A DNA stretch of 64,000 bases. Origin: Paludisphaera borealis (GTDB lineage Bacteria > Planctomycetota > Planctomycetia > Isosphaerales > Isosphaeraceae). Position numbers and translations under genes: made by a program. The DNA lies in NCBI RefSeq assembly GCF_001956985.1, contig NZ_CP019082.1, positions 5,952,001-6,016,000 of the forward strand, given 5' to 3'. This document shows positions 1-64,000 of the stretch, one piece after another. A model generated the notes under the pieces. The model made no database searches. It saw only the letters and a list, made by a program, of their open reading frames with translations, and was not told the origin of the DNA. Position 1 is the stretch's first letter. Every line of letters starts with the position of its first letter.

Positions 1-634
1 GGGCCATGAAGTGGATCAACTGCTGGCCGTTCTTGGTCGCTTCGACGAGCACCGGGCTGAGGTGGCCGAGGAAGAAGACCATGATGCAGACGATCAGGTT
101 GACGAGCATCGGCAACCGGGTCGAGATCGCCACGCTGATCGCGGTCAGGATCGTCACCTCGAAGAAGCCCAGCGCCAGGCCCGGCAGAACCTGCATCACC
201 TGCGCCAGCCGCTTGGCGTTCTCGGCCGCCCCGGCCGTCTCACGCATGTCGTAGGCGTTCTTGTACCAGACGCCCGCGGCGAACAGCGCGCCCAGCAGCA
301 GGTAGAGGGCCAGCACGCCCAGCTCGATCCCGAGGAACTTGCCGATGATGAACTGGCGGCGGTTGATCGGCTTGGAAAGCAGGGTGATGGCCGTTTTGCC
401 CTCGATCTCCTCGGCGACCGTCGAGCTGGCCGTCAACAGAGCCAGCAGCATGCAGAAGAAGGAGATGGTCGTCAGACCGGTGTCCTTGTACATCTTGATG
501 TCTTCGCCGAACGTGAAGTACGGGACGAAGATCGTGGCGACGAGAAGCGCCGCGGCGAAGAAGGCGATCACGAAGAACGCCGGCTGCCGGATCGTTTCCT
601 TGGCGGTCGCGACCGCGATGGTGAGTGATTTCAT
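1..634 (-). CDS. ABC-2 type transporter permease, 3' end outside window
   Basis: Integral membrane permease of an ABC transporter; the C-terminal part lies beyond the left edge. The first 211 residues are visible from an ATG at 634. A hydrophobic helix spans about residues 18-38 (FFVIAFFAAALLVATIF), followed by an external loop, further helices around 62-75 and 108-125, and two more near 165-205. The phrase SSTVAEEIEGKTAITLLSKP is typical of ABC-2 permeases, where this cytoplasmic segment contacts the ATPase. The substrate cannot be told. Acylphosphatase lies 70 bases upstream on the same strand; the ATPase partner is not in the visible sequence and may lie off the left edge. The family call rests on topology and that loop motif. 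Confidence 0.75.
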   Translation of the reverse strand, partial: MKSLTIAVATAKETIRQPAFFVIAFFAAALLVATIFVPYFTFGEDIKMYKDTGLTTISFFCMLLALLTASSTVAEEIEGKTAITLLSKPINRRQFIIGKFLGIELGVLALYLLLGALFAAGVWYKNAYDMRETAGAAENAKRLAQVMQVLPGLALGFFEVTILTAISVAISTRLPMLVNLIVCIMVFFLGHLSPVLVEATKNGQQLIHFMA

Positions 635-704
635 AGTGCTCTGGTCGGAAGGTAGGTCGAAGAGAACGAAAATCGATGATGACGATCGGCCGTTCCGGCC
701 CGGA

Positions 705-983
705 TCAGCGGCGGACGACGAATCCCGTGAACGTGGGGCCGTCGATCCGCTCGGTCGAGGAATCCAGCTCTCTGATGAAACCGCCCAGCTCCGACTGGAT
801 CGATGCGACGAACCGGTCAAGCTCAGCGGAATCCCCCTCGGCGGCGGCCTCGACCCGGCCGTCGGGAAGATTGCGAACATACCCCGCGACGTCGAACCCA
901 CGCGCCAGCCAGGTCGTCGTCGCCCGAAACCCGACTCCCTGAACCCGTCCCGAAAAGAAGATTCGTCGACGTTCAAGGGGCAT
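705..983 (-). CDS. acyP: Acylphosphatase
   Basis: Small cytoplasmic enzyme that hydrolyses acyl-phosphates such as 1,3-bisphosphoglycerate and carbamoyl phosphate. The 92-residue length is normal for the family. The signature GRVQGVGFR (residues 12-20) carries the phosphate-binding Arg20, and YVRNLPDGRVE holds the catalytic Asn38. It reads toward the ABC permease start with a 70-base gap, so the two may be co-transcribed. Nothing is unusual in the protein. Confidence 0.93.
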   Translation of the reverse strand: MPLERRRIFFSGRVQGVGFRATTTWLARGFDVAGYVRNLPDGRVEAAAEGDSAELDRFVASIQSELGGFIRELDSSTERIDGPTFTGFVVRR

Positions 984-1142
984 GGGAAGACGCGCGTCTC
1001 TGGGGTGGCCGCGTCCGGACGGGTGGTCCGGCCGCGCGAGGGGTCACGCAAGATACACCAGAATCTTATCTTAGCGGCAAGAGGAGAGCCCCGGCAAGAG
1101 TCGGCGAGCGAACCCCTTTAGGACCGGGGCTGAAATACAAGA

Positions 1143-1182
1143 GAGCGCCGGAGGGACCGCGAGAAACGGTCCGCCGGCGCTC
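1143..1182 (-). terminator. Rho-independent terminator downstream of the secreted-protein gene
   Basis: A strong hairpin pairs 1143-1151 with 1174-1182 (nine perfect pairs), then 1154-1159 with 1167-1172, around a short loop. Read on the minus strand it is followed by a T-rich run (TCTTGTATTTC). It lies about 48 bases past the stop codon of the gene ending at 1231. Confidence 0.7.
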
Positions 1183-1230
1183 CGGGTTGTCTACGTTCGA
1201 TCGAGCGAAAGGGTTCACTCGATTGATGAT

Positions 1231-2580
1231 TTACAGCCCGTTGAGGTCGGCGCTCTCGACGACCGCCTGGCCGGCCTGGATCGGCAGCAGGGCCGACCGC
1301 GCGGGGCCGACGCCCACCGCCGCGAACGGGACGCTCGGGGAGCCCGGCGAGGTGCCGGCGCGGAGCCGGACCGACGCCAGGGTGAACGGCAGCCGGTTCT
1401 CGACTCGAAGCATCGTGCTGGTCACGGTTCGCTTGGCGGGCGTGACCGTCACGAAGGTTCGGACCAGCTCGGATTCGAGGCTCTGAACCAGGCTCGACGA
1501 ATCGAGCACCGCGAGCGACGAGTGGTCGCTGAACGCGGTCTTGCCGAGCGGCCGCCAATGGTCTTCGCTGGAGCAGTAGCTGACGTTCACGCGGCCGCGA
1601 GTCTCGCCGATCTCGGAGGTGGCGACGGTGAGCCTCACGAACAGGGCCGGGGCCTTGGCCGAGGGGGGCTGGTCGCCGTCGACCGACTGGATCGGCAGCC
1701 CGAGGAGGCGAAGCCCTTCGAGCTTGCCGTTCAGCCGCTTCGCGTCGGCGGCGAACGCGCCTTCAGCGACGATCTGGACGTAGACGCGGCCTTCGGTCAG
1801 AAGCGAGGGGTCGACGAGGTCGGCGTTCGACGCGTCGACGGCGTCGACGAACCGCGCCGCCAGCGCGATCTCGTGATCGTTGACGACCTTGCCGTCGCGC
1901 GAGGCCATCGCCTCGAAGGCGACGCCGTTGCAGATCCGCCACATCGACGCCTGCGCGACCCCCTGACTGGTGCCCAGCAGGGCGAGGCTGCGAAGCGCCT
2001 TGCGGACGCGGACGTCGGTGCTGTATTCGTCCACGTCCACGAGGGTGAAGCTGTCGCGCGGGGTCGGCGTGTCGACGCCGTAGTTGAGGCAGACCGCCGG
2101 GATCGAGACGTCGAGCGTCTCACCGACGGGGACCGCCACCGAGGCGCTCGACGACGACCCGGCGACCGGCACCGATCGCAGGCCGGTCGCGTTCTGGGCG
2201 CCGAGGAACTGGCCGAAGGCTCCCGGCCGGTTGGTGATCATCCCCAGGCCCATGCTCTGGAAGCCCCGGCCTCCCCCCTGGCCGGCGGCGCTCGAGGCGA
2301 CCAGGCCGGGCGGGACGATGACGTTGAGCCGCTTGCTCGACGTGTTGTGGATGGTCAGGCGAACCTTGTCCTGCCCCTGGCCGCGGGCGGTGACGCTGAG
2401 GTCGCCCGCCTTGCTCGCCTTGAGGAGGTCGACGGTTTCGGTCTCGGCTCCCGACGGAAGCGTCGAGGGCTCGGAGTCGACCGCCTGCGCGGTCGCGAGG
2501 GGACTTCCCAGGATCATAAGGCTGCTGACCAGTCCCGAGGCCGCGAGGGCCCGGACCAGGTGAAGGCGTCGCCACGTCAT
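1231..2580 (-). CDS. Hypothetical secreted protein
   Basis: No family recognised. The 449-residue product begins with a classical signal peptide: basic MTWRRLHLVR, a hydrophobic stretch to about residue 30, and a likely cleavage after ATAQA. A Gly-rich segment at about 97-130 and a Ser/Ala-rich segment near 145-155 follow. The remainder looks globular, with short beta-type runs such as RVYVQIVAEGAFA and ALFVRLTVATSEIG. It is probably periplasmic or surface-exposed. Start chosen as the ATG at 2580, directly before the signal peptide. A terminator follows, so it is likely monocistronic. Confidence 0.7.
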   Translation of the reverse strand: MTWRRLHLVRALAASGLVSSLMILGSPLATAQAVDSEPSTLPSGAETETVDLLKASKAGDLSVTARGQGQDKVRLTIHNTSSKRLNVIVPPGLVASSAAGQGGGRGFQSMGLGMITNRPGAFGQFLGAQNATGLRSVPVAGSSSSASVAVPVGETLDVSIPAVCLNYGVDTPTPRDSFTLVDVDEYSTDVRVRKALRSLALLGTSQGVAQASMWRICNGVAFEAMASRDGKVVNDHEIALAARFVDAVDASNADLVDPSLLTEGRVYVQIVAEGAFAADAKRLNGKLEGLRLLGLPIQSVDGDQPPSAKAPALFVRLTVATSEIGETRGRVNVSYCSSEDHWRPLGKTAFSDHSSLAVLDSSSLVQSLESELVRTFVTVTPAKRTVTSTMLRVENRLPFTLASVRLRAGTSPGSPSVPFAAVGVGPARSALLPIQAGQAVVESADLNGL

Positions 2581-2829
2581 TGGGTAGGACCTTTCTGGAC
2601 GGGGCCGACGATGAGAGGGGAGGACGTTCCCGCTCCGGGCCCGTTGCTTCGTCTATTGACCGGGTTGTTCCAACCGAAGTTCCGAACCGCGACGGGCCGA
2701 GGCCGTCATCCGAAATGACGTTTCCAGGCGCGCGGTTATTCGAACTCGCCACCTCAAATTATTCGGCAGTCCGCGACCAAACCATCGCACGAAATGCCCG
2801 CCGGCCATGACTTTCCGAGGGAGTTCGCG

Positions 2830-3735
2830 TCATGGCTCGACCACCAGGACGCACCAGAACGGCGTATCATCGGAGCCATTCGCATAACCGATACCCACGG
2901 TCTTGAACGGCCCCAGCAGCATCTCCTTCTGCTTCTCGTTTCTCAACAACGATTCTACCACGTCGTCGGCCGTCGGATTGCCCGAAGCCATGCTTTGGTT
3001 CAGCTTCGAGAACGGGACGCCGGCTTGCTTCAGAAGCTGGACGAGGTCAGGCAGTTTCGGTTTTTCTGATTGGTCCGCCTTTTCGGGGGGCAGCGTGTCG
3101 GCCTCTGCCGCCGCGACGGCCATTTTGCGGGCGACTCCCGCGAGCTTCGCGTCGACTTCAAGCGGGTCGGCCCCCGCCTCCTTCCGCGCGGCGTTCAGGT
3201 TCTCGACCGCCTTCGCGGCCGCCTCGGCCGGGTTCAGGCGGAGGATCGGCTCGCCGAACTCCACGCACCAGTAGGGCTCGCCCGACTCGTCGATCACCCG
3301 CGCCGCTCCCATCTGGGTGAACGGTCCGAGGATGTTGGCTTTGTGGCCCGGACTCTCCATCCAGGCTTCAAGCACCTGGTCGACTCCCGACTGCCCCGCC
3401 GCGATGTTCTCACCGGTGCGAACATAATGATAACCCGCGCGTTTCACGCGCTCGTCGGGGGTGGAGCCGTCGCTCCCTTCGTGGGTCATTTTTTCCTGTT
3501 CGGCCATGTCGTCGGCGTGGCGTCGAGCGGCCGTGGTCAGCTTTGCGTCGATCGTCAGCGGAGGCAGCTTGGCGTCGGCCCGAGCCTGGTTGTGGGCGTC
3601 GAGCAACTGGCGGTTGAGCCGGTCGGCGTCGGGGTCGCTCGGGGCTTCACGTACGACGGCCGGCACCGTGTCCGGAGGGGTTTGTCGCGAGGGAGCGAGC
3701 ACGAGCCAGAGGATGTAGGCGAGTCCAGCGTACAT
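2830..3735 (-). CDS. Membrane-anchored protein with two CAP (SCP/PR1) domains
   Basis: Residues 1-13 form a short N-terminal membrane segment. The first CAP domain spans about 40-165 and has the usual family landmarks: HNQARADAKLPPL, HADDMAEQEKMTHEG, GENIAAG and WMESPGHKANILGPF with the CAP His/Glu residues. A second, more degenerate copy covers about 170-301; it keeps the end (LLGPFKTVGIGYA, FWCVLVVEP) but lacks the H-E motifs. CAP-domain proteins are extracellular, and many bacterial ones have no assigned activity. The second copy probably arose by internal duplication and lost its metal-site residues. Confidence 0.85.
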   Translation of the reverse strand: MYAGLAYILWLVLAPSRQTPPDTVPAVVREAPSDPDADRLNRQLLDAHNQARADAKLPPLTIDAKLTTAARRHADDMAEQEKMTHEGSDGSTPDERVKRAGYHYVRTGENIAAGQSGVDQVLEAWMESPGHKANILGPFTQMGAARVIDESGEPYWCVEFGEPILRLNPAEAAAKAVENLNAARKEAGADPLEVDAKLAGVARKMAVAAAEADTLPPEKADQSEKPKLPDLVQLLKQAGVPFSKLNQSMASGNPTADDVVESLLRNEKQKEMLLGPFKTVGIGYANGSDDTPFWCVLVVEP

Positions 3736-3863
3736 GGTTTCCGCTTTCTTTGGTTCCGGCGTCCGGTGTTCAGAGGAAAGGATTGACCTGAGTGCATGAA
3801 CCGCATTAACTTGAGATGGCTATTACGTCTCGGACTGTCTTGCCCAGGTACGCGAGGGGCCCC

Positions 3864-4358
3864 ATGAGCTTTGGCGAGGACGACAGCGGCAACGAAGTCG
3901 AGCTGGAAACCATCCATGGGCGCAACTGGCCGACGGTGACTCAGTTTTCCGTCTTCCTGGAGAACCGGGTCGGCCAGCTTTTGGAAGTCGTCCGCTCGTT
4001 TCACGGCACCAAGGTGAAGATCGTCGGGTTGACCATCTCCGACTCGGCCGATTGCTCGATCCTCCGGCTGATCCTCAGCCATCCCGAGCAAGGACGAGAG
4101 ATTCTTTCTCTCAATAAGCATGCCTTCGCCGAAAACGAACTGGTCGCCGCCGAGCTTCCGGCCGCGTCATCGTCCTTGGCGGAACTTTGCATGGCCTTGC
4201 TGCGGGCCGAGATCAACATCCATTACGCCTATCCGCTGATCGTGCATCCGCGCGGCCGCTCGGCCGTCGCCATGCATATCGACAACAACGAGCAAGCCAG
4301 CCGGACCTTGCACGACATGGGCTTCGAGATCCTCTGCGAAGCCGATCTTCAAGGCTGA
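3864..4358 (+). CDS. ACT-domain protein
   Basis: A 164-residue protein with two ACT-like regulatory folds: the first at about 20-85 (VTQFSVFLENRVGQLLEVVR), the second at about 90-160 (LAELCMALLRAEINIHYAY). ACT domains usually bind amino acids, and no catalytic domain is attached, so it may sense a small ligand or partner another protein (inference). Start: ATG 3864 is preceded by a GAGGGGC site; an in-frame ATG at 3816 would add 16 residues with weaker spacing. Divergent from the CAP-domain gene, with about 128 bases between them. Confidence 0.8.
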   Translation: MSFGEDDSGNEVELETIHGRNWPTVTQFSVFLENRVGQLLEVVRSFHGTKVKIVGLTISDSADCSILRLILSHPEQGREILSLNKHAFAENELVAAELPAASSSLAELCMALLRAEINIHYAYPLIVHPRGRSAVAMHIDNNEQASRTLHDMGFEILCEADLQG

Positions 4359-4416
4359 CTCATCGCGCTCACCTGGACGGTTTCCGGCCACGTGAGATGG
4401 AGGCAATGCCTCAGCC

Positions 4417-5184
4417 TTACTCCGGCTTGCGGGCCGCGAGCATGAGGTTGCTGGCGACGCGGTAGAACGGCCAGGTGCGTTCGAGCAGGGCGTTGGCGAG
4501 CCAGACGGGCCGGTCGAACTTCTGGTACAGGTTCTTGACGCGGTCGGGGAAGCCGTTGAGCATCGTCGGCACGACCAGGCGGTACTCGGTCGACACGACC
4601 TCGAAGCCGGCGTCCTTCAACTGGGCTCGGGCCGAGTCCATCGTGTAGAGCCGATCGTGGGCGGTGTGTCCCATCCGGCGCTGGACGGCCTCGGTATAGC
4701 TGTGGCGGTTGGGCAGGCACGAGACCAGGAACCGCCCGCCGGGCCTGACGACGCGGAAGACCTCGCGGAGCGACTCGTACTCGTAGTCGACGTGTTCCCA
4801 GACGCCGTTGCTGGTGACGACGTCGAAGAAGCCGTCGGCGTAGTCGAGCACGTAGGGGTGCTGGATCACGGCGTACTGGAGCCGGCTGTACTCGTAGAAC
4901 GGGCGGTAGGAGTCGGCGGCGACGCAGTCGCAGCCGTGCAGCTCGATCTCGGGACCGAATCGGAGCCGGTAGATGCACGAGTCGACGGCGTGCTGGCATC
5001 CCCATTCGAGGACGCGGTCGGTCGGCTTGATCCGGCTCGCCAGCCAGTCGATCATCGCCAGCCGGCGGCGGAGCGTGAGCGACATCGAGAAGTGCGCTTC
5101 CAGGTAGTCGAGGTACGCGCCGGTCACGTTCTGCGACGCGACGTACTCGCGTTGCTGCGCCCAGAGGTCGCGAATGAGCGCCAT
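4417..5184 (-). CDS. Class I SAM-dependent methyltransferase
   Basis: A 255-residue soluble Rossmann-fold methyltransferase. Motif I is VLEWGCQHAVDSCIY (about 58-72), a W/C variant of the usual D-x-G-x-G; the acidic post-II segment is FFDVVTSNGVWEHVDYE, and the beta-5 region is VVRPGGRFLVSCLP. A mobile, aromatic C-terminus (LLERTWPFYRVASNLML) could contact a membrane or large substrate. The substrate is unknown. It converges with the ACT-domain gene, about 58 bases apart. Confidence 0.82.
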   Translation of the reverse strand: MALIRDLWAQQREYVASQNVTGAYLDYLEAHFSMSLTLRRRLAMIDWLASRIKPTDRVLEWGCQHAVDSCIYRLRFGPEIELHGCDCVAADSYRPFYEYSRLQYAVIQHPYVLDYADGFFDVVTSNGVWEHVDYEYESLREVFRVVRPGGRFLVSCLPNRHSYTEAVQRRMGHTAHDRLYTMDSARAQLKDAGFEVVSTEYRLVVPTMLNGFPDRVKNLYQKFDRPVWLANALLERTWPFYRVASNLMLAARKPE

Positions 5185-5505
5185 CTCGGCCTCGCGGTCG
5201 CCGCGCGTCAGGTCGCGGCCGTCGCCCGTCGCGTCGGCGCCGGACTTCGCGAACAGTCGGCGGCGAGCGGAACGGGTCGAAGGGCCGACTTCGGACGGGC
5301 GATCAGTCGTGGAGGCGGAAATCGGCTGCTCCTTTCGAACGGATGAGCTCCGGTCGTTCCTGGGCTCGCGGAGGCGGCGAGACTTTATCGGCTAAGCCCG
5401 GATCGTGCAAGATCATCCGAAACGCCGATCTGGGATGACATCGTCTGCGACCTTGTGAGACGATGGAACCCGACGCAGCCTGGGATTGTCGCACCCGAGG
5501 AAAGG
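5185..5505. other. Intergenic region between divergent genes
   Basis: About 320 bases between the methyltransferase (minus) and the acyl-CoA dehydrogenase-like gene (plus). It must hold both promoters. No convincing -35/-10 pair, operator or RNA could be picked out by eye, and no small coding frame with a good ribosome-binding site was seen. Confidence 0.5.
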
Positions 5506-6603
5506 ATGAAAAACGACGTGATCTCCTGGACGGAACCCGAGTCCGAAGAGTCGGCGATCGTGGACGTCACGCAGGCCCTGCGCGCCGCCGACGGCCCGGC
5601 CGACATCGCCGGTGAATGGCCGGAAACGCTGTGGGGCTTGCTGGTCGACGCCGGCGCGACGCGGTGGTCGATCCCGACCGAGTTCGGCGGCGGCGAGTGC
5701 CCGCGTCCGCTCCTGGTCCAGCGTTACGCGCGGCTTGCCGAGGCGAGCCTGACGGCCGTTTTCATCCTCTCGCAGCACGACGCCGCCATCCGCCGGTTGA
5801 CCGGCTCGGCCGACCGGCCGACCGCCCGTCGATGGCTGTCGGCGATCGCCGACGGCGCGGTCGCCACCGTCGGCATCTCCCAGCTCACGACCTCGCGCCG
5901 GCTCGGGGCGAAGGCCCTGGTCGCGACCGAGATCGGCGGTGGCCGCTATCGACTCGACGGCGGCATGCCCTGGGTGACGGCCGCCGAGCGGGCCGACGTC
6001 CTCGTCACCGGGGCGTTCCTCGACGACGACCGCCAGGTCCTGCTGGCGCTCCCGACCGACCTCCCCGGCGTCGTCGTCAAGCCCGCGTTCGACCTGGCGG
6101 CGCTCCAGGCGTCGCGGACGGCCGAGGTCGTCGTCAGCGGAGTCGAGATCGACGAGTCCGACATCCTCTTCGGCCCCTCGACCGAGATCTCGTCGCAGCC
6201 CGGCGTGGTCGGCACGGCGGGGCTGGAAACCTCGGCCCTAGCCCTCGGCCAGTCGGCCGCGGCGATCGGCGGTCTCGCCGCCGCCCTGGCGCTCGGCCGC
6301 GACGACCTCGCTGAGCCGCTCGACGTCCTGTCCGAGTCGTGGCGGCAGTCCTGGGACTTGCTGATGACCTGCGCCCGAGGCGAGGGCGATTCCTCGTCCG
6401 CCGGCCAGCTTCGCACCCAGGCCAACGCCCTGGCCCTGCGAACGACCCAGGCCTACCTGACCGCTCGCAAAGGCAGCGGCTTCCTCCGCTCCGAACCGGC
6501 CCAGCGCTGGGCGCGCCAGGCCCTCTTCTTCCTCGTCTGGTCCTGCCCGTCCCCCATCGCCCAGGCGGCCATCCGCGACCTGGCGGGGATCTGCCCGGCG
6601 TGA
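5506..6603 (+). CDS. Acyl-CoA dehydrogenase family protein
   Basis: A 365-residue flavoprotein-like sequence. The N-terminal helical part (about 15-110) includes WSIPTEFGGGECPRP, the loop typical of acyl-CoA dehydrogenases. The middle beta domain has YRLDGGMPWVTAAERADVLVTGA, matching the family's substrate/FAD region. The C-terminal helical domain is shorter and the usual catalytic Glu region is not obvious, so activity on acyl-CoA is uncertain. Start: ATG 5506 follows GAGGAAAGG; the longer frame from 5455 lacks a site. It could oxidise a fatty acyl-CoA or a related substrate; no neighbour clarifies this. Confidence 0.75.
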   Translation: MKNDVISWTEPESEESAIVDVTQALRAADGPADIAGEWPETLWGLLVDAGATRWSIPTEFGGGECPRPLLVQRYARLAEASLTAVFILSQHDAAIRRLTGSADRPTARRWLSAIADGAVATVGISQLTTSRRLGAKALVATEIGGGRYRLDGGMPWVTAAERADVLVTGAFLDDDRQVLLALPTDLPGVVVKPAFDLAALQASRTAEVVVSGVEIDESDILFGPSTEISSQPGVVGTAGLETSALALGQSAAAIGGLAAALALGRDDLAEPLDVLSESWRQSWDLLMTCARGEGDSSSAGQLRTQANALALRTTQAYLTARKGSGFLRSEPAQRWARQALFFLVWSCPSPIAQAAIRDLAGICPA

Positions 6604-6619
6604 GCGCGGGCGATGGGGG

Positions 6620-9600
6620 TCACCTCGAAAACGCGCAGAGCGATTCGACATGGTCGCGGCTGCCGTCGGTGACCCAGCCGTCGAGCTGGGCGGTGTCTTT
6701 GAGCTGCTGGCCGCGGCGGCGGCTGACGGCGAGGAACGAGCAGGGGAGGTCGCGGAGCGAGGTCAGGTCGCCCCAGAGCTTCTCGAACTGGGCGACGGGG
6801 AAGACGTCTTCCTGGCCGTGCCCCCAGCGCCGCTTCACGTCCTTGATCGTCACGTAGGTCGGCACCCGGGCCGCGAGAGCCCGCACGGCGGCGGCGACCT
6901 TCTCGGGCGACCGGCCGAGGTCGTCGCGCGAGAGGTGCAGCGTCTGGAGCAGGCCGTCGATCCGGACCCAGGTCGTCAGTGAGTTGTAATAGCGGAGGCC
7001 GAATTCGGTGTCCTCGCGCGGCTGCGCGAGCCCCTCCAACAGCCGGAGCCGACCGGCGACCTTCGCGAGCCCGCCCCCACGATCGTCGATCCGGCGTGGG
7101 ATGACCTCAAAGCTCAGGCTCGCGCCGGCTTCGACGGCCAGGCCGAGCACCCCCGGATCGACGATCGCGCCCAGGGTGTCGATGTTGTGGACCATCAGCC
7201 ATTTCAGGTTCGGGTGCTCGACGAGGATCTTCGCGAGCAGGCCGTTCCGCAGCAAGTTGGGGACCTCGTAGAAGTGTCCCGGCGGATTGAAGAGTTGGGC
7301 CGGCAGGTTGTCGGTGTAGTCGGAGCCCTCGCCCTGCGACCGCGCCCATTCGAGGATCGCGCGGCGGCCGGCCTCGCGGACCTTCTGCTTGTTCTCGTCG
7401 AGCGTTTCGTGAGTCGACTCCTCCCAGAGGAACGAGAGGTCGCGGGTCATGGGGACCAGCCGCTGACCGATCGACTGCCCGCGCGAGAGGAACACCGGGC
7501 CGTCGTGCCCGTAGTTTTGCGTGTCGGCCAGGTGGCGTTCGATAGCCTCGTGGGTCAGATAGCTTGTCGTGACGATGTGCGGGATGCGAACGTCCAGTGC
7601 CTTCTGGACGGCCCGCGTCTTGGCGAGGTGGATCTCTAGGAAGCTGCGGTGGACGCCTCCCAGCGTGACGAACGGGTTGATCGCCTTGACCACTCCCGCG
7701 CCGGTGGTCCAGCGGCTGCCGACCCCCGCCGCCAGCGACACCACGGCGACCTCGCCGCGGCGGATCATCCGTTCGCCGGCCTCGATCGCGGCCTTCGGGA
7801 TGCGGTCGTGCGCGGCGATCAGGTCGCTGTCGTCGACGTCGCGAATCTCCAGGTCGACGGGCAGCCGGTTGCGCGCCAGGCCGATCCGCCCGCGCTGAAG
7901 GTCTTCACGGAGGCTCTCGTGCTGGACCGGGTCGAAGCCGTTCTCGCGGCGGATCGTCTGAGCCTGCTCCTCCCACCGCGAGGCCGTCGAATCCGATGCG
8001 CTTCGGGTGACCGGGAACAGGTTGTTGATCATCGTCCGGAAGACGCGGAGCAGCTCGGGAGTCTCGGCGCAGTGGTTGGCGAAGTGGTCGATGTCGGCCT
8101 TGCGAAGCTGGTCGAGGTTCGCCGTCCCCGCCGCGATCATCCGGGGGGCCTGAAGGGTGTAGTACCGGGGCGGCATCATGGCCGATCCCTGGTCGTCGAG
8201 TGTGGCGAACGTCCCCCGGGGATTGATCCGGAAGTCGTAGACGACCGGCTCCATCGCGAACGGCAAGGCGTCGTCGAGCGAGCCCTTGACCTCGCTCATG
8301 ATCGCGCCGATCCGCGACTGGAACTCGTCGTGCCGCTCAGGAGCGACGAAGAACGCCATCCCGCCCCCCGACATGCCGCCGAGCATCAGGAAGCCCCAGA
8401 AATCGTCCCCCATCGCCTTCTTCGCTTCGCGGATGATCCCTTCGGTGAACGCGCTCGTGACCCAGGGGATGATCCCCTTGAGCGGCCCTTCCCAGTTGCG
8501 GGTGGTCGCCTCGCCCAGCGCCCGGACGTCGGCCTGTTCGACGGCCCCGCGCACCTTCTCGAAGATCGCCAGCGCCTCTTGCCTTGCCTGCCATTCGGCG
8601 TCGCCGCGGAGCAAGTACTTCGCGGTCACCATGTTGAGGATCGGGCCGACGTTCTGCGCCATGCCGCCGTGAACCAGCACCAGGCTCCGCGCCAGCGCGT
8701 CGGGGAACGAGGCCGAGCCGTCGGGCCTCGCGTCGCCGGCGATCAGTTGATGCGAAGGCAGCAGGCGTCCCCGGCTGATCCCCCACTCGGGGTCGGTCTC
8801 GCCGGCCGGCACGCCCGAGATCAGCTTCACGCCCGGGAAGACGCCGCCGGAATCTTGCCAGCCGCCCCCCGAGCCGCCGATCCACTCGCCGAGGATCGCT
8901 CGCGCCACGACCACGCGGGCCTCGTCGAGTTCCAAGGGGCCGGTGAGGTTCTTCGTCTGGCCGGTCGCCCGCATCAGGAGGGAGATCAATGAGGCGAGCA
9001 GGTTGGTCGAAACGGCCAGGCGCGAGCCCTTGGGGATGTCGTTGACCTTGCTGACGATCTCCAGACCGTGGCCGGGACGGACCACCCGGGCCAGCAGGTC
9101 GGCGAGCGAGACGGCGGTCCCTTCGAGCGCCGGGGGGACGAGTCCCGAGGCGATCACGCCGGCCTTGACCAGACCCAGGTAGTCGTTGCCGAAGTTGAAC
9201 AGCTCGTCGAGGGTTTCGACGTCCTTGGTCGCGTTGAGGTCGAGGCTGGTGAGCCGGAGCAGGGGCTCGGCGATCACCCGGAGCCGGCATTCGATCGGCG
9301 GCGAGGGCTGGTCGTCGCGGCCGTGGACGCCGAGATCGACCGAGATGTTCAGCACCCGGGCGCCTTCGGGGTAATCCATGCCCAGGAAGAAGATGTCGGA
9401 CCAGCCGCTGTGCGAGAGGTCGAGCCGCACCGGCGTCTGTTCGGTGAGGATCGGATAGAGCCCGTCTTCCGACGCGCGGTCGAGCAGCCGGGCGTCGAGT
9501 CGCAACGGATGCTCGTCGACGCCTCCGACCCGGAACATCCAGCGGTTCCCCGCGCAGCTCCGGACCGACCGCCGCACCTGGTCGGCCAACGTCTGAAACG

Positions 9601-9982
9601 CGATCTGTTCGTAGGCCTGGGCCAGGGCGCTGCAAATCGCGCCGTTGGGCCGGTCGTCCTTCATCGCGAGCCGGAACGCCGTGATCGCCTGCTCGTACCT
9701 GCGCTCCATCAGATCCATGAAGCCGCCGAACGGGATCAAACCGGACTGGCGGATCGAGGGGTCTTCCTGAATTTCGTAGCGGTAGATCGCGTGCAGGAAG
9801 AGCGAGGCCCGGACGCGCTGGTAGAGGTTGTCGCTGTCGCGGCGGAACCGCTCCAGGTCTTCGCAGGCCCGCAGCTTGTCGGACAGGCTGGCCGCCGCGA
9901 CGAGTCCACGGGCCGAGCGGTCGCGGGTCTCGGGCTCCGAGCTGGTGATCGTTTCGATGAGGGTCGTGCCGAGTGCAGCCAT
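6620..9982 (-). CDS. GHMP-kinase-like / UDPGP-family nucleotidyltransferase fusion
   Basis: A 1120-residue, apparently two-part enzyme. The N-terminal ~640 residues resemble sugar kinases of the GHMP superfamily: a degenerate P-GS-type loop (NDIPKGSRLAVSTNLLASL), LARSLVLVHGGMAQNVGPIL, and MLGGMSGGGMAFFVAPERH like the kinase C-terminal glycine loop. The C-terminal part (about 690-1080) resembles eukaryotic-type UDP-sugar pyrophosphorylases: VVSLAAGVGSRWTTGAG, then HNIDTLGAIVDPGVLG and IPRRIDDRGGGLAKVAG. Bacterial FKP (L-fucokinase/GDP-fucose pyrophosphorylase) joins similar activities in the opposite order. A salvage enzyme that phosphorylates and then activates a sugar is a reasonable inference. 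It lies 66 bases downstream of a GalU-like gene. Confidence 0.62.
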   Translation of the reverse strand: MAALGTTLIETITSSEPETRDRSARGLVAAASLSDKLRACEDLERFRRDSDNLYQRVRASLFLHAIYRYEIQEDPSIRQSGLIPFGGFMDLMERRYEQAITAFRLAMKDDRPNGAICSALAQAYEQIAFQTLADQVRRSVRSCAGNRWMFRVGGVDEHPLRLDARLLDRASEDGLYPILTEQTPVRLDLSHSGWSDIFFLGMDYPEGARVLNISVDLGVHGRDDQPSPPIECRLRVIAEPLLRLTSLDLNATKDVETLDELFNFGNDYLGLVKAGVIASGLVPPALEGTAVSLADLLARVVRPGHGLEIVSKVNDIPKGSRLAVSTNLLASLISLLMRATGQTKNLTGPLELDEARVVVARAILGEWIGGSGGGWQDSGGVFPGVKLISGVPAGETDPEWGISRGRLLPSHQLIAGDARPDGSASFPDALARSLVLVHGGMAQNVGPILNMVTAKYLLRGDAEWQARQEALAIFEKVRGAVEQADVRALGEATTRNWEGPLKGIIPWVTSAFTEGIIREAKKAMGDDFWGFLMLGGMSGGGMAFFVAPERHDEFQSRIGAIMSEVKGSLDDALPFAMEPVVYDFRINPRGTFATLDDQGSAMMPPRYYTLQAPRMIAAGTANLDQLRKADIDHFANHCAETPELLRVFRTMINNLFPVTRSASDSTASRWEEQAQTIRRENGFDPVQHESLREDLQRGRIGLARNRLPVDLEIRDVDDSDLIAAHDRIPKAAIEAGERMIRRGEVAVVSLAAGVGSRWTTGAGVVKAINPFVTLGGVHRSFLEIHLAKTRAVQKALDVRIPHIVTTSYLTHEAIERHLADTQNYGHDGPVFLSRGQSIGQRLVPMTRDLSFLWEESTHETLDENKQKVREAGRRAILEWARSQGEGSDYTDNLPAQLFNPPGHFYEVPNLLRNGLLAKILVEHPNLKWLMVHNIDTLGAIVDPGVLGLAVEAGASLSFEVIPRRIDDRGGGLAKVAGRLRLLEGLAQPREDTEFGLRYYNSLTTWVRIDGLLQTLHLSRDDLGRSPEKVAAAVRALAARVPTYVTIKDVKRRWGHGQEDVFPVAQFEKLWGDLTSLRDLPCSFLAVSRRRGQQLKDTAQLDGWVTDGSRDHVESLCAFSR

Positions 9983-10048
9983 TGTGTTTCTAGAACCGCG
10001 AGGAGTCGGAGGCGATGTGAGGAGAGGTGCCGGCGGACGCTCAACGCT

Positions 10049-11005
10049 CTAGCGAGGGCTCGCCCGCTCGATGCGGGCCACGGCTTCGAGCAGCACGGCG
10101 AGGATTTGCTCGCGATCGACGCCGGACATCGACAGAGCCACCTGGGCCTCGACGCCGCCGTACTTGACGCCGAGGTTGAACCGCGAGCCCTTCGTCTCCA
10201 GGGCCAGATACTTCTCGCGCCTCGCCAGGATGTTGAGGGCCGTGGTGAGCTGGATCTGGCCCAGCTCGCGGACATCCCCCTTGACCAGTTCGTCGAGCAG
10301 CTCGAAGACGGTCGGCGTCAGGACGTGCATGCCGAAGAAGCAGAGGTAATGCCCGGCGCGGAGCCCGGGGACCTGAAGCCGAAGCTCGGCGAGCGTCGGG
10401 TTGGGCTTCTCGACGATCTCGTCGATCGCGTAGACGTCGGTCCGCTGGGCCAATCGGCGGCCGGCGACCGTGCCGTACTGGTGGATCAAATGCTCGCGAG
10501 TCGCCTGGACCGCCGAGACCGCGCAGCCCTCGGCCGTGGCGAGATCGATCAACTGCCGGGCGCAGCGGCGAGGCTCGGCCGAGAGATAGAGGTGGTCGCC
10601 GAGCAGGAGCAAAAACGAGTCGCCGCCGACGAACTCGCGGGCGCACCAGACCGCGTGGCCGTAGCCCTTGGGCTCGGCCTGGACGGCGAAGGTCAGCCGC
10701 TGTTCGAGTTCCAGCAGCTTGCGCGCCTGGTCGTCGGCCCACTTGGCGTCGCGGTACGCCGCGCGGAGGTTGTTGGCGTAGGTCCGGAACTGGTCGCGGT
10801 AGACCGCCTCGTCCCCCGGCGCGACGACGACGCAGATCTCTTCGATGCCGCTGGCGAGAGCCTCTTCGGCGATGATCTGGAGGACCGGCTTGGTCAGCCC
10901 GTCGCGATCGACCAGCGGCGACATGGCCTTCTGCACGGTGTCGGACGCGGGATACTGACGCGCCCCCCGTCCCGCCGCGGTGATGACTGCCTTCGAGACC
11001 TGCAC
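10049..11005 (-). CDS. GalU-like nucleotidyltransferase (UTP-glucose-1-phosphate uridylyltransferase)
   Basis: A 318-residue cytoplasmic nucleotidyltransferase that makes a UDP-sugar from a sugar-1-phosphate. The N-terminus KAVITAAGRGARQYPAS is the nucleotide-binding loop, TKPVLQIIAEEALASGIEEI follows it, and LLLLGDHLYL supplies the metal-binding Asp. EKPNPTLAEL and GSRFNLGVKYG are also family landmarks. Start is GTG 11005 with an AGGGAT site. It is the first gene of a likely two-gene unit with the kinase/UDPGP fusion. UTP-glucose specificity is inferred from the GalU-like pattern; another sugar is possible. Confidence 0.82.
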   Translation of the reverse strand: MQVSKAVITAAGRGARQYPASDTVQKAMSPLVDRDGLTKPVLQIIAEEALASGIEEICVVVAPGDEAVYRDQFRTYANNLRAAYRDAKWADDQARKLLELEQRLTFAVQAEPKGYGHAVWCAREFVGGDSFLLLLGDHLYLSAEPRRCARQLIDLATAEGCAVSAVQATREHLIHQYGTVAGRRLAQRTDVYAIDEIVEKPNPTLAELRLQVPGLRAGHYLCFFGMHVLTPTVFELLDELVKGDVRELGQIQLTTALNILARREKYLALETKGSRFNLGVKYGGVEAQVALSMSGVDREQILAVLLEAVARIERASPR

Positions 11006-11136
11006 GACGCTATCCCTCTGCTTCCGACGTCCGTTTCTCGCACCTTGAAATCGGGGCCCACCCCGTTCCAGGTCCTCTGATTCCTACAAAGCGACCTTAG
11101 ACTAATCGTCCCCCAAGAACCGGGCAACCCCTGGGC

Positions 11137-11165
11137 TTGACTTCGCTTTGTACGAACACTAACCT
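11137..11165 (+). promoter_or_regulatory. Possible sigma70-type promoter for the tRNA-Asp pair
   Basis: TTGACT at 11137-11142, a 17-base spacer, then TAACCT at 11160-11165, about 25 bases ahead of the first tRNA. The -35 is good and the -10 is weak, so this is a suggestion only. Confidence 0.4.
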
Positions 11166-11190
11166 AAGATCATCTGACGCGACATGCGTT

Positions 11191-11264
11191 GGGGATGTAG
11201 CTCAATTGGTTAGAGCACCGGCCTGTCACGCCGGAGGTTGTGGGTTCGAGCCCCATCATCCTCG
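11191..11264 (+). tRNA. tRNA-Asp (anticodon GTC), copy 1
   Basis: A 74-base cloverleaf. The acceptor stem GGGGATG pairs with CATCCTC (one G-U), the D-arm is TAGCTCAATTGGTTAGAGCA, the anticodon stem CCGGC/GCCGG encloses loop CTGTCAC with anticodon GTC, and the T-arm contains GTGGGTTCGAGCCCCAT. The discriminator is G, as expected for Asp. The CCA end is not encoded. Confidence 0.96.
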
Positions 11265-11363
11265 CTTCTTCTCTATGGCGCTCGGCCATGCAAGGCGGCG
11301 GGTTGAACACTCGCCACGAGGTTTCGTAAGGTGGGTGCCGCCCACCTTGCCGCGATATACGTT

Positions 11364-11437
11364 GGGGATGTAGCTCAATTGGTTAGAGCACCGGCCTGTC
11401 ACGCCGGAGGTTGTGGGTTCGAGCCCCATCATCCTCG
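11364..11437 (+). tRNA. tRNA-Asp (anticodon GTC), copy 2
   Basis: Identical in all 74 bases to copy 1 and placed 173 bases downstream. The bases following each copy are also related (a GAGGTTTCGTA-GTGGG block occurs after both), so the duplication covered gene plus spacer and the spacers then diverged. Confidence 0.96.
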
Positions 11438-11560
11438 CTTCTCATAGGACGCCCAGCCGTGCAACGCGGCGAGTCGAACACCCTGACGCGAGGTTTCGTA
11501 GCGTGGGCACTGCCCACTGATGAAACCCGTTGTGACGGCGCGGGGGATGAGCGGCGGAAT

Positions 11561-11962
11561 CTACGAACTGGTGTGAAGTCTCGCTTCACCCTCGTCCAAT
11601 GGCTCCGAGGAGCTTTGCTCCACGACCGGGTTTGCGGGCATCTGCGCCTTGATTTCGTCGACCAAACTCGCAACCGACCTGTGCATGGAGTACCAGACTG
11701 CGGAAAGCACGGCACCAGCGATCAGCGTGATTATGAAAACTATGAGAAATGTATAATAGATCCTGTCTTGGCTCGGCGGCGCGGTCGCCATCGTTCCAAA
11801 GGACGTCGCGGCGATTCCCAGGAAGAAGAGCGCGAAGTTGAGGTACTACAATGAAGCCGGAGAGCCTTGGGCCAGCAGGTCGAGTTGATGTTCAAAGACC
11901 ACGTAGGCTTTCAGCTCACCCGGCTGGGCCAGCTTGACGACCTGCCGGTATTCGTTCTTCAT
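11561..11962 (-). pseudogene. Small membrane protein gene interrupted by an in-frame TAG
   Basis: A single 133-codon frame begins at ATG 11962 and ends at 11561 but carries TAG at 11848-11846 (codon 39). The first 38 residues (starting MKNEYRQVVKLAQPGELKAY) read as real protein. Past the TAG the same frame gives YLNFALFFLGIAATSFG, a membrane segment, then IYYTFLIVFIITLIAGAVL, a second one, and a charged tail. Protein-like sequence on both sides argues for one ancestral gene. The ATG overlaps the stop of the DUF1883 gene (ATGA), indicating translational coupling. Either a recent nonsense mutation (for example CAG or TAC to TAG), a sequencing error, or readthrough. Restart at ATG 11791 could still make the last 76 residues. 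Confidence 0.7.
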
Positions 11963-12231
11963 ACCGACGCGCCCGAGAGCAGGCGAGTTGAAGCGCGCAC
12001 CTGTCCAGGCCCGCCTCCCAGATCGACCACCACATGCCAATGCCCATGCTTGGGCACCGCTAGTCGCACCGGACTCTTGGTGGCGTACCCGCCGTAATAG
12101 CGGTATTTGCGGCCCTGCTTATAGTTGTCGTAATTGGATGAATCCATTAGCAGCACGTTGGCCGCGCGATCCAGCGTCACCTCCGCCACATCGCCCGCGT
12201 CCGCGTCGAATTCGTTGTTCAGATGGTTCAT
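11959..12231 (-). CDS. DUF1883 domain protein
   Basis: A 90-residue protein almost wholly made of the DUF1883 domain. Landmarks are VTLDRAANVLLMDSSNYDNY, RKYRYYGGYATKSPV and HGHWHVVVDLGGGPGQVRAS. The domain has no established function; in other bacteria it is sometimes joined to other modules, including TIR-type ones. Start: ATG 12231 is nine bases after GGAGGA; the GTG at 12240 sits directly on that site and is unlikely. Its stop overlaps the start of the interrupted membrane-protein gene, so the two formed an operon and may have acted together at the membrane (inference). Confidence 0.85.
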   Translation of the reverse strand: MNHLNNEFDADAGDVAEVTLDRAANVLLMDSSNYDNYKQGRKYRYYGGYATKSPVRLAVPKHGHWHVVVDLGGGPGQVRASTRLLSGASV

Positions 12232-12658
12232 GCGAGCCACTCCTCCGTAACTTTGACACTTGCTCCTGTCATTCTACCCTTCCCGGCGGTTGGACAGCCA
12301 GCATCTCGACTTTCGATCGCCCGACCCGCAACGGGAGAACTCCGGATCGGAGGCTGGGCGTGGCGAGGGTCGCAGCGCGAGGCGTCCTTCACGAGTTCTT
12401 CATCGGAAGCCCATGCGATTCGATCCTCTCGGGTTTCTCAGGGCTGTGCTCGCGCGGCAAGATCGGTGCGGCGGCGATGATGAACTGAGGCGACGCGGTG
12501 CGTGTGGTCTTGATGCAAAACGGCGAGCGCATGATAATTCAATGCTCATGAAACAGGGCGCGACGTGCGGAGACGACGCGAGTTGATCGACTGGACTGGG
12601 CTGGTCGGCGTTCGATAGACGAACGCGACTGACCGGCGCGGGAGGATTCAAGCAAGAG
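12232..12658. other. Intergenic region with a small hairpin
   Basis: About 430 bases between the DUF1883 gene (minus) and the arginine decarboxylase (plus). Frames here give low-complexity Arg/Ser/Pro-rich products and no ribosome-binding site, so no gene is called. A hairpin pairing 12608-12614 with 12620-12626 lies about 33 bases before the decarboxylase start and could be a leader structure; this is weak evidence. Confidence 0.45.
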
Positions 12659-13204
12659 ATGTACGTACCCACGAAGCTGTTCTTCACCAAGGGAGTGGGC
12701 ACCCACCGCGAAAAATTGACCAGCTTCGAGCTGGCCCTCCGGGACGCTCAAATCGCCTGCTACAACCTGGTGCGGGTTTCGAGCATTTTCCCGCCGCGCT
12801 GCAAAGAGGTCACGATCGAGCAGGGGTTGAAAGACCTCAGCCCCGGCCAGATCGTCCACGTCGTGATGAGCGAGAGCGCGACGGCCGAGCCCAATCGCCT
12901 GGTCGCCGCCAGCGTGGGCGTCGCCATCCCGCGCGACCGCGATCAGTTCGGCTACCTCTCCGAGCACCACTCCTACGGCCAGACCGCGAAGTCGGCGGCC
13001 GACTACGCCGAAGACCTCGCGGCCGAAATGCTGGCGACGATCCTCGGGGTCGAGTTCAACCCCAACAGCTCGTGGGACGAGAAGCGCGAGATCTGGAAGA
13101 TCGCCGACGTCATCACCAAGACGAAGGAAGTCACCCAGACCGCCGTCGGCCACAAGGACGGCCTCTGGACGACCGTCGTCGCCGCCGCCATTTTGCTCCC
13201 GTGA
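12659..13204 (+). CDS. Pyruvoyl-dependent arginine decarboxylase
   Basis: Converts arginine to agmatine and CO2, using a pyruvoyl group instead of PLP. The proenzyme self-cleaves at a Ser-Ser pair; here [16 protein letters not shown] puts the pair at Ser41-Ser42, and Ser42 would become the pyruvoyl. The later segments [18 protein letters not shown] and [20 protein letters not shown] match the family, and 181 residues is the usual length. The family is best known from archaea and Chlamydia. ATG 12659 is preceded by GGAGGA at about 12-base spacing. Sua5 follows after 25 bases, so the two are probably co-transcribed. Agmatine would feed polyamine synthesis. Confidence 0.93.
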
Positions 13205-13229
13205 CCGTCGCCGGAGGCTCGATCGTCGC

Positions 13230-14243
13230 ATGAAAACGCGCGTTCGAGCCGTCGACGTCGATCATCCGGAACCCGAGATCATCGAGGAGGCCGCCGCGAT
13301 TCTGTCGCAAGGCGGCCTCGTCGCTTTCGCCACCGAGACGGTCTACGGCCTGGGGGCGGACGCCACCAACGCCGAGGCCGTCGGCCGGATCTTCGAGGCC
13401 AAGGGGCGGCCGTCGTTCAACCCCTTGATCGTCCACGTCGAAGGGGTCCCCCACGCGCGGACGTTCACGACCGCCTGGACCGAATCGGCCCAGCGGCTCG
13501 CCGACCGCTTCTGGCCGGGCCCGCTCACCTTGATCGTGCCGAAGACGCCGGCGATCCCGGCCATTGTGACGGCTGGCGGCCCGAGCGTGGGTCTGCGCGT
13601 CCCCGCGCCGAAGGTCGCCCGCGCCTTGATCGCGCGCGTCGGCGCCCCGCTGGCAGCCCCGAGCGCCAACCGGTCGAACCGGATCTCCCCAACCTGCGCC
13701 GAGCACGTCCTGGCCGATCTCGACGGCCGGATCGACCTGATTCTCGACAGCGGGCCGACGACCGTCGGCCTGGAATCAACCGTCCTCGACCTCACGAGCG
13801 CCCCGGCGCGCATCCTCCGCCCGGGCCCCATCGGCTGGCACGATCTCGCCCCCTTCTTTAAGGAAGGGGATCTCGCCGGCCCGACGTCCCCCGAGGCGCC
13901 GCCGCCGGATCGACCGTCGAGCCCCGGCATGCTGGCCGTCCACTACGCGCCCCGAACGCGCGCGTTGCGAGTCGAGTCGGTTCGCGACGTGTTCGACGTC
14001 GCCTGGCCGGAACGGGCCGGGGTGCTGGCGTTCGAACGTCTGGATCGGGATCGACTTCCCGAGCACGTGGTCGTGATCGAGCATCCCGACCCGATCGGAG
14101 CGGCCCAGAACCTGTACGCCTCGCTGCACGCGCTCGACGCCCAGGGGCTCGATCTGATCGTCGTCGCGATGCCCCCGGCGGGCGGCGCGTGGGACGCCGT
14201 CCGGGACCGCCTGCGGCGGGCGACGACGCCGCTCGAAGCCTGA
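13230..14243 (+). CDS. sua5: L-threonylcarbamoyladenylate synthase (Sua5 type)
   Basis: Makes threonylcarbamoyl-AMP from threonine, bicarbonate and ATP, the first step of t6A modification of ANN-decoding tRNAs. The YrdC domain (about 15-205) has the family signatures AFATETVYGLGADA, KGRPSFNPLIVHV, FWPGPLTLIV and PSANRSNRISPT. A linker with PGMLAVHYAPRT then leads to the C-terminal Sua5 domain (about 235-337), which separates Sua5 from the short TsaC form. It lies 25 bases after the arginine decarboxylase and ends 16 bases from the converging ruvB. Confidence 0.95.
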   Translation: MKTRVRAVDVDHPEPEIIEEAAAILSQGGLVAFATETVYGLGADATNAEAVGRIFEAKGRPSFNPLIVHVEGVPHARTFTTAWTESAQRLADRFWPGPLTLIVPKTPAIPAIVTAGGPSVGLRVPAPKVARALIARVGAPLAAPSANRSNRISPTCAEHVLADLDGRIDLILDSGPTTVGLESTVLDLTSAPARILRPGPIGWHDLAPFFKEGDLAGPTSPEAPPPDRPSSPGMLAVHYAPRTRALRVESVRDVFDVAWPERAGVLAFERLDRDRLPEHVVVIEHPDPIGAAQNLYASLHALDAQGLDLIVVAMPPAGGAWDAVRDRLRRATTPLEA

Positions 14244-14259
14244 AGCGGCCCCTGCTTCA

Positions 14260-15363
14260 TTACTCGAACAGCCGGCGCTGGGGGCCGAACAGCGGGTCCG
14301 GCTCCGGTTCGGGTTCGACGAGACCCAGGTGACGGTAGGCGGCCGAAGTGGCCACCCGACCGCGCGGGGTGCGGACGACGAACTCGCGACGGAGGAGGAA
14401 CGGCTCGACCTCGTCGCGGATGGTGTCGAGCGAGATCGTCATGGTGGCGGCCAGCGCCTCGACGCCGGTCGGGCCTCCCTTGAAGACCCGGATCAGGGTC
14501 TCAAGGTAGCGTCTGTCCTGCTTGTCCATGCCTTCGGAGTCGATCTCCTGCATGTCGAGCGCGTCGCGGGCGATGGCCAGGTTGATCTCGCCGTCGGCGC
14601 AGGCCACGGCGTAATCGCGCACCCAGCGGAGCCGGGCGTTGGCGATCCGCGGCGTGCCTCGGCTGCGACTGGCCAGCTCCCAGGCGGCGTCGGGCGTGAC
14701 GGTCGTCCGCAGCTTGGCGGCGTTGATGTTGATGATCCGGGCGAGGTCGTCGGCGTCGTAGAATTCCAGATGCTCGTGCATGTGGAACCGCTCCCGGAGC
14801 GGGGCCGAGAGCATGCCGCTGCGGGTGGTGGCCCCGATGATCGTGAACTTCTTGAGCGGCAGGTTGATCGTCCGCGCCGACATCCCCTCGCCGAGCACCA
14901 CGTCGACCCGGAAGTCTTCCATGACGGGGTAGATGAACTCCTCGACGGCGCGGGGCAGGCGGTGGATCTCGTCGATGAAGAGGATCGAGCCTTCCGACGC
15001 ATTGGTCAGGTACGGCATGACGTCCATCTTCTTATCGAGCGACGCGCCGCTGGTCAGGTTCAGCTCGACGCCTAGCTCGTTGTGGAGGACGCTCGCGAAG
15101 GTCGTCTTGCCCAGCCCGGGAGGGCCGTCGAAGAGGATGTGCGGCAGCGGCTCGTTGCGCTTGCGGGCCGCGGACAGGGCGATCGACAGCCGTTCGGCGA
15201 CGGCGCGCTGGCCGACGATCTCGCCGAGCCGCTGGGGACGAAGCTTCTCGTCGCCCGCCTCGGCCTTGGGCTGCGGCTCGCCCTCGTCGTTCTGGGGGGC
15301 CTTGGACCTCGGGGCTCGGTCGTCGTCGTCGGGCTTTCCCTTGATCTTCACTTCGCGCGCCAT
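14260..15363 (-). CDS. ruvB: Holliday junction branch-migration ATPase RuvB
   Basis: Hexameric AAA+ motor that drives branch migration with RuvA. Walker A is GPPGLGKTT (about 79-87), Walker B ILFIDEIHRL, sensor 1 IIGATTRSGMLSAP, and the arginine-finger region SRSRGTPRIANARLRWVRD. The C-terminal winged helix is intact, ending near RRLFE. The first ~38 residues are a charged, likely disordered extension (KPDDDDRAPRSK) longer than in most RuvB proteins. ruvA lies 45 bases upstream, so the pair is co-transcribed; ruvC is not in the window. Confidence 0.97.
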   Translation of the reverse strand: MAREVKIKGKPDDDDRAPRSKAPQNDEGEPQPKAEAGDEKLRPQRLGEIVGQRAVAERLSIALSAARKRNEPLPHILFDGPPGLGKTTFASVLHNELGVELNLTSGASLDKKMDVMPYLTNASEGSILFIDEIHRLPRAVEEFIYPVMEDFRVDVVLGEGMSARTINLPLKKFTIIGATTRSGMLSAPLRERFHMHEHLEFYDADDLARIININAAKLRTTVTPDAAWELASRSRGTPRIANARLRWVRDYAVACADGEINLAIARDALDMQEIDSEGMDKQDRRYLETLIRVFKGGPTGVEALAATMTISLDTIRDEVEPFLLRREFVVRTPRGRVATSAAYRHLGLVEPEPEPDPLFGPQRRLFE

Positions 15364-15408
15364 CGTATCCTCCTTAGTGCTGGCTCCCCCGGCGAAGCTT
15401 ACGCCCGG

Positions 15409-16056
15409 TCACGGCTTGCTCTGCTGGTAGATGGCTTCGATCATATCGGCCACCGACTTGAACTTCTTCTTGCCTGAGAGCACGCGGTCGAGGGCGGCTC
15501 GCGCCTCCATCTCGCTGTGACCCACGGACAGCAGCGCGGAGAACGTGTCGCGGACCACGTCGGGCTCGGCGTTTTCGGCCTCGCCGTTGGCATGCGACAG
15601 CGGCCCCGCTCCCTCGGGCGTGACGATCAGGGCGAATATGCCGACCTTGCGGCGCAGCTTGGCGACGATTCGCTCGGCCATCGCCTCGCCGATCCCGGGG
15701 AACGTGGCCAGCACCTTGACGTCTTGCTCCTGGATCGTCCGGGCCAGCTCGCGGACCGGCCGGACCATGGCCCGGAGCGCCTTGCGAACGCCGACGCCGT
15801 CGACCGAGCAGAAGGTGTCGAAGAACTCGCGGTCGACCGGCGAGAGGAAGCCGATCAGGCGAGGGACCATCTTGCCCCCCATCGCCTGCCCCTCGATGTA
15901 GAACGTCGTGTGCAACGTGATCGACTCGCCCACCTTCCCCTGAAGCTGCCTGCGCGTGTGCTCGGGTATCAAGACCTCGAGCTCGAACGGCTCGACCGCC
16001 AGGGTCAGAGCCTCGTCATTCACCGACCGGAGAACACCTCGGATTTGCGTGATCAC
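15409..16056 (-). CDS. ruvA: Holliday junction binding protein RuvA
   Basis: Tetrameric DNA-binding protein that docks RuvB on Holliday junctions. The 215-residue product starts with VITQIRGVLRSV, the usual OB-fold opening; helix-hairpin-helix segments include FDTFCSVDGVGVRKAL and VLATFPGIGEAMAERIVAKL. A C-terminal helical domain (about 165-215, LLSVGHSEMEARAALDRVL) binds RuvB. Start chosen as GTG 16056: it follows GCGAGGGG at good spacing and matches the family N-terminus, while the longer frame to 16263 encodes unconserved Arg-rich residues. Confidence 0.93.
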   Translation of the reverse strand: MITQIRGVLRSVNDEALTLAVEPFELEVLIPEHTRRQLQGKVGESITLHTTFYIEGQAMGGKMVPRLIGFLSPVDREFFDTFCSVDGVGVRKALRAMVRPVRELARTIQEQDVKVLATFPGIGEAMAERIVAKLRRKVGIFALIVTPEGAGPLSHANGEAENAEPDVVRDTFSALLSVGHSEMEARAALDRVLSGKKKFKSVADMIEAIYQQSKP

Positions 16057-16969
16057 CAGAACCCCTCGCCCGATTCTCGACTCTCGATCCCACTGTGGTT
16101 CTTTGTCCACTAATTGTGCCTCATGACGGCGCGTTGTGCAAGGCACAAGAGACCGGCGCGTCGGCGTGTCGCGAGGCTCATTGGACCCGGTCCGGTTGGA
16201 CCGACGCGAAGGGTTCGCGCGATCGTAGCGCATGACGACGTCGGGACGCCCGACCTCGTACAAGCCCGAAGCGCCAGCGAGTGAATCGGCGGTCGGCCGT
16301 CGGGAGCATTCACTCGCTGGCGCTTCGGGCTTGTATCCGGACCTTGAGCGGCGCGGTTCAATCGGCGCCGGCCGCCCGTGATGCGAGGTCGAAAACGAGA
16401 CCCTTCGTCGCGGGTCGGCGATGCTCGACGAAAGGCCGTCGAAGCGCGTGGCGCGGGGGCGAAGCGCGGGCTGCGACGGGTCTTCGAAAGGGCTCTCTCG
16501 ACGCGCGGTTCACGAGGCTCACATGGCCGGTGTGGACCATCATCGCGAGGGCCTTCCGCCGACCTCTCGCGTGGTGGGGTTTCGCACCGTCGAACTCGCG
16601 GCACGCCGCGCGGCCTCGCGTCGCGCCGGGCCGGGCCTCTTGGTCGCCTCGGAGCGCGCTCCGAGGGTGTTGAGGCGCGTTCAACGAGAAGCCGCATTCG
16701 CGAAAAGCCTGTGTTTTACGGGGTGAACCCGCAATGAATCAAAGAGATAAGACATCGAGACGCTTGCAAATTATGCCGGACAAGAGTCCCAACGTACGAT
16801 GATGCGACGAGTCCGCGCGGCCGAAAAACCCGAAAATTTCCGAGAAAATCGACGGTTTCCACGTATCTTCCTCTTCCACTATGTCAAAGATTTGGTATGA
16901 ATTGGCGCAGGGACCGCTCTATGAGAGATGGTCAGTCACGAGAACATGTCAGTCGACGAGGTGACACCG
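16057..16969. other. Long non-coding region upstream of the histone-like gene
   Basis: About 910 bases with no supportable gene. It holds a perfect 28-base inverted repeat (listed separately), a GC-rich stretch at about 16360-16720, and a markedly A/T-richer stretch from about 16735 to 16900, where the histone-like promoter should lie; TGGTATGAAT near 16894 could be an extended -10. The GC-rich part shows no tmRNA, RNase P or SRP RNA signature that I could recognise. An unannotated structured RNA cannot be excluded. Confidence 0.5.
16259..16335. repeat. Dispersed palindromic repeat, family A, copy 1
   Basis: Arms 16259-16286 and 16308-16335 are perfect 28-base reverse complements around a 21-base loop. 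The arm core AGCCCGAAGCGCCAGCGAG recurs in the same arrangement at 20938-21025, so this is a repeat family and not a chance hairpin. It would form a very stable stem in RNA or cruciform DNA. Confidence 0.9.
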
Positions 16970-17416
16970 ATGGCCAGGACGAAGACGACGACGAAGAGCA
17001 GCGCACCCAAAGCCGCGACCAAGACCGCCGTCAAGAAGGCCGCCCCCGCCCCGAAGAAGGCCGCCCCCGCCCCGAAGCCCGAGGCGAAGGTCGCGGCTCC
17101 GAAGAAGGCCGCCGCGCCGAAGAAGGCCGCCCCCGTCGCGAAGGCGGCCGGCGTGAAGAAGGCCGCGCCGAAGAAGGCCGCGGTCATCAAGCTGACTGAC
17201 GCTCAGGCGGCGCTCTTGAAGGAAGTCGTCGGTTCGAAGGAAGCCGGCGTCACGGCGACCAAGAAGAACCAGAAGCAGCTCGACTCGCTGCAGACGAAGA
17301 AGCTCATCAAGCGGGGCAAGAAGGACGGCGCGTTCTTCAAGTACCACGGCACCAAGCTGGGTGAGAAGCACCAGGCCGGCTCGGGCTCCGACTCGACCTC
17401 GAACACCTCCGCCTGA
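16970..17416 (+). CDS. Histone H1-like Lys/Ala/Pro-rich DNA-binding protein
   Basis: A 148-residue very basic protein. Residues ~1-75 are low-complexity, with repeated KKAAPAPK/PKKAA units like the tails of eukaryotic H1 and bacterial H1-like proteins. Residues ~75-135 form a compact domain (LTDAQAALLKEVVGSKEAGV, LDSLQTKKLIKRGKKDG) that may be a small winged-helix-like fold. Likely a nucleoid-compacting protein (inference from composition). Start: ATG 16970 follows GACGAGGTG; an in-frame ATG at 16928 would add 14 acidic residues. The opening MARTK resembles histone H3 by chance. A terminator follows. Confidence 0.8.
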   Translation: MARTKTTTKSSAPKAATKTAVKKAAPAPKKAAPAPKPEAKVAAPKKAAAPKKAAPVAKAAGVKKAAPKKAAVIKLTDAQAALLKEVVGSKEAGVTATKKNQKQLDSLQTKKLIKRGKKDGAFFKYHGTKLGEKHQAGSGSDSTSNTSA

Positions 17417-17450
17417 ACGACGGTCGGCGAAGCAACGAAGAAACCACCAG

Positions 17451-17487
17451 GGCCGGGTCCTCATTCGTGACGGATCTCGGCCTTTTT
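17451..17487 (+). terminator. Rho-independent terminator of the histone-like gene
   Basis: GGCCGGGTCC (17451-17460) pairs with GGATCTCGGCC (17472-17482) with small internal mismatches, and TTTTT follows at 17483-17487. It begins 35 bases after the stop codon. Confidence 0.75.
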
Positions 17488-17731
17488 CATTGCGCCGGCG
17501 GGGGCGGCCGCGCGACGCCTTCGGTCGGCGTGCAACTCGCTCTTGGCGGATCGGACGTTCCAGGCTAAGATCCCCGCGCCAGTCCGGCAGGATGGCTGTG
17601 CGGGACCATTTCCCGTCTCCAATCGCACAAGTCGGCTTGCGGCTTTCTCGCGTGACCGCCAGGACGGCGGATCAACGAGACGCGGTCCGCGAGTCCGGTC
17701 GACCACTCGATCAAGGATGGGTTCCACGCTC

Positions 17732-18523
17732 ATGGACGAGGGAATTCTCCGCACCCGCGCGAATCGGCGAGCGATCGCTCGCCTCTCCGTCGTCCTGGCC
17801 GCCTGCGCGGCGGGCTGCACGACCTACGTGGGCACCACCGCGCGCAGCTTCCTCGGGCACGTCCGGAACAACCCCGACCCGAACGTCCGCTACGTCGCCT
17901 ACTCCAAGCTCGGCTCGAAGGACCTCTACGACAACTCCGAGCAGAAGAGCGAGGCGGTCGCGACGCTGATCGAGAAGTACGAGCGCGGCAAGGAGCCGGT
18001 GGCGATCCGCGCCGTCATCTGCCGCAGTCTCGGTGATCTGGGCGATCCGAGCGCGCGCGCCGTCTTGCTCCGCGCCGTGCACGACCAGGAGGCCGTGATC
18101 AAGATCGAAGCCTGCCGCGCGCTGGGCAAGGTCGGGCGCTCCGAGGACGCGACGGTCCTCGCCCAGATCATGACGCTCGATCACCTTGAGGATGCGCGGA
18201 TCGCCGCCATCGAAGGGCTGGCCGACCTCAAGAGCCGGGACCCGCGGATCTACAAGGTCCTGCTCGACGCCATGGAGCACGAAGACCCGGCCATCCGCCT
18301 GGCGTCCGTGGGCGCGCTCCGCAAGCTCACCGGCAAGGACGAAGGGACCGAGGTCGCCGCCTGGCGACGCGCCGTCGAGCCGATCATCGCCCAGGCGACG
18401 ACCGACGCCGCCGCCGATCCCGCGACCGCGTCGGCGACCGCGACCCCCGCGAAGCCTCCGACCGATCCCTCGACGAAGCCCGCCGCCGGCCTCAAGCTTT
18501 TCGCGCCGCGCCCCCCGCGCTGA
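17732..18523 (+). CDS. HEAT-repeat lipoprotein
   Basis: Predicted lipoprotein of 263 residues. The N-terminus has arginines, then LSVVLAAC, giving a lipobox L-A-A-C (a second Cys follows in AAGC). Residues ~55-215 contain about five HEAT-type helical pairs, e.g. AIRAVICRSLGDLGDPSAR, KIEACRALGKVGRSEDATV and AAIEGLADLKSRDPRIYKVL. The C-terminal ~50 residues are Ala/Thr/Pro-rich and probably disordered. HEAT repeats are protein-binding scaffolds; the partner is unknown. Start: ATG 17732 has AAGGATGG at good spacing, and the longer frame to 17543 lacks a signal sequence context. Confidence 0.8.
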   Translation: MDEGILRTRANRRAIARLSVVLAACAAGCTTYVGTTARSFLGHVRNNPDPNVRYVAYSKLGSKDLYDNSEQKSEAVATLIEKYERGKEPVAIRAVICRSLGDLGDPSARAVLLRAVHDQEAVIKIEACRALGKVGRSEDATVLAQIMTLDHLEDARIAAIEGLADLKSRDPRIYKVLLDAMEHEDPAIRLASVGALRKLTGKDEGTEVAAWRRAVEPIIAQATTDAAADPATASATATPAKPPTDPSTKPAAGLKLFAPRPPR

Positions 18524-18716
18524 CAGCTTGAAGCGGCGGCGATCGGAGGACGACCTTCGCGATCGGCATGGTCTCGCACCGCGTCGACTCGTCATAATCG
18601 AATGACGTGCCGAACCGACGCCGGTGTCGGAGTGTCATCCAAGGAATCACGCCTCGCAGCCGCCCCCGCGCCGGTGGTTCGGGGCGGGGCCGACCGTGAG
18701 TCAGCCGCGAGGCGAT

Positions 18717-20825
18717 ATGGACAGCCACACGCTCGATCTTCTGGGTCTCGACAAGATCCGCGCCCTCGTCGCGGCGCGCGCGGCGTGCTCGCTGGGGAAG
18801 GACGCCGCTCGGGGCCTGGAACCACTCCACGATCCGGGCGAGATCCACGCCAAGCAGGCGCTCACGACCGAGATGGCCGAGGCGATCGTCTCGGGCCTTC
18901 AGCCGCCGCTCGGCGGGCTGCACGACATTCGACCGCTCGTCCGCCGCGCCCAGGTCGGGGCGATGCTCGAAGCCGAGGAACTTGCCGAGGTCGCCGAGAC
19001 GCTTCGGTCGATGGGGAACCTCGACGCCTGGCTGGTGCGGATCGGCGATCGGTTCCCCCGGCTCGGCGGTCTTCGCCAGGAGGTCGGCGAGTTCTCCGGC
19101 GTCAGCACGGCGATCGAGGGCTGCCTGGACAGCCGGGCCAAGATGCTCGACTCGGCCAGCCGTCGCCTCGCGGCCCTCCGTCGCGAGATCAGCCAGGTAG
19201 AGGAGCGAATCCAGGAGACCCTGCGGTCGATGCTTCGCTCGCCCGAAATCCGCCGGGCGCTGCGGTATCCCAACTTCACGATGGTCGGCCATCACTACGT
19301 GATCCCCGTCGCCAAGGAGCATCGCGGCGAGATCTCGGGCTCGGTTCAGCGCACCAGCGCCAGCAGCGAAACGGTCTATATCGAACCGACGGCCATCGCC
19401 GAAAAGTCGGCCCAGCTCTCCTACATTCGGGCGCGCGAGGCGAAGGAGATCCGCCGCATCCTGCGGTGGCTGAGCGCCCAGGTGGGGCAGGTCGGCGACG
19501 CGCTGCTGCGGACCCTGGTCGTCATGGCTGAGATCGACCTGATCTTCGCCAAGGCGCGGTACAGCCTCGATTACCGGATGACGGCCGTCGACATCAGCAA
19601 CGACGGCAAGCTAGTGCTGCGGAAGGCGAGACACCCGCTGCTCGAAGCCATCCTCCGCCGCGATCCGGCCCTGGGACTCGAACCGCTTCCCGCTCCGCCG
19701 GCCCAGGAGGCCCGTGGCGCTGCGGTCGAGGCTGATCCGGAGTCTGGGGAGTCCGCTCCGGCGGAAGCCGCCTCGGCCGTCTCAGCGAGCCCCGCGCCGC
19801 GCCCTCGTGAGGTCGTGCCGATCGACGTTCATCTCGGCCTCCGGTTCCGGATGCTGGTGATCACGGGACCGAACACGGGCGGCAAGACGGTGGCGCTCAA
19901 GACGGTCGGGCTGCTGTCGATCATGTCGCAGATGGGTCTGCACATCCCGGCGTCGCAGGGCTCGCAACTGCCCGTCTTCGACGACGTGCTCGCCGACATC
20001 GGCGACGAGCAGAGCCTGGAGCAATCGTTGTCGACCTTCTCGTCGCATATCCGGCGGATCTCCGAGATCATTGGCAAGGCGTCTGAGCGGTCGCTGGTGT
20101 TGCTCGACGAGCTGGGCGCGGGAACCGACCCGGCCGAGGGCGCCTCGCTCGGTCGGGCGATCCTCGACGAGCTGGACAGCATCGGCGTCCTGGCGATGGT
20201 GACGACGCACATCGGCGACCTCAAAACGTACGCCCTCTCGAACCCTCGGGCCGAGAACGCGGCGGTCGAGTTCGACATCGAGAGCCTTCAGCCGAAGTAC
20301 CATGTCCACATCGGCGACGTGGGGCAGTCGAACGCCCTCAAAATCGCCCGCCGACTGAGCCTTCCCGAACATCTCGTCGCCCGCGCGGAGAAGTACCTCG
20401 AAGAGCAAACGGGATCGTCTCAGCCCGAGTGGGACATGGTCGCCCGGATGCGCAAGGACGCCGAGGAAGCGCGCCAGGCGGCCATCGAGGCGCAGGCCGA
20501 AGCCGAGCTGACGCGCGAAGCCCTCGCGCAACAGCTCGAAACCCTCCAGCGCGAGAGCCGCCGCGAGGATTCGCTGATCGAGGCCCGCGCGCGGCTGCAG
20601 CCGGGAGACCGGGTCGTCGTTCCCAAGATGGGCTACGACCGCCCCGGGCGCGTCGTGAAGATCGATCCGCGAAAACGGATGGCGACCGTGGCGATCGGCC
20701 ACGTGACCTGGAACGTCGCGATCGACGAGCTAGTGCCGCAGTCGACGCGCGTCCCCGAGCCGACGACCCCGGCCCGGGGCGCTCGCGGGAAGACCCCGAA
20801 GCTCGAAGACTTCGACGACCGCTGA
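18717..20825 (+). CDS. mutS2: MutS2-family ATPase lacking the Smr domain
   Basis: A 702-residue MutS2-type protein. The core/clamp helices fill residues ~1-330 (SSETVYIEPTAIAEKSAQLS is a family signature). The ATPase has Walker A ITGPNTGGKTVALKTVGLL, Walker B LVLLDELGAGTDPAEG and the signature region DEQSLEQSLSTFSSHI. A coiled coil follows (about 570-630, MRKDAEEARQAAIEAQ) and then a KOW-like domain (LQPGDRVVVPKMGYDRPGRV). It stops there, whereas usual MutS2 (about 780 residues) ends with a nuclease Smr domain. A ~45-residue Ala/Glu/Pro-rich insert precedes the ATPase. Known MutS2 roles are suppression of recombination and ribosome rescue. Start: ATG 18717 follows GCGAGGCG. Confidence 0.88.
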   Translation: MDSHTLDLLGLDKIRALVAARAACSLGKDAARGLEPLHDPGEIHAKQALTTEMAEAIVSGLQPPLGGLHDIRPLVRRAQVGAMLEAEELAEVAETLRSMGNLDAWLVRIGDRFPRLGGLRQEVGEFSGVSTAIEGCLDSRAKMLDSASRRLAALRREISQVEERIQETLRSMLRSPEIRRALRYPNFTMVGHHYVIPVAKEHRGEISGSVQRTSASSETVYIEPTAIAEKSAQLSYIRAREAKEIRRILRWLSAQVGQVGDALLRTLVVMAEIDLIFAKARYSLDYRMTAVDISNDGKLVLRKARHPLLEAILRRDPALGLEPLPAPPAQEARGAAVEADPESGESAPAEAASAVSASPAPRPREVVPIDVHLGLRFRMLVITGPNTGGKTVALKTVGLLSIMSQMGLHIPASQGSQLPVFDDVLADIGDEQSLEQSLSTFSSHIRRISEIIGKASERSLVLLDELGAGTDPAEGASLGRAILDELDSIGVLAMVTTHIGDLKTYALSNPRAENAAVEFDIESLQPKYHVHIGDVGQSNALKIARRLSLPEHLVARAEKYLEEQTGSSQPEWDMVARMRKDAEEARQAAIEAQAEAELTREALAQQLETLQRESRREDSLIEARARLQPGDRVVVPKMGYDRPGRVVKIDPRKRMATVAIGHVTWNVAIDELVPQSTRVPEPTTPARGARGKTPKLEDFDDR

Positions 20826-20937
20826 GTTGCGGCCGCCGGGCCGAATTGTCGGAATAAAAGCCATCATGACGCCGTGGGAGGGGCCCGGCCTCATGAAAAT
20901 GGAGTGCCGCGGAGTCGCGCGGGCGGCCTCCGAATGG

Positions 20938-21025
20938 AAGCCCGAAGCGCCAGCGAGTGCATTGTTTTGCGTTCGCTTACTCGGCACGCCGGCCGGGAGG
21001 ATGCACTCGCTGGCGCTTCGGGCTT
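20938..21025. repeat. Dispersed palindromic repeat, family A, copy 2
   Basis: Arms 20938-20962 and 21001-21025 are perfect 25-base reverse complements with a 38-base loop, and the arm sequence matches copy 1 at 16259 except at its inner end. It lies between the converging mutS2 and glgB genes, where it could also end transcription from both sides. Confidence 0.9.
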
Positions 21026-21054
21026 GTATTTTGATCCTGCGCAGATGGCCCGCG

Positions 21055-23322
21055 TTACTTCTTCTTCGGTCCCGCGCCGGCGGTTGTGGGCACCTTGAGG
21101 AAGAGGACGCCCAACGGGGGCAGGCGGAGCGAGATGTGGAACGGCCGGCCGGCGTGCGGCTCGTGATGCGACCAGACGCCGCCGTGATTACCCACGTTCG
21201 ACCCGCCGTAAATGTCGGCGTCGGTGTTGAGGATCTCCTCGTAGAACCCTTCGGTCGGCACCCCGACGCGGTAGTCGTCGCGAACGACCGGCGTGAAGTT
21301 GCAGACCACGACCATCGCGTCTTCCGAGTTCTTCGCCCGGCGCAGGAAGGCGAGCACGCTGTTCTCCCAGTCGTGGAGTTCGAGCCACTCATAGCCTTGC
21401 CAGTCGAAGTCGATCTGGTGCAGCGACGCCTGATGCTTGTACAGCGCGTTCAGGTCGGTGACGAGCTGGAAGACCCCGCGATGGTCGGGCCAGTCGAGGA
21501 GGTGCCAATCGATGCTCTCGTCGTGGTTCCACTCGCGCCACTGGGCGATCTCGTCGCCCATGTACAGCAGCTTCTTGCCGGGGTGGCCGTACATGTAGCC
21601 GTAGAGAAGGCGGAGGTTGGCGAATTTCTGCCAGAGGTCGCCGGGCATCTTGTCGAGCAGCGAACGCTTGCCGTGGACGACCTCGTCGTGCGAGAGCGGG
21701 AGGATGAAGTTCTCGCTGAACGCGTAGATCATGCTGAACGTCAGCCCGCCGTGCTCGTACTTCCGATAGACCGGGTCCTTCGCGAAGTAGCGGAGGGTGT
21801 CGTTCATCCAGCCCATGTTCCACTTGAGGCTGAAGCCGAGCCCTCCCAGATAAGTGGGCCGCGAGACGCCCGACCAGCTCGTCGATTCCTCGGCGATGGT
21901 CAGGATTCCGGGATGCTCGCGATGGCAGATCTCGTTGAGCTGCTTGAGGAAGTCGATGGCTTCCAGGTTCTCATTGCCGCCGAAGATGTTGGGGACCCAC
22001 TCGCCCGGTTCGCGGGAGTAGTCGAGATAGAGCATCGAGGCGACGGCGTCGACGCGGAGGCCGTCGATGTGGTAGCGGTCGAGCCAGAACAGAGCGTTGC
22101 CGAACAGGAAGTTGCGGACTTCCGGCCGGCCGTAGTTGAAGATCTTGGTCCCCCAGTCGCGATGCTCGCCCAGCCGGGGGTCGGCGTGCTCGTACAGGTG
22201 GGTGCCGTCGAAGTACCCGAGCCCATGCACGTCATTGGGGAAGTGCGCGGGAACCCAGTCGAGGATCACGCCGATCCCGTTCTGGTGGAGGTGGTCGATG
22301 AAGTAGGCGAAGTCGTCCGGGCTGCCGTGCCGCGCCGTGGGGGCGAAGTAGCCGACCGGCTGGTAGCCCCAGCTTCCATCGAAGGGATGCTCGGTGATCG
22401 GCATCAGCTCGATGTGCGTGAAGTGGCTGTGCTTGAGGTGGGCGACCAGTTGCTCGGCCAGCTCGCGGTAGCTGAGAAAGCCGTTGTCTTTCTCGACCTT
22501 GCGCTTCCAGGAGCCGAGGTGGACTTCGTAGATCGACATCGGCTGATCGAGCGCCTGCCGCTGCGCCCGGTTCGCCATCCACTCCGTGTCGCCCCACGAG
22601 AACCGCGAGATGTCCCAGACCACCGAGGCCGTCTTGGGCCGGAACTCGGCCGCAAGTCCGTAAGGGTCGGACTTCTGCACGGTGTAGGCGTGGTGTCGGC
22701 TCTTGATCTCGAACTTGTAGACTTCGCCTTCGCAGAGGTCGGGGATGAAGATCTCCCAGATTCCGGTGGCGCCCCGGTTGCGCATCGGGTGCCTGCGGCC
22801 GTCCCAATGGTTGAAATTGCCGACCACGCTCACGCGCTGCGCGTTGGGCGCCCAGACGGCGAAATTGACGCCTCGAAACCCTTGATGGGTGCGGAGATGG
22901 GCTCCCAGGCGCTCGTAGTTGTGAAGGTGGGTCCCCTCGCCCAGCAGGTGCAGGTCGAAGTCGGTGAGCACCGGCTCGAAGGCGTAGGGGTCGACCAGCT
23001 CCCACGAATGGCCTTCATGGTTCTCGATCTTGAGCCGATAGGGAAACGCCTCGGAGCGGTCGGGGAACGAAGCTTCGAAGAAGCCGTCGGCGTGAGTCTT
23101 CTCCATCGGGTAGAGCTTGCCGGGCTCGCCGCGCGACAGGTCGACGACGCTGGCCCGGCGGGCTTCCGGCAAGAAGGCGCGGATCGTCCAGCCTTTGGAG
23201 CCCTCCTTGGTGGACGAGGGATGCGGACCCAGGATCGTGAACGGGTTCCAATGGCTCGCGTGCGTGATCAGGTCGAGATCCGCCTGGGAGACCGTCGACT
23301 GCTGCCGTGTCATCAGAGCCAT
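21055..23322 (-). CDS. glgB: 1,4-alpha-glucan branching enzyme GlgB
   Basis: Introduces alpha-1,6 branches into glycogen. The 755-residue length is normal. N-terminal CBM48-type modules occupy about 25-240 ([33 protein letters not shown]). The GH13 barrel has region [12 protein letters not shown], region [20 protein letters not shown] with the nucleophile Asp, region [13 protein letters not shown] with the acid Glu, and region [14 protein letters not shown]. The C-terminal all-beta domain ends with a KKK tail. Start ATG 23322; downstream lies repeat A copy 2. No other glycogen gene is adjacent, though UDP-sugar genes are elsewhere in the window. Confidence 0.97.
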
Positions 23323-23509
23323 ATTTCGAGACTCGCTCTCTGCGTTGATGGGGCCGTCGTCTGCGCGTCGTCGTTTTGGATAGATTTATACTTAGCCGCC
23401 GGCTCCACACCATGCAACCGAGAAGCCCCGCAAGACCATCGCGAAAGGTCGGGTCGAAGGGTGTGAGCCGCGCGCGTGGACGCGTCGTCATGCGCGAGCC
23501 CGTCCTGTG

Positions 23510-24631
23510 TCAAGGCAGATCGAGCATCCGCTGCAAGGCGACGCGAGCCCATCGCGCGGTCTCGTCGGGGACCTTGACCTGGTTCACGGGCGTGCCCCGC
23601 GCCAGATTGTCCAGGCACCAGGCCAGGTGGGGAAGGTCGATCCGGGACATCGTCGCGCACATGCAGACCATCGGCGACAGGAAATGGATCGTCTTGTCGG
23701 GATTCTCGGCGGCCAGCCGGTTGACCAGGTGAAGCTCGGTGCCGACGGCCCAGGTGCTGCCCGCGGGGGCGTTCTCGACCGTCTTGATGATGAACTCGGT
23801 CGACCCAACCAGGTCGGCCAGCTCGACGACCTCCATCATGCACTCCGGATGCACCAGAACCTTGATGCCGGGGAACTGCTTGCGGAACTGGCCGACATGC
23901 GCCGGCTTGAACATCTGGTGGACCGAGCAATGCCCGCGCCAGAGCAAGACGCGGCTGTTCTCGATCGCCTCGACCGAGTTGCCCCCCAGCGGCAGCCGGG
24001 GGTTCCAGACGTGCATCCGGTCGAGCGGAATGCCCATCGCCCGCGCGGTGTTGCGTCCGAGGTGCTGATCCGGGAAGAAGAGCGCCCGACTGTTCTTGGC
24101 GAAGGCCCAATCGAGGACCTTGCGCGCGTTCGTGCTGGTGCAGACGATGCCGCCGTGGCGTCCGCAGAACGCCTTCAACTCGGCCGTCGAATTGATGTAG
24201 GTCACCGGCGTGAGGTCTTCGACGTCGATAAGCTCGCCGAGGTCGGCCCAGGCGGCCTCGACGGAGTCGAGGTCGGCCATGTCGGCCATGCTGCAACCCG
24301 CGCCCATGTCGGGCAGGTGGACGGTCACCTCGTCGCGCGAGAGGATGTCGGCGGTCTCGGCCATGAAATGCACGCCGCAAAAGACGATCGCACGGCAGGC
24401 CCGGCTCTCGGCCGCAAGCTGGCTGAGCTTCAGGCTGTCGCCGCGCAGGTCGGCGAACCGGATGACCTCATCCTGCTGATAGTGATGGCCGAGGATCAGG
24501 AGCGCATCGCCCAGCTCGCGCTTGACCGCCTCGATGCGCTCGTTGAGTTCGGCGTTGGGAGCCTGCCGATAGGTCTCGAACGGCAAGGCGGCGAGGCCGG
24601 GATTGTCGACTGCGGCGGGAGTGGCGATCAT
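23510..24631 (-). CDS. nadA: Quinolinate synthase NadA
   Basis: Condenses iminoaspartate with dihydroxyacetone phosphate to quinolinate in NAD synthesis, using a [4Fe-4S] cluster. The three pseudo-symmetric domains are complete over 373 residues: LILGHHYQQDEVIRFAD near the N-terminus, then FCGVHFMAETADIL, GGIVCTSTNARKV, HPECMMEVVELAD and MVCMCATMSRIDLPHL. These supply the Cys residues used for the cluster. L-aspartate oxidase (nadB) and nadC are not in the window. It is divergent from the receiver-kinase gene, about 283 bases apart. Confidence 0.97.
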   Translation of the reverse strand: MIATPAAVDNPGLAALPFETYRQAPNAELNERIEAVKRELGDALLILGHHYQQDEVIRFADLRGDSLKLSQLAAESRACRAIVFCGVHFMAETADILSRDEVTVHLPDMGAGCSMADMADLDSVEAAWADLGELIDVEDLTPVTYINSTAELKAFCGRHGGIVCTSTNARKVLDWAFAKNSRALFFPDQHLGRNTARAMGIPLDRMHVWNPRLPLGGNSVEAIENSRVLLWRGHCSVHQMFKPAHVGQFRKQFPGIKVLVHPECMMEVVELADLVGSTEFIIKTVENAPAGSTWAVGTELHLVNRLAAENPDKTIHFLSPMVCMCATMSRIDLPHLAWCLDNLARGTPVNQVKVPDETARWARVALQRMLDLP

Positions 24632-24914
24632 CGTGGCCCCATGTCTCGGCTGGTGCGCGAGGCGGTCGGTCGGTCGTCCGCCTCTTGGTTACAAGGTCGT
24701 CCCTGAAGGTCCGGCTTCGTCTCGTTCCTCAAATTCTATCCGCGGCATTGACCGGTCAAGGTATTATATCCCAGTATCAGACCAAGACGCGATCCAGTCT
24801 GGGCTTCGGTCGATGCGTTGCGTGCTTCGCAGCAGGCGTGCATCGTCCGCGACGTCGATCCGAACCACCGGACGCCTTTGCCACGACACGCCGCTGACGA
24901 GCGAGGAACACGTA

Positions 24915-26030
24915 GTGGAGCCCGAGGCGACCGTCTTACTCGTCGATCACAACGACGCCGACCGGGCGCGTTTCCGCTCGATTTTATCGCACGGCGGGTA
25001 CGCCGTTTTCGAGACGTCGCGGGGCGAGGACGTGGTTCTCAAGGCACGCGACGTCCGGCCGCATTTGATCGTCCTCGACGCCGCGCTTCCCGATCTCGAC
25101 GTGACGGCGGCGTGCCAGGCGATTCGTTGCGACGGCGCGATCGCCGGAACCCCTGTGTTGATCCTCACCGTAGGCCACGACGATTCCGGCGTCCTGGCGG
25201 GTTTGAATGCGGGCGCGGACGATTATACGACCAAGGACTCCGCTCCGGAGTTGATCCTGGCGCGCGTCCGGCGCCTGGTCCAGTACCGCAAGCTCTCGGA
25301 TCTGGCGGTGCTCGATCGCCAGTTGGTGCAGGTCGGTCGGTTGCTCGCGGGGATCGTCCACGAGATCCGGGGGCCGCTCTCGGTCATCCGCGGCAGCGCC
25401 GAGCTGCTGCGATTGAGCCTTCACGACCGAGACGACGACTTGCAGTGGGTCGACTCGATCCTTCGCGGGTCGAGTCTGCTCCAACTCCGGCTTGAGCACC
25501 TGATGGCGGCGGTCCGGCCCGGCCCGGTGCACCTCCAGCCGGTCGACGTGGGTTCGCTGCTCGCGGAGGCGGTCGACCTGTTCACGAAGGGGTTGCCGCC
25601 GAATCAACGGCAGGTGAGAGTCGAGACCCGTTGCGGCCATCTGCACGAGATTCACGGCGACGCGGGGAGGCTGATGCAGGTCCTGTTCGATCTTCTCTCC
25701 AACGCCCACCAGGCGATCGCCGCGTCGGGCAAGGAGGGGGGGATTCTGCTACGGACCGACAGCGTCCACGAGGGCCAGACCGAATGGGTCCGGATGGAAG
25801 TCCTCGACGAAGGACCGGGAATCCCCGACAACTACCTGCGGCGGATCTTCGAACCGTTCTTCACGACGAGGGAAGGGGGGAGCGGTTACGGCTTGTATCT
25901 CGCCTCCGAGATCGTCCGCGAGCTGGGAGGCCGGCTGACCGCCCGTAACAATCCCGGCGGCGGCGCCTGCTTCACGGTCCTGCTCCCGGCCCGCTCGGCG
26001 GTCGCGGGCTCGGCGTCGGCGGGTCGCTGA
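24915..26030 (+). CDS. Receiver domain-histidine kinase hybrid
   Basis: A 371-residue soluble signalling protein. The receiver (about 5-120) has acidic pocket DHND, phospho-acceptor Asp55 in LIVLDAALPD, Thr85 and Lys107. A short linker leads to the HisKA helix GRLLAGIVHEIRGPLSVIRG with His149, then the HATPase domain with N-box Asn263 in LLSNAHQAI, G1 DEGPGIP, F-box IFEPFFTT and G2 GSGYGLYLA. There is no membrane segment or PAS domain, so input probably comes by phosphorylation of the receiver. Start: GTG 24915 follows GCGAGGAA; the upstream frame to 24603 overlaps nadA and looks unrelated. No cognate output regulator is adjacent. Confidence 0.88.
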   Translation: MEPEATVLLVDHNDADRARFRSILSHGGYAVFETSRGEDVVLKARDVRPHLIVLDAALPDLDVTAACQAIRCDGAIAGTPVLILTVGHDDSGVLAGLNAGADDYTTKDSAPELILARVRRLVQYRKLSDLAVLDRQLVQVGRLLAGIVHEIRGPLSVIRGSAELLRLSLHDRDDDLQWVDSILRGSSLLQLRLEHLMAAVRPGPVHLQPVDVGSLLAEAVDLFTKGLPPNQRQVRVETRCGHLHEIHGDAGRLMQVLFDLLSNAHQAIAASGKEGGILLRTDSVHEGQTEWVRMEVLDEGPGIPDNYLRRIFEPFFTTREGGSGYGLYLASEIVRELGGRLTARNNPGGGACFTVLLPARSAVAGSASAGR

Positions 26031-26043
26031 TCACTTCGAGGCC

Positions 26044-26895
26044 TTATTCGGACTTCGGCTTGCCGCGTCCGCGCCGCAGGCCGACGAAATCGCGCGTCTG
26101 CTGGGCGATGGCTTGCTCGGTCGGCAATCGCTCCATCGAGCTGGCGCCGTAGAAGCCGTCGAGTCCCTCGACGCGATCGAGCACGTAGCGGGCGTCGTCC
26201 GGCATGGCGATCGGACCGCCGTGGCACAGGACGAGGACGTCGTCACGGACCGATCGGGCCGAGGCGACGATCTCGGCCACGTCGCGGACGCAGTCGTCGA
26301 TCGACCGCGACGTCCGAGCGCCGATGCTCCCCTTGGTCGTCAGACCCATGTGAGCCACGATCAAGTCGGCACCGGCTTCAGTGAGCTTCCGCGCCTGGTC
26401 CGGGTCGAAGGCGTAGGGCGTGGTCAGCAGATCCAGCTCGTGGGCCTTCTTGATGCAGGCGATCTCGCAGTCGAAGCCCATTCCCGTCTCTTCGAGGTTC
26501 GCGCGGAAGACGCCGTCGATCAGGCCGACGGTCGGGAAATTCTGGATTCCGGCGAAGCCCAGCTCCTTCAGCTCGCGAAGGAACACGTCGGTGATCATGA
26601 ACGGGTCGGTCGCGCAGACGCCCGCCACGACCGGCGTGTGGTCGACGGCGGTCAAAACCTCGTACGCCATTTCCTTGACGATGGCGTTGGCGTTTCCATA
26701 CGGCATGAGGCCCGCGAGCGAGCCTCGGCCCGCCATCCGGAACCGTCCCGAATTGTAGATCACGATCAGGTCGATCCCGCCGGCCTCCTCGCACTTGGCA
26801 CTCAGGCCGGTCCCCGCCCCGCCGCCGATGATCGGCAGGCCGGCCGCGACCTTCTTGCGGAAGCTCTCCAGGATCGTCGAACGCGTTTCCGCCAT
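26044..26895 (-). CDS. TIM-barrel protein of the phosphoenolpyruvate hydrolase-like family
   Basis: A 283-residue (beta/alpha)8 enzyme-like protein. The N-terminus [20 protein letters not shown] and later [54 protein letters not shown] and [14 protein letters not shown] are strands and loops of the barrel, with Gly- and His-rich ends that could bind phosphate or metal. The family pairs very often with Tm-1-like proteins, as here, where the partner ends 16 bases upstream. A lyase or hydrolase on a small phosphorylated or keto acid is plausible; the true substrate is not established. Confidence 0.8.
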
Positions 26896-26911
26896 GTCAG
26901 GAACTCCAGGG

Positions 26912-28144
26912 TCATTTCGGATCGCGACCCAGCGCGGCCCGTTCGAGATAGGCTCGAACGAGCTGGCGGGCGAACTGCGGGTCGTTGATGTGCAGCGGAA
27001 ACCGCCGGATGGTCCGGTCGGCGGTCTGGTGGACCGTCGCCTCCAGCTCGTTGAACAGGGCGGCGTCGGCCTCGGGGTCGTGAAACGGCTTGCCCGGCGC
27101 GTCGAGTCCGGACAGGCCGCGCTCCGGTATCAGGAGCGACACCGGCGACCGCCAGCGATTGAGTTTTTCGCCGATCCAACGGCCAAAGCGACGGTTCTCG
27201 TCGACCGTCGTCCGCATCAGCGTGACCTGCTCGTTGTGCTGGTGGAAAAGGCGGTCGCGATATTTCTCGGGAACCGTGGCCCGCGCGCCGAAGTTGACCA
27301 TGTCGAGTGCGCCAAGGCTCATCACGCAGGGAATCCGCGCCGCGATCTGGGCCTCGAACCGGTCGGTCGTGCATGGAAAGACTCCGCCGACGAGGAAGTC
27401 GGCGACTTCGGTCGTCGTGACGTCGAGCAGCCCCTGAATCAGACCCGAGGCGACGAGCTGCTCCATCGCTCGGCCGCCGGTCCCGGTGGCGTGGAAGACC
27501 AGGCTGTCGTACCCCAGGGGCTCCAGCTCTTCGCGAGCCTCCGTGACGCAAGGCGTGGTCAGGCCGAACATGGTCAGGCCCAGCGCAGGCCGCTCGACCT
27601 CGATCGCGACCGCGTCCTTCACCATCCCCGCCATCGCGTGCGCGGCGTTCGCCAGCACGGTCCGTAAAACGGTGTTCAGGCCGGCGACGTCGACGACGGA
27701 ATACATCATGCAGATGTCGGTGCAGCCGACGTAAGGCGACGTGTCGCCGCTCGCGACCGTCGAGACCATCAGCTTGGGCAACCCGACGGGCAACGCGCGC
27801 ATCGCCGGCGTGATCAGCGCGGTGCCGCCGCTGCCGCCGAGCCCGATCACCCCCGCGACCTTCCCCGCCTTGTGCTCGGCGACAAGAAACCTCGTCAACG
27901 CCCTGCTGAGCGACGAGATCGCCGCGCCCCGTTCCTCGCGATCGAGGCTTGAGCCTGTCTCGTCCTCGGGTTGAAACGAAGCGACGGTCTGGCGCGACAC
28001 GTCCGCTTCGTCGTCGGGATCGTTTCGCGTCCCGACGTCGACGATCACGACCGACACGCCCGCCGACTGCAGCCGATCGGCCGTGTACAGCAGCTCTCGC
28101 CCTTTGGTGTCCATCGTGGCGATCGCATAGACGGAAGGGCTCAT
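26912..28144 (-). CDS. Tm-1-like ATP-binding protein (UPF0261 family)
   Basis: A 410-residue cytoplasmic protein. The opening [14 protein letters not shown] is typical of the family, and [20 protein letters not shown] is a glycine-rich nucleotide-binding segment; the plant Tm-1 protein with the same fold binds ATP and inhibits tobamovirus replication. C-terminal landmarks include ALDMVNFG and [12 protein letters not shown]. Bacterial function is unknown, but the conserved pair with the TIM-barrel protein suggests a shared reaction. Start: ATG 28144 follows CGAGGAGAG. It lies 194 bases past oleD with palindromic repeat B between, so a separate transcript is likely but readthrough is possible. 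Confidence 0.82.
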
Positions 28145-28197
28145 GTCGTCTCTCCTCGGCCCGCGATCCAGACAGGTTTTGCGATTGGGTTGCATGC

Positions 28198-28283
28198 GTA
28201 GGGGCGTCCCTTGTGGGCGCCCGATCGGCGTCGGCAACTGCGGCGGCCTTGGCGACTCGGGCACCCACAAGGGGCGCCCCTAC
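28198..28283. repeat. Dispersed palindromic repeat, family B
   Basis: Arms 28198-28224 and 28257-28283 pair over 27 bases with two mismatches, around a 32-base loop; core GGGGCGCCCCTAC. It lies in the gap between oleD and the Tm-1-like gene and could act as the terminator of the pfa-ole transcript. The sequence resembles dispersed intergenic repeats in planctomycete genomes (recollection, not searched). Confidence 0.8.
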
Positions 28284-28338
28284 AACGAAACGGACTTCCT
28301 GCGCACACCGGGGGTCTGCAACCCAAAAGCATACCGCG

Positions 28339-29358
28339 CTAAATCTCGGTCTGGTCCTGTTGTAGCGAGGCGGCCAACCTGCGCAGGCCTTCCTCGATGC
28401 TGACGTGAGGAGCATAGCCGAGATCCCGGCGCGCGGCGTCGAGATTGTACCAGTGCGCCGTCGAAAGCTCATGGGCGAGGAACCGCGTCATCCGCGGTTC
28501 CCCGGAGAGCCTTAGCACGCCGTAGCAGACCTCGAAGGCTCGGCCGAGGGCGACGGCCAGCGACTTCGGCACGGTGCGCTTCACCGGCGGCAGATGGGCG
28601 ATATCGAGAAACCGGTTGATCATGTCCCAGACGGGCACGGGCTGGCCCTGGGCGATGAAGTAGACCTTGCCGGCGACCGCAGAGCCGACGTCCAGGCGGT
28701 CGGCGGCCAGAATGTGGGCTGAAGCGGCGTTATCGATGTACGTCAGATCGATCAACGGGTTGCGACGCCCGATCCGGAACAACCGCCGCGCCCGGGCTCG
28801 CGCGAAGACCCGGGGCAGGATGTTGTTGTCTCCCGGCCCCCAGATCAGGTGCGGCCGGAGGACGACGGTAGCCAGCGCGCCGTCGTTCGCCTTGCGAACC
28901 AGCTTCTCGGCCTCGGCCTTCGTGCGGGGGTACGCCGCTTCGTAGTGGTCGGGATAGGGGATCGACTCGTCGACGCCTTCGAGATCCTTCCCGCTGAAGA
29001 TCACGCTGGGGGAACTCGTGTAGATCAGCTTGCGGACGCCGTGAGCACGGCAGGCGTCGACGACGTTCTTGGTGCCCTGCACGTTCGTCCGCCGGTACTC
29101 GTGCTCGGGCCCCCAGAGGCCCGCCTTGGCCGCGACGTGAAAGACCGCGTCGCAACCTTCGACCGCGCGGGCGACGACACCGGCGTCGGCGATGTCCCCC
29201 TGAATCTGCTCGGCCCCGAGCGCGTCGAGCTGAGAATAGTGACGCCGGGTCAGGGTGCGGACGGCCTGCCCCTTGGCGCGGAGCAGGGCCACGACGGCCG
29301 ATCCCAGGAATCCGCCGCCTCCGGTCACGAGCACGGGGCGGGACGGGTCGAGCGTCAT
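28339..29358 (-). CDS. oleD: 2-alkyl-3-oxoalkanoate reductase OleD
   Basis: NADPH-dependent reductase that turns the OleA product, a 2-alkyl-3-ketoacid, into the 3-hydroxyacid. Extended short-chain dehydrogenase of 339 residues: nucleotide loop VLVTGGGGFLGSAV, catalytic YxxxK in AYPRTKAEAEKL, catalytic Ser region IYTSSPSVIF, and WGPGDNNILP. The call over generic epimerases rests on context: it is last in the unit oleA-oleB-oleC-oleD, and its ATG overlaps the oleC stop by four bases (ATGA), a sign of coupling. Confidence 0.9.
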   Translation of the reverse strand: MTLDPSRPVLVTGGGGFLGSAVVALLRAKGQAVRTLTRRHYSQLDALGAEQIQGDIADAGVVARAVEGCDAVFHVAAKAGLWGPEHEYRRTNVQGTKNVVDACRAHGVRKLIYTSSPSVIFSGKDLEGVDESIPYPDHYEAAYPRTKAEAEKLVRKANDGALATVVLRPHLIWGPGDNNILPRVFARARARRLFRIGRRNPLIDLTYIDNAASAHILAADRLDVGSAVAGKVYFIAQGQPVPVWDMINRFLDIAHLPPVKRTVPKSLAVALGRAFEVCYGVLRLSGEPRMTRFLAHELSTAHWYNLDAARRDLGYAPHVSIEEGLRRLAASLQQDQTEI

Positions 29359-31097
29359 GGCCGTTTCCTCGCGGCCCAGACCGCCAGTTTTTCGCGGAAG
29401 ATCTTCGAGTTATGGCGAATGTCGACGGGGAACGCGCGGTGGAACACGATCGTTGTGATCCGCCTTGTGTGATCGAACTTCGACCCGAGTTCCAGCAGCT
29501 CGCCCCGGACCCTTTCGCGGTCGCGGCGGCCGAGCCGGCGGACCGGCTCGACGCACAGGACCGGGATTCTTCCTTCGGGGCGATCGACGCCGACCAGCGC
29601 GGTCCGCGCGACTTCAGGATGAGCGTTGAACACGCCCTCGCAGCAGATCGTGTGCAGCGTCGCGTCCTTCAGCACGACCCGGTGCGACTTCCGGCCGCAG
29701 AACCAGATCCGGCCGCGATCGTCGAGGTAGCCGACGTCCCCCATCCGGTGATAGAAGGTTTCGTTCGCCGAGTCGATGATCTTCGCGAGCGCCGTGGCTT
29801 CGGGCCGCCCGTAGTACTCGCGCGTGACGACCGAACCGGAGACGATCACCTCGCCGACGTCACCGTCCGGGACGACCAGATCATCGCTCCACTCGGGGAT
29901 CGGCTGGTCGCTGATCCGGATGATCTTGACCGTGATGTCGCCGACCGGACGGCCGACGCAGACGCCTCGGCCGAGGTCCGTCTGGCGACCCGTCTCCCCG
30001 AGGATCTCGGCGCTGCCGATCGAGGCGACGGGCAACGACTCGGTAGCTCCGTACGGCGTGAAGATCTCGGCGGGAGGTTCGAGCAGCCGGGCGAAGGTTT
30101 CGAGCACCCGGGGCGACGCGGGCGCACCGGCCGTGACCACGCGGCGGAGGGTCGGGATTTTCAGGCCCTTGGCCACGCCGGCCGGGCCGACGCGCTTCAG
30201 AAGCGCCGGCGAGCCGAACATGTTGGTCGGGCCGAAATCGTCGATCGCCTCGAACAGCTTCTCCGGGGCGACCCGGGCGGGGCGCGTGGGGTCCATTTGC
30301 GGGACGATCGACGTCATCCCGAGCGCCGGGGCGAAGAGCGCAAACAAGGGAAACGTGCAGAGGTCGATCTCGCCCGGCTCGATCTGGTAGAGCGATCGGA
30401 AGCACTCGATCTGCGCGAGGAAGATCGCGTGGGTGTAGATGGCCCCCTTGGGAGGGCCCGTGCTGCCGCTGGTGAAGAGGATCGCCGCCGGCTCGTCGGG
30501 CTTCACGCCCCGGAAGACCGGCGTCGCAATCCGCCCGCTCGCGATCGCCTCGCGACCTCGCCGGCGAATCGTGTCGAGCGAGGCCGTCGCCAGGCTGTTC
30601 AGCCACTTGCCCTGGCCCGCCAGGATGACGCGCCGGACGGTGTCGCGGCCCCAACCGAGGACGCGTCGGGCGACGATCGCCGGGGCGATGCCGATGAAGG
30701 TTTCCGGCTCGGCCTCGTCGAGGCAGCGTCCCAGGCTCTTGAGCCCGATCCCCGGATCGATCAGCACCGGGACGACGCCCGCCTTGAAGAGGCCGAAGAC
30801 CAGCGCGAAGAAGTCGAGCCCCGGCCGGACCATCACCGCGGCGCGGCTGCCTCGGGGAACGGCCTCCTCGATCAGACCGGCGGCGATCGCGTCGCTGTCG
30901 CGGTCGAGCTGGCCGTACGTGAAGTGGCCGTAACGGATCTGGCCCGCCGCCCCGCGCCCCTGGGGCACGACGACCGCCGCCCGGTGCGGCTGGCGGTTCG
31001 CCATGTCGTGCAGGTGCTGGGCGATGTTGGCCAGGTGATCGTCGGCGATGGGAACGGACGCGGGGGCGTCCTCGACGTCTTGACTCGGCGTGTTCAT
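29355..31097 (-). CDS. oleC: Beta-lactone synthetase OleC
   Basis: ATP-dependent enzyme of the acyl-CoA synthetase (ANL) superfamily. In the Ole pathway it closes 2-alkyl-3-hydroxyacids to beta-lactones, releasing AMP. The 580-residue length is normal. Motifs: AILFTSGSTGPPKGAIYTH (P-loop), EIFTPYGATESLPVA (A5), FYHRMGDVGYLDDRGRIWFC (A7/A8) and a C-terminal SKIFREKLAVW, which lies near the usual catalytic Lys. Alone it could be a fatty-acyl ligase; its position between OleB and OleD settles the role. Seven bases separate it from oleB. Confidence 0.92.
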   Translation of the reverse strand: MNTPSQDVEDAPASVPIADDHLANIAQHLHDMANRQPHRAAVVVPQGRGAAGQIRYGHFTYGQLDRDSDAIAAGLIEEAVPRGSRAAVMVRPGLDFFALVFGLFKAGVVPVLIDPGIGLKSLGRCLDEAEPETFIGIAPAIVARRVLGWGRDTVRRVILAGQGKWLNSLATASLDTIRRRGREAIASGRIATPVFRGVKPDEPAAILFTSGSTGPPKGAIYTHAIFLAQIECFRSLYQIEPGEIDLCTFPLFALFAPALGMTSIVPQMDPTRPARVAPEKLFEAIDDFGPTNMFGSPALLKRVGPAGVAKGLKIPTLRRVVTAGAPASPRVLETFARLLEPPAEIFTPYGATESLPVASIGSAEILGETGRQTDLGRGVCVGRPVGDITVKIIRISDQPIPEWSDDLVVPDGDVGEVIVSGSVVTREYYGRPEATALAKIIDSANETFYHRMGDVGYLDDRGRIWFCGRKSHRVVLKDATLHTICCEGVFNAHPEVARTALVGVDRPEGRIPVLCVEPVRRLGRRDRERVRGELLELGSKFDHTRRITTIVFHRAFPVDIRHNSKIFREKLAVWAARKRP

Positions 31098-31104
31098 GTC
31101 CGGG

Positions 31105-32055
31105 TCAACCCTCGGCGGCCTGCGTCGCGGTCACGGACGACGGCGACTCGGGCGCGTCCAGGAAGCTCGCGATCTGCGGAATCAAGGTCTCGGCTTCGTC
31201 TTCGAGGATGTAATGACCCGCATCGGGGAACTTGTGGACCTCGGCGAGCGGGAAGCGTCGCTCCCATTCTCTGAGGAACGGCGCGTCGAACACGAAGTCC
31301 TTCATCCCCCAGCCGATGAACATGGGGACCGAGCGGAGCAAGTGCAACCGGCTCTCGACCCAGCTCACCAGGTCGTAGCACCGGTCGTACGGGCGAAGCG
31401 GGATGTCCTGGACGAACCGATGAACCGCGATCCGGTTCGCCCACGAATCGTAAGGGGCGACGTAGGCGTCGCGGAGCGATTTCGGCATCCGCTCCTTGGT
31501 GCAGCCGATGACCGCCGTCCCGCGAGCAAAGGCGTTGAGCCCCCGGACCGCGAGCGACCCGAGCGCCGGGTTGCGGCAGACGCCGAGGGACCAGGGGAAC
31601 CGCTTGTCCGTCGGCATGTGGAACGCCGCCGTGTTGAGCACGACCAGGCGGGCGATCCGCTCGGGCCGGCGAGCAGCGTACGTCAACCCGATCATGCCCC
31701 CCCAGTCGTGGACCACGAGCGTCACGTCGCGGACGATCCCCAGGTGGTCGAGCAGGCGTTCCAGGTCGTCGACGCGGCTTTCGAGCGTGTAGCGATACCG
31801 GTCGTCGCCGGGCTTGTCGGAGAGCCCGCAGCCGATGTGGTCGGGGACGATCGTGCGGTGCGAGGGGCTAAGCGCCTCGACCAGGCGACGATAGTAGAAC
31901 GACCACGTCGGATTGCCGTGGACCATGACGACCGGGCGGCCTTCGCCTTCGTCCAGGTAATGATAGCGCAGGCCGTCGCGATCGAAGTCGCGGCCCGGGT
32001 GGGCGGCCAGGAATTCCCCGAGTTCGGGGCTGGAGTTGCGTGTCGTTCCCGTCAT
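31105..32055 (-). CDS. oleB: Beta-lactone decarboxylase OleB
   Basis: Alpha/beta-hydrolase of the haloalkane-dehalogenase-like branch that decarboxylates the OleC beta-lactone to a cis-olefin. The oxyanion motif is VMVHGNPTWSF (about 44-53), the nucleophile is Asp117 in VVHDWGGMIG, the acid is Asp253 in GWGMKDFVF, and the base is His281 in DAGHYILED. An Asp nucleophile distinguishes OleB from Ser lipases. Start: ATG 32055, only 5 bases after the oleA stop; the longer frame to 32622 overlaps oleA. It is a separate gene, not the OleBC fusion seen in some bacteria. Confidence 0.93.
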   Translation of the reverse strand: MTGTTRNSSPELGEFLAAHPGRDFDRDGLRYHYLDEGEGRPVVMVHGNPTWSFYYRRLVEALSPSHRTIVPDHIGCGLSDKPGDDRYRYTLESRVDDLERLLDHLGIVRDVTLVVHDWGGMIGLTYAARRPERIARLVVLNTAAFHMPTDKRFPWSLGVCRNPALGSLAVRGLNAFARGTAVIGCTKERMPKSLRDAYVAPYDSWANRIAVHRFVQDIPLRPYDRCYDLVSWVESRLHLLRSVPMFIGWGMKDFVFDAPFLREWERRFPLAEVHKFPDAGHYILEDEAETLIPQIASFLDAPESPSSVTATQAAEG

Positions 32056-32060
32056 CCTGC

Positions 32061-33113
32061 TTACCACTCCAGGCCCAGCATCAGGCAGTTCAGGCCGCTG
32101 CCGATTCCGAGGAACGCGACCCGGTCGCCAGGGTGGAGAACCTGCCGGTCTTCGGCCAGCGCGGCGGTCAGCGGCAATGAGACGGTTCCCATGTTGCCGA
32201 GATACGGAAACGTCGAATAATCCTTCTCGATCGGCAGTCCCAGCGATCGCAAGATCGTGTCGCGATGCGACCCGCCGACCTGGTGGCAGACGACCTTGTC
32301 GACCTGCTCCTTGACCCAGCCCAGCTTGCGGAGGAACGACTGCCAGGTCTTCACCCCAAGTTCGACGCCGTGAGTCAGCACGGCCGTGGCGTCGGTCGAC
32401 GTGAACTGTTGCAGCGGACCGTTCGTCAGCGGCTTCACCGCCTCGACGCCCCAGCGGCAGAGGTCGTGGAACTGGGGCGCCGACTGGACCGCGCCGCCGA
32501 GCAGCCGCCGCCGCTTGGTTCGCGAAAGCTGGCCGTCGGTCAGCAGGACCGCGACCGCCCCGGAACCCCCGGTCAGCGTGGCCAGCGCCTCTTTGAAGAA
32601 ATCCATGCTCGGGTTCTGGCACATCCGCTCGATCATGACGTTGTTGATCTCGCGGGCCGTCTCGCAGGCGACGACCATCCCCGTGCGGATCTGGCCGAGC
32701 TCGATCCGGTTGGCGACGTCGATCATGCCGCTGAGCACGCCCAGGCAGGCGTTGCTCAGGTCGTGAATCACGGCCCCCGGACTGATCGCCAGCTCCGACG
32801 CGATCCGGCAGGCCGTCGCGGGCTCGAAGTACTCGCGGCAGACGCCCCCGTAAACCAGGGCTTCGACCTGGTCGGCGGGAATGTCGGCGGCCTCAAGGGC
32901 GCGGCGTGCGGCGACGATCGCGCCGTCGGAGATCCGATGCCCTTCCTCCCACCAACGCCGCTCGATGATCCCCGTCAGGGCTTCGAGCTGGCCGGGGATC
33001 AGGTGCAAAGCCTCATACACCGGCGCAAGCCGCTCCTCCAGTTCGGAGGAAGAGACGACCACCGGAGCGACCTCGTAGCCGAACGCCTCAATATAGACGT
33101 TCTCGTATTTCAT
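32061..33113 (-). CDS. oleA: Head-to-head acyl condensation thiolase OleA
   Basis: Joins two fatty acyl thioesters by a decarboxylation-free Claisen condensation to a 2-alkyl-3-ketoacid, the first step of long-chain olefin synthesis. Thiolase fold of 349 residues; by position it matches the known OleA residues: nucleophile Cys123 in HDLSNACLGV, base Glu97 in GVCREYFEP, His277 in VVCHQVGGSH and Asn307 in YLGNMGTVS. The Glu-Cys spacing (26) and His-Asn spacing (30) equal those of the Xanthomonas enzyme. ATG 33113 was taken; in-frame ATG 33122 adds three residues. It starts 53 bases after pfaC. Confidence 0.94.
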   Translation of the reverse strand: MKYENVYIEAFGYEVAPVVVSSSELEERLAPVYEALHLIPGQLEALTGIIERRWWEEGHRISDGAIVAARRALEAADIPADQVEALVYGGVCREYFEPATACRIASELAISPGAVIHDLSNACLGVLSGMIDVANRIELGQIRTGMVVACETAREINNVMIERMCQNPSMDFFKEALATLTGGSGAVAVLLTDGQLSRTKRRRLLGGAVQSAPQFHDLCRWGVEAVKPLTNGPLQQFTSTDATAVLTHGVELGVKTWQSFLRKLGWVKEQVDKVVCHQVGGSHRDTILRSLGLPIEKDYSTFPYLGNMGTVSLPLTAALAEDRQVLHPGDRVAFLGIGSGLNCLMLGLEW

Positions 33114-33166
33114 CGATCCCATGGGCCCCGCCGGTCCTGGATGCCGTCGCCCTCGACCGACCGCGT

Positions 33167-36100
33167 CTAGCGCGATCGCAGGCCGAGCGTGAAACCGCTC
33201 ATCTGGTAGATGACCTTGCCGTCGACCCGCAACAAGCCGTCGGCGGTGATGAGCCGTCGATCGTCGTCGACGGCGGTGATCACCGCCTGCGTCGTCACGC
33301 GGCGATTGGTGGACGCGATCTGCCCACGGTAGGTCCAGCCGTGCTCGACGCCCAGCCCGGGCGAATCGAACACCGCGTCCGGGCCCGCGTCCCAACGCTC
33401 GGCAGCAACGACTTTAAGGAGTTGCTGCAACGATTCCAACCCCAATGAACCGGGCCAGACCGGGTCGCCGAGGAAATGAGCCTGGAAGAACCAGGCCCCG
33501 GGATCGACGGCACCGCTCCCCTCGATGAAACCGAGTCCGTTCGGACCTCCTTGCGACACGAACGCGTCGACCTGCTCGACCATCCGCCATTTCCGGTCGG
33601 GAAACGGCGCGGCGTCCGGCAACGGGAACGACCGCGAAATCCGCCGCTCGTCGTCGGTCAGCTCGTAAGGAACCGCCTCGCGGACGCCGACCTGATCGAT
33701 CAACGCGTCGGGGTGGAAAAAGCCGAAGTAGGTGTCGCCGTCGAACACCAGGCCCGAGGCGTCGTGGATCGACATCTCGAAATGATGCAGCAGCATCCCC
33801 GCCGAGCGGTTGATCTTCACGACGCGGACGCTCGACCGGAGCGTTCCGGAGTTCCGATCGACGATCCGATGCTGCCGGCCTCGGCCGCCGAGGTTGCGGT
33901 ACTTGAGCGGGCCGTCGCTCGTCAGGGCCGAGCCCATGAAGGCCGAAACGAAGCCGCACGCCTGAAGAACCGCTTCGAGCAGCACCGCGTACGGGACGTG
34001 CGGCTGACGGTCCGAGTCGAAGTACCAGGCGTCGGGAGGGACCGTATATTCCGCTTCGGCGGACGCGCCGACGGCTTGAACGCAGAGGTCGCCTTCGAGG
34101 ATCGTCACCTGATCCAAGAATTGATACGGCGGCCGAGGCAGCCGGGCGATGAACCGCTCGGAGTCGAACGGCCGAAACCGCTCGCCGAAGCAGTCCGACG
34201 GCGCGCCCGTCGAGAAGGCGAGGATCTGGTCGAGCGAATAAACGAGCTTCGACGTCCGGGCGCCTTCCCAGAGCCGTTCCAGCTCCTCGCGGGTCGTCCC
34301 CGAGAGCCGCAGCCCCATGTCGGTGAATTCGACGATCGGCTTGCCGTCGGCGAACATCAGGGCGTCGGCGATCGCGTACGGTTCGGGGCCGTAGCCCAGC
34401 TCCTTGATCGTGATCTCGTACGTCACGGTCCGGGTCGTCGCGACGACCTGGCCGCGGCATTGCAGGCGATTGGCGACGCCCGTCTGGGGCTCGTAGCGGA
34501 CCGAGTCGGCCGCGCCCACCCAGCCTAGCCGCATCAAGAAGATCCGCAGCGTGTGCTGGCAGCACTCGTACATGAGCGTGCCGGGCATCACCCGATCGTC
34601 GACGAAGTGGCAGACCATGAACCAGTCGTCGGGATGGATGTCGGCCTCGGCCCGGATCAGGCCCAGCCCGAACCGGCCTCCCCGAGGATCGAGCGTCTCG
34701 ACCCGATGGACGAGCGTCATCCGGCCCCCGGGCAACGGCAGCGGATCGGCCATATCGATCTGATCGAACGGCGACCCGAAGGCCGCGTGCAGGTCCCCCG
34801 CGCGAAGGGCGTCAACCTGCCGGGCGTCGAGCGTCGTCGGTGTGGACGGCGTCAAGTCGCGCCAGTCGTCGGGCCGCACGCCGGGGCGCGGCTTGGCGTC
34901 GAGCGGTCGCGGCACGATCCCCTTGCCGGCGGCGAGGGCCGCTTCCGAGAAGAACCCCGCGCAGCCGTCGCGCATGGTCATCAGGGGCTCGCCGTTCACC
35001 GTGGCGTCGTACCCGAACCGGAACAGGTGGGTCTCGCCCTGCCGGAAGAAGCTCGAAATCACGATGTCGTAGCGGATCACGTCGCCCGGCGCCGGCAAGT
35101 CGCGATGGAACGTCACCGTGGCGTCGAGCAGACGGTAGACCGCCAGCCCCTTGGTGATCAGGTCGATGCCGAGATAACCCGCGAGAAACAGGTCGGCCTG
35201 ACCCGACTCGATGGCCACGCAAGGCGCGATCCGGCCGCCGTCGAGATACCAGGCGCCGGGCAGAACGTCGTGCTCCGTGACCACCCGGCCGCTCGTGAGC
35301 GAGCCCAGCCGCCCCTCGATGGTCAGTATGCGGTCGACCAGCATCAACGGCTCGTCCGGCAACCGGACCCGCGTCGGATGCGAATCGATCTCGGCGTACG
35401 CGGGCCCGAGCACCGCGCCGATCGATCCGATCGCGAATTCCAGGCACTGCGCGCGGTCGAGGGCGACGGGTTCGAACGTGATCGCGGGCGACGGTGTCGA
35501 GACGGCCGGCGGTGCTTCGTTTCTATGCATTTCCAGGACAGGCGCGGCCGTCACAGGAAGTTCGCCGGCGTCGAGCAGGTCGAATTCGAGGGCGATCTGT
35601 CGCCCCATCGATTCGGAAAACCCCTGCGACAACCGCAGGAAGGCTTCATGCGCCCGACTCGCGGCGAGCTGGGTTTCCAGGAATTGACGGAGCAAGGGGG
35701 ATGACGATTCGCTCGGGCCTTCGGCCGAGAGGTTGAGCGTCGGTTGGTGAGCGATCGGATTGGACATGCTTGATAAATCATCCAGGACCGCGGCGGGCGA
35801 ATCAGGCGCAAGAAAAACATCGACGAGGCCGAGCGCCGGCTCGGGATCGATCGGCCGGTCGGGTTCCGCCACCCGCTCGGCGGGGACGAGTCGCGGCGCC
35901 GAAGGCAGCCCGACCACCGCGCGGCCGCGATCGATCACGATCTCACGGCGATCGCCGGGGGCGTCGTCGGCTTGACCTTCAAGGGCTCCGTCGTAAAGGA
36001 ATCCCAGGTCGACCGGAACCCCGGCGGCGATCAGTTCGCCCAGGGCTCGCAAGACCGCGTCGAGGGCGTCCCCCTCGGCGGGACAGGCCGAGACGGCCAG

Positions 36101-39100
36101 GTGGGGACGATCGCCGAGGATGCGGCCGATCAGTCGCGTGCACGACGAGCCCGGCCCCATTTCGAGGAAGACGCGAACCCCGTCGGCGTAGGCTTTCTCG
36201 ACCACGCGCGGGAAGTCGATCACATGAGCGGCCTGGGCCGTGATCGCGGCGGCGGCGGTCTCGTGATCGGGCGTGTAGGCCGTCCCCCAGACGCCGCTGT
36301 AGAATGTCACGCCGTCCACCGGCGCGGTCTTCAGCTCGTGGAGCGCCCGGTACTCGGACTCGACGGCCCGGCCGACCTCGCAATGGACGGTGCTCACCAG
36401 CGGGAGCGGCAGGAACGGGCAACGCAGGGTTTGCAACACCCCGCGCACCGCGTCGCCCTGGCCGCCGATCACCGACTCGTCGACCGCGTTGCGGATCAAA
36501 ACGTAGACGCGGTCGACGCCGGCGATCGCCGCGTCGACGTCGTCGCCCGAGCGCGGGACGATCCCCGCAACCCAGTCGACCGGCTCCGAGTCGGCCAGTC
36601 CCCACGCGCGGCGGGCGGTCGAGCAGGGGCCCGCCAGGTCGGTGGCGAACAGCGGCGAGGCCATGAGACGCTTCAGCATGTCGTCGCGGTCGGCCCACGC
36701 GCCGAGCGCGACGAGTGCCGCCGACTCGCCCAGGCTGTAACCCACGGCCGCGACGGGCTTCACGCCTAGCTTCTGAAAGAGAGCCGTCGTCAGCGAACCG
36801 ACCGAGATCTGGCCGAGGATCGCGGGGCGGTGGTCGTCGATTCGAGTCGGCAGCGGACCGTTCCACCAGGCATCGGGCGCGAACTGGTCGCGGACCGTCG
36901 CGTAACGACTCTCCAGCTCGCCCAGCAGTTCCGGCCAGAGCGCCGAGAGCTGGCTCCCCATGCCGGCGAACACGTTGCCGAGCCCCGGATACGTCAGCGC
37001 GACTTGCGGCGGGCCGTCCCAGTCGAGCCTCGGCGGGAAGAACTCGACTCCCTCGATCGGTCGATCGTCGCGGACGGCTCGAATCGCCCGCGCGAGCGAC
37101 GTGGCGTCGGCGGCGATCAGCGCCAGTGCGGGCGTTTCCGCTTCGTTGAGACCGGCTTGATGCCAGAGCCGCGCGAGGGTTTCGATGGGCCGCGACGGGT
37201 CTTCGGCGGCCAGGCTCTCAAGCTTCGCCAGACGCGCGGCGCGTTGGGTCGCGTCACGCCCGCCAACCGCGAAAATCGCCCGGGGATGGGGGCCGAGCGA
37301 CCGGGTTCGAGTGGGCCGCGACGGGTCGTCGACGCCTTCGAGGACGATCGTCTGATCGAGCCCGCCGAGCCCTTGCTGACGGACCACGGCGACGCGCGGG
37401 CCGTCTTCGCGGTTCTGGAGCCAGTAACGGGGACCGATCGCGTCTGAAGGCGGAAGGATCGCCCGGTCGAGCGCGACGGCCGCCGCCGCGACGGCCGCCA
37501 GTCCCTCGGCCGCGCCCGTCCAGCCGATCGAGCGACGGACCGAATCCAGCGAGACGCCGACAGCTCGCGGATCGCGGATCACCGCGTAGATTCGATCGCC
37601 GTCGCGGACGGCGTCGGCATGGCGCTTGAGGACGAGGGCCGTGGCCCCCTCGCCGGGCGTGAAGGGTTCCGACGCGCCCACGAGCCTGCCGGCGGCGCGT
37701 GCCGTCCGTTCGTCGCCCGCCAGGTCGACGGCGCCGACGACGGCCGAATCGACCTCGCCCCGGGCGAGCCAATCGGCCGCCACGCGGAGGGCTTCCAGGC
37801 CCGAGTTCTCGTCGCACGAGACCGTGAAGCTCGGCCCGCCGATCCGGAATTCGCGGGCGATCCGGCTGGCTACCAGACCTCCCAATGATCCCATCGTCCG
37901 GTTGGGCGAGAGCGCGGGGTGGATCGCATCGCAGGCTTCGACGATCCAGTCGTCTAGCTCGCGCGGGGAGAGATTCCAGCCGAGTTCCGCGTTCCACTCC
38001 GGCGCCCGAGCGGTCAGCCACCAGCGGAGTTGAAAGTTCGTGGTGTTCAGGTCGAGGCCCAAACCGACCACGACGCAGGTTCGCAGGCCGGTATCGGACG
38101 ACCAGCGCGCGTCGTCGATCGCCTCGGCCGCCGTCTGAAGCATGAGCGACTGCTGGAGAAGCATCGACTCCAGTTCGAGAGGCGGTATCCGAAATCGTCC
38201 CACCCGGACCCGGAGGCCGTCGAGCAGGTGTCCCGCCTTCGAATCAGTCTCGCCGCCGAGCACGCGATGTTGATAAGCCGGCAGCCCGCGCCAGGGGCCG
38301 AAATGGGCCGAGACGCCGACGATCGCCACCGGCTTGCTCGGCGAGGCGGGCGCTTTGACTGTCGACTCAATCGCAACCGGCTGGCCGGTCCATTCTTCGA
38401 TCAGCATGTGAGCGTTGATCCCGCCGAACCCGAACCCGCTGATCGCCGCGCGTCGAGGGCGGCCGGACGGGGCCGGCGGCCACGGCTCGGCGGTCTTGAG
38501 GACGCGGAACGGGCTCTCGTCCAGTCCGAGTCGCGGCGACGTGTTCGTGTGGTTGGCCGTCGGCGGCAGCACTTTGTGCTCGATCGCCAGCAGCACCTTC
38601 AGCAGCCCCGCCGCGCCGGCCGCCGTGAGCATGTGACCGACGTTCGACTTCACCGAGCCGATCACGCAGCGGCCCGGGATCTCGATGGAATGATCCGACC
38701 ACAGGGCCTTGAGGCTCTCGACTTCGACCGCGTCGCCGACGGGCGTGCCGGTCGCGTGGCACTCAACGAGGTCGACGTCGTCGGGCGACCATCCCGCCTG
38801 GTCGTAGGCCGCGCGCATGGCGCGCAACTGACCTTCGCTGCTGGGGGCGAGCAGGTCGCCGTGGAGGTCGTTCGAGAGGCCGATCCCGCGAATGACGCCG
38901 TGGATCACGTCGCCTTGCCGGATGGCGTCATCGAGCCGTTTGAGGACGAAGAGGCCCGCGCCCTCGCCGACGATCAGGCCGTCGCCTTCGTCGTCGAACG
39001 GGGCCGACCGGCCGCGCGGCGAGAGCGCGCGAAGCTGGGAAAAGCCCATCTGGGTGTAGAGTGCGTCGGGACGCGAGACGCCCCCCGCGAGCATCGCGTC

Positions 39101-39733
39101 GACCCGGCCCGTCGTCAACTCGTCGCAGGCCAGCTTGAGCGCGTAGAGCGACGATGCGCAGGCGGCGTCGAGCGTGAAGGCCGGGCCTCCGAAGCCCAAC
39201 GCGCGGGCGACAAGGCTCGCGGGCAGGCCGGCGGGAAACGCGTTATACGGCTCGTCGTTCGAGGGACCGGACGGCGGAACTCCGAGAGCGTCCTCGATCG
39301 TCCGTCCCAGGGTTTCCCGGGTGAGGGACGACGTCGTCTCGGTGGGCAGGACGATGTTGCCGAAGATCACGCCGACGCGGGAGCGGTCGATCGTCTCGGT
39401 CCTCGCCGCGTTCCAGGCGTCGCGGGCCGTACGCAGCGCGAGGCGGAAGGTCGGATCGAGCCGGGCGACGAGCGCGGGGTCGATGGCGAGATCGCCGACG
39501 TCGAGCGGCTCGTCGTCGGTGAAGCCCCCGCGCGTCGTGTAGACGCGGTCGGCCCGGCCGACGAGCGGATCGTAGGCCCGCGACGGGTCGAGGAGCCAAC
39601 GACCGGGCGGCGGCTCCGTCGTCGCGTCGAGTCCCGCCGAAACCAGGCGCCAGAAACTTCGGGCGGTCGGTGAGCCGGGGAGAATCGCCCCGATGCCCAC
39701 GATCGCCACAGCGGACGTGCGTTGCTCGATCAT
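33167..39733 (-). CDS. pfaC: PfaC-type PUFA synthase subunit with internal acyltransferase (KS-CLF-AT-DHx4)
   Basis: A 2188-residue iterative lipid synthase. Order of parts: KS (about 8-450) with Cys192 in DAACASSLY, His326 in ECHATGTPVG and His367 in SNVGHMLTAAG; a second KS-like chain-length factor (about 470-780) with its Cys lost (SCDENSGL); an acyltransferase (about 930-1250) with GYSLGES near 995-1001; then four FabA-like hotdog units. Units 1 and 3 (AWYLDGGR, AWYFDSDR) lack a His; units 2 and 4 (WFMVCHFVDD, WFFQAHFLGD) have it, so they form two active pseudo-dimers. In Shewanella this AT is a separate PfaB; here it is inside PfaC. It starts 2 bases after pfaA. Confidence 0.9.
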   Translation of the reverse strand: MIEQRTSAVAIVGIGAILPGSPTARSFWRLVSAGLDATTEPPPGRWLLDPSRAYDPLVGRADRVYTTRGGFTDDEPLDVGDLAIDPALVARLDPTFRLALRTARDAWNAARTETIDRSRVGVIFGNIVLPTETTSSLTRETLGRTIEDALGVPPSGPSNDEPYNAFPAGLPASLVARALGFGGPAFTLDAACASSLYALKLACDELTTGRVDAMLAGGVSRPDALYTQMGFSQLRALSPRGRSAPFDDEGDGLIVGEGAGLFVLKRLDDAIRQGDVIHGVIRGIGLSNDLHGDLLAPSSEGQLRAMRAAYDQAGWSPDDVDLVECHATGTPVGDAVEVESLKALWSDHSIEIPGRCVIGSVKSNVGHMLTAAGAAGLLKVLLAIEHKVLPPTANHTNTSPRLGLDESPFRVLKTAEPWPPAPSGRPRRAAISGFGFGGINAHMLIEEWTGQPVAIESTVKAPASPSKPVAIVGVSAHFGPWRGLPAYQHRVLGGETDSKAGHLLDGLRVRVGRFRIPPLELESMLLQQSLMLQTAAEAIDDARWSSDTGLRTCVVVGLGLDLNTTNFQLRWWLTARAPEWNAELGWNLSPRELDDWIVEACDAIHPALSPNRTMGSLGGLVASRIAREFRIGGPSFTVSCDENSGLEALRVAADWLARGEVDSAVVGAVDLAGDERTARAAGRLVGASEPFTPGEGATALVLKRHADAVRDGDRIYAVIRDPRAVGVSLDSVRRSIGWTGAAEGLAAVAAAAVALDRAILPPSDAIGPRYWLQNREDGPRVAVVRQQGLGGLDQTIVLEGVDDPSRPTRTRSLGPHPRAIFAVGGRDATQRAARLAKLESLAAEDPSRPIETLARLWHQAGLNEAETPALALIAADATSLARAIRAVRDDRPIEGVEFFPPRLDWDGPPQVALTYPGLGNVFAGMGSQLSALWPELLGELESRYATVRDQFAPDAWWNGPLPTRIDDHRPAILGQISVGSLTTALFQKLGVKPVAAVGYSLGESAALVALGAWADRDDMLKRLMASPLFATDLAGPCSTARRAWGLADSEPVDWVAGIVPRSGDDVDAAIAGVDRVYVLIRNAVDESVIGGQGDAVRGVLQTLRCPFLPLPLVSTVHCEVGRAVESEYRALHELKTAPVDGVTFYSGVWGTAYTPDHETAAAAITAQAAHVIDFPRVVEKAYADGVRVFLEMGPGSSCTRLIGRILGDRPHLAVSACPAEGDALDAVLRALGELIAAGVPVDLGFLYDGALEGQADDAPGDRREIVIDRGRAVVGLPSAPRLVPAERVAEPDRPIDPEPALGLVDVFLAPDSPAAVLDDLSSMSNPIAHQPTLNLSAEGPSESSSPLLRQFLETQLAASRAHEAFLRLSQGFSESMGRQIALEFDLLDAGELPVTAAPVLEMHRNEAPPAVSTPSPAITFEPVALDRAQCLEFAIGSIGAVLGPAYAEIDSHPTRVRLPDEPLMLVDRILTIEGRLGSLTSGRVVTEHDVLPGAWYLDGGRIAPCVAIESGQADLFLAGYLGIDLITKGLAVYRLLDATVTFHRDLPAPGDVIRYDIVISSFFRQGETHLFRFGYDATVNGEPLMTMRDGCAGFFSEAALAAGKGIVPRPLDAKPRPGVRPDDWRDLTPSTPTTLDARQVDALRAGDLHAAFGSPFDQIDMADPLPLPGGRMTLVHRVETLDPRGGRFGLGLIRAEADIHPDDWFMVCHFVDDRVMPGTLMYECCQHTLRIFLMRLGWVGAADSVRYEPQTGVANRLQCRGQVVATTRTVTYEITIKELGYGPEPYAIADALMFADGKPIVEFTDMGLRLSGTTREELERLWEGARTSKLVYSLDQILAFSTGAPSDCFGERFRPFDSERFIARLPRPPYQFLDQVTILEGDLCVQAVGASAEAEYTVPPDAWYFDSDRQPHVPYAVLLEAVLQACGFVSAFMGSALTSDGPLKYRNLGGRGRQHRIVDRNSGTLRSSVRVVKINRSAGMLLHHFEMSIHDASGLVFDGDTYFGFFHPDALIDQVGVREAVPYELTDDERRISRSFPLPDAAPFPDRKWRMVEQVDAFVSQGGPNGLGFIEGSGAVDPGAWFFQAHFLGDPVWPGSLGLESLQQLLKVVAAERWDAGPDAVFDSPGLGVEHGWTYRGQIASTNRRVTTQAVITAVDDDRRLITADGLLRVDGKVIYQMSGFTLGLRSR

Positions 39734-39735
39734 CG

Positions 39736-42700
39736 TCAGTTCGTAGCCGTCTCAAGATGCGTGAGGCGATTGCGGCGGAACGCCAGGTTGAGCGAGGCGT
39801 CGATCACGCACTCGTACGACTCCATCCGCGCGACCAGCTCGTCGCGCGAGTCGAGGAACTCCACGTCGGCCACGGCCCGACGATCGCTCGACTGCCGGAC
39901 CGTCGCCACGACCCGGACGCCGTCGTCCGGGAACCGACGGCGGAATTGCCGATACGACCCGATCGCCGTCGGCAGCGAGCCCGAGCCCGTCCGCTCAAGG
40001 CACCAGAGGATCATCAACTGGAACGCCGCGTCGATCGCCAGCGGGTCGGTGAGCCACTGCTGACGCAACGGCTTGGCGATCCAAGAAGCCGGCGCGGGGG
40101 CGGTCGAGACCCAGGCGGCGATCGTCTGTTCGTCGCAGCCCTCGACCCGCTCGATCGCCTGCATGGCCGGGCCGTGGAACAGGCTTCGCTGATAGATCTC
40201 GTCACGATCGGCGGCGAGCGGAAGCAGGTTCCCCTCGGTCAGCGTGCGACGGCCTTCGACGTGCCGTTCGGCCAGGTTCACCACGGCCCGAGCGTGGACG
40301 ATCTCGCGGCCGCCGTCGAGTGAGCCACGCATCTCGACCGGGACGGCCAGAGCCGAACCTCGGCGATCTCCCTTGCCGGCGTGCAGCGCCACCGTCACCG
40401 GCTTGTGGTCGCGAAGAACCACCCCCTTGAACAGCCGCAGATCGTCGAGACCCTCGACGACCAGGCCGGGATGCCGGTGGAGAGCCGCCTCGCCCAGCCA
40501 TTCCATGATCAAGGCCATCGGCAGGACGGCGTGACCGTCGATGACGTGCGATTTGAGCACCGGCAGAGCGTGGACGTCGACGATGCGGTCGAAGGCCGGG
40601 CGCAGGTCGTCGTTGGCGGAACGCTCGGGTTCCGGCGTCGGCGTCGGAGTCGGCTCGCCGGTTTGCGGAGGATCGGCGAGGACGACGACTTCCACCGGAT
40701 TCTCGCGCGACTCCTGGAGTTCACGGACGACGAGGCGGGCGCCGTCGGCGAGCGGGATCAGCCCGACGCCTTCGCTCTCGAACAACGGCCGGAGGGCGGA
40801 GGTCACCATGCCGCCGTCCCAGGGGCCCCAGTTGAACGAGACGACGCGACAGTCGGGAAGCCGACGGGCCTGAACCTGGGCCCACTTGTTGAGCACCTCG
40901 TTGGCCGCCGCGTAAGCGACCTGACCGGTTCGGCCGAACCGCGCGGTGGACGACGAGAACAGGCCGAGGACGCGGAGCGCGGTCGGCTCGATCGCCTCGA
41001 AAACGGCGTTCAGGCCGTCGATCTTGGTGTCGTAAACCAGGGCGAACTGGTCGTCGGTCTGGTCGTCGATTCGACGGTCGGCCAGCACCCCGGCGGCGTG
41101 GATCAGGCCGCGAACCGGCCCGTGGACGGCCTGGACCTGATCGATGAGCGCCCGCACGGCCGCGCGGTCGCGGACGTCGACCGACTGGTACATCGCCTTG
41201 CCACCAGCCCGGTTGATCCGTTCGAGGTTCCGGCGAATCTCGCGCTGGGCCATGATCTGCCGGCCGCGCTCGTTGAGCTTCTGGGGCGTCATCGGCTCGG
41301 TCGCATGGAGCCGGAGCGCCGAGCGAACGGCGACCTCATCGTCGAGAGCGGCCAGCCACGCGGGTTCGGAATCAGGAACCGGCGTCCGGCCCAGCAAGAG
41401 CAGCCGAGGACCGAACTCGGCGGCGAGCGCGACGGCCGCCTCGGCGGTGATCCCCCGGGCGCCCCCGGTGATGACGACCAGATCCCCCGGATCGACGACC
41501 GGCCGGCGGCGATGATTGCCCGACAGCCATTCCACGCGGTCGAGCGCGACCTGAATCGTCCGGCTCGCCGACAGACCGACCTCGGCGGGACCCGATCGGA
41601 TCAGCTCCTCGACTATCCTCTGCGCCGAGTCATCGACGTTAGACGCGTCTCGGTCCAGGTCGACGGCCTTGCAATGCACCTCGGGCCATTCCCAGCTCGC
41701 CGTCTTGGCGAGCCCGGCGAGACCGCCGGACGTCGGTTCGACCGACGCCCCGAGCCCTTCGAGACCGAACGCGCCGTCGAGCCGCGAGACCGTCAAGAGA
41801 GCCGCCGCGCCTCCCTGGGCCGACTGGCCTCGCAGCATCGGGCCCACCGCGCGGATCAGCCGGAACGCGTTCTTGACGAACGAGTCGTCGGCGCCCAAGG
41901 CCGGCGCGACCACGATCAGACCGCAGGGCCGTTGACCATTCGTCGCCGCGACTGGATCGGACGTCGAGATCACCCGGCCGCGAAGGCCCCGCTCGACTAG
42001 GGCCGTTTCGAGGGCCGCCGTGAGCGATGATCCGTCGTCCGTGATCCAGACTTCCCCCCCCGGCGTCAGGCGGATCGTCTCGCGAGTGTCGGGAGCGTCG
42101 AGCGGACGAGGACGGGGCGTCAGGCGATCGAGGCGGACCGCCGGCCGCGTCTCTCGTTGAACGACGGGCTCGGGACGCGCGACAGGCTGGGCTTGTTCGG
42201 CCGCGCCGCCGTCAAGGAGGGCGACGATGTCGCGGAGGGACCGGATCGTTCCGAGCTGGTCGGGCTGGACGGCCGGGGCGTGGGGGAGCCGGTCCTGGAG
42301 CGCGGAGAGGATCTCGACGCGTTTGATGGAGTCGATGCCGAGGTCGGCGTCGAGCTGCATGTCGAGTTCGAGCATGTCGGCGGGATAGCCGGTCTTCTCG
42401 GCCACCGTCTCCAGCAGCACCTCGGCCACCTTGGCGTCGCCGTTGACGCTGACGGCCGGCGCCGGCTGCGGCGTCGCGATCGTTCCGCCTCCCACATTGA
42501 GCAGGGCGACGATGTCGCGGAGGGATCGGATCGTTCCGAGCTGGTCGGGCTGGACGGCCGGGGCGTGGGGGAGCCGGTCCTGGAGCGCGGAGAGGATCTC
42601 GACGCGTTTGATGGAGTCGATGCCGAGGTCGGCGTCGAGCTGCATGTCGAGCTCGAGCATGTCGGCGGGATAGCCGGTCTTCTCGGCCACCGTCTCCAGC

Positions 42701-45700
42701 AACACCTCGGCCACCTTGGCGTCGCCGTTGACGCTGACGGCCGGCGCCGGCTGCGGCGTCGCGATCGTTCCGCCTCCCACATTGAGCAGGGCGACGATGT
42801 CACGGAGGGATCGGATCGTTCCGAGCTGGTCGGGCTGGACGGCCGGGGCGTGGGGGAGCCGGTCCTGGAGCGCGGAGAGGATCTCGACGCGTTTGATGGA
42901 GTCGATGCCGAGGTCGGCGTCGAGCTGCATGTCGAGCTCGAGCATGTCGGCGGGATAGCCGGTCTTCTCGGCCACCGTCTCCAGCAACACCTTTGCCGTT
43001 TCCGAGACGTTCGACACGGGGGCGGGCGGGGCTTCGACGTGTCGGCCGTTGGTGGCCGGCGCCGAGACCTTGACCGGAGCCGGGGCCGGAGGGGCGACCG
43101 GGGCAGGTGGGGGCGTCACGGCTTTGGGAGCCGGCGGCTTGGCTGGCAGGCTGGCGGGCTGGACGGCGGCGGGTTGCGAAACCGGCGCGGCGGGACGAGG
43201 CGCGACGTCGCCGGCCAGCCGCAATTGCTGTTCGAGGAGCGTCTGGAAGGTCCGCTGGGTCGCTTCCTGGCCTTCGAGAAACTGCTGATGGAGCTGCGCC
43301 GTCTGCTGGGCGAGTTGCTGGAGGGCGAGCAGGTGGTCGTGCGTCTGCTGGAAGACCGGGGCCAGGTTCGAAGCGGACGTCGTTCGCGGCGCCGGGAGTC
43401 GAGAAGGGGCGGGAGCGTGCGCGTGGCCGTTCGAGGAGGCGAGGGTTTGGTTCTGAGAGGAATTCATGGTCCGCTCGACAAGGGCTTTTTGCTGGTTTGT
43501 CCGCGTCGGCGACGGGGCGACGAGGCCGGCGGTGGAAGTCGTGGGCGATGCGATCGGCCGCGGCGGGGCTTCGGCTTTGACAGCCGGTTTCGCGAGGGCC
43601 GGAGTCGCGGGTCGGGGTTTCGAGACAGGGCGAGGATGAGCGCCGCAGACCGGGACGGTCAGGCCGCTTCGCTTGGTCGCCGGGGGCGGCGGCTGGAAGC
43701 CGAAATCCCATTGCGGGAGATCGAGCGCATAGCCCGACGCGGCAAGGCTCGCGAGGACCGTCGCGAGGCCGACGAGGTCGCCGGCCTCGCCGCGCGCCGA
43801 ATCGACGGCGAGGGCGGCATGGGCTTTCCCTTCAAGGATCGACGCCACCAGGCCCGACAGCTTGGCGTCCGGCCCGACCTCGACGAACGTCCGGGCGCCG
43901 TCGCGGTGCATGGCCTCGACCATGGCCGTGAACTCGACCGGCTGGGCAAGCTGGTCGGCCAGCAACTCACGAGCGCCATCGGCCGAAGCGGGGTAAGGCT
44001 CGCCGGTCGCATTCGCGAAGACCGGGATCGTCCCCGGCTTCACCTCGACGCCGCCGAGCGCGTCGAGCAGCGGCCCGCGCGCCTTGGCGACGAACCGGCT
44101 GTGGAAGGCCGCCGAGACCGGCAGCCGCCTCGCCGTGATCTTCTCGGTCGCGAGCAGGGCTTCCGCTCGCTCGATCTCGGCCTTGGGGCCGGAAAGAACG
44201 CATTGACGAGGCGCGTTCTTGTTGGCAACGACGACGTCGAGCGCATGCCGCCGCAAGAATTCGGCGAGTTGGTCGGCCGGCGCGAACGTCGCAAGCATGG
44301 CGCCGGAATCTTTGTCGCCGGCGCAATCGGCCATGAGAGCGCCGCGCTCGTTCGCCAGGATGGCGAGAGCGCGAGCGTCGATCCTTGCCGCCGCGTGCAG
44401 CGCGGTCAACTCGCCGAAGCTGTGGCCGCCGACCATGTCGGGGCGAAGGCCAAAATCACCGAGGATCTGAAGCAGCCCGAGCGAGACCGCGCCGATCGCC
44501 GGCTGGGCGGATCGGGTGTCGCGGAGGGCCTCGTCCTGCCGTCGGCGCTCGTCGTCCGAGAAGACGGACGGCGGATAGATCCGATCGCTCAGCCGCGCGC
44601 CGATCGACGTCGTCGCCGCGTCGGCCGCTTCGAGGGCCGAGAGCATGCGCGGAAACCGGCAGGCCAGGTCGCGAAGCATCCCGACGTACTGAGAGCCCTG
44701 ACCGGGGAAGAGGAAGGCCAGCCGTCCCGGTGCGTCCCCCTCGCCGAAGAAGACGCGTCGCGCCCTGACCGTTTTCGTGGCGGCGGCCGACGATTTCAGG
44801 CGGTCGCGGGCCTCCTCGATCAAGCCCGGCAGGTTCTCCTCGCCGCGTTGCGCAACGATCAGGAGCCGCACTCGATGAGTCGACCGAAACGCCGATCGGC
44901 TCCGAGCGGCCTCGGCCCGAACCTCGGGCCACGACGTTTTATCGGACCAGCGCGGCAGCAGGCTGTCGAGAGCCTTCGGGTCGTCGGCCGAATAGGCCAG
45001 GAGCTGGACGTCGCCGCCCCAGTCGACGGCCGCGCGATCGGGCTCGACCTCTTCGAGCACGCAGTGGAAATTGCTGCCGCCGAAGCCGAACGCGCTGACG
45101 GCGGCGCGGCGAGGATGCCTTCCGGTCGAAACCCAGGGGCGATTGTCGACGTTGAGATAGAACGGCGATCCGTCCCTCGCCAACGGGTCGATGGGCCGGT
45201 CGATCTTGATCGTGGGGGGCAAGACCTTGTGATGAAGGGCCAGGGCGGCCTTGATCAGCCCCGCCGCGCCGGCCGCCGCCTTGGCGTGGCCGATCTGCGA
45301 CTTGACCGAGCCCAGAGCGCACCACGGACCGTCCGGCCGGGCGCCTCGGTAGACCTCTTCGAGGGCCTCGACCTCGACGCCGTCGCCGACCCGGGTGCCG
45401 GTGCCGTGGGCCTCGATCAGCTCGATCGAGTCGGGAGTGACGCCCGCTTGCTCATAAGCCTGGCGGAGCGCCTTGACCTGCCCGCTCGCCACTGGGGCGT
45501 AGATCGACTGCCCCTTGCCGTCGCTGGAAGCCCCCATCGACCGGATCACCGCGTAAATCCGATCACCGTCGCGCTTGGCGTCGTCCAGCCGCTTGAGCAC
45601 GAGGACGCCCAGGCCCTCGCCCAGAATCGTGCCGTCGCCCGACGCGGCGAACGGCCGCGCGTCGCCGCTCGGCGACAGGGCCGGCGTCTTGCTGAAGCAC

Positions 45701-46494
45701 ATGTACATGAAGATGTCGTTGAACGTGTCGAGCCCGCCCGAGAGCGCGACGTCGCAGCGGCCGGAGGCCAGCTCGTGCATCGCCAGGTTCACCGCGCCCA
45801 ACGAACTGGCGCACGCGGCGTCGACCACGCAGTTGGCCCCCCCCAGGTCGAGCCGGTTGGCGATCCGGCCGGCCGCCACGTTGCCCAGGAGCCCGGGGAA
45901 CGAGTTCTCCTGCCAGCCGACGTACGAATCGGAGATCCGCTGGACGACGTCGGCGGCGGTTTCCGCGTCGACGCCCGCCTCGTCGAGCGCCCGTCGCCAG
46001 ATCGGGTGGCCCAGTCGCGCGCCCAGGGGGATCACCAGCTCAAGGGTTCCGGTGACGCCGAGGATCACGCTGACCCGGTCGCGGGCGTAATCGCGGCCCG
46101 CGCCGTAGCCGGCGTCTTCGAGGGCCTTCTTCGCGACCAGCAGCCCGAGAAGCTGGGTCGTGTCGGTCGCTTCCACGGTATGTGGGGCGATCCCGAAGTC
46201 GAGCAGCGGAAAGTCGACCGGCGAGAGGAATCCGCCTCGATGCGCGTACGTCCGATCCGCCGCTTTGGGATCCTGGTCGAAGTAATCCTCGGGCCGCCAG
46301 TGAGTGGGCGGAACCTCGGTGATCGCGTCCAGTCGGCCGCGAATGTTGGACCAGTAGCGCTCGAGGCCGTCGGCCATCGGGAACAGGCAGCCCATCCCGA
46401 TGATGGCCACCGGAACGGGTCGCGAGGAGTCGGCCTGAGTCAAGTCACTTCCCTTTCGAGCGTCGATGCGGGCTGGGTGGGGGCTCTCGGTCAT
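39736..46494 (-). CDS. pfaA: PfaA-type PUFA synthase (KS-AT-ACPx3-KR-DH)
   Basis: A 2252-residue iterative synthase. The KS (about 25-480) has Cys228 in DAACASSLG, His363 in EAHGTGTRVG and His403 in QIGHAKAAAG. The AT (about 585-900) carries FLFPGQGSQYVGM and GHSFGE with Ser692. A Pro/Ala linker follows (about 960-1160), then three carrier domains with phosphopantetheine serines 1199, 1294 and 1389 in DSIKR. The ketoreductase (about 1660-1900) has VVITGGARGITAEAA and Tyr in AYAAANE, and a C-terminal dehydratase-like hotdog (about 1930-2230) has SHVIDGHAVLP. ATG 46494 has no clear ribosome-binding site; TTG 46443 after AAGGGAAG is an alternative. The carrier Ser residues need a PPTase, which is not in the window. 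Confidence 0.92.
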   Translation of the reverse strand: MTESPHPARIDARKGSDLTQADSSRPVPVAIIGMGCLFPMADGLERYWSNIRGRLDAITEVPPTHWRPEDYFDQDPKAADRTYAHRGGFLSPVDFPLLDFGIAPHTVEATDTTQLLGLLVAKKALEDAGYGAGRDYARDRVSVILGVTGTLELVIPLGARLGHPIWRRALDEAGVDAETAADVVQRISDSYVGWQENSFPGLLGNVAAGRIANRLDLGGANCVVDAACASSLGAVNLAMHELASGRCDVALSGGLDTFNDIFMYMCFSKTPALSPSGDARPFAASGDGTILGEGLGVLVLKRLDDAKRDGDRIYAVIRSMGASSDGKGQSIYAPVASGQVKALRQAYEQAGVTPDSIELIEAHGTGTRVGDGVEVEALEEVYRGARPDGPWCALGSVKSQIGHAKAAAGAAGLIKAALALHHKVLPPTIKIDRPIDPLARDGSPFYLNVDNRPWVSTGRHPRRAAVSAFGFGGSNFHCVLEEVEPDRAAVDWGGDVQLLAYSADDPKALDSLLPRWSDKTSWPEVRAEAARSRSAFRSTHRVRLLIVAQRGEENLPGLIEEARDRLKSSAAATKTVRARRVFFGEGDAPGRLAFLFPGQGSQYVGMLRDLACRFPRMLSALEAADAATTSIGARLSDRIYPPSVFSDDERRRQDEALRDTRSAQPAIGAVSLGLLQILGDFGLRPDMVGGHSFGELTALHAAARIDARALAILANERGALMADCAGDKDSGAMLATFAPADQLAEFLRRHALDVVVANKNAPRQCVLSGPKAEIERAEALLATEKITARRLPVSAAFHSRFVAKARGPLLDALGGVEVKPGTIPVFANATGEPYPASADGARELLADQLAQPVEFTAMVEAMHRDGARTFVEVGPDAKLSGLVASILEGKAHAALAVDSARGEAGDLVGLATVLASLAASGYALDLPQWDFGFQPPPPATKRSGLTVPVCGAHPRPVSKPRPATPALAKPAVKAEAPPRPIASPTTSTAGLVAPSPTRTNQQKALVERTMNSSQNQTLASSNGHAHAPAPSRLPAPRTTSASNLAPVFQQTHDHLLALQQLAQQTAQLHQQFLEGQEATQRTFQTLLEQQLRLAGDVAPRPAAPVSQPAAVQPASLPAKPPAPKAVTPPPAPVAPPAPAPVKVSAPATNGRHVEAPPAPVSNVSETAKVLLETVAEKTGYPADMLELDMQLDADLGIDSIKRVEILSALQDRLPHAPAVQPDQLGTIRSLRDIVALLNVGGGTIATPQPAPAVSVNGDAKVAEVLLETVAEKTGYPADMLELDMQLDADLGIDSIKRVEILSALQDRLPHAPAVQPDQLGTIRSLRDIVALLNVGGGTIATPQPAPAVSVNGDAKVAEVLLETVAEKTGYPADMLELDMQLDADLGIDSIKRVEILSALQDRLPHAPAVQPDQLGTIRSLRDIVALLDGGAAEQAQPVARPEPVVQRETRPAVRLDRLTPRPRPLDAPDTRETIRLTPGGEVWITDDGSSLTAALETALVERGLRGRVISTSDPVAATNGQRPCGLIVVAPALGADDSFVKNAFRLIRAVGPMLRGQSAQGGAAALLTVSRLDGAFGLEGLGASVEPTSGGLAGLAKTASWEWPEVHCKAVDLDRDASNVDDSAQRIVEELIRSGPAEVGLSASRTIQVALDRVEWLSGNHRRRPVVDPGDLVVITGGARGITAEAAVALAAEFGPRLLLLGRTPVPDSEPAWLAALDDEVAVRSALRLHATEPMTPQKLNERGRQIMAQREIRRNLERINRAGGKAMYQSVDVRDRAAVRALIDQVQAVHGPVRGLIHAAGVLADRRIDDQTDDQFALVYDTKIDGLNAVFEAIEPTALRVLGLFSSSTARFGRTGQVAYAAANEVLNKWAQVQARRLPDCRVVSFNWGPWDGGMVTSALRPLFESEGVGLIPLADGARLVVRELQESRENPVEVVVLADPPQTGEPTPTPTPEPERSANDDLRPAFDRIVDVHALPVLKSHVIDGHAVLPMALIMEWLGEAALHRHPGLVVEGLDDLRLFKGVVLRDHKPVTVALHAGKGDRRGSALAVPVEMRGSLDGGREIVHARAVVNLAERHVEGRRTLTEGNLLPLAADRDEIYQRSLFHGPAMQAIERVEGCDEQTIAAWVSTAPAPASWIAKPLRQQWLTDPLAIDAAFQLMILWCLERTGSGSLPTAIGSYRQFRRRFPDDGVRVVATVRQSSDRRAVADVEFLDSRDELVARMESYECVIDASLNLAFRRNRLTHLETATN
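42214..42994. repeat. Three near-identical tandem carrier-domain repeats inside pfaA
   Basis: The three ACP domains sit on a 285-base (95-codon) unit. The phosphopantetheine serine codons lie at 42328, 42613 and 42898, exactly 285 bases apart. The ACP cores and the linkers between them differ by only a handful of bases, mostly synonymous, far less than the surrounding gene would predict, so the copies are recent or kept alike by gene conversion. Confidence 0.95.
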
Positions 46495-46530
46495 CTGGGC
46501 GACACAACGGCTGTAGGTGGAGCAGCTATG

Positions 46531-48108
46531 TTAAGGTCCCACGTTCCGGTTCTCAATCTCTTCACGCTGCAAGGGCGTCAATCGGGGGACGCCGGACGGC
46601 GGCGCGACGCCCTGGAAGGCGGCGAAACGAGCACGAAGCAACACGGCCGCCCCGTAAAGAATGTTGAGCGACACCGTCGCCGCTCGTCGGTTCTCGGGAC
46701 GTTCCAGGAACGAACCGCGAACCCAATCGTTGAAGGCCGCCATCGCGGGGCCGCACCAGATCTGATAGTCGAGGGTCCGGGTCGGCTCGCCGACGTTGGC
46801 CCAGTTCGACGATTGGCCCAGATACCAGCGGAACACCAGGGCCATCTTGTGCTTGGGGTCGGCCTCGGCCCGAACGATCTGGGCCGGGTCGCGGCGCGCG
46901 AAGAACGCGCGGGTCTGGTCCCAGACCTCCGCCACCGGCGCTCGCAGGATCGTCTTCTCAAGGCTCTGGCGGTCCGCCTCGGGGATCTGTTCGAGGCTGT
47001 TATAAGCCCGATAGTACTCGTAGAGCTTCGCCCCCCGCATCGCGAACATGGTTCCTCGCTTGAGGACCTGAACCTTCACTCCCATCTCGAACATGTCGGC
47101 CGCGGGCGCCATGGCGACGTCGGCCTGCTGGGCCTGGGCGAGCAACGCGCGGACGGCTTCGGAGGTTCCGGCCTCGACGCATGACTGGTTCACCGAGCCG
47201 GTCACCAGATACGACGCCCCCATCGCGAGGGCCCCAGCGGCGGCCCAAGGGGTCGAGATCCCTCCCGCCGCGCCGATCCGCAACGGACGGTCGTACCGAT
47301 GCTCGGCGGCGAGCCGGTCGCGAAGGGCGATCATGGTCGGCAGCAGCACGACCAGCGGCTGGTTGTCGGTATGGCCCCCGGAGTCGGCCTCGGCGGTCAG
47401 GTCCTCCGCCATCGGGATCGTCGCGGCCATCGCCGCTTGATCGGCGGTGATCGTCCCTTGCTCGACCAGCGTTCTCAGGTAGCGTTCCGGCGGCGGCGAC
47501 AGGAATTTGCGGGCGACCTCGACGCGCGACGCCTTGGCGATGATCCGGTTGGGGGCGACCACCCGCCCCTGTTCATCGCGATGAACGCCGGCCACGCGAT
47601 ACCGGACGACCGGCAACGTCAGGTCGAGGAACGCCGAAGCCTCCACCAGCCGCACCCCGCGGCGCAGGTACAGGTCGACGACCGCCGATTCCAATGCCCC
47701 GTCCTGCGGACTATGAATCAGGTTGAAGCCGTAAGGTGCTTTGTTTCCTAAACTACTCTGAACTCGCTGCACGGCGGCGTCGACGACTTCGAGCGCCAGG
47801 CCCGCCGCTCCGAAAATTCCAAGCATTCCCGCCCGGCTCATGGCCTCGACGAGTTCCACGGAGGCGATCCCGTTCGCCATGGCACCGGCCACGCATGCGT
47901 AGCGGACGCCGTGCGTGGATCGAAACGAGGGCTCGCCGAGTTTTTCCAGCGGGCAAGCGGGGATGAAGACCGATCGAGACCGGTCGGAGGGAGCCGGCGC
48001 GGGGTCGAATCGAACCGAGCCATCGCCGTCGACGGCGGTCCACAGCCCACGGCCGACCTGGCCGAGCGCATCTTCCCACCGGCTGCATTCTGTCACGTCA
48101 AGCTGCAC
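46531..48108 (-). CDS. pfaD: PfaD-type enoyl reductase
   Basis: Stand-alone FMN-dependent enoyl reductase of PUFA synthases, with a nitronate-monooxygenase-like TIM barrel. Landmarks: YGFNLIHSPQDGALE, EADSGGHTDNQPLVVLLP (His in the flavin site), RIGAAGGISTPWAAAGAL, GASYLVTGSVNQSCVEAGTS, MFEMGVKVQVLKRGTMFA and MALVFRWYLGQSSNWAN near the C-terminus. The GTG at 48108 was chosen because GGAGCAGGA precedes it, giving 525 residues; a GTG at 48198 would add 30 unconserved Arg-rich residues. It is the first gene of the pfaDAC-oleABCD unit, 36 bases before pfaA. Confidence 0.92.
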   Translation of the reverse strand: MQLDVTECSRWEDALGQVGRGLWTAVDGDGSVRFDPAPAPSDRSRSVFIPACPLEKLGEPSFRSTHGVRYACVAGAMANGIASVELVEAMSRAGMLGIFGAAGLALEVVDAAVQRVQSSLGNKAPYGFNLIHSPQDGALESAVVDLYLRRGVRLVEASAFLDLTLPVVRYRVAGVHRDEQGRVVAPNRIIAKASRVEVARKFLSPPPERYLRTLVEQGTITADQAAMAATIPMAEDLTAEADSGGHTDNQPLVVLLPTMIALRDRLAAEHRYDRPLRIGAAGGISTPWAAAGALAMGASYLVTGSVNQSCVEAGTSEAVRALLAQAQQADVAMAPAADMFEMGVKVQVLKRGTMFAMRGAKLYEYYRAYNSLEQIPEADRQSLEKTILRAPVAEVWDQTRAFFARRDPAQIVRAEADPKHKMALVFRWYLGQSSNWANVGEPTRTLDYQIWCGPAMAAFNDWVRGSFLERPENRRAATVSLNILYGAAVLLRARFAAFQGVAPPSGVPRLTPLQREEIENRNVGP

Positions 48109-48480
48109 GATCCTGCTCCACCCGCCGCAACGAGACGCGGCTCGTTGGGACCGGTCAAGCCGGCTGTTCGACCGGCGTCTAGCAATGGTGAAGGTCACGG
48201 ACGCGAAAGGGAGGGCCTTCCGGCAGGGTTGTCTCTACTCGTCCGCTTCGCTCGCGGATTGAGCAGATATACCAGCGCGGAGCCGTCGCCGACAGTCCAC
48301 ATCCCGGGTCAGGATCAATCCGGACCATTCTCCAAAGTGACCGCCAGCAGGCGATTTCTCGCTCGCCGATTCCGACATGGCGGACCAAAGCGGTCTGGCG
48401 TGCAAAGCACGAGTCCGACGCGCGCCGGCGGCCGGACTCCCTCGGCCGCTCGGCATGAGCAAGCTCTTACCTTGGTCGAA
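48109..48480. other. Region upstream of the pfa-ole unit
   Basis: About 370 bases between pfaD and the methyltransferase, both on the minus strand. The pfa-ole promoter should lie here. On the minus strand TGGTATATC at about 48266-48274 could be an extended -10, with no clear -35. No operator palindrome was evident and no small gene is supported. Confidence 0.4.
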
Positions 48481-49197
48481 TCAGCTTTCCGATCGCTGGG
48501 CGACCGACGACGGCGACCGAACCCGGAAATGCGGACCCGAGAACGCGGGGATCGGCTCGGCGGCGACGGCCTCATTCAGCAAGAACGGGGCGAAACCGCG
48601 ATGGACCTTCTGCGCGACGGCCTGGAACCCCGCGCGATCCAGAATCTCGCGAAACCGCCGCGACGACGCGTGGTGGACGTTCCCCTCGCGATACGTCACG
48701 CAGACGTCGTAAATGAACCAACCCCAGGGGGCGTCGCGATATCCGTCGATCAGGAGGAGCCGGCCGCCCGGCTTCAGGACGCGATGCATCTCGGCGACGG
48801 CCTGCTCTTGGTTGGGATAATGGTGGAAGCTGTTGGCGCAGGTGATGAAGTCGAACGAGCCGGCGGCGAACGGCAGGCGTTCGCTGTCGCCCTGCACCGG
48901 GAAGACCGTCTCCTCGTGGTATCGCCAGCGACGCTCCCCCATGGCCAGCATCCCGGCGACCAGGTCGAGGCCGACGACCCGCGACTCAGGCAGCGCGGCC
49001 TGAAGCCGCGACGCGAACAGGCCAGTTCCGCAGCCGATGTCAAGCACCGAGATCGGTTTACGGCCGGCGACGGCCTCGATCCGCTTGATCAACGCGCGGT
49101 GCGACGGCCCGAACAAAAGCCACTGGAGGACGCAGCGGTCGTAGCTCTCGCTCCAGCGCGCAAATTCCTCCGCCGCCTGTCGCTTGTCGTATGCCAT
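48481..49197 (-). CDS. Class I SAM-dependent methyltransferase (UbiE/COQ5-like)
   Basis: A 238-residue methyltransferase with motif I VLDIGCGTGLFASRL (about 51-65), acidic loop VVGLDLVAGML, post-II FDFITCANSFHHYPN and beta-5 VLKPGGRLLLIDGYRD. The N-terminus EFARWSESYDRCVLQWLLFGP is typical of quinone or lipid methyltransferases, so a hydrophobic substrate is possible. It lies 372 bases upstream of pfaD on the same strand; a link to the lipid operon is only suggested. Start: ATG 49197 follows GGGAGG at good spacing. Confidence 0.85.
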   Translation of the reverse strand: MAYDKRQAAEEFARWSESYDRCVLQWLLFGPSHRALIKRIEAVAGRKPISVLDIGCGTGLFASRLQAALPESRVVGLDLVAGMLAMGERRWRYHEETVFPVQGDSERLPFAAGSFDFITCANSFHHYPNQEQAVAEMHRVLKPGGRLLLIDGYRDAPWGWFIYDVCVTYREGNVHHASSRRFREILDRAGFQAVAQKVHRGFAPFLLNEAVAAEPIPAFSGPHFRVRSPSSVAQRSES

Positions 49198-49480
49198 GCC
49201 AGCCTCCCTGCCGTGCTCGATCCTGTCCTGTTGCAAGTCAAACGCCCACCCTGGCGCCCGGCGAATCACTCGGCGTTCTACACCCTCAACATCATTTCGA
49301 CAACCCGGAATTCTTTCCGGATCGCCGATCTTCGGCTGGTTCTTGCTCAACTTGATTCGACCGACGACGACGCGTAGGATAAAATGTGCATGATAAGTGT
49401 TGAAAAACGCAGCCGGCACGTCTTCGACCCGCCCATCCAGTTCGCCGCGCGAGCGATCACGGCGATTGAGGTCTGCTCTC

Positions 49481-50665
49481 GTGTCCCGATCGCCCGTTTA
49501 TCTCGACAACCATTCGACGACGCGGACCGACCCACGGGTCGTCGCGGCGATGCTGCCGTATTTTTCCGAGATTTACGGCAACGCGGCCAGCGTCTCGCAC
49601 CGCTTCGGGTGGGAGGCGGCCGAGGCCGTGGAGCGCGCACGGACGCGTGTCGCCGAGTGGATCGGGGCCGATTCGAAAGAAATCGTGTTCACCTCGGGCG
49701 CCACGGAAGCCAACAACCTGGCGATCAAGGGCGCGCTGCCGGCCCTCAAGCGGCGCGGCGATCATCTGATCACGGCCGCTTCGGAGCATAAGTCCGTCGT
49801 CGACGTCATGAAGCGTCTGGGTCGGGAAGGCTGGAACGTGACTTTCGTTCCTTGCGACGAGACCGGCAGGGTCTCGGCCGAGGCGATCGAAGCCGCCCTC
49901 ACGCCGGCGACCGTGCTGGTCTCGATCATGGCGGCGAACAACGAGGTGGGGACGCTCAATCCGATCCGGGAAATCGGGCGGCTCTGCCACGATCGCAAGA
50001 TCGTTTTCCATACGGACGCCACCCAGGCCGTGGGCAAGGTGGACGTCGACGTCCAGGTCGACGGCGTCGACTTGCTCAGCCTTTCGGGCCATAAGATCTA
50101 CGGTCCCAAGGGCGTCGGCGCTCTCTACGTGCGGCGGCGCGACCCTCAGGTGCGGTTGCAGCCGCTGTTCGACGGCGGCGGCCACGAGCGCGGTTTGCGG
50201 AGCGGCACCTTGCCGGTTCCCTTGATCGTGGGGCTGGACAAGGCGGTCGAGTTGATGATTTGCGACAAGGCGGAAGATTCGACGAGGATTCGCGGGCTCC
50301 GCGATCGGCTGGAAGCCGGGATTCGCGGCCGGGTGCCGGAGGTTCAGTTGAACGGCCACCCGACGTTGCGACTCGACGGCAATCTCAACCTCAGCTTCGC
50401 CTTCGTCGACGGCGAGGCTCTGATGATGGCCATGCGCGACGTCGCGGTCAGCTCGGGGGCGGCGTGCACGTCGGTCGAACCCGAGCCGAGCCATGTACTT
50501 CGGGCGATGGGGCGCGATGATGAAGCCGCCCGGGCCAGCCTTCGGTTCGGGGTCGGGCGGTTCAATACCGAGGACGAGATCGATTATGCGATCGACCTCG
50601 TCGCCGAGTCCGTCGGCCGGTTGCGAACCCACAGCGCGGCGTGGTCGGCGACGACGGGCGTGTGA
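49481..50665 (+). CDS. iscS: Cysteine desulfurase (IscS/NifS family)
   Basis: PLP enzyme that moves sulfur from cysteine to iron-sulfur and thiolation pathways. The 394-residue product opens with [18 protein letters not shown], binds PLP through the Lys in [14 protein letters not shown], and has the active-site Cys in [17 protein letters not shown], the long mobile loop of the IscS group. [12 protein letters not shown] and [10 protein letters not shown] are further PLP-site elements. Start: GTG 49481 after TTGAGG. The A-type Fe-S protein follows 92 bases later, and the thiouridylase MnmA, a sulfur consumer, is 7 kb away. Confidence 0.95.
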
Positions 50666-50757
50666 ATCAGTTGACGACGCGGTATGATTGAGTGTCTGGG
50701 ATCGATGCGGTTCCGAGGTGGTTTTTCGAGTCGGTCTGGAAACAAGGAGATTGTTCG

Positions 50758-51087
50758 ATGGGCGTGACCCTTACCGAGAAGGCTGCCGGCGAAGTCAAGA
50801 AGATCATCACCGATCAGAGCCTGCCCGAGGGCACCGTGCTTCGCGTCGGCGTTCAGGGCGGCGGTTGCAGCGGCTTCTCCTACAGCCTCAATTTCGACAC
50901 CGACACCTCGGACAAAGACCGGGTGGTCGAGGTCCATGGCGTCAAGATGGCCGTCGAAAAGAAGTTCGACCCCTACCTCGACGGCACGGTCCTCGACTTC
51001 TACGACGGCCTCGAAAAGCGCGGGTTCGTCTTCAACAACCCGAACGTCGCCAAGAGTTGCGGCTGCGGGTCGTCGTTCCAGGTCTGA
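50758..51087 (+). CDS. A-type iron-sulfur assembly protein (IscA/ErpA-like)
   Basis: A 109-residue HesB-like protein that carries iron or Fe-S clusters to target proteins. It keeps the three family cysteines: one in [11 protein letters not shown] and two in the C-terminal SCGCGSSF. Start: ATG 50758 is eight bases after AAGGAG. It follows the desulfurase and is closed by a strong terminator. IscA, ErpA and SufA cannot be told apart from sequence alone. Confidence 0.95.
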
Positions 51088-51119
51088 TCGAGTTCGCTCG
51101 TCGGCCGTTGATTACATCG

Positions 51120-51155
51120 AAAGTGAGCGGGGCGAATTCCCCGCTCACTTTTTTT
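51120..51155 (+). terminator. Rho-independent terminator of the Fe-S gene
   Basis: Perfect 13-base stem (51120-51132 with 51139-51151) and a six-base loop, with the arm running into TTTTTTT. It separates the A-type protein gene from the converging hydroxyacid dehydrogenase gene. Confidence 0.9.
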
Positions 51156-51170
51156 GGTTCTCGCCTCGCG

Positions 51171-52157
51171 TCACCACTTCCAGCCGTTTTGAAGCGAGCC
51201 GTCCACCACGCAGGCGGCGGGCCATCGGCCTTGATGGAGATCGACGATGCAGCGGGCGGCCATCTCGGCCATGTCGCTCATCGACTGGCTGTCGGTCCCG
51301 CCCACGTGCGGGCTGAACACCAGATTGGGCGCGCTCAGCAGGACGTTGCCCGGCTCCGGCGGCTCGATCTGGAAGACGTCGAGCCCCGCGCCGGCGAGAT
51401 GTTCGGCCACGAGGGCGTCGCGGAGGTCGGCCTCCACGACCAGGCCGCCGCGGGCGGTGTTGAGCAGGTAAGAGCCCGGCCGCATCTTGCTCAGGAACCG
51501 AGCGTCGACCAGGTTGCGGGTTTCCTCCGTGACGGGGACGTGCAGGCTGACCACGTGCGAGGCGGCGAGCAGCGCGTCGAGGCCGAGGCGTTCGATGCCG
51601 TGCTGGGCGTCGAACTCCGTCACGGGGCCGACGTCGTGGGCGACGACGCGCATGCCGAAGGCTTGGGCGCGGGTCGCGACCGCGCGGCCGATCCGTCCCA
51701 GGCCGATCAGTCCGAGCGTCTTGCCACGAAGCGGAACGACCATGCGCCGATCCCACCCGCCGTCTCGGATCGCCTCGTGGTTGCGGACGACGCTGCGCGT
51801 CAGGCTCAACAGGAGGGCGAACGCCTGCTCGGCGACGCTCTCTTGATTCGTCCCCGGGGTGATGGTCACCACGACCCCGTGGGCGCGAGCGGCGGGGAGG
51901 TCGACCATGTCGTAGCCGACCCCGGTGCGGGCGGCCACGCGGAGCTTGGGGGCGATCGCGAAGAGGTCGGGGGTCAGCCGCTCCGCTCCGACCACCATGG
52001 CGTCGACGTGCGGCAGATGCTTGACCAGCTCGTCGCGGCTCACCGCGTTGTCTTCGCCGGCCGGGTCGATCACGTCGAAGCCGGCCTCGGTCAAGATCGT
52101 GCGAAAGGGGCCGGGCTGGTTGCGAATGAGCAACGGACCGATCAGTACGGAGGGCAT
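51171..52157 (-). CDS. D-2-hydroxyacid dehydrogenase
   Basis: A 328-residue NAD-dependent dehydrogenase of the D-isomer family. Rossmann motif GLIGLGRIGRAVATRAQAFG (about 148-167), catalytic Arg in LLNTARGGLV, Glu in the EPPEPGN segment, and His in SPHVGGTDSQS. The substrate-side half starts VLIGPLLIRNQPG. It may act on 3-phosphoglycerate, glyoxylate or another keto acid; specificity cannot be read. A second paralogue is at 61299. It converges on the Fe-S gene across the terminator. Confidence 0.88.
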   Translation of the reverse strand: MPSVLIGPLLIRNQPGPFRTILTEAGFDVIDPAGEDNAVSRDELVKHLPHVDAMVVGAERLTPDLFAIAPKLRVAARTGVGYDMVDLPAARAHGVVVTITPGTNQESVAEQAFALLLSLTRSVVRNHEAIRDGGWDRRMVVPLRGKTLGLIGLGRIGRAVATRAQAFGMRVVAHDVGPVTEFDAQHGIERLGLDALLAASHVVSLHVPVTEETRNLVDARFLSKMRPGSYLLNTARGGLVVEADLRDALVAEHLAGAGLDVFQIEPPEPGNVLLSAPNLVFSPHVGGTDSQSMSDMAEMAARCIVDLHQGRWPAACVVDGSLQNGWKW

Positions 52158-52610
52158 GGGGTTGACTCTTCGTTGAGCGTCGACTGAGCGACTCGGCGCG
52201 AGGCTCGCAGTCCGCCGTCGTCGACGAAGCGGTGAGAGGATTCGGCGTCGCCGTTCAAGGGCCGACTCAAGTCCTCGATCGGATATGGCGACATTTGGAC
52301 TAGAGTATCCGGCCTTCTTGGAGAAGAAAACGGGGGAGCGACGGCGGCCCGCCCAACTCGCGCGGCGGGCTCTGATTGGGTCGCTCTCTGTTCAACTCTT
52401 TGACGCTGGGCTATCTTGGAGGGAGGGAAAGCCAGCCGGAGCGACGAACAGTCGAATCTCCGGGGCTGGTCCAGCTCCGGCCGGACGTGCGAGGCGCAGG
52501 GATGGATCGCGACCCGGCGCGGGCCTTTACGAAGGTCGGCCGGAGGAATTCGTCGCTCGACCCGCTGGGTGTCAGGAACGCAGACCGATGGTCTCGGATG
52601 GACGGAAGGC
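52158..52610. other. Intergenic region between divergent genes
   Basis: About 450 bases between the hydroxyacid dehydrogenase (minus) and the GH10-like gene (plus). A frame continuous with the GH10-like gene extends back to 52416, but it has no ribosome-binding site and unconserved composition. No promoter pair, hairpin or small gene could be supported by eye. Confidence 0.45.
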
Positions 52611-54101
52611 ATGGGGGTACTTAAGTTTCGACTGCCTTCAAACGATTCGGATCGGCGGTCGGCGGGCTTTCGGAAGGCGTACATCGCGGGGCTCGATCGA
52701 ACGCCGGGCCGACTCGGCGTCGATATCCGCAACGGTCTGATGACATGCTCGCGTGACAACAGCGAGAGCGGCCGTCTGTTCGTTCCCTGGCCCATCGCCG
52801 GCTACGGCACGCCCGTCGTCGGCACGGCGACGCTCAGCGAGCGGCCGTCGCCTTATGTGCTGTCGCTTGAACTGGCCCGGGGCAAGCTCAACGACGTCCG
52901 CAACCAGATGGCCGACTGGACCCAGATGGGCCTGCGAACGACCTCGGAGCTGGCCGACGTGCTGTCCGTCGCCCGCCGCGCCTTCGTCCGCGCCGCGATG
53001 CACGGCGACGAGCCCGAAGTCTGTTTCGAAGCGTCTCAGGCGAGCCTTGAGGCTTCGAGCAAGGCCGGCGATCTCTTGACCGAGTCGTACCTGGGGCAAG
53101 TCCTCCAGAATCGGTTGGCCTCGGCCGGCAAGCTCACGACCCAACTGGGATGCGTCCTCGGCGGCGACCCCGAGAAGATCGCCGGTTCCGCCCAGTGGCC
53201 GTCGGCGATGAACGCGGCGCAGGTCAGCGTCTCGTGGCGGGATCTCGCCCCCACGGAAGGGAAATTCCGCTGGGACCTGATCGACGCCCAGCTCGCGTGG
53301 TGTCGCCGCCATCGTCTGAACGTCGAGGTCGGGCCGCTGATCGAGTTCCGAAACGCGGCGCTGCCCGACTGGATCTGGCTCTGGGACGGCGATCCCGACG
53401 CGATCAGCGGTTTCGCCACCGATCTGGTGCGGCAGGCTGTGACGAGGTACAAGGGCAAGGTCTCGTTCTGGCAAGTGGTGCACCGCCCCGCCGGCCACGA
53501 GATCCTCGGGCTTGGCGAGGAGGATCAGATCCGGATCGCCGCGCGGGCGATCCAGGTCGCCCGACAGGCCGATTCCAGCGCCCAGCTCTGCCTGGGAGTC
53601 GACCGGCCCTGGGCGGAATGGATGAGCGGCAGCCGGTTCCAGCTCGGCCCGCTTCATCTGTGCGACTACCTCATCCGGTCCGACGTGGGCGTCTCATGCA
53701 TCGCGCTGGAGATCGCGCCGGGGTATTCCGACCCCGGGAGCCAGATGCGGGATCTGTTCGAGTTCTCACGATTGCTCGATCTTTATGCGTTGCTGAACGT
53801 GCCGCTGCATCTGCAGCTCGTGGCGCCGTCTTCGGTCGAGTCCGACGCCGCCGCCGATCCGAACGTCCAGGTCGAACCCTGGCAGTGGCCGCAGCCGCCG
53901 AGCGAGGCGCTCCAGGCCGATTGGGCCGCCCGCTGGGTCTCGCTGGCGATCGCCAAGCCGTTCGTCCGGTCGGTCAAATGGCTTCAAGCGAGCGACGCGT
54001 CGCCGCACGTCTACCCCAACGGCGGCCTGCACCGCGGCGATTCGACCGCGAAGCCGGTCTTCTCGCGGCTCCAATCGCTCCGCAAGGAGTGGATCGCTTG
54101 A
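52611..54101 (+). CDS. Glycoside hydrolase family 10-like protein, probably inactive
   Basis: A 496-residue protein whose C-terminal ~310 residues look like a GH10 (xylanase) barrel: VSWRDLAPTEGKFRWDLIDA, LNVEVGPLIEFRNAALPDWI, KVSFWQVVHRPAGHE and VSCIALEIAPG. By eye, the acid/base Glu of the GH10 WDVVNE motif is replaced (WQVVHRP at about 287-293), and the nucleophile Glu of the TELD motif is replaced in LHLQLVAPSS. The N-terminal ~190 residues are not recognised. No signal peptide is seen. It may bind rather than cut a carbohydrate (inference). Start ATG 52611 with GGAAGG just upstream; ffh follows 76 bases later. Confidence 0.6.
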   Translation: MGVLKFRLPSNDSDRRSAGFRKAYIAGLDRTPGRLGVDIRNGLMTCSRDNSESGRLFVPWPIAGYGTPVVGTATLSERPSPYVLSLELARGKLNDVRNQMADWTQMGLRTTSELADVLSVARRAFVRAAMHGDEPEVCFEASQASLEASSKAGDLLTESYLGQVLQNRLASAGKLTTQLGCVLGGDPEKIAGSAQWPSAMNAAQVSVSWRDLAPTEGKFRWDLIDAQLAWCRRHRLNVEVGPLIEFRNAALPDWIWLWDGDPDAISGFATDLVRQAVTRYKGKVSFWQVVHRPAGHEILGLGEEDQIRIAARAIQVARQADSSAQLCLGVDRPWAEWMSGSRFQLGPLHLCDYLIRSDVGVSCIALEIAPGYSDPGSQMRDLFEFSRLLDLYALLNVPLHLQLVAPSSVESDAAADPNVQVEPWQWPQPPSEALQADWAARWVSLAIAKPFVRSVKWLQASDASPHVYPNGGLHRGDSTAKPVFSRLQSLRKEWIA

Positions 54102-54108
54102 AGTTGCG

Positions 54109-54137
54109 TTGCCAGGCGGGTTGCTTCGCATTATACT
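54109..54137 (+). promoter_or_regulatory. Sigma70-type promoter for ffh
   Basis: TTGCCA at 54109-54114, a 17-base spacer, and TATACT at 54132-54137, ending 40 bases before the ffh start. Both elements are close to consensus and well spaced, and the pair starts just past the GH10-like stop codon. Confidence 0.7.
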
Positions 54138-54177
54138 CGTCGGTTCGCGATCTTTTTCGACTGTGAGCCCGACGAGC

Positions 54178-55665
54178 ATGTTCGACGATCTACAAAAGCG
54201 TCTCTCATCAGCCTTTCGGCAGTTTCGCGTCAGCGGCGTCTTGACCGAAGCGAATATGAAGGAAGGCCTGCGCGAAGTCCGCACGGCCTTGCTCGAGGCC
54301 GACGTGAACTACAACGTCGTCCAAGACTTCATGACGCGCGTCACCGACAAGGCGGTCGGCACCCAGGTCGTCAAGAGCGTCCGCCCCGAGCAGCAGATCG
54401 TCAAGATCGTCCATGACGAGCTGGTCGACCTGATGGGGCCGTCCGACCCGACGATCCGGTTCGAGAAGACCGGCACGACGGTCCTGATGCTCTGCGGCCT
54501 GCAAGGCTCGGGCAAGACGACGACCAGCGGCAAGCTCGCGAAGCTGCTGACGTCGCAGAACCGCAAGCCCATGCTGGTCGCCGCCGACTTGCAGCGCCCC
54601 GCCGCCGTCGAGCAGTTGAAGGTCATCGGAGCCCAGCTCGGCGTCCCCGTCTACACGCAGGAGAACTCGAACCCCGTCAAGGTCTGTCAGGACGCCCTGA
54701 TCGAGGCCAATCGGCGCGGGTGCGACACCCTGATCCTGGACACCGCCGGCCGGTTACACGTCGACGACGAGTTGATGGCCGAACTGGTCCAGATCGAGAA
54801 GAAGGTCAAGCCGCACCAGGTGTTCTTCGTCTGCGACGCCATGACGGGGCAGGACGCCGTCGCCTCGGCCGAGGCGTTCAACGCCGCGCTCGAACTCGAC
54901 GGCGTGATCATGACCAAGCTCGACGGCGACGCGCGAGGCGGAGCCGCGCTTTCGGTCCGTCGCGTCACCGGCGTCCCCGTCAAGTTCGTGGGCAAGGGGG
55001 AGAAGCTCGACAAGCTCGACCCGTTCGACCCCGAGCGGCTGGTCGGCCAGATGCTGGGCATGGGCGACGTCGTCGGCCTGGTCGAGGCGGCGCAGTCCGC
55101 GGTCGACGAGGAAGAGGCGCTTCGCCAGCAAGAGCGGATGGCCAAGGGGAAGTTCGACCTCAACGACTTCCGCCAGCAGATCGTCCAGATCAAGAAGATG
55201 GGCTCGGTCCAGGACGTCATGGGCATGTTCCCGGGCATGAGCCAGATGTCCGAGAACCTCAGCGGCCTGGACGCCGACGGCGAGATCAAGCGCATCCAGG
55301 GCATCATCGACAGCATGACCCAGCGCGAGCGGAGCCGTCCCGACCTGATCGACATCTCCCGTCGCCGCCGGATCGCGGCGGGCGCCGGCGTCGACCCCTC
55401 GGACGTCTCGGGCCTCGTCAAGCAGTTCGACGCCATGGCCGCCTTCGTTAAGCAGATGGCCCAGATGACGATGCTCGACAAGCTCAAGGCGTTGACCGGA
55501 CTGGGTCGGGCCGCCGCCAACAACCCCGGGGCTCGCCTGTTCTCTCCCAAAGTGGGCACCGGCAAGCGGCTGACGCCCAAAGAGAAGGAAAAGCTCCGCA
55601 AGCAGCGAGAAAAAGAAGAACGGAAAAAACGACGCGACGAGCGCGACCGGCCTACGCCCTCGTGA
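54178..55665 (+). CDS. ffh: Signal recognition particle GTPase Ffh
   Basis: Protein core of the SRP that carries inner-membrane proteins to the translocon. The N domain is a four-helix bundle (about 1-90), the G domain has G1 GLQGSGKTTTSGKLA, DTAGRLHVDDELM, TKLDGDARGGAAL and the closing GKGEKLDKLDPF, and the M domain (about 325-440) contains VMGMFPGMSQM plus Met-rich helices. The C-terminal ~60 residues are very Lys/Arg-rich (KEKEKLRKQREKEERKKRR). Start ATG 54178 gives the usual N-terminus. It leads the ffh-rpsP-trmD-rplS-mnmA block. Confidence 0.97.
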   Translation: MFDDLQKRLSSAFRQFRVSGVLTEANMKEGLREVRTALLEADVNYNVVQDFMTRVTDKAVGTQVVKSVRPEQQIVKIVHDELVDLMGPSDPTIRFEKTGTTVLMLCGLQGSGKTTTSGKLAKLLTSQNRKPMLVAADLQRPAAVEQLKVIGAQLGVPVYTQENSNPVKVCQDALIEANRRGCDTLILDTAGRLHVDDELMAELVQIEKKVKPHQVFFVCDAMTGQDAVASAEAFNAALELDGVIMTKLDGDARGGAALSVRRVTGVPVKFVGKGEKLDKLDPFDPERLVGQMLGMGDVVGLVEAAQSAVDEEEALRQQERMAKGKFDLNDFRQQIVQIKKMGSVQDVMGMFPGMSQMSENLSGLDADGEIKRIQGIIDSMTQRERSRPDLIDISRRRRIAAGAGVDPSDVSGLVKQFDAMAAFVKQMAQMTMLDKLKALTGLGRAAANNPGARLFSPKVGTGKRLTPKEKEKLRKQREKEERKKRRDERDRPTPS

Positions 55666-55722
55666 GCGCCGCTCCGTGAGGTTCGCGGCTCTCGCCCCGC
55701 CTATTTGAATCCACGCCCGCCC

Positions 55723-55773
55723 CGACCGGCGACGAGCCGGTCGAACGCCCGAGACGGCCCGGGGCCCCGTCTC
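55723..55773 (+). promoter_or_regulatory. Two hairpins in the rpsP leader
   Basis: 55723-55730 pairs perfectly with 55736-55743 (8 bp, loop of 5), and 55751-55757 pairs with 55767-55773 (7 bp plus inner GC pairs). They lie 58 bases past ffh and about 90 bases before the rpsP GTG. They may be leader structure or partial transcription stops; no T-run follows. Confidence 0.45.
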
Positions 55774-55860
55774 AGAAGTCGTGTTGCTGACGTCCTGATC
55801 CGGCCGCGCCGGCGGGACCCGAGTGGGGATCGACCCCGAAGTTTTGAGAGGAGAACGCGA

Positions 55861-56208
55861 GTGGTTCGTATTCGAATGAAATCGTTTGGACGCCGTCACC
55901 GACCCTTCTTCCGGATCTGCGCCATGGACTCCCGCGCTCCTCGCGACGGACGGTCGATCGAGGAACTGGGCCACTACGATCCGATGTCGCGCAACAACGA
56001 GACCCAGACGGTCTTGAACGCCGACCGGATTCGTTACTGGCTGAGCGTCGGCGCGCAGCCGTCGGACAAGGTCGCGGCCCTGCTGCGTCGGTTCAAGATC
56101 GAGAAGCCGGCTCCGGGCGAGCACTGGGAACTGCCCAAGCCGGTTGCAACTCCGGCGGCGGCTCCGGCCCCCGCGGCCGCGGAAACCGTCGCGCCGCAGG
56201 CCTCCTGA
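55861..56208 (+). CDS. rpsP: 30S ribosomal protein S16
   Basis: Small-subunit protein. The 115-residue product opens VRIRMKSFGRRHRPFFRI and contains the S16 core ELGHYDPMSRNNETQ and RIRYWLSVGAQPSDKV. The last ~25 residues are an Ala/Pro-rich tail beyond the usual S16 length. Start: GTG 55861 after GAGAGGAG. The trmD start is only 17 bases after its stop; rimM, which commonly lies between these genes, is absent. Confidence 0.97.
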   Translation: MVRIRMKSFGRRHRPFFRICAMDSRAPRDGRSIEELGHYDPMSRNNETQTVLNADRIRYWLSVGAQPSDKVAALLRRFKIEKPAPGEHWELPKPVATPAAAPAPAAAETVAPQAS

Positions 56209-56225
56209 ATCAGAACGGGTCGGTC

Positions 56226-56903
56226 ATGTCCGTCTCCGCTTCCGCTCCCGCGCCGCCGCTTCGGATCGATGTGCTCACGCTGTTCCCGGATCTCTTCAAC
56301 GGGTTCCTCGACCAGAGCATCGTCAGCCGGGCCATCGACAAGAAACTCGTCCAGATCGAGCGGTGGGACATCCGCCGGTGGGCCGAGGGGCGGCACAAGC
56401 AGGTGGACGACCGACCGTTCGGGGGGGGGCCGGGAATGGTCCTGATGAGCCCTCCGGTCGTCGCCGCCGCGGAAGCCGTGCGGGCGATGGCCGAGCCGCC
56501 GGGCGACTTGATCGTCCTCTCCCCGCAAGGGCCGAGGTTCGACCAGGCCCGCGCCCGGGAGCTTGCCGGAAAGCGTCGAATCGTCCTTGTTTGTGGTCGC
56601 TACGAAGGCTTCGACGAGCGTATCATCGAGATCTTGCAACCGGAAATGCTCTCCGTGGGCGATTTCATCCTCTCAGGAGGCGAGGTCGCCGCGATGGTCG
56701 TGGTCGACGCGGTCGTCCGACTGATTCCGGGAGTGCTCGGAGACGCGGAAAGCGCGGTCGACGAATCGTTCGGGCCGGACGGCGGTCTTGAGTATCCGCA
56801 CTACACCCGGCCTCGCGAGTTTCGAGGCCTGACCGTCCCGGAAGTTCTCCTCAGCGGCGATCATTCGGCGATCGCCCGATGGCGTCGCGAGCATCGCCGG
56901 TAA
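56226..56903 (+). CDS. trmD: tRNA (guanine-37 N1)-methyltransferase TrmD
   Basis: SPOUT-class enzyme that methylates G37 of tRNAs to prevent frameshifting. Landmarks are IDVLTLFPDLFNGFLDQS, DRPFGGGPGMVLM, VLSPQGPRFDQ, and the trefoil-knot SAM site VCGRYEGFDERI and VGDFILSGGEVAAM. At 225 residues it is a little shorter than many TrmD proteins, with the C-terminal DNA-binding-like tail reduced to RWRREHRR. It sits between rpsP and rplS, as in most bacteria. Confidence 0.97.
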   Translation: MSVSASAPAPPLRIDVLTLFPDLFNGFLDQSIVSRAIDKKLVQIERWDIRRWAEGRHKQVDDRPFGGGPGMVLMSPPVVAAAEAVRAMAEPPGDLIVLSPQGPRFDQARARELAGKRRIVLVCGRYEGFDERIIEILQPEMLSVGDFILSGGEVAAMVVVDAVVRLIPGVLGDAESAVDESFGPDGGLEYPHYTRPREFRGLTVPEVLLSGDHSAIARWRREHRR

Positions 56904-57010
56904 GCCGACCGGGGACCCTCCCGGACGCGAATCCACCCAAAAATAGATAGAGATCGGAACGCGGAATTCTTGGCCCGCGACACGATGGGCCGTTTGGAAA
57001 GGTCAGAGTC

Positions 57011-57457
57011 ATGCAGAACCAGTTGCTCACGGTAGTCGAAAAGAGCAGCATGAAGGCGGAGACGCCCAAGTTCGAGATCGGCGACACGGTCGACGTCCAC
57101 GTCCGAATCCTCGAAGGCGACAAAGAGCGTATCCAGATCTTCAACGGCGTGGTGATCGCCCGGTCGGGCGCCAACACCCGCGAGATGTTCGTCGTCCGCC
57201 GGATCGTCCAGGGCGAAGGCGTCGAGCGGAAGTTCCCGATCCATTCGCCCCGGATCGCCAACATCGTCGTCAAGCGGTCGGGCAAGGTCCGTCGGGCCAA
57301 GCTCTACTACCTGCGCGAGCGTTCGGGCAAGGCCGTCCGCCTCAAGGAGCGTTTCAACACCGGCGCCGCCGCCATCGAGGCGAAGGCCGCCAAGGTGGAA
57401 CGACGCGCCGTCAAGATCGCCGCCAAGAAGGCCAAGGCCGAAGCCGCCGGCAAATGA
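57011..57457 (+). CDS. rplS: 50S ribosomal protein L19
   Basis: Large-subunit protein near the subunit interface. The 148-residue product contains the L19 core FEIGDTVDVHVRILEGDKER, FNGVVIARSGANTREMF, VRRIVQGEGVERKFPIHSP and RRAKLYYLRERSGKAVRLKE. The last ~35 residues are a basic Ala/Lys extension typical of high-GC genomes. It begins 107 bases after trmD; a terminator-like hairpin follows its stop directly. Confidence 0.98.
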   Translation: MQNQLLTVVEKSSMKAETPKFEIGDTVDVHVRILEGDKERIQIFNGVVIARSGANTREMFVVRRIVQGEGVERKFPIHSPRIANIVVKRSGKVRRAKLYYLRERSGKAVRLKERFNTGAAAIEAKAAKVERRAVKIAAKKAKAEAAGK

Positions 57458-57462
57458 TCAAG

Positions 57463-57491
57463 GGCCGCGTCCCTCGCGAGAGGTCGCGGCC
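57463..57491 (+). terminator. Terminator-like hairpin after rplS
   Basis: 57463-57469 pairs with 57485-57491 and an inner CCTC/GAGG pair encloses a GCGA tetraloop; the downstream sequence GGATCTTTGCTTTG is only partly T-rich. It starts six bases after the rplS stop. Confidence 0.55.
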
Positions 57492-57625
57492 GGATCTTTG
57501 CTTTGACGCCCGCCTATAATCTCAGAGGGGTTCGTCTCATTTGTTGGGACGATCCTCCCGCGACCGCCGCGTCGTGCCCGGCGGTCGAATGGACGCCCCG
57601 GATTCTCCTCGACGGACCCTGACCC

Positions 57626-58711
57626 TTGACCAAGCCCCAGCGTGTCGTTCTGGCGATGAGCGGAGGCGTCGACAGCTCCGTGGCCGCGTACCTGCTGAAG
57701 GCGCGCGGATACGACGTCGTCGGCCTGTTCATGCGCACGGGAGCCTACGCCGAGGGCGAGGAACGGCGAGCCAAGACCTGTTGCAGCGTCGCCGACGCCG
57801 TCGACGCCCAGCGCGTGGCCGACCGCCTGGACGTCCCGTTCTTCGTGCTGGATTTCGAGCGCGAGTTCGGGCGGATCAAGGACTATTTCGCCGACGAGTA
57901 TCTCGGCGGTCGGACGCCCAACCCCTGCGTGATGTGCAACATCTGGCTGAAGTTCGGCCGGCTCTGGGAGTACGGAAAGCAGGTGGGGGCCGATTTCGTC
58001 GCGACCGGGCACTATGCGCGGATCGCCCAGGCGGCCGACGGATCGAATCGGGTCGCCCGGGGGCTCGATCGTGCCAAGGACCAGTCGTACGTCCTCTTCG
58101 GCCTCGCTCCCGAGCTGCTCGCCCGGGTGCTGTTCCCGATCGGCGAACTCGCCAAGGCCGACGTGCGGGCGATCGCCCGCGAACAGAATCTTCCGGTCCA
58201 CGACAAGCCGGAGAGCCAGGAAATCTGCTTCGTTCCCGACGACGACTACCTCCACTTCGTCCAGGAGCGTCGCCCGGACCGCGACACCTCGGGGACGATG
58301 GTCGACGAGGCGGGCCAGGTGCTGGGAACGCACGCGGGGATCGAAGGCTTCACGATCGGTCAGCGGCGCGGGCTGGGGATCGCCGTCGGCGCGCCTCGCT
58401 ACGTCGTCCAGATCGAGCCGACGACCCGGACCGTCACCGTCGGCAAGCGCGAAGCGCTGGCCAAGTCCGGGCTGGAAGCCTCTCGGTTCAACTGGCAGGG
58501 GCCCGTTCCGGACGGCCCGACCCGGTGCCTGGCGCAGATCCGCGCCCAGCACACCGCCGTCCCGTCCACGGTGATCCCGCTTGCGAACGGCGAGGCGCGC
58601 GTGGTCTTCGATTCGCCGCAAACCGCCGTGACGCCCGGCCAGGTTGTCGCCGTCTATCAGGACGACCTGGTCCTGGGAGGCGGCTGGATCGAGCGCGCGA
58701 CGCCGATCTGA
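57626..58711 (+). CDS. mnmA: tRNA-specific 2-thiouridylase MnmA
   Basis: Adenylates and thiolates U34 of tRNAs for Glu, Gln and Lys. The 361-residue product has the PP-loop MSGGVDSSVAAYLL, the first cysteine region NPCVMCNIWLKFG with the nucleophile Cys, and the second Cys in SQEICFVPDDDYL. The C-terminal beta-barrel begins near GIEGFTIGQRRGLG. The start is a TTG at 57626, just before the conserved PP-loop; no better start is in frame. Sulfur would come from a desulfurase such as the one at 49481. Confidence 0.96.
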   Translation: MTKPQRVVLAMSGGVDSSVAAYLLKARGYDVVGLFMRTGAYAEGEERRAKTCCSVADAVDAQRVADRLDVPFFVLDFEREFGRIKDYFADEYLGGRTPNPCVMCNIWLKFGRLWEYGKQVGADFVATGHYARIAQAADGSNRVARGLDRAKDQSYVLFGLAPELLARVLFPIGELAKADVRAIAREQNLPVHDKPESQEICFVPDDDYLHFVQERRPDRDTSGTMVDEAGQVLGTHAGIEGFTIGQRRGLGIAVGAPRYVVQIEPTTRTVTVGKREALAKSGLEASRFNWQGPVPDGPTRCLAQIRAQHTAVPSTVIPLANGEARVVFDSPQTAVTPGQVVAVYQDDLVLGGGWIERATPI

Positions 58712-58760
58712 ACGCCGAGCTTCACCGACACGGAAGGCCTGTCTGGAGTCTACCGACCGC

Positions 58761-59903
58761 ATGAGCCGTATCAGCCTGATCATTCCCTGGACCGCGGAGA
58801 AAACGATCCGCGGCGACGACCTGGCGAGCTACCAGCGGATTCTCCAGGAGCAGGGCGGGGCGGACTCGGTGGAAGTCGTGCTCTCGGAACGGATCGCCGA
58901 TGCGGACGCATTCGTCGGTCTTCACCCGTTGATCCGCATCGTCGAGGAAGACGCCAACCACGTCAGCTTGCTCCGGAGAGGACTGGCCGCCGCGACGGGC
59001 GACATCCTCCTGGTTCTCGACCCCACCCGCGAGTACGCCCCCGAGGCGCTTTTGCAGGTCCTGGAATCGCTCCGAACGAGCACGGCCGACGTCGTCGTCG
59101 GCGTGCCGCGGCCCGGGCGGAACGGGTTGACCCTGCGCGGCATGCGGCTCAAGGCGCTGGCGGTCCTCGGCCGGCTGGCGCTGGGAACGTCGGACGGGCT
59201 CTCCGGCCTGGCCGCGATCCGCCGCTCGGCCGTCCGCACGCTGATCACCGAATCCCCGACGATCTCGGGCTCGCGCATCCTCCTCGACGTCCTGACCTGG
59301 TGCTCCGGCCGACTCCTCGACGTTCCGGTCAACACGGGACGCGACGATCAGAGAAAGCTCGTTCCGGTCCGCTTCGACGACGTGAAGCAGATCAAGCGCG
59401 TCCTCGACCATCGGTTCGGCACGTTCTCACGACTGGTCCAGTTCTGCCTCGTGGGCGCGTCCGGGATGTTCGTCGACCTCTCGCTTTACGCCTTCTTGCA
59501 ATGGCTGTTCAAGCGGATCGGCTTTGAATCGCCTGAAGGCGCGGGATCGGGATTCGCGTGGCCGCTGGCCGTGGCGGGCTCGCTCTCCATCCTCGTCGCG
59601 CTCACCTGGAATTTCGCGCTCAACCGCCGGTTGACGTTCAGCGACTCCCGCGCGGGCTCGATTCCCCGACAGTATTTGACCTACGCGCTGGGCAATGCGC
59701 TCGGGATCGCGGTAAGCCTCTCGTTGCGGCTCTACCTGCCGGGCCGGTTCGCCTTCTTCTCGGATCACCGTCTGGCGGCGGCCGTGGTCGGCATCATCGC
59801 GGCGACGGCCATCAGCTTCTCGATGTCGCGTTGGGTCGTCTTCATCCGTCAGGCCGAGCCCGTCGTAGACGAGACGACGCAAGAGACCGCGATGGCCCGC
59901 TGA
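58761..59903 (+). CDS. Glycosyltransferase 2-like / GtrA-like membrane protein fusion
   Basis: A 380-residue protein with two parts. Residues 1-215 resemble a short GT2 fold (RISLIIPWTAEKTIRG, ILLVLDPTREYAPEALLQVL, DGLSGLAAIRRSAVRTLI). Residues ~222-365 form a GtrA-like domain with four helices (LVQFCLVGASGMFVDLSL, WPLAVAGSLSILVALTWNF, YLTYALGNALGIAVSLSL, AAAVVGIIAATAISFSMS). GtrA-like proteins help move polyprenyl-linked sugars, so it could glycosylate a lipid carrier and flip it (inference). ATG 58761 is 49 bases after mnmA. Its 3' end overlaps the converging GT39-like gene by 55 bases. Confidence 0.8.
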   Translation: MSRISLIIPWTAEKTIRGDDLASYQRILQEQGGADSVEVVLSERIADADAFVGLHPLIRIVEEDANHVSLLRRGLAAATGDILLVLDPTREYAPEALLQVLESLRTSTADVVVGVPRPGRNGLTLRGMRLKALAVLGRLALGTSDGLSGLAAIRRSAVRTLITESPTISGSRILLDVLTWCSGRLLDVPVNTGRDDQRKLVPVRFDDVKQIKRVLDHRFGTFSRLVQFCLVGASGMFVDLSLYAFLQWLFKRIGFESPEGAGSGFAWPLAVAGSLSILVALTWNFALNRRLTFSDSRAGSIPRQYLTYALGNALGIAVSLSLRLYLPGRFAFFSDHRLAAAVVGIIAATAISFSMSRWVVFIRQAEPVVDETTQETAMAR

Positions 59904-61099
59904 TCCTTTTTCCACCAGGCCGAGGCCGCCACGAGGGCGATCGCCGGCACGATCGGCGCTCGCATCCGCATGTCGGTCCAGTACAGCGTGTGGACGACCG
60001 ACAAGCCGACGATCGCCATGGGAACCGCGATCCCCGGCCAGCGTCGGAAACGAGGGTGGAACGCGCCCAGCACGAGGGCCGTCCAGAGCGGAATCGTCCA
60101 CGCGCCGGTGATCAGGCGCGTCGCGCGGCCGTAGACGCCTTCAGCCGGGACGGCGCTCCAGAACGTCGCCAGCCGCGCAAGGCAGGCGCGGAGGAACATC
60201 CGGGGCCGGCTTCGGGCGAGTTCGACGACCGAATTCCGAAGCAATCGATCGGCCTCGGGCTCGCTCATCCCGGCCGTGCGTTTGTTGACCGAATCCCACC
60301 AGAGCCACTGATCGCGGCCCGTCCAGACCCGCCCCGGCGGCCCCTCCAGGACGTCGCGGTAATAGACCTCGTTGTTGCCGAGCGCCAGGGTGTAACCGCC
60401 GTGCGTCGTCGTCCAGACCGGTTCGCCGAAGACCCAGGCGTTCCGCGCGACCCAGGGTGAGAGGACCACGACCACGCCGATCGCAATCCCCGCGCCCCGG
60501 CGGAACCGTTCGCGGGCTCCTCCCGGCGGGACGACCAGAGCGGCCAGTACAGTGAGCCCCGCGCCCGGCAAGGCGCTGGGCCGGCAGAGTCCCGCCAGGC
60601 CGAGGATTCCTCCCGCCAGGCAGGGACTCCATCGGCCTCCTCGGGCGAACTCGGCGAGGGCGGCGACGAGCAAGAAGGCGGCGAGCGTCTCGGTCATGAC
60701 GAACCGAGCCTGCCAGGCGAGCACCGGATCGCAGGCGACGATCAGACCCGCGGCCGTGGCCCGCATCGTCCCCAGCCCGAGGCGCTCGGCGGTGCGGAAT
60801 GCGAGGCCGGCGGTCGCCGCTCCCAGCAGCAGGTGAAGCCCGGCGACGGCCGCGAGCAGGCGCTCGCCGGAAAGCGCGGCGAGCGGCGCCAGGATCAGCG
60901 GATAGAGCGGCGGACGATAGGCCGTCGGCCGTCCTCGGAGCGTCAAGCCGTCGCCGGCGGCGATCGACCGGGCCAATGGGAGGTAATTGTCGGGGTCGTC
61001 GAACCGGCCCGAGCCGGTCGACATCACGGCCAGCCGGAGGGCGAGAGCCGTCAAGACGACGAGGCCGAGCAACCACTTCGCCTTGGACTGGTCGTTCAC
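59849..61099 (-). CDS. GT39/PMT-like multi-spanning glycosyltransferase
   Basis: A 416-residue membrane protein with about nine or ten helices, e.g. LLGLVVLTALALRLAV, LLAAVAGLHLLLGAATAGL, IAIGVVVVLSPWVARNAW and WTIPLWTALVLGAF. After helix 1, RFDDPDNYLPLARSIAAG has the acidic loop typical of GT-C enzymes, which use polyprenyl-phosphate sugars; the rest resembles the ArnT/PMT group. The target is unknown. Start: GTG 61099 precedes the first helix but has only a weak ribosome-binding site, so a different start is possible. Converges with the GT2/GtrA fusion, sharing 55 bases; a common pathway is plausible. Confidence 0.72.
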   Translation of the reverse strand: MNDQSKAKWLLGLVVLTALALRLAVMSTGSGRFDDPDNYLPLARSIAAGDGLTLRGRPTAYRPPLYPLILAPLAALSGERLLAAVAGLHLLLGAATAGLAFRTAERLGLGTMRATAAGLIVACDPVLAWQARFVMTETLAAFLLVAALAEFARGGRWSPCLAGGILGLAGLCRPSALPGAGLTVLAALVVPPGGARERFRRGAGIAIGVVVVLSPWVARNAWVFGEPVWTTTHGGYTLALGNNEVYYRDVLEGPPGRVWTGRDQWLWWDSVNKRTAGMSEPEADRLLRNSVVELARSRPRMFLRACLARLATFWSAVPAEGVYGRATRLITGAWTIPLWTALVLGAFHPRFRRWPGIAVPMAIVGLSVVHTLYWTDMRMRAPIVPAIALVAASAWWKKDQRAIAVSCVVSSTTGSA

Positions 61100-61298
61100 A
61101 ATGGGGGCTCGAATCCGTGTGGATTGCCAGGAACCGGGTTTGGTCTTAATGTATTTCGACGTCCCGAACCCGCGTCGCGGGCCTGGGGTCCTTCCTATAA
61201 TAGATCGTCTCGACCGCGATGTCAGTCTGGACCTGGTCCACCGCGCGGTGCGCCCGGGGTCGGACGCCGTCGAATCGTCAAGTTTTGGGTGACACGCC

Positions 61299-62321
61299 AT
61301 GGCCGATCGGCCGACCATTCTCATGTTGACCAGTATGGATCAATCCGGGATGCGCCTCTTGAACGAGGCGGCCGAGGTCCGGACGGTCAGCGCCACCGAC
61401 CTTGTGGCTCTCGAAAAGGAAATTCAGGACGTCGACGGCCTGATCCTCCGGACCGCCGGCAAGATCGACGGCTCGGTCCTGGATTGGGCCAAGCGGCTGA
61501 AGGTCGTCGGCCGTCACGGGGTCGGCTTCGACCACATCGACATCCCCGCCGCGACCCAGCACGGCGTTCAGGTCGTGTACACGCCGGGGGCGAATACGGA
61601 GAGCGTCTGCGAGCACGTCTTCGCGATGATGATCGGTCTATCCAAGCATTTTCCCAAGATGATGCGGGAGCTGATCGCCGGCAACTACCACGCGCGGACG
61701 AGCATGCGCGGCCGCGAGATCGCCGGCAAGACGCTCGGGATCGTCGGCTTCGGGCGGATCGGACGTAAGCTGGCGGAGATCGCCCATCTGGGGTTCGGCA
61801 TGAAGGTGATTTATCACGACGTCGTTCCCGCTCCGGAAGACGTCGAGCTTCGCGCCGCGGCCCGGCGCGTCGAGTTCGACGAGCTGCTCCGCACGGCCGA
61901 CTATATCTCGATGCACGTCCCGCTCGACGCGACGACGCGGAGGATGATGAACCGCCAGGCGCTCGCCCAGGTTCAGACGGGCTGCATCCTGATCAACACC
62001 AGCCGAGGGCCGGTCGTCGACGAGGAAGCCGTGGCCGACGCCCTCGACGCGGGACTGCTCTGGGGATACGGCGGCGATGTCTTCGACGTGGAGCCGCCCC
62101 CCCTCGATCACCCCTTGATCTGCCGTCCGGACGTCATGCTCACGCCCCATAGCGCGGCCCAGACCGAGGAAGGGCTCAAGAACATGGCGACGGGAGTCGC
62201 CCGCGACGTGTTGGCCGTTCTATCCGGACACACCCCGGAATTCCCTGTCAACGATCCGCTCGAAGTCGAGCGGGTGCGCAAAGAACTGGGCCTTGAACCG
62301 CTCTATCGATCGATGCTGTAG
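61299..62321 (+). CDS. D-3-phosphoglycerate dehydrogenase-like hydroxyacid dehydrogenase
   Basis: A 340-residue NAD-dependent dehydrogenase. Rossmann motif GIVGFGRIGRKLAEIAHLGF, catalytic Arg in LINTSRGPVVDEEA, Glu in VEPPPLDHP, and His in LTPHSAAQTEEG. The N-terminal segment VVGRHGVGFDHIDIPAA is usual for the family. It lacks the ACT/ASB regulatory tail of typical SerA, so it may be a short SerA or a hydroxypyruvate/glyoxylate reductase. It shares the family with the gene at 51171 but is not a recent duplicate. ATG 61299 follows GGGTGA weakly. Confidence 0.87.
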   Translation: MADRPTILMLTSMDQSGMRLLNEAAEVRTVSATDLVALEKEIQDVDGLILRTAGKIDGSVLDWAKRLKVVGRHGVGFDHIDIPAATQHGVQVVYTPGANTESVCEHVFAMMIGLSKHFPKMMRELIAGNYHARTSMRGREIAGKTLGIVGFGRIGRKLAEIAHLGFGMKVIYHDVVPAPEDVELRAAARRVEFDELLRTADYISMHVPLDATTRRMMNRQALAQVQTGCILINTSRGPVVDEEAVADALDAGLLWGYGGDVFDVEPPPLDHPLICRPDVMLTPHSAAQTEEGLKNMATGVARDVLAVLSGHTPEFPVNDPLEVERVRKELGLEPLYRSML

Positions 62322-62342
62322 AGCGCGGGGAGCGGTCGAACC

Positions 62343-62476
62343 CCTTCTCCCCTTGCGGGAGAAGGTGCCGCGCAGCGGCGGATGAGGGGTATTCGATCGC
62401 CGAGGCGTTGGGCGAACCCCTGTTACGTCCACCCCTCATTCGGCCTTCGGCCACCTTCTCCCGCAAGGGGAGAAGG
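62343..62476. repeat. Dispersed palindromic repeat, family C
   Basis: Outer arms 62343-62367 and 62452-62476 are perfect 25-base reverse complements (core CTTGCGGGAGAAGG). Each arm holds a smaller palindrome, CCTTCTCCC-GGGAGAAGG, and the inner part (GATGAGGGGT with ACCCCTCAT) pairs again. It lies between the converging hydroxyacid dehydrogenase and DsbD-like genes. The arm resembles common intergenic repeats in planctomycete genomes (recollection, not searched). Confidence 0.88.
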
Positions 62477-62515
62477 TATGCTCGCGACAGCCAATCTTGA
62501 TGGCTGTCAGAGGCT

Positions 62516-64000
62516 TCAACGACTATTCGCCTGGGCGACGTTCGTTTCCCCATGCGCTTTACCCAGCGCCTTGGTGAGGAAGTCCTGGAACACGGCCGGC
62601 TCGTTGTAGCCGCCCAGCGAGCCGAGGATTTTGCCGTCCGGGGCGATGATGACGTAGAACGGGTTCGTCTGCTCGGCCGCGAGGTCGAGCTGGCGATCCT
62701 GGTTCTTGCGGGCCAGGTCCTCGCGCTGGTCGGCCGTCAGCGAGGCGATCGGCACGAAGTCGGTGTAGAGCTGGACCGTGACGAATTCCTTGAGCAGCTT
62801 GACGACGTCCGGTCGCGGCAGCACCCGCCGTTCCATCAACCGGCAATTGGCGCAGTTGACGCCGGTGAAGTCGATCAGGATCGGCTGCTTCCGGGTCTTG
62901 GCTTCCTCCTTGGCCAGATCGAGGCTCATTCCCCAGATCACGCCGTGGAGTTTCTTCTCTTCCCGTTCCGCCTGGACAGGGTCGGTCGACGTCGCCTTGA
63001 CCTCGCGAGCGGACTCGCCGCCGGCGGCGAGGAGCGGGACATCCGGCGCCGAAAACTCCGACGAGTCCGGCGGCAGGATGCCCACGATCAGGCGGTCCCA
63101 GATGAGGCCCTGCGGCGGCTTGTTGAAAAGGGCGGGGGCCATGTAGAGTCCCAGCCCCAGGAACATGCAGCCGAAGATGATCCGGCCGGGGCCGACTTTC
63201 ACCTCGTCGTAGTCATGATCGGTGCGGAACAGACCCAGCAGATAGATTCCGCAAACCACCGAGAGGATGATCCAGGCGGTGAGCACGAACTGGGCGTCGA
63301 ACCAGGCGTTCTCCGGCGTGACGTAGGCCAGTTCGGCGGTGTTGATGAACTTCAAGGCCGCGCCGATCTCGACGAGCCCGCCGACGACCTTGACCGAGTT
63401 CATCCAGTCGCCGCTCCGAGGCAGCTTCGAAAGCATGCCGGGCGCCAGCGCCAGCACGAAGAACGGCAACGCGACGACGGAGGCGAAGGTCGCCAGGCCA
63501 AGGATCGGATAGAGGAAATTGCCCCCCGCCGCCATGACCAGGAGCCCGCCGACGACCGGGAACGTGCAGGTGAATGACGTGATCGTCAGCGTGAGCGCCA
63601 TGAAGAAGACGCCGATCAGGCCGCCCCGGCTCTCGCCGCGCGACGAGGCGTTGAGCACGAAGCTGGGCAGGCTCAACTCGAACACCCCGAGCAGGCTCAT
63701 CCCGAAGGCCAGGAAGAGCCCGGCGACTGCCAGGTTCAGCCATGGGTTGTTGGCGAGGTTCTGAAGGAAGGCGGCCGAGAAGAAGAACGAGAAGAAGACC
63801 CCGACGGACGTGAAGATGCCGATGATCGCCAGGCAATAGGCGATCGCCAGCCCCGTCGTCTTTCCCGAGCCGTTCTGGCCCTGCTTGACGAAGAAGTTGA
63901 CCGTGATCGGGATCATCGGCCAGACGCAGGGCATCGCCAGGGCGAACAGGCCGCCGATGGCCGACGCGATCAGAAACGGAATCAACCCCTGCTGAGCCGT
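62516..64000 (-). CDS. DsbD-like thiol:disulfide transporter, 5' end outside window
   Basis: Carries reducing equivalents across the inner membrane. The frame runs through the right edge without a start, so the N-terminal periplasmic part is missing; about 494 codons are visible. The CcdA-type membrane domain has eight or so helices with Cys residues in LAMPCVWPMIPITVNFF and TSFTCTFPVVGGLL. The C-terminal thioredoxin-like domain has CxxC in FTGVNCANCRLMERRV and the cis-Pro region TNPFYVIIAPDG. The TTG-coded Leu at 63985 is an internal residue, not a start. Targets may include cytochrome c assembly or periplasmic reductases. Confidence 0.92.
   Translation of the reverse strand, partial: TAQQGLIPFLIASAIGGLFALAMPCVWPMIPITVNFFVKQGQNGSGKTTGLAIAYCLAIIGIFTSVGVFFSFFFSAAFLQNLANNPWLNLAVAGLFLAFGMSLLGVFELSLPSFVLNASSRGESRGGLIGVFFMALTLTITSFTCTFPVVGGLLVMAAGGNFLYPILGLATFASVVALPFFVLALAPGMLSKLPRSGDWMNSVKVVGGLVEIGAALKFINTAELAYVTPENAWFDAQFVLTAWIILSVVCGIYLLGLFRTDHDYDEVKVGPGRIIFGCMFLGLGLYMAPALFNKPPQGLIWDRLIVGILPPDSSEFSAPDVPLLAAGGESAREVKATSTDPVQAEREEKKLHGVIWGMSLDLAKEEAKTRKQPILIDFTGVNCANCRLMERRVLPRPDVVKLLKEFVTVQLYTDFVPIASLTADQREDLARKNQDRQLDLAAEQTNPFYVIIAPDGKILGSLGGYNEPAVFQDFLTKALGKAHGETNVAQANSR

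Follow-up and report, generated by a model that had tools for sequence, protein, structure and literature searches.

The window analysed here, a stretch of 64,000 nucleotides from the genome of the wetland bacterium Paludisphaera borealis, carries seven consecutive minus-strand genes in the order pfaD-pfaA-pfaC-oleA-oleB-oleC-oleD. This order had been set out in an earlier sequence-only reading of the same DNA, and it was confirmed on re-examination, with all seven frames open, the gene ends as given there and the same spacings between successive genes (36, 2, 53, 5, 7 and -4 bases). The features are:

46531..48108, minus strand: pfaD, enoyl reductase, 525 aa (TIGR02814, 645 bits; GTG start at 48108)
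39736..46494, minus strand: pfaA, KS-MAT-ACPx3-KR-PS-DH, 2252 aa (TIGR02813, 1569 bits)
33167..39733, minus strand: pfaC, read as a pfaBC fusion, KS-CLF-AT-DH-DH, 2188 aa (Pfam/NCBIfam domain matches)
32061..33113, minus strand: oleA, head-to-head condensing thiolase, 350 aa (NF006720; residues aligned)
31105..32055, minus strand: oleB, alpha/beta-hydrolase, 316 aa, putative beta-lactone decarboxylase by position (family match and operon position)
29355..31097, minus strand: oleC, AMP-binding beta-lactone synthetase, 580 aa (two olefin beta-lactone synthetase models)
28339..29358, minus strand: oleD, 2-alkyl-3-oxoalkanoate reductase, 339 aa (NF042422)

A longer open frame for pfaD extends to 48198. 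Scans for promoter-like sites (2 found, 1.2 expected) and terminator-like sites (7 found, 9.2 expected) over positions 28000-47999, an interval that stops short of the region upstream of pfaD, were uninformative. Just past oleD and on the same strand lie a UPF0261 gene and a PEP-hydrolase-like gene (PF09370; window 26044-28144), both of which are also found downstream of oleD in five other loci (L047, L048, L004, L007 and L201). A SAM methyltransferase gene sits upstream of pfaD, again on the same strand (window 48481-49419), and keeps this place in four congeneric genomes (L046, L049, L202 and L203), with no match upstream of pfaD in L050, L052, L055 and L060.

The pfa genes have the composition of a Type I Pfa synthase, namely the PfaA domain set, a PfaBC fusion (KS, CLF, AT and two DH) and PfaD. 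PfaD and PfaA pass their NCBIfam models (cut-offs of 449 and 1010 bits, respectively), and Pfam and NCBIfam matches resolve PfaA into KS, MAT, three ACP, KR and a C-terminal PS-DH, with the carrier motif DLGIDSIKR at residues 1194, 1289 and 1384. The same libraries place two ketoacyl-synthase stretches, a PfaB-like region (residues 911-1249) and three FabA-like stretches in PfaC. The PfaB-like acyltransferase region precedes the dehydratases, the position expected of it, and scores below both the TIGR02816 cut-off (78 against 144 bits) and the Pfam cut-off (23.5 against 32.7 bits). Because this region lies inside PfaC, the gene is read as pfaBC and its predicted product joins PfaB and PfaC in one protein, the layout of the published Type I secondary lipid synthase. 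The active sites claimed for the synthase were recovered, with KS cysteine motifs in PfaA and PfaC, the PfaA acyltransferase serine and the three carrier-domain serines located by pattern, and the two dehydratase histidines readable as hot-dog HF...P motifs in PfaC. Within PfaA (window 42218-42992), carrier units 2 and 3 are identical at 281 of 285 bases, while unit 1 matches them at only 220 and 217 of 285; the near-identity of units 2 and 3 points to a recent duplication or conversion.

OleA passes NCBIfam NF006720 (474 bits, cut-off 285), and the catalytic set attributed to it (Cys123, Glu97, His277 and Asn307) aligns with that of the structurally solved Xanthomonas enzyme. In alignment, these residues are near-invariant across both of the OleA clades described below, with the Cys, Glu, His and Asn retained in 74, 74, 74 and 73 of the 74 OleAs of the Pfa-linked clade. 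OleB, OleC and OleD are all found together in the operon, each under its NCBIfam equivalog cut-off: OleB and OleD belong to the right families (haloalkane-dehalogenase model, 151 bits against 241; NF042422, 425 bits against 580) and OleC matches two models for olefin beta-lactone synthetases at 646 and 632 bits, neither reaching its cut-off (646 against 900 for the first). Such scores for OleB and OleC would fit an operon in which one of the two is inactive and the end product is a ketone or a beta-lactone, but no ole frame is broken, all four stand in order, and that order is kept in the five relatives listed below, making such an outcome highly improbable.

The sequence-only reading had also suggested a self-contained system, which is not quite right, as it holds no phosphopantetheinyl transferase and the candidates lie elsewhere in the genome. 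Three ACPS-family matches occur genome-wide and none in the window; the candidate is a stand-alone gene of 252 aa at about 3.136 Mb on contig C1, ~2.8 Mb from the operon, and the two other family members are elsewhere. A search with PF13279 for a PfaT-type (orf6) hot-dog thioesterase likewise returned four matches in the genome and none in the window. PfaE may be encoded away from the pfa cluster, and PfaT is unlinked to pfa in Shewanella and Psychromonas as well (PMC6463001). Other giant type I synthase frames are present in the P. borealis genome, at about 5.03-5.04 Mb and 0.49-0.50 Mb on contig C1, one of them separated by about 8 kb from a frame of 1478 aa that carries an ACPS domain.

Within the family Isosphaeraceae (37 genomes, completeness from 68%), 25 genomes have both pfaD and an oleA of the operon type, nine have neither and three are discordant. 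The sequence-only reading had proposed comparing genomes for how often oleA follows pfaC, and this comparison bore out the linkage: pfaC directly precedes 23 of the 27 family oleA genes (at most 124 bases between matches) and lies 3 kb from oleA in one more (G010), for a total of 24 of 27 linked, with no pfaC in the piece read for the remaining three. Linkage of OleA to pfaC in 24 of 37 family genomes argues that the arrangement is not due to chance. The complete seven-gene order occurs in five relatives (G001, G002, G006, G028 and G031), including the putative genomes of strain SH-PL62 (G002) and of Singulisphaera acidiphila (G031), the latter with an operon identical in gene order. A putative Isosphaera pallida genome (G024) has pfaD, pfaA, pfaC, oleA and oleB in order, but neither oleC nor oleD turned up in the roughly 6.8 kb past oleB, and at locus L010 oleB, oleC and oleD were not found within 21 kb around oleA. 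Besides its pfa-ole operon, G006 carries a second, divergent pfaD-pfaA-pfaC set (L056, C63; 54, 37 and 32% identity), for which the stretch read gave no ole match, and the PfaD match of G028 (C1:7485422-7486888) is listed with one in-frame TAG.

A wider search for OleA covered 59 relatives, 199 Planctomycetota (nine of them already among the relatives), 297 Desulfobacterota (phylum inferred, drawn around G059) and three genomes to which named loci belong. An OleA within the threshold (E at most 1e-30) was present in 142 genomes, for 115 of which the locus was fetched and used, and 27 were left out (G043, G044, G049, G051, G053, G054, G055, G057, G280, G362, G379, G392, G440, G445, G447, G457, G470, G472, G485, G487, G501, G505, G532, G539, G541, G542 and G545). 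A single branch (SH-aLRT 100, in a tree from a quick search under a plain model with no bootstrap and with long-branch warnings for rows including G360, G361, G374 and G519) divides the 115 OleAs into groups of 74 and 41, the same rows as were first separated at 47% identity to the OleA of the window. On one side of the branch pfaC lies upstream of oleA in 64 of 74, directly in 61 and at 2 to 6 kb in three (G010, G416 and G443), versus 0 of 41 on the other side, the latter figure resting on pieces of 5 to 20 kb. Ten of the 74 have no pfaC in the piece read (G009, G027, G036, G133, G140, G383, G406, G407, G426 and G435), an absence that is not proven for G036, where the piece ends 0.5 kb beyond oleA, or for G140 and G426, on contigs of 7 and 9 kb. 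Both searches contribute rows to each side of the split (59 and 15; 26 and 15), which indicates that linkage to pfaC tracks OleA ancestry more than taxonomy. Of the 13 Desulfobacterota OleAs with pfaC upstream, seven are nested among planctomycete rows and six form an adjacent group with one planctomycete.

The two clades also differ in sequence, with 20 alignment positions at which a residue is common in one clade (over about 85%) and rare in the other (under 20%). Within the Pfa-linked clade, tree distances between OleAs are correlated with those between the C-termini of the corresponding PfaC proteins (r = 0.717, 60 rows, 0 of 999 permutations as high). Run on 63 rows, the comparison returned an r of 0.34, which none of 999 permutations reached (the highest was 0.33), a lower value attributed to the three rows dropped between the two sets (G021, G034 and G059), which appear to carry the other DH copy. 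Such a correlation is what would be expected if the operon were inherited or transferred as a unit, with shared species history contributing. It could be argued that OleA draws on ordinary FAS II acyl chains, as the olefins of Xanthomonas and Stenotrophomonas do (PMC6463001), and that its nearness to pfa is mere genomic convenience; the separate clade of Pfa-linked OleAs with residues of its own and the divergence of OleA in step with PfaC both speak against this, and it is considered very unlikely. A 12-residue insertion was considered as a mark of the Pfa-linked OleAs and rejected, since stretch lengths overlap between the clades. The OleAs of G025, G038, G047 and G056 (L040-L043) are 386-397 aa long, with matches that break near residue 235, and four rows in their lineage, presumably these same four, show a stretch of 58 or 68 residues that in most rows spans 20 to 24.

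The second OleA lineage has neighbours of a different kind. Among its genomes with at least 10 kb read, phytoene-desaturase-like genes lie near OleA in 18 of 38 (17 of 37 excluding L157, the source of the query), 17 of the 18 also having a related ketosynthase, versus 0 of 27 genomes of the Pfa lineage with at least 10 kb read. In G206 (L157:2443-14187), a KS, two amine-oxidase-family genes, a KR and a FabI-like gene are followed two bases on by oleA and then oleB, oleC and oleD, and similar OleABCD neighbourhoods occur in L155, L158, L159, L161, L189 and others. In some genomes (e.g., G040 and G504) the desaturase-like genes are on the opposite strand or several kb off. In gene types, though without implying orthology, these loci recall the FAS II clusters with phytoene-dehydrogenase-like genes described for Desulfotalea psychrophila, Geobacter, Pelobacter carbinolicus and an anammox bacterium (PMC2649909). 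The likeness has its misfits, as the FabI of D. psychrophila is apart from its phytoene-dehydrogenase-like clusters (PMC2649909), and Geobacter has both such FAS II clusters and linked pfa and ole genes. Dehalogenase and AMP-binding are unmentioned in the available text of PMC2649909, as are oleA, OleABCD and olefin in that of PMC4790861. Desulfotalea psychrophila makes C31:8 and C31:9 without a PUFA-type polyketide synthase (PMC2649909), so that C31:9 alone is no proof of a Pfa source. Together, the gene contents on either side of the OleA split suggest two separate supply routes for head-to-head polyenes, and the desaturase-linked lineage may explain the C31:9 of Desulfotalea.

For P. borealis, gene content and order, the OleA catalytic residues, the conserved linkage and the correlated divergence of OleA and PfaC directly support a full Pfa synthase/OleABCD operon like that of Geobacter, which probably makes a long internal polyene, most likely C31:9. 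By analogy with published work on relatives, from which the enzyme steps and the direct hand-over from carriers are inferred, PfaA, the PfaBC fusion and PfaD would assemble, on the carrier domains of PfaA, a polyene acyl chain with methylene-interrupted double bonds and with a chain length in P. borealis probably near 16:4. OleA would then take two polyene chains straight from the carriers and join them head to head, OleD would reduce the OleA product, OleC would close the beta-lactone and OleB would remove CO2, leaving the internal polyene. Confidence in this scheme is slightly lowered by two linked loci where neither oleC nor oleD turned up next to oleB. The sequence-only reading had suggested that the synthase is wired to OleA, with a polyene olefin as its main output, and this fits the comparative evidence and the published relatives, for which both arrangement and function had already been described or proposed (PMC4882568, PMC3098273).

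Alternatively, the synthase could mainly make free or phospholipid PUFA (EPA-like), with the olefin as a side product, as in Shewanella. The Pfa synthases of Shewanella and Photobacterium do make EPA, and Photobacterium profundum SS9, with adjacent pfa and ole operons, makes EPA with polyene hydrocarbon undetectable (PMC6463001), so linkage of pfa and ole is no guarantee of a hydrocarbon product. Set against this are the co-occurrence of pfaD and oleA in the family and the roughly tenfold drop in EPA in E. coli on co-expression of OleA, whether active or inactive, from which the authors of PMC6463001 infer direct contact of OleA with the Pfa carrier domains; a mainly PUFA-producing synthase is accordingly judged unlikely. 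In further support of a polyene hydrocarbon as the product, the Shewanella pealeana pfa operon expressed with oleA in an E. coli fadD mutant yields a 31:8 ketone (PMC6463001), and C31:8 and C31:9 have been reported for planctomycetes, with the descriptions of Schlesneria paludicola and Singulisphaera acidiphila among those cited. A broader scenario, offered tentatively, sees in the Pfa-linked OleA lineage a specialised thiolase fed by carrier proteins, one that moved across phyla together with its synthase. Within the family the synthase would exist only to supply OleA and make hydrocarbon and no PUFA, and the second OleA lineage may be wired in parallel to a FAS II cluster that is phytoene-desaturase-like and related to the anammox ladderane candidates.

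The genome of P. borealis PX4 was previously reported to contain type I PKS clusters identified by antiSMASH, with closest homologues for clusters 1, 2 and 4 in S. acidiphila, ‘Solibacter usitatus’, and Geobacter daltonii FRC-32 (PMC5352709), and one of these three is probably the pfa-ole operon. In its available text, PMC5352709 gives no product for these clusters and mentions none of hydrocarbon, olefin, polyunsaturated or PUFA, terms that are also unmentioned in the available text of two papers on planctomycete metabolites (PMC12078418, PMC10896814). No publication linking the planctomycete operon to its product was found in the open-access literature searched, the coverage of which is incomplete. 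What is new is the extent of pfaC-oleA linkage in the family, the OleA split across two phyla and the correlation of OleA and PfaC distances. P. borealis is a planctomycete with a finished genome and a tight candidate polyene-hydrocarbon operon that is widespread in its family, making the role of C31:9 beyond the marine gammaproteobacteria testable.

Among the closest known systems is that of Shewanella, its pfa and ole genes presumably lying at separate loci with pfaB as a separate gene. The enzymes are the same, with a 31:9 hydrocarbon formed by OleA acting on Pfa acyl chains, and Shewanella differs in also making EPA (PMC6463001). The Type I secondary lipid synthases of Shulse and Allen (2011), whose clusters were proposed to feed olefin synthesis, share with the P. 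borealis operon the PfaBC fusion, a distribution among planctomycetes and deltaproteobacteria and the proposed olefin link (PMC3098273); their planctomycete example is Gemmata obscuriglobus, and domain order was compared with their Type I from the text description. Another close match is Geobacter bemidjiensis, in which pfaD, A, B, C, oleA, B, C, D and pfaE are described in tandem (PMC4882568). The cluster of its strain Bem has the same genes in the same order as P. borealis and a known product, the polyene C31:9 (PMC4882568), whereas in P. borealis pfaB and pfaC form one gene and no pfaE is present in the operon, a difference to be read with the caveat that the pfaB and pfaC of G. bemidjiensis are listed apart in the review PMC4882568 yet are placed under the fusion-bearing Type I in PMC3098273. 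Against this background, the P. borealis operon looks like a well-preserved further example of a system whose gene order and likely product are already known from another bacterium.
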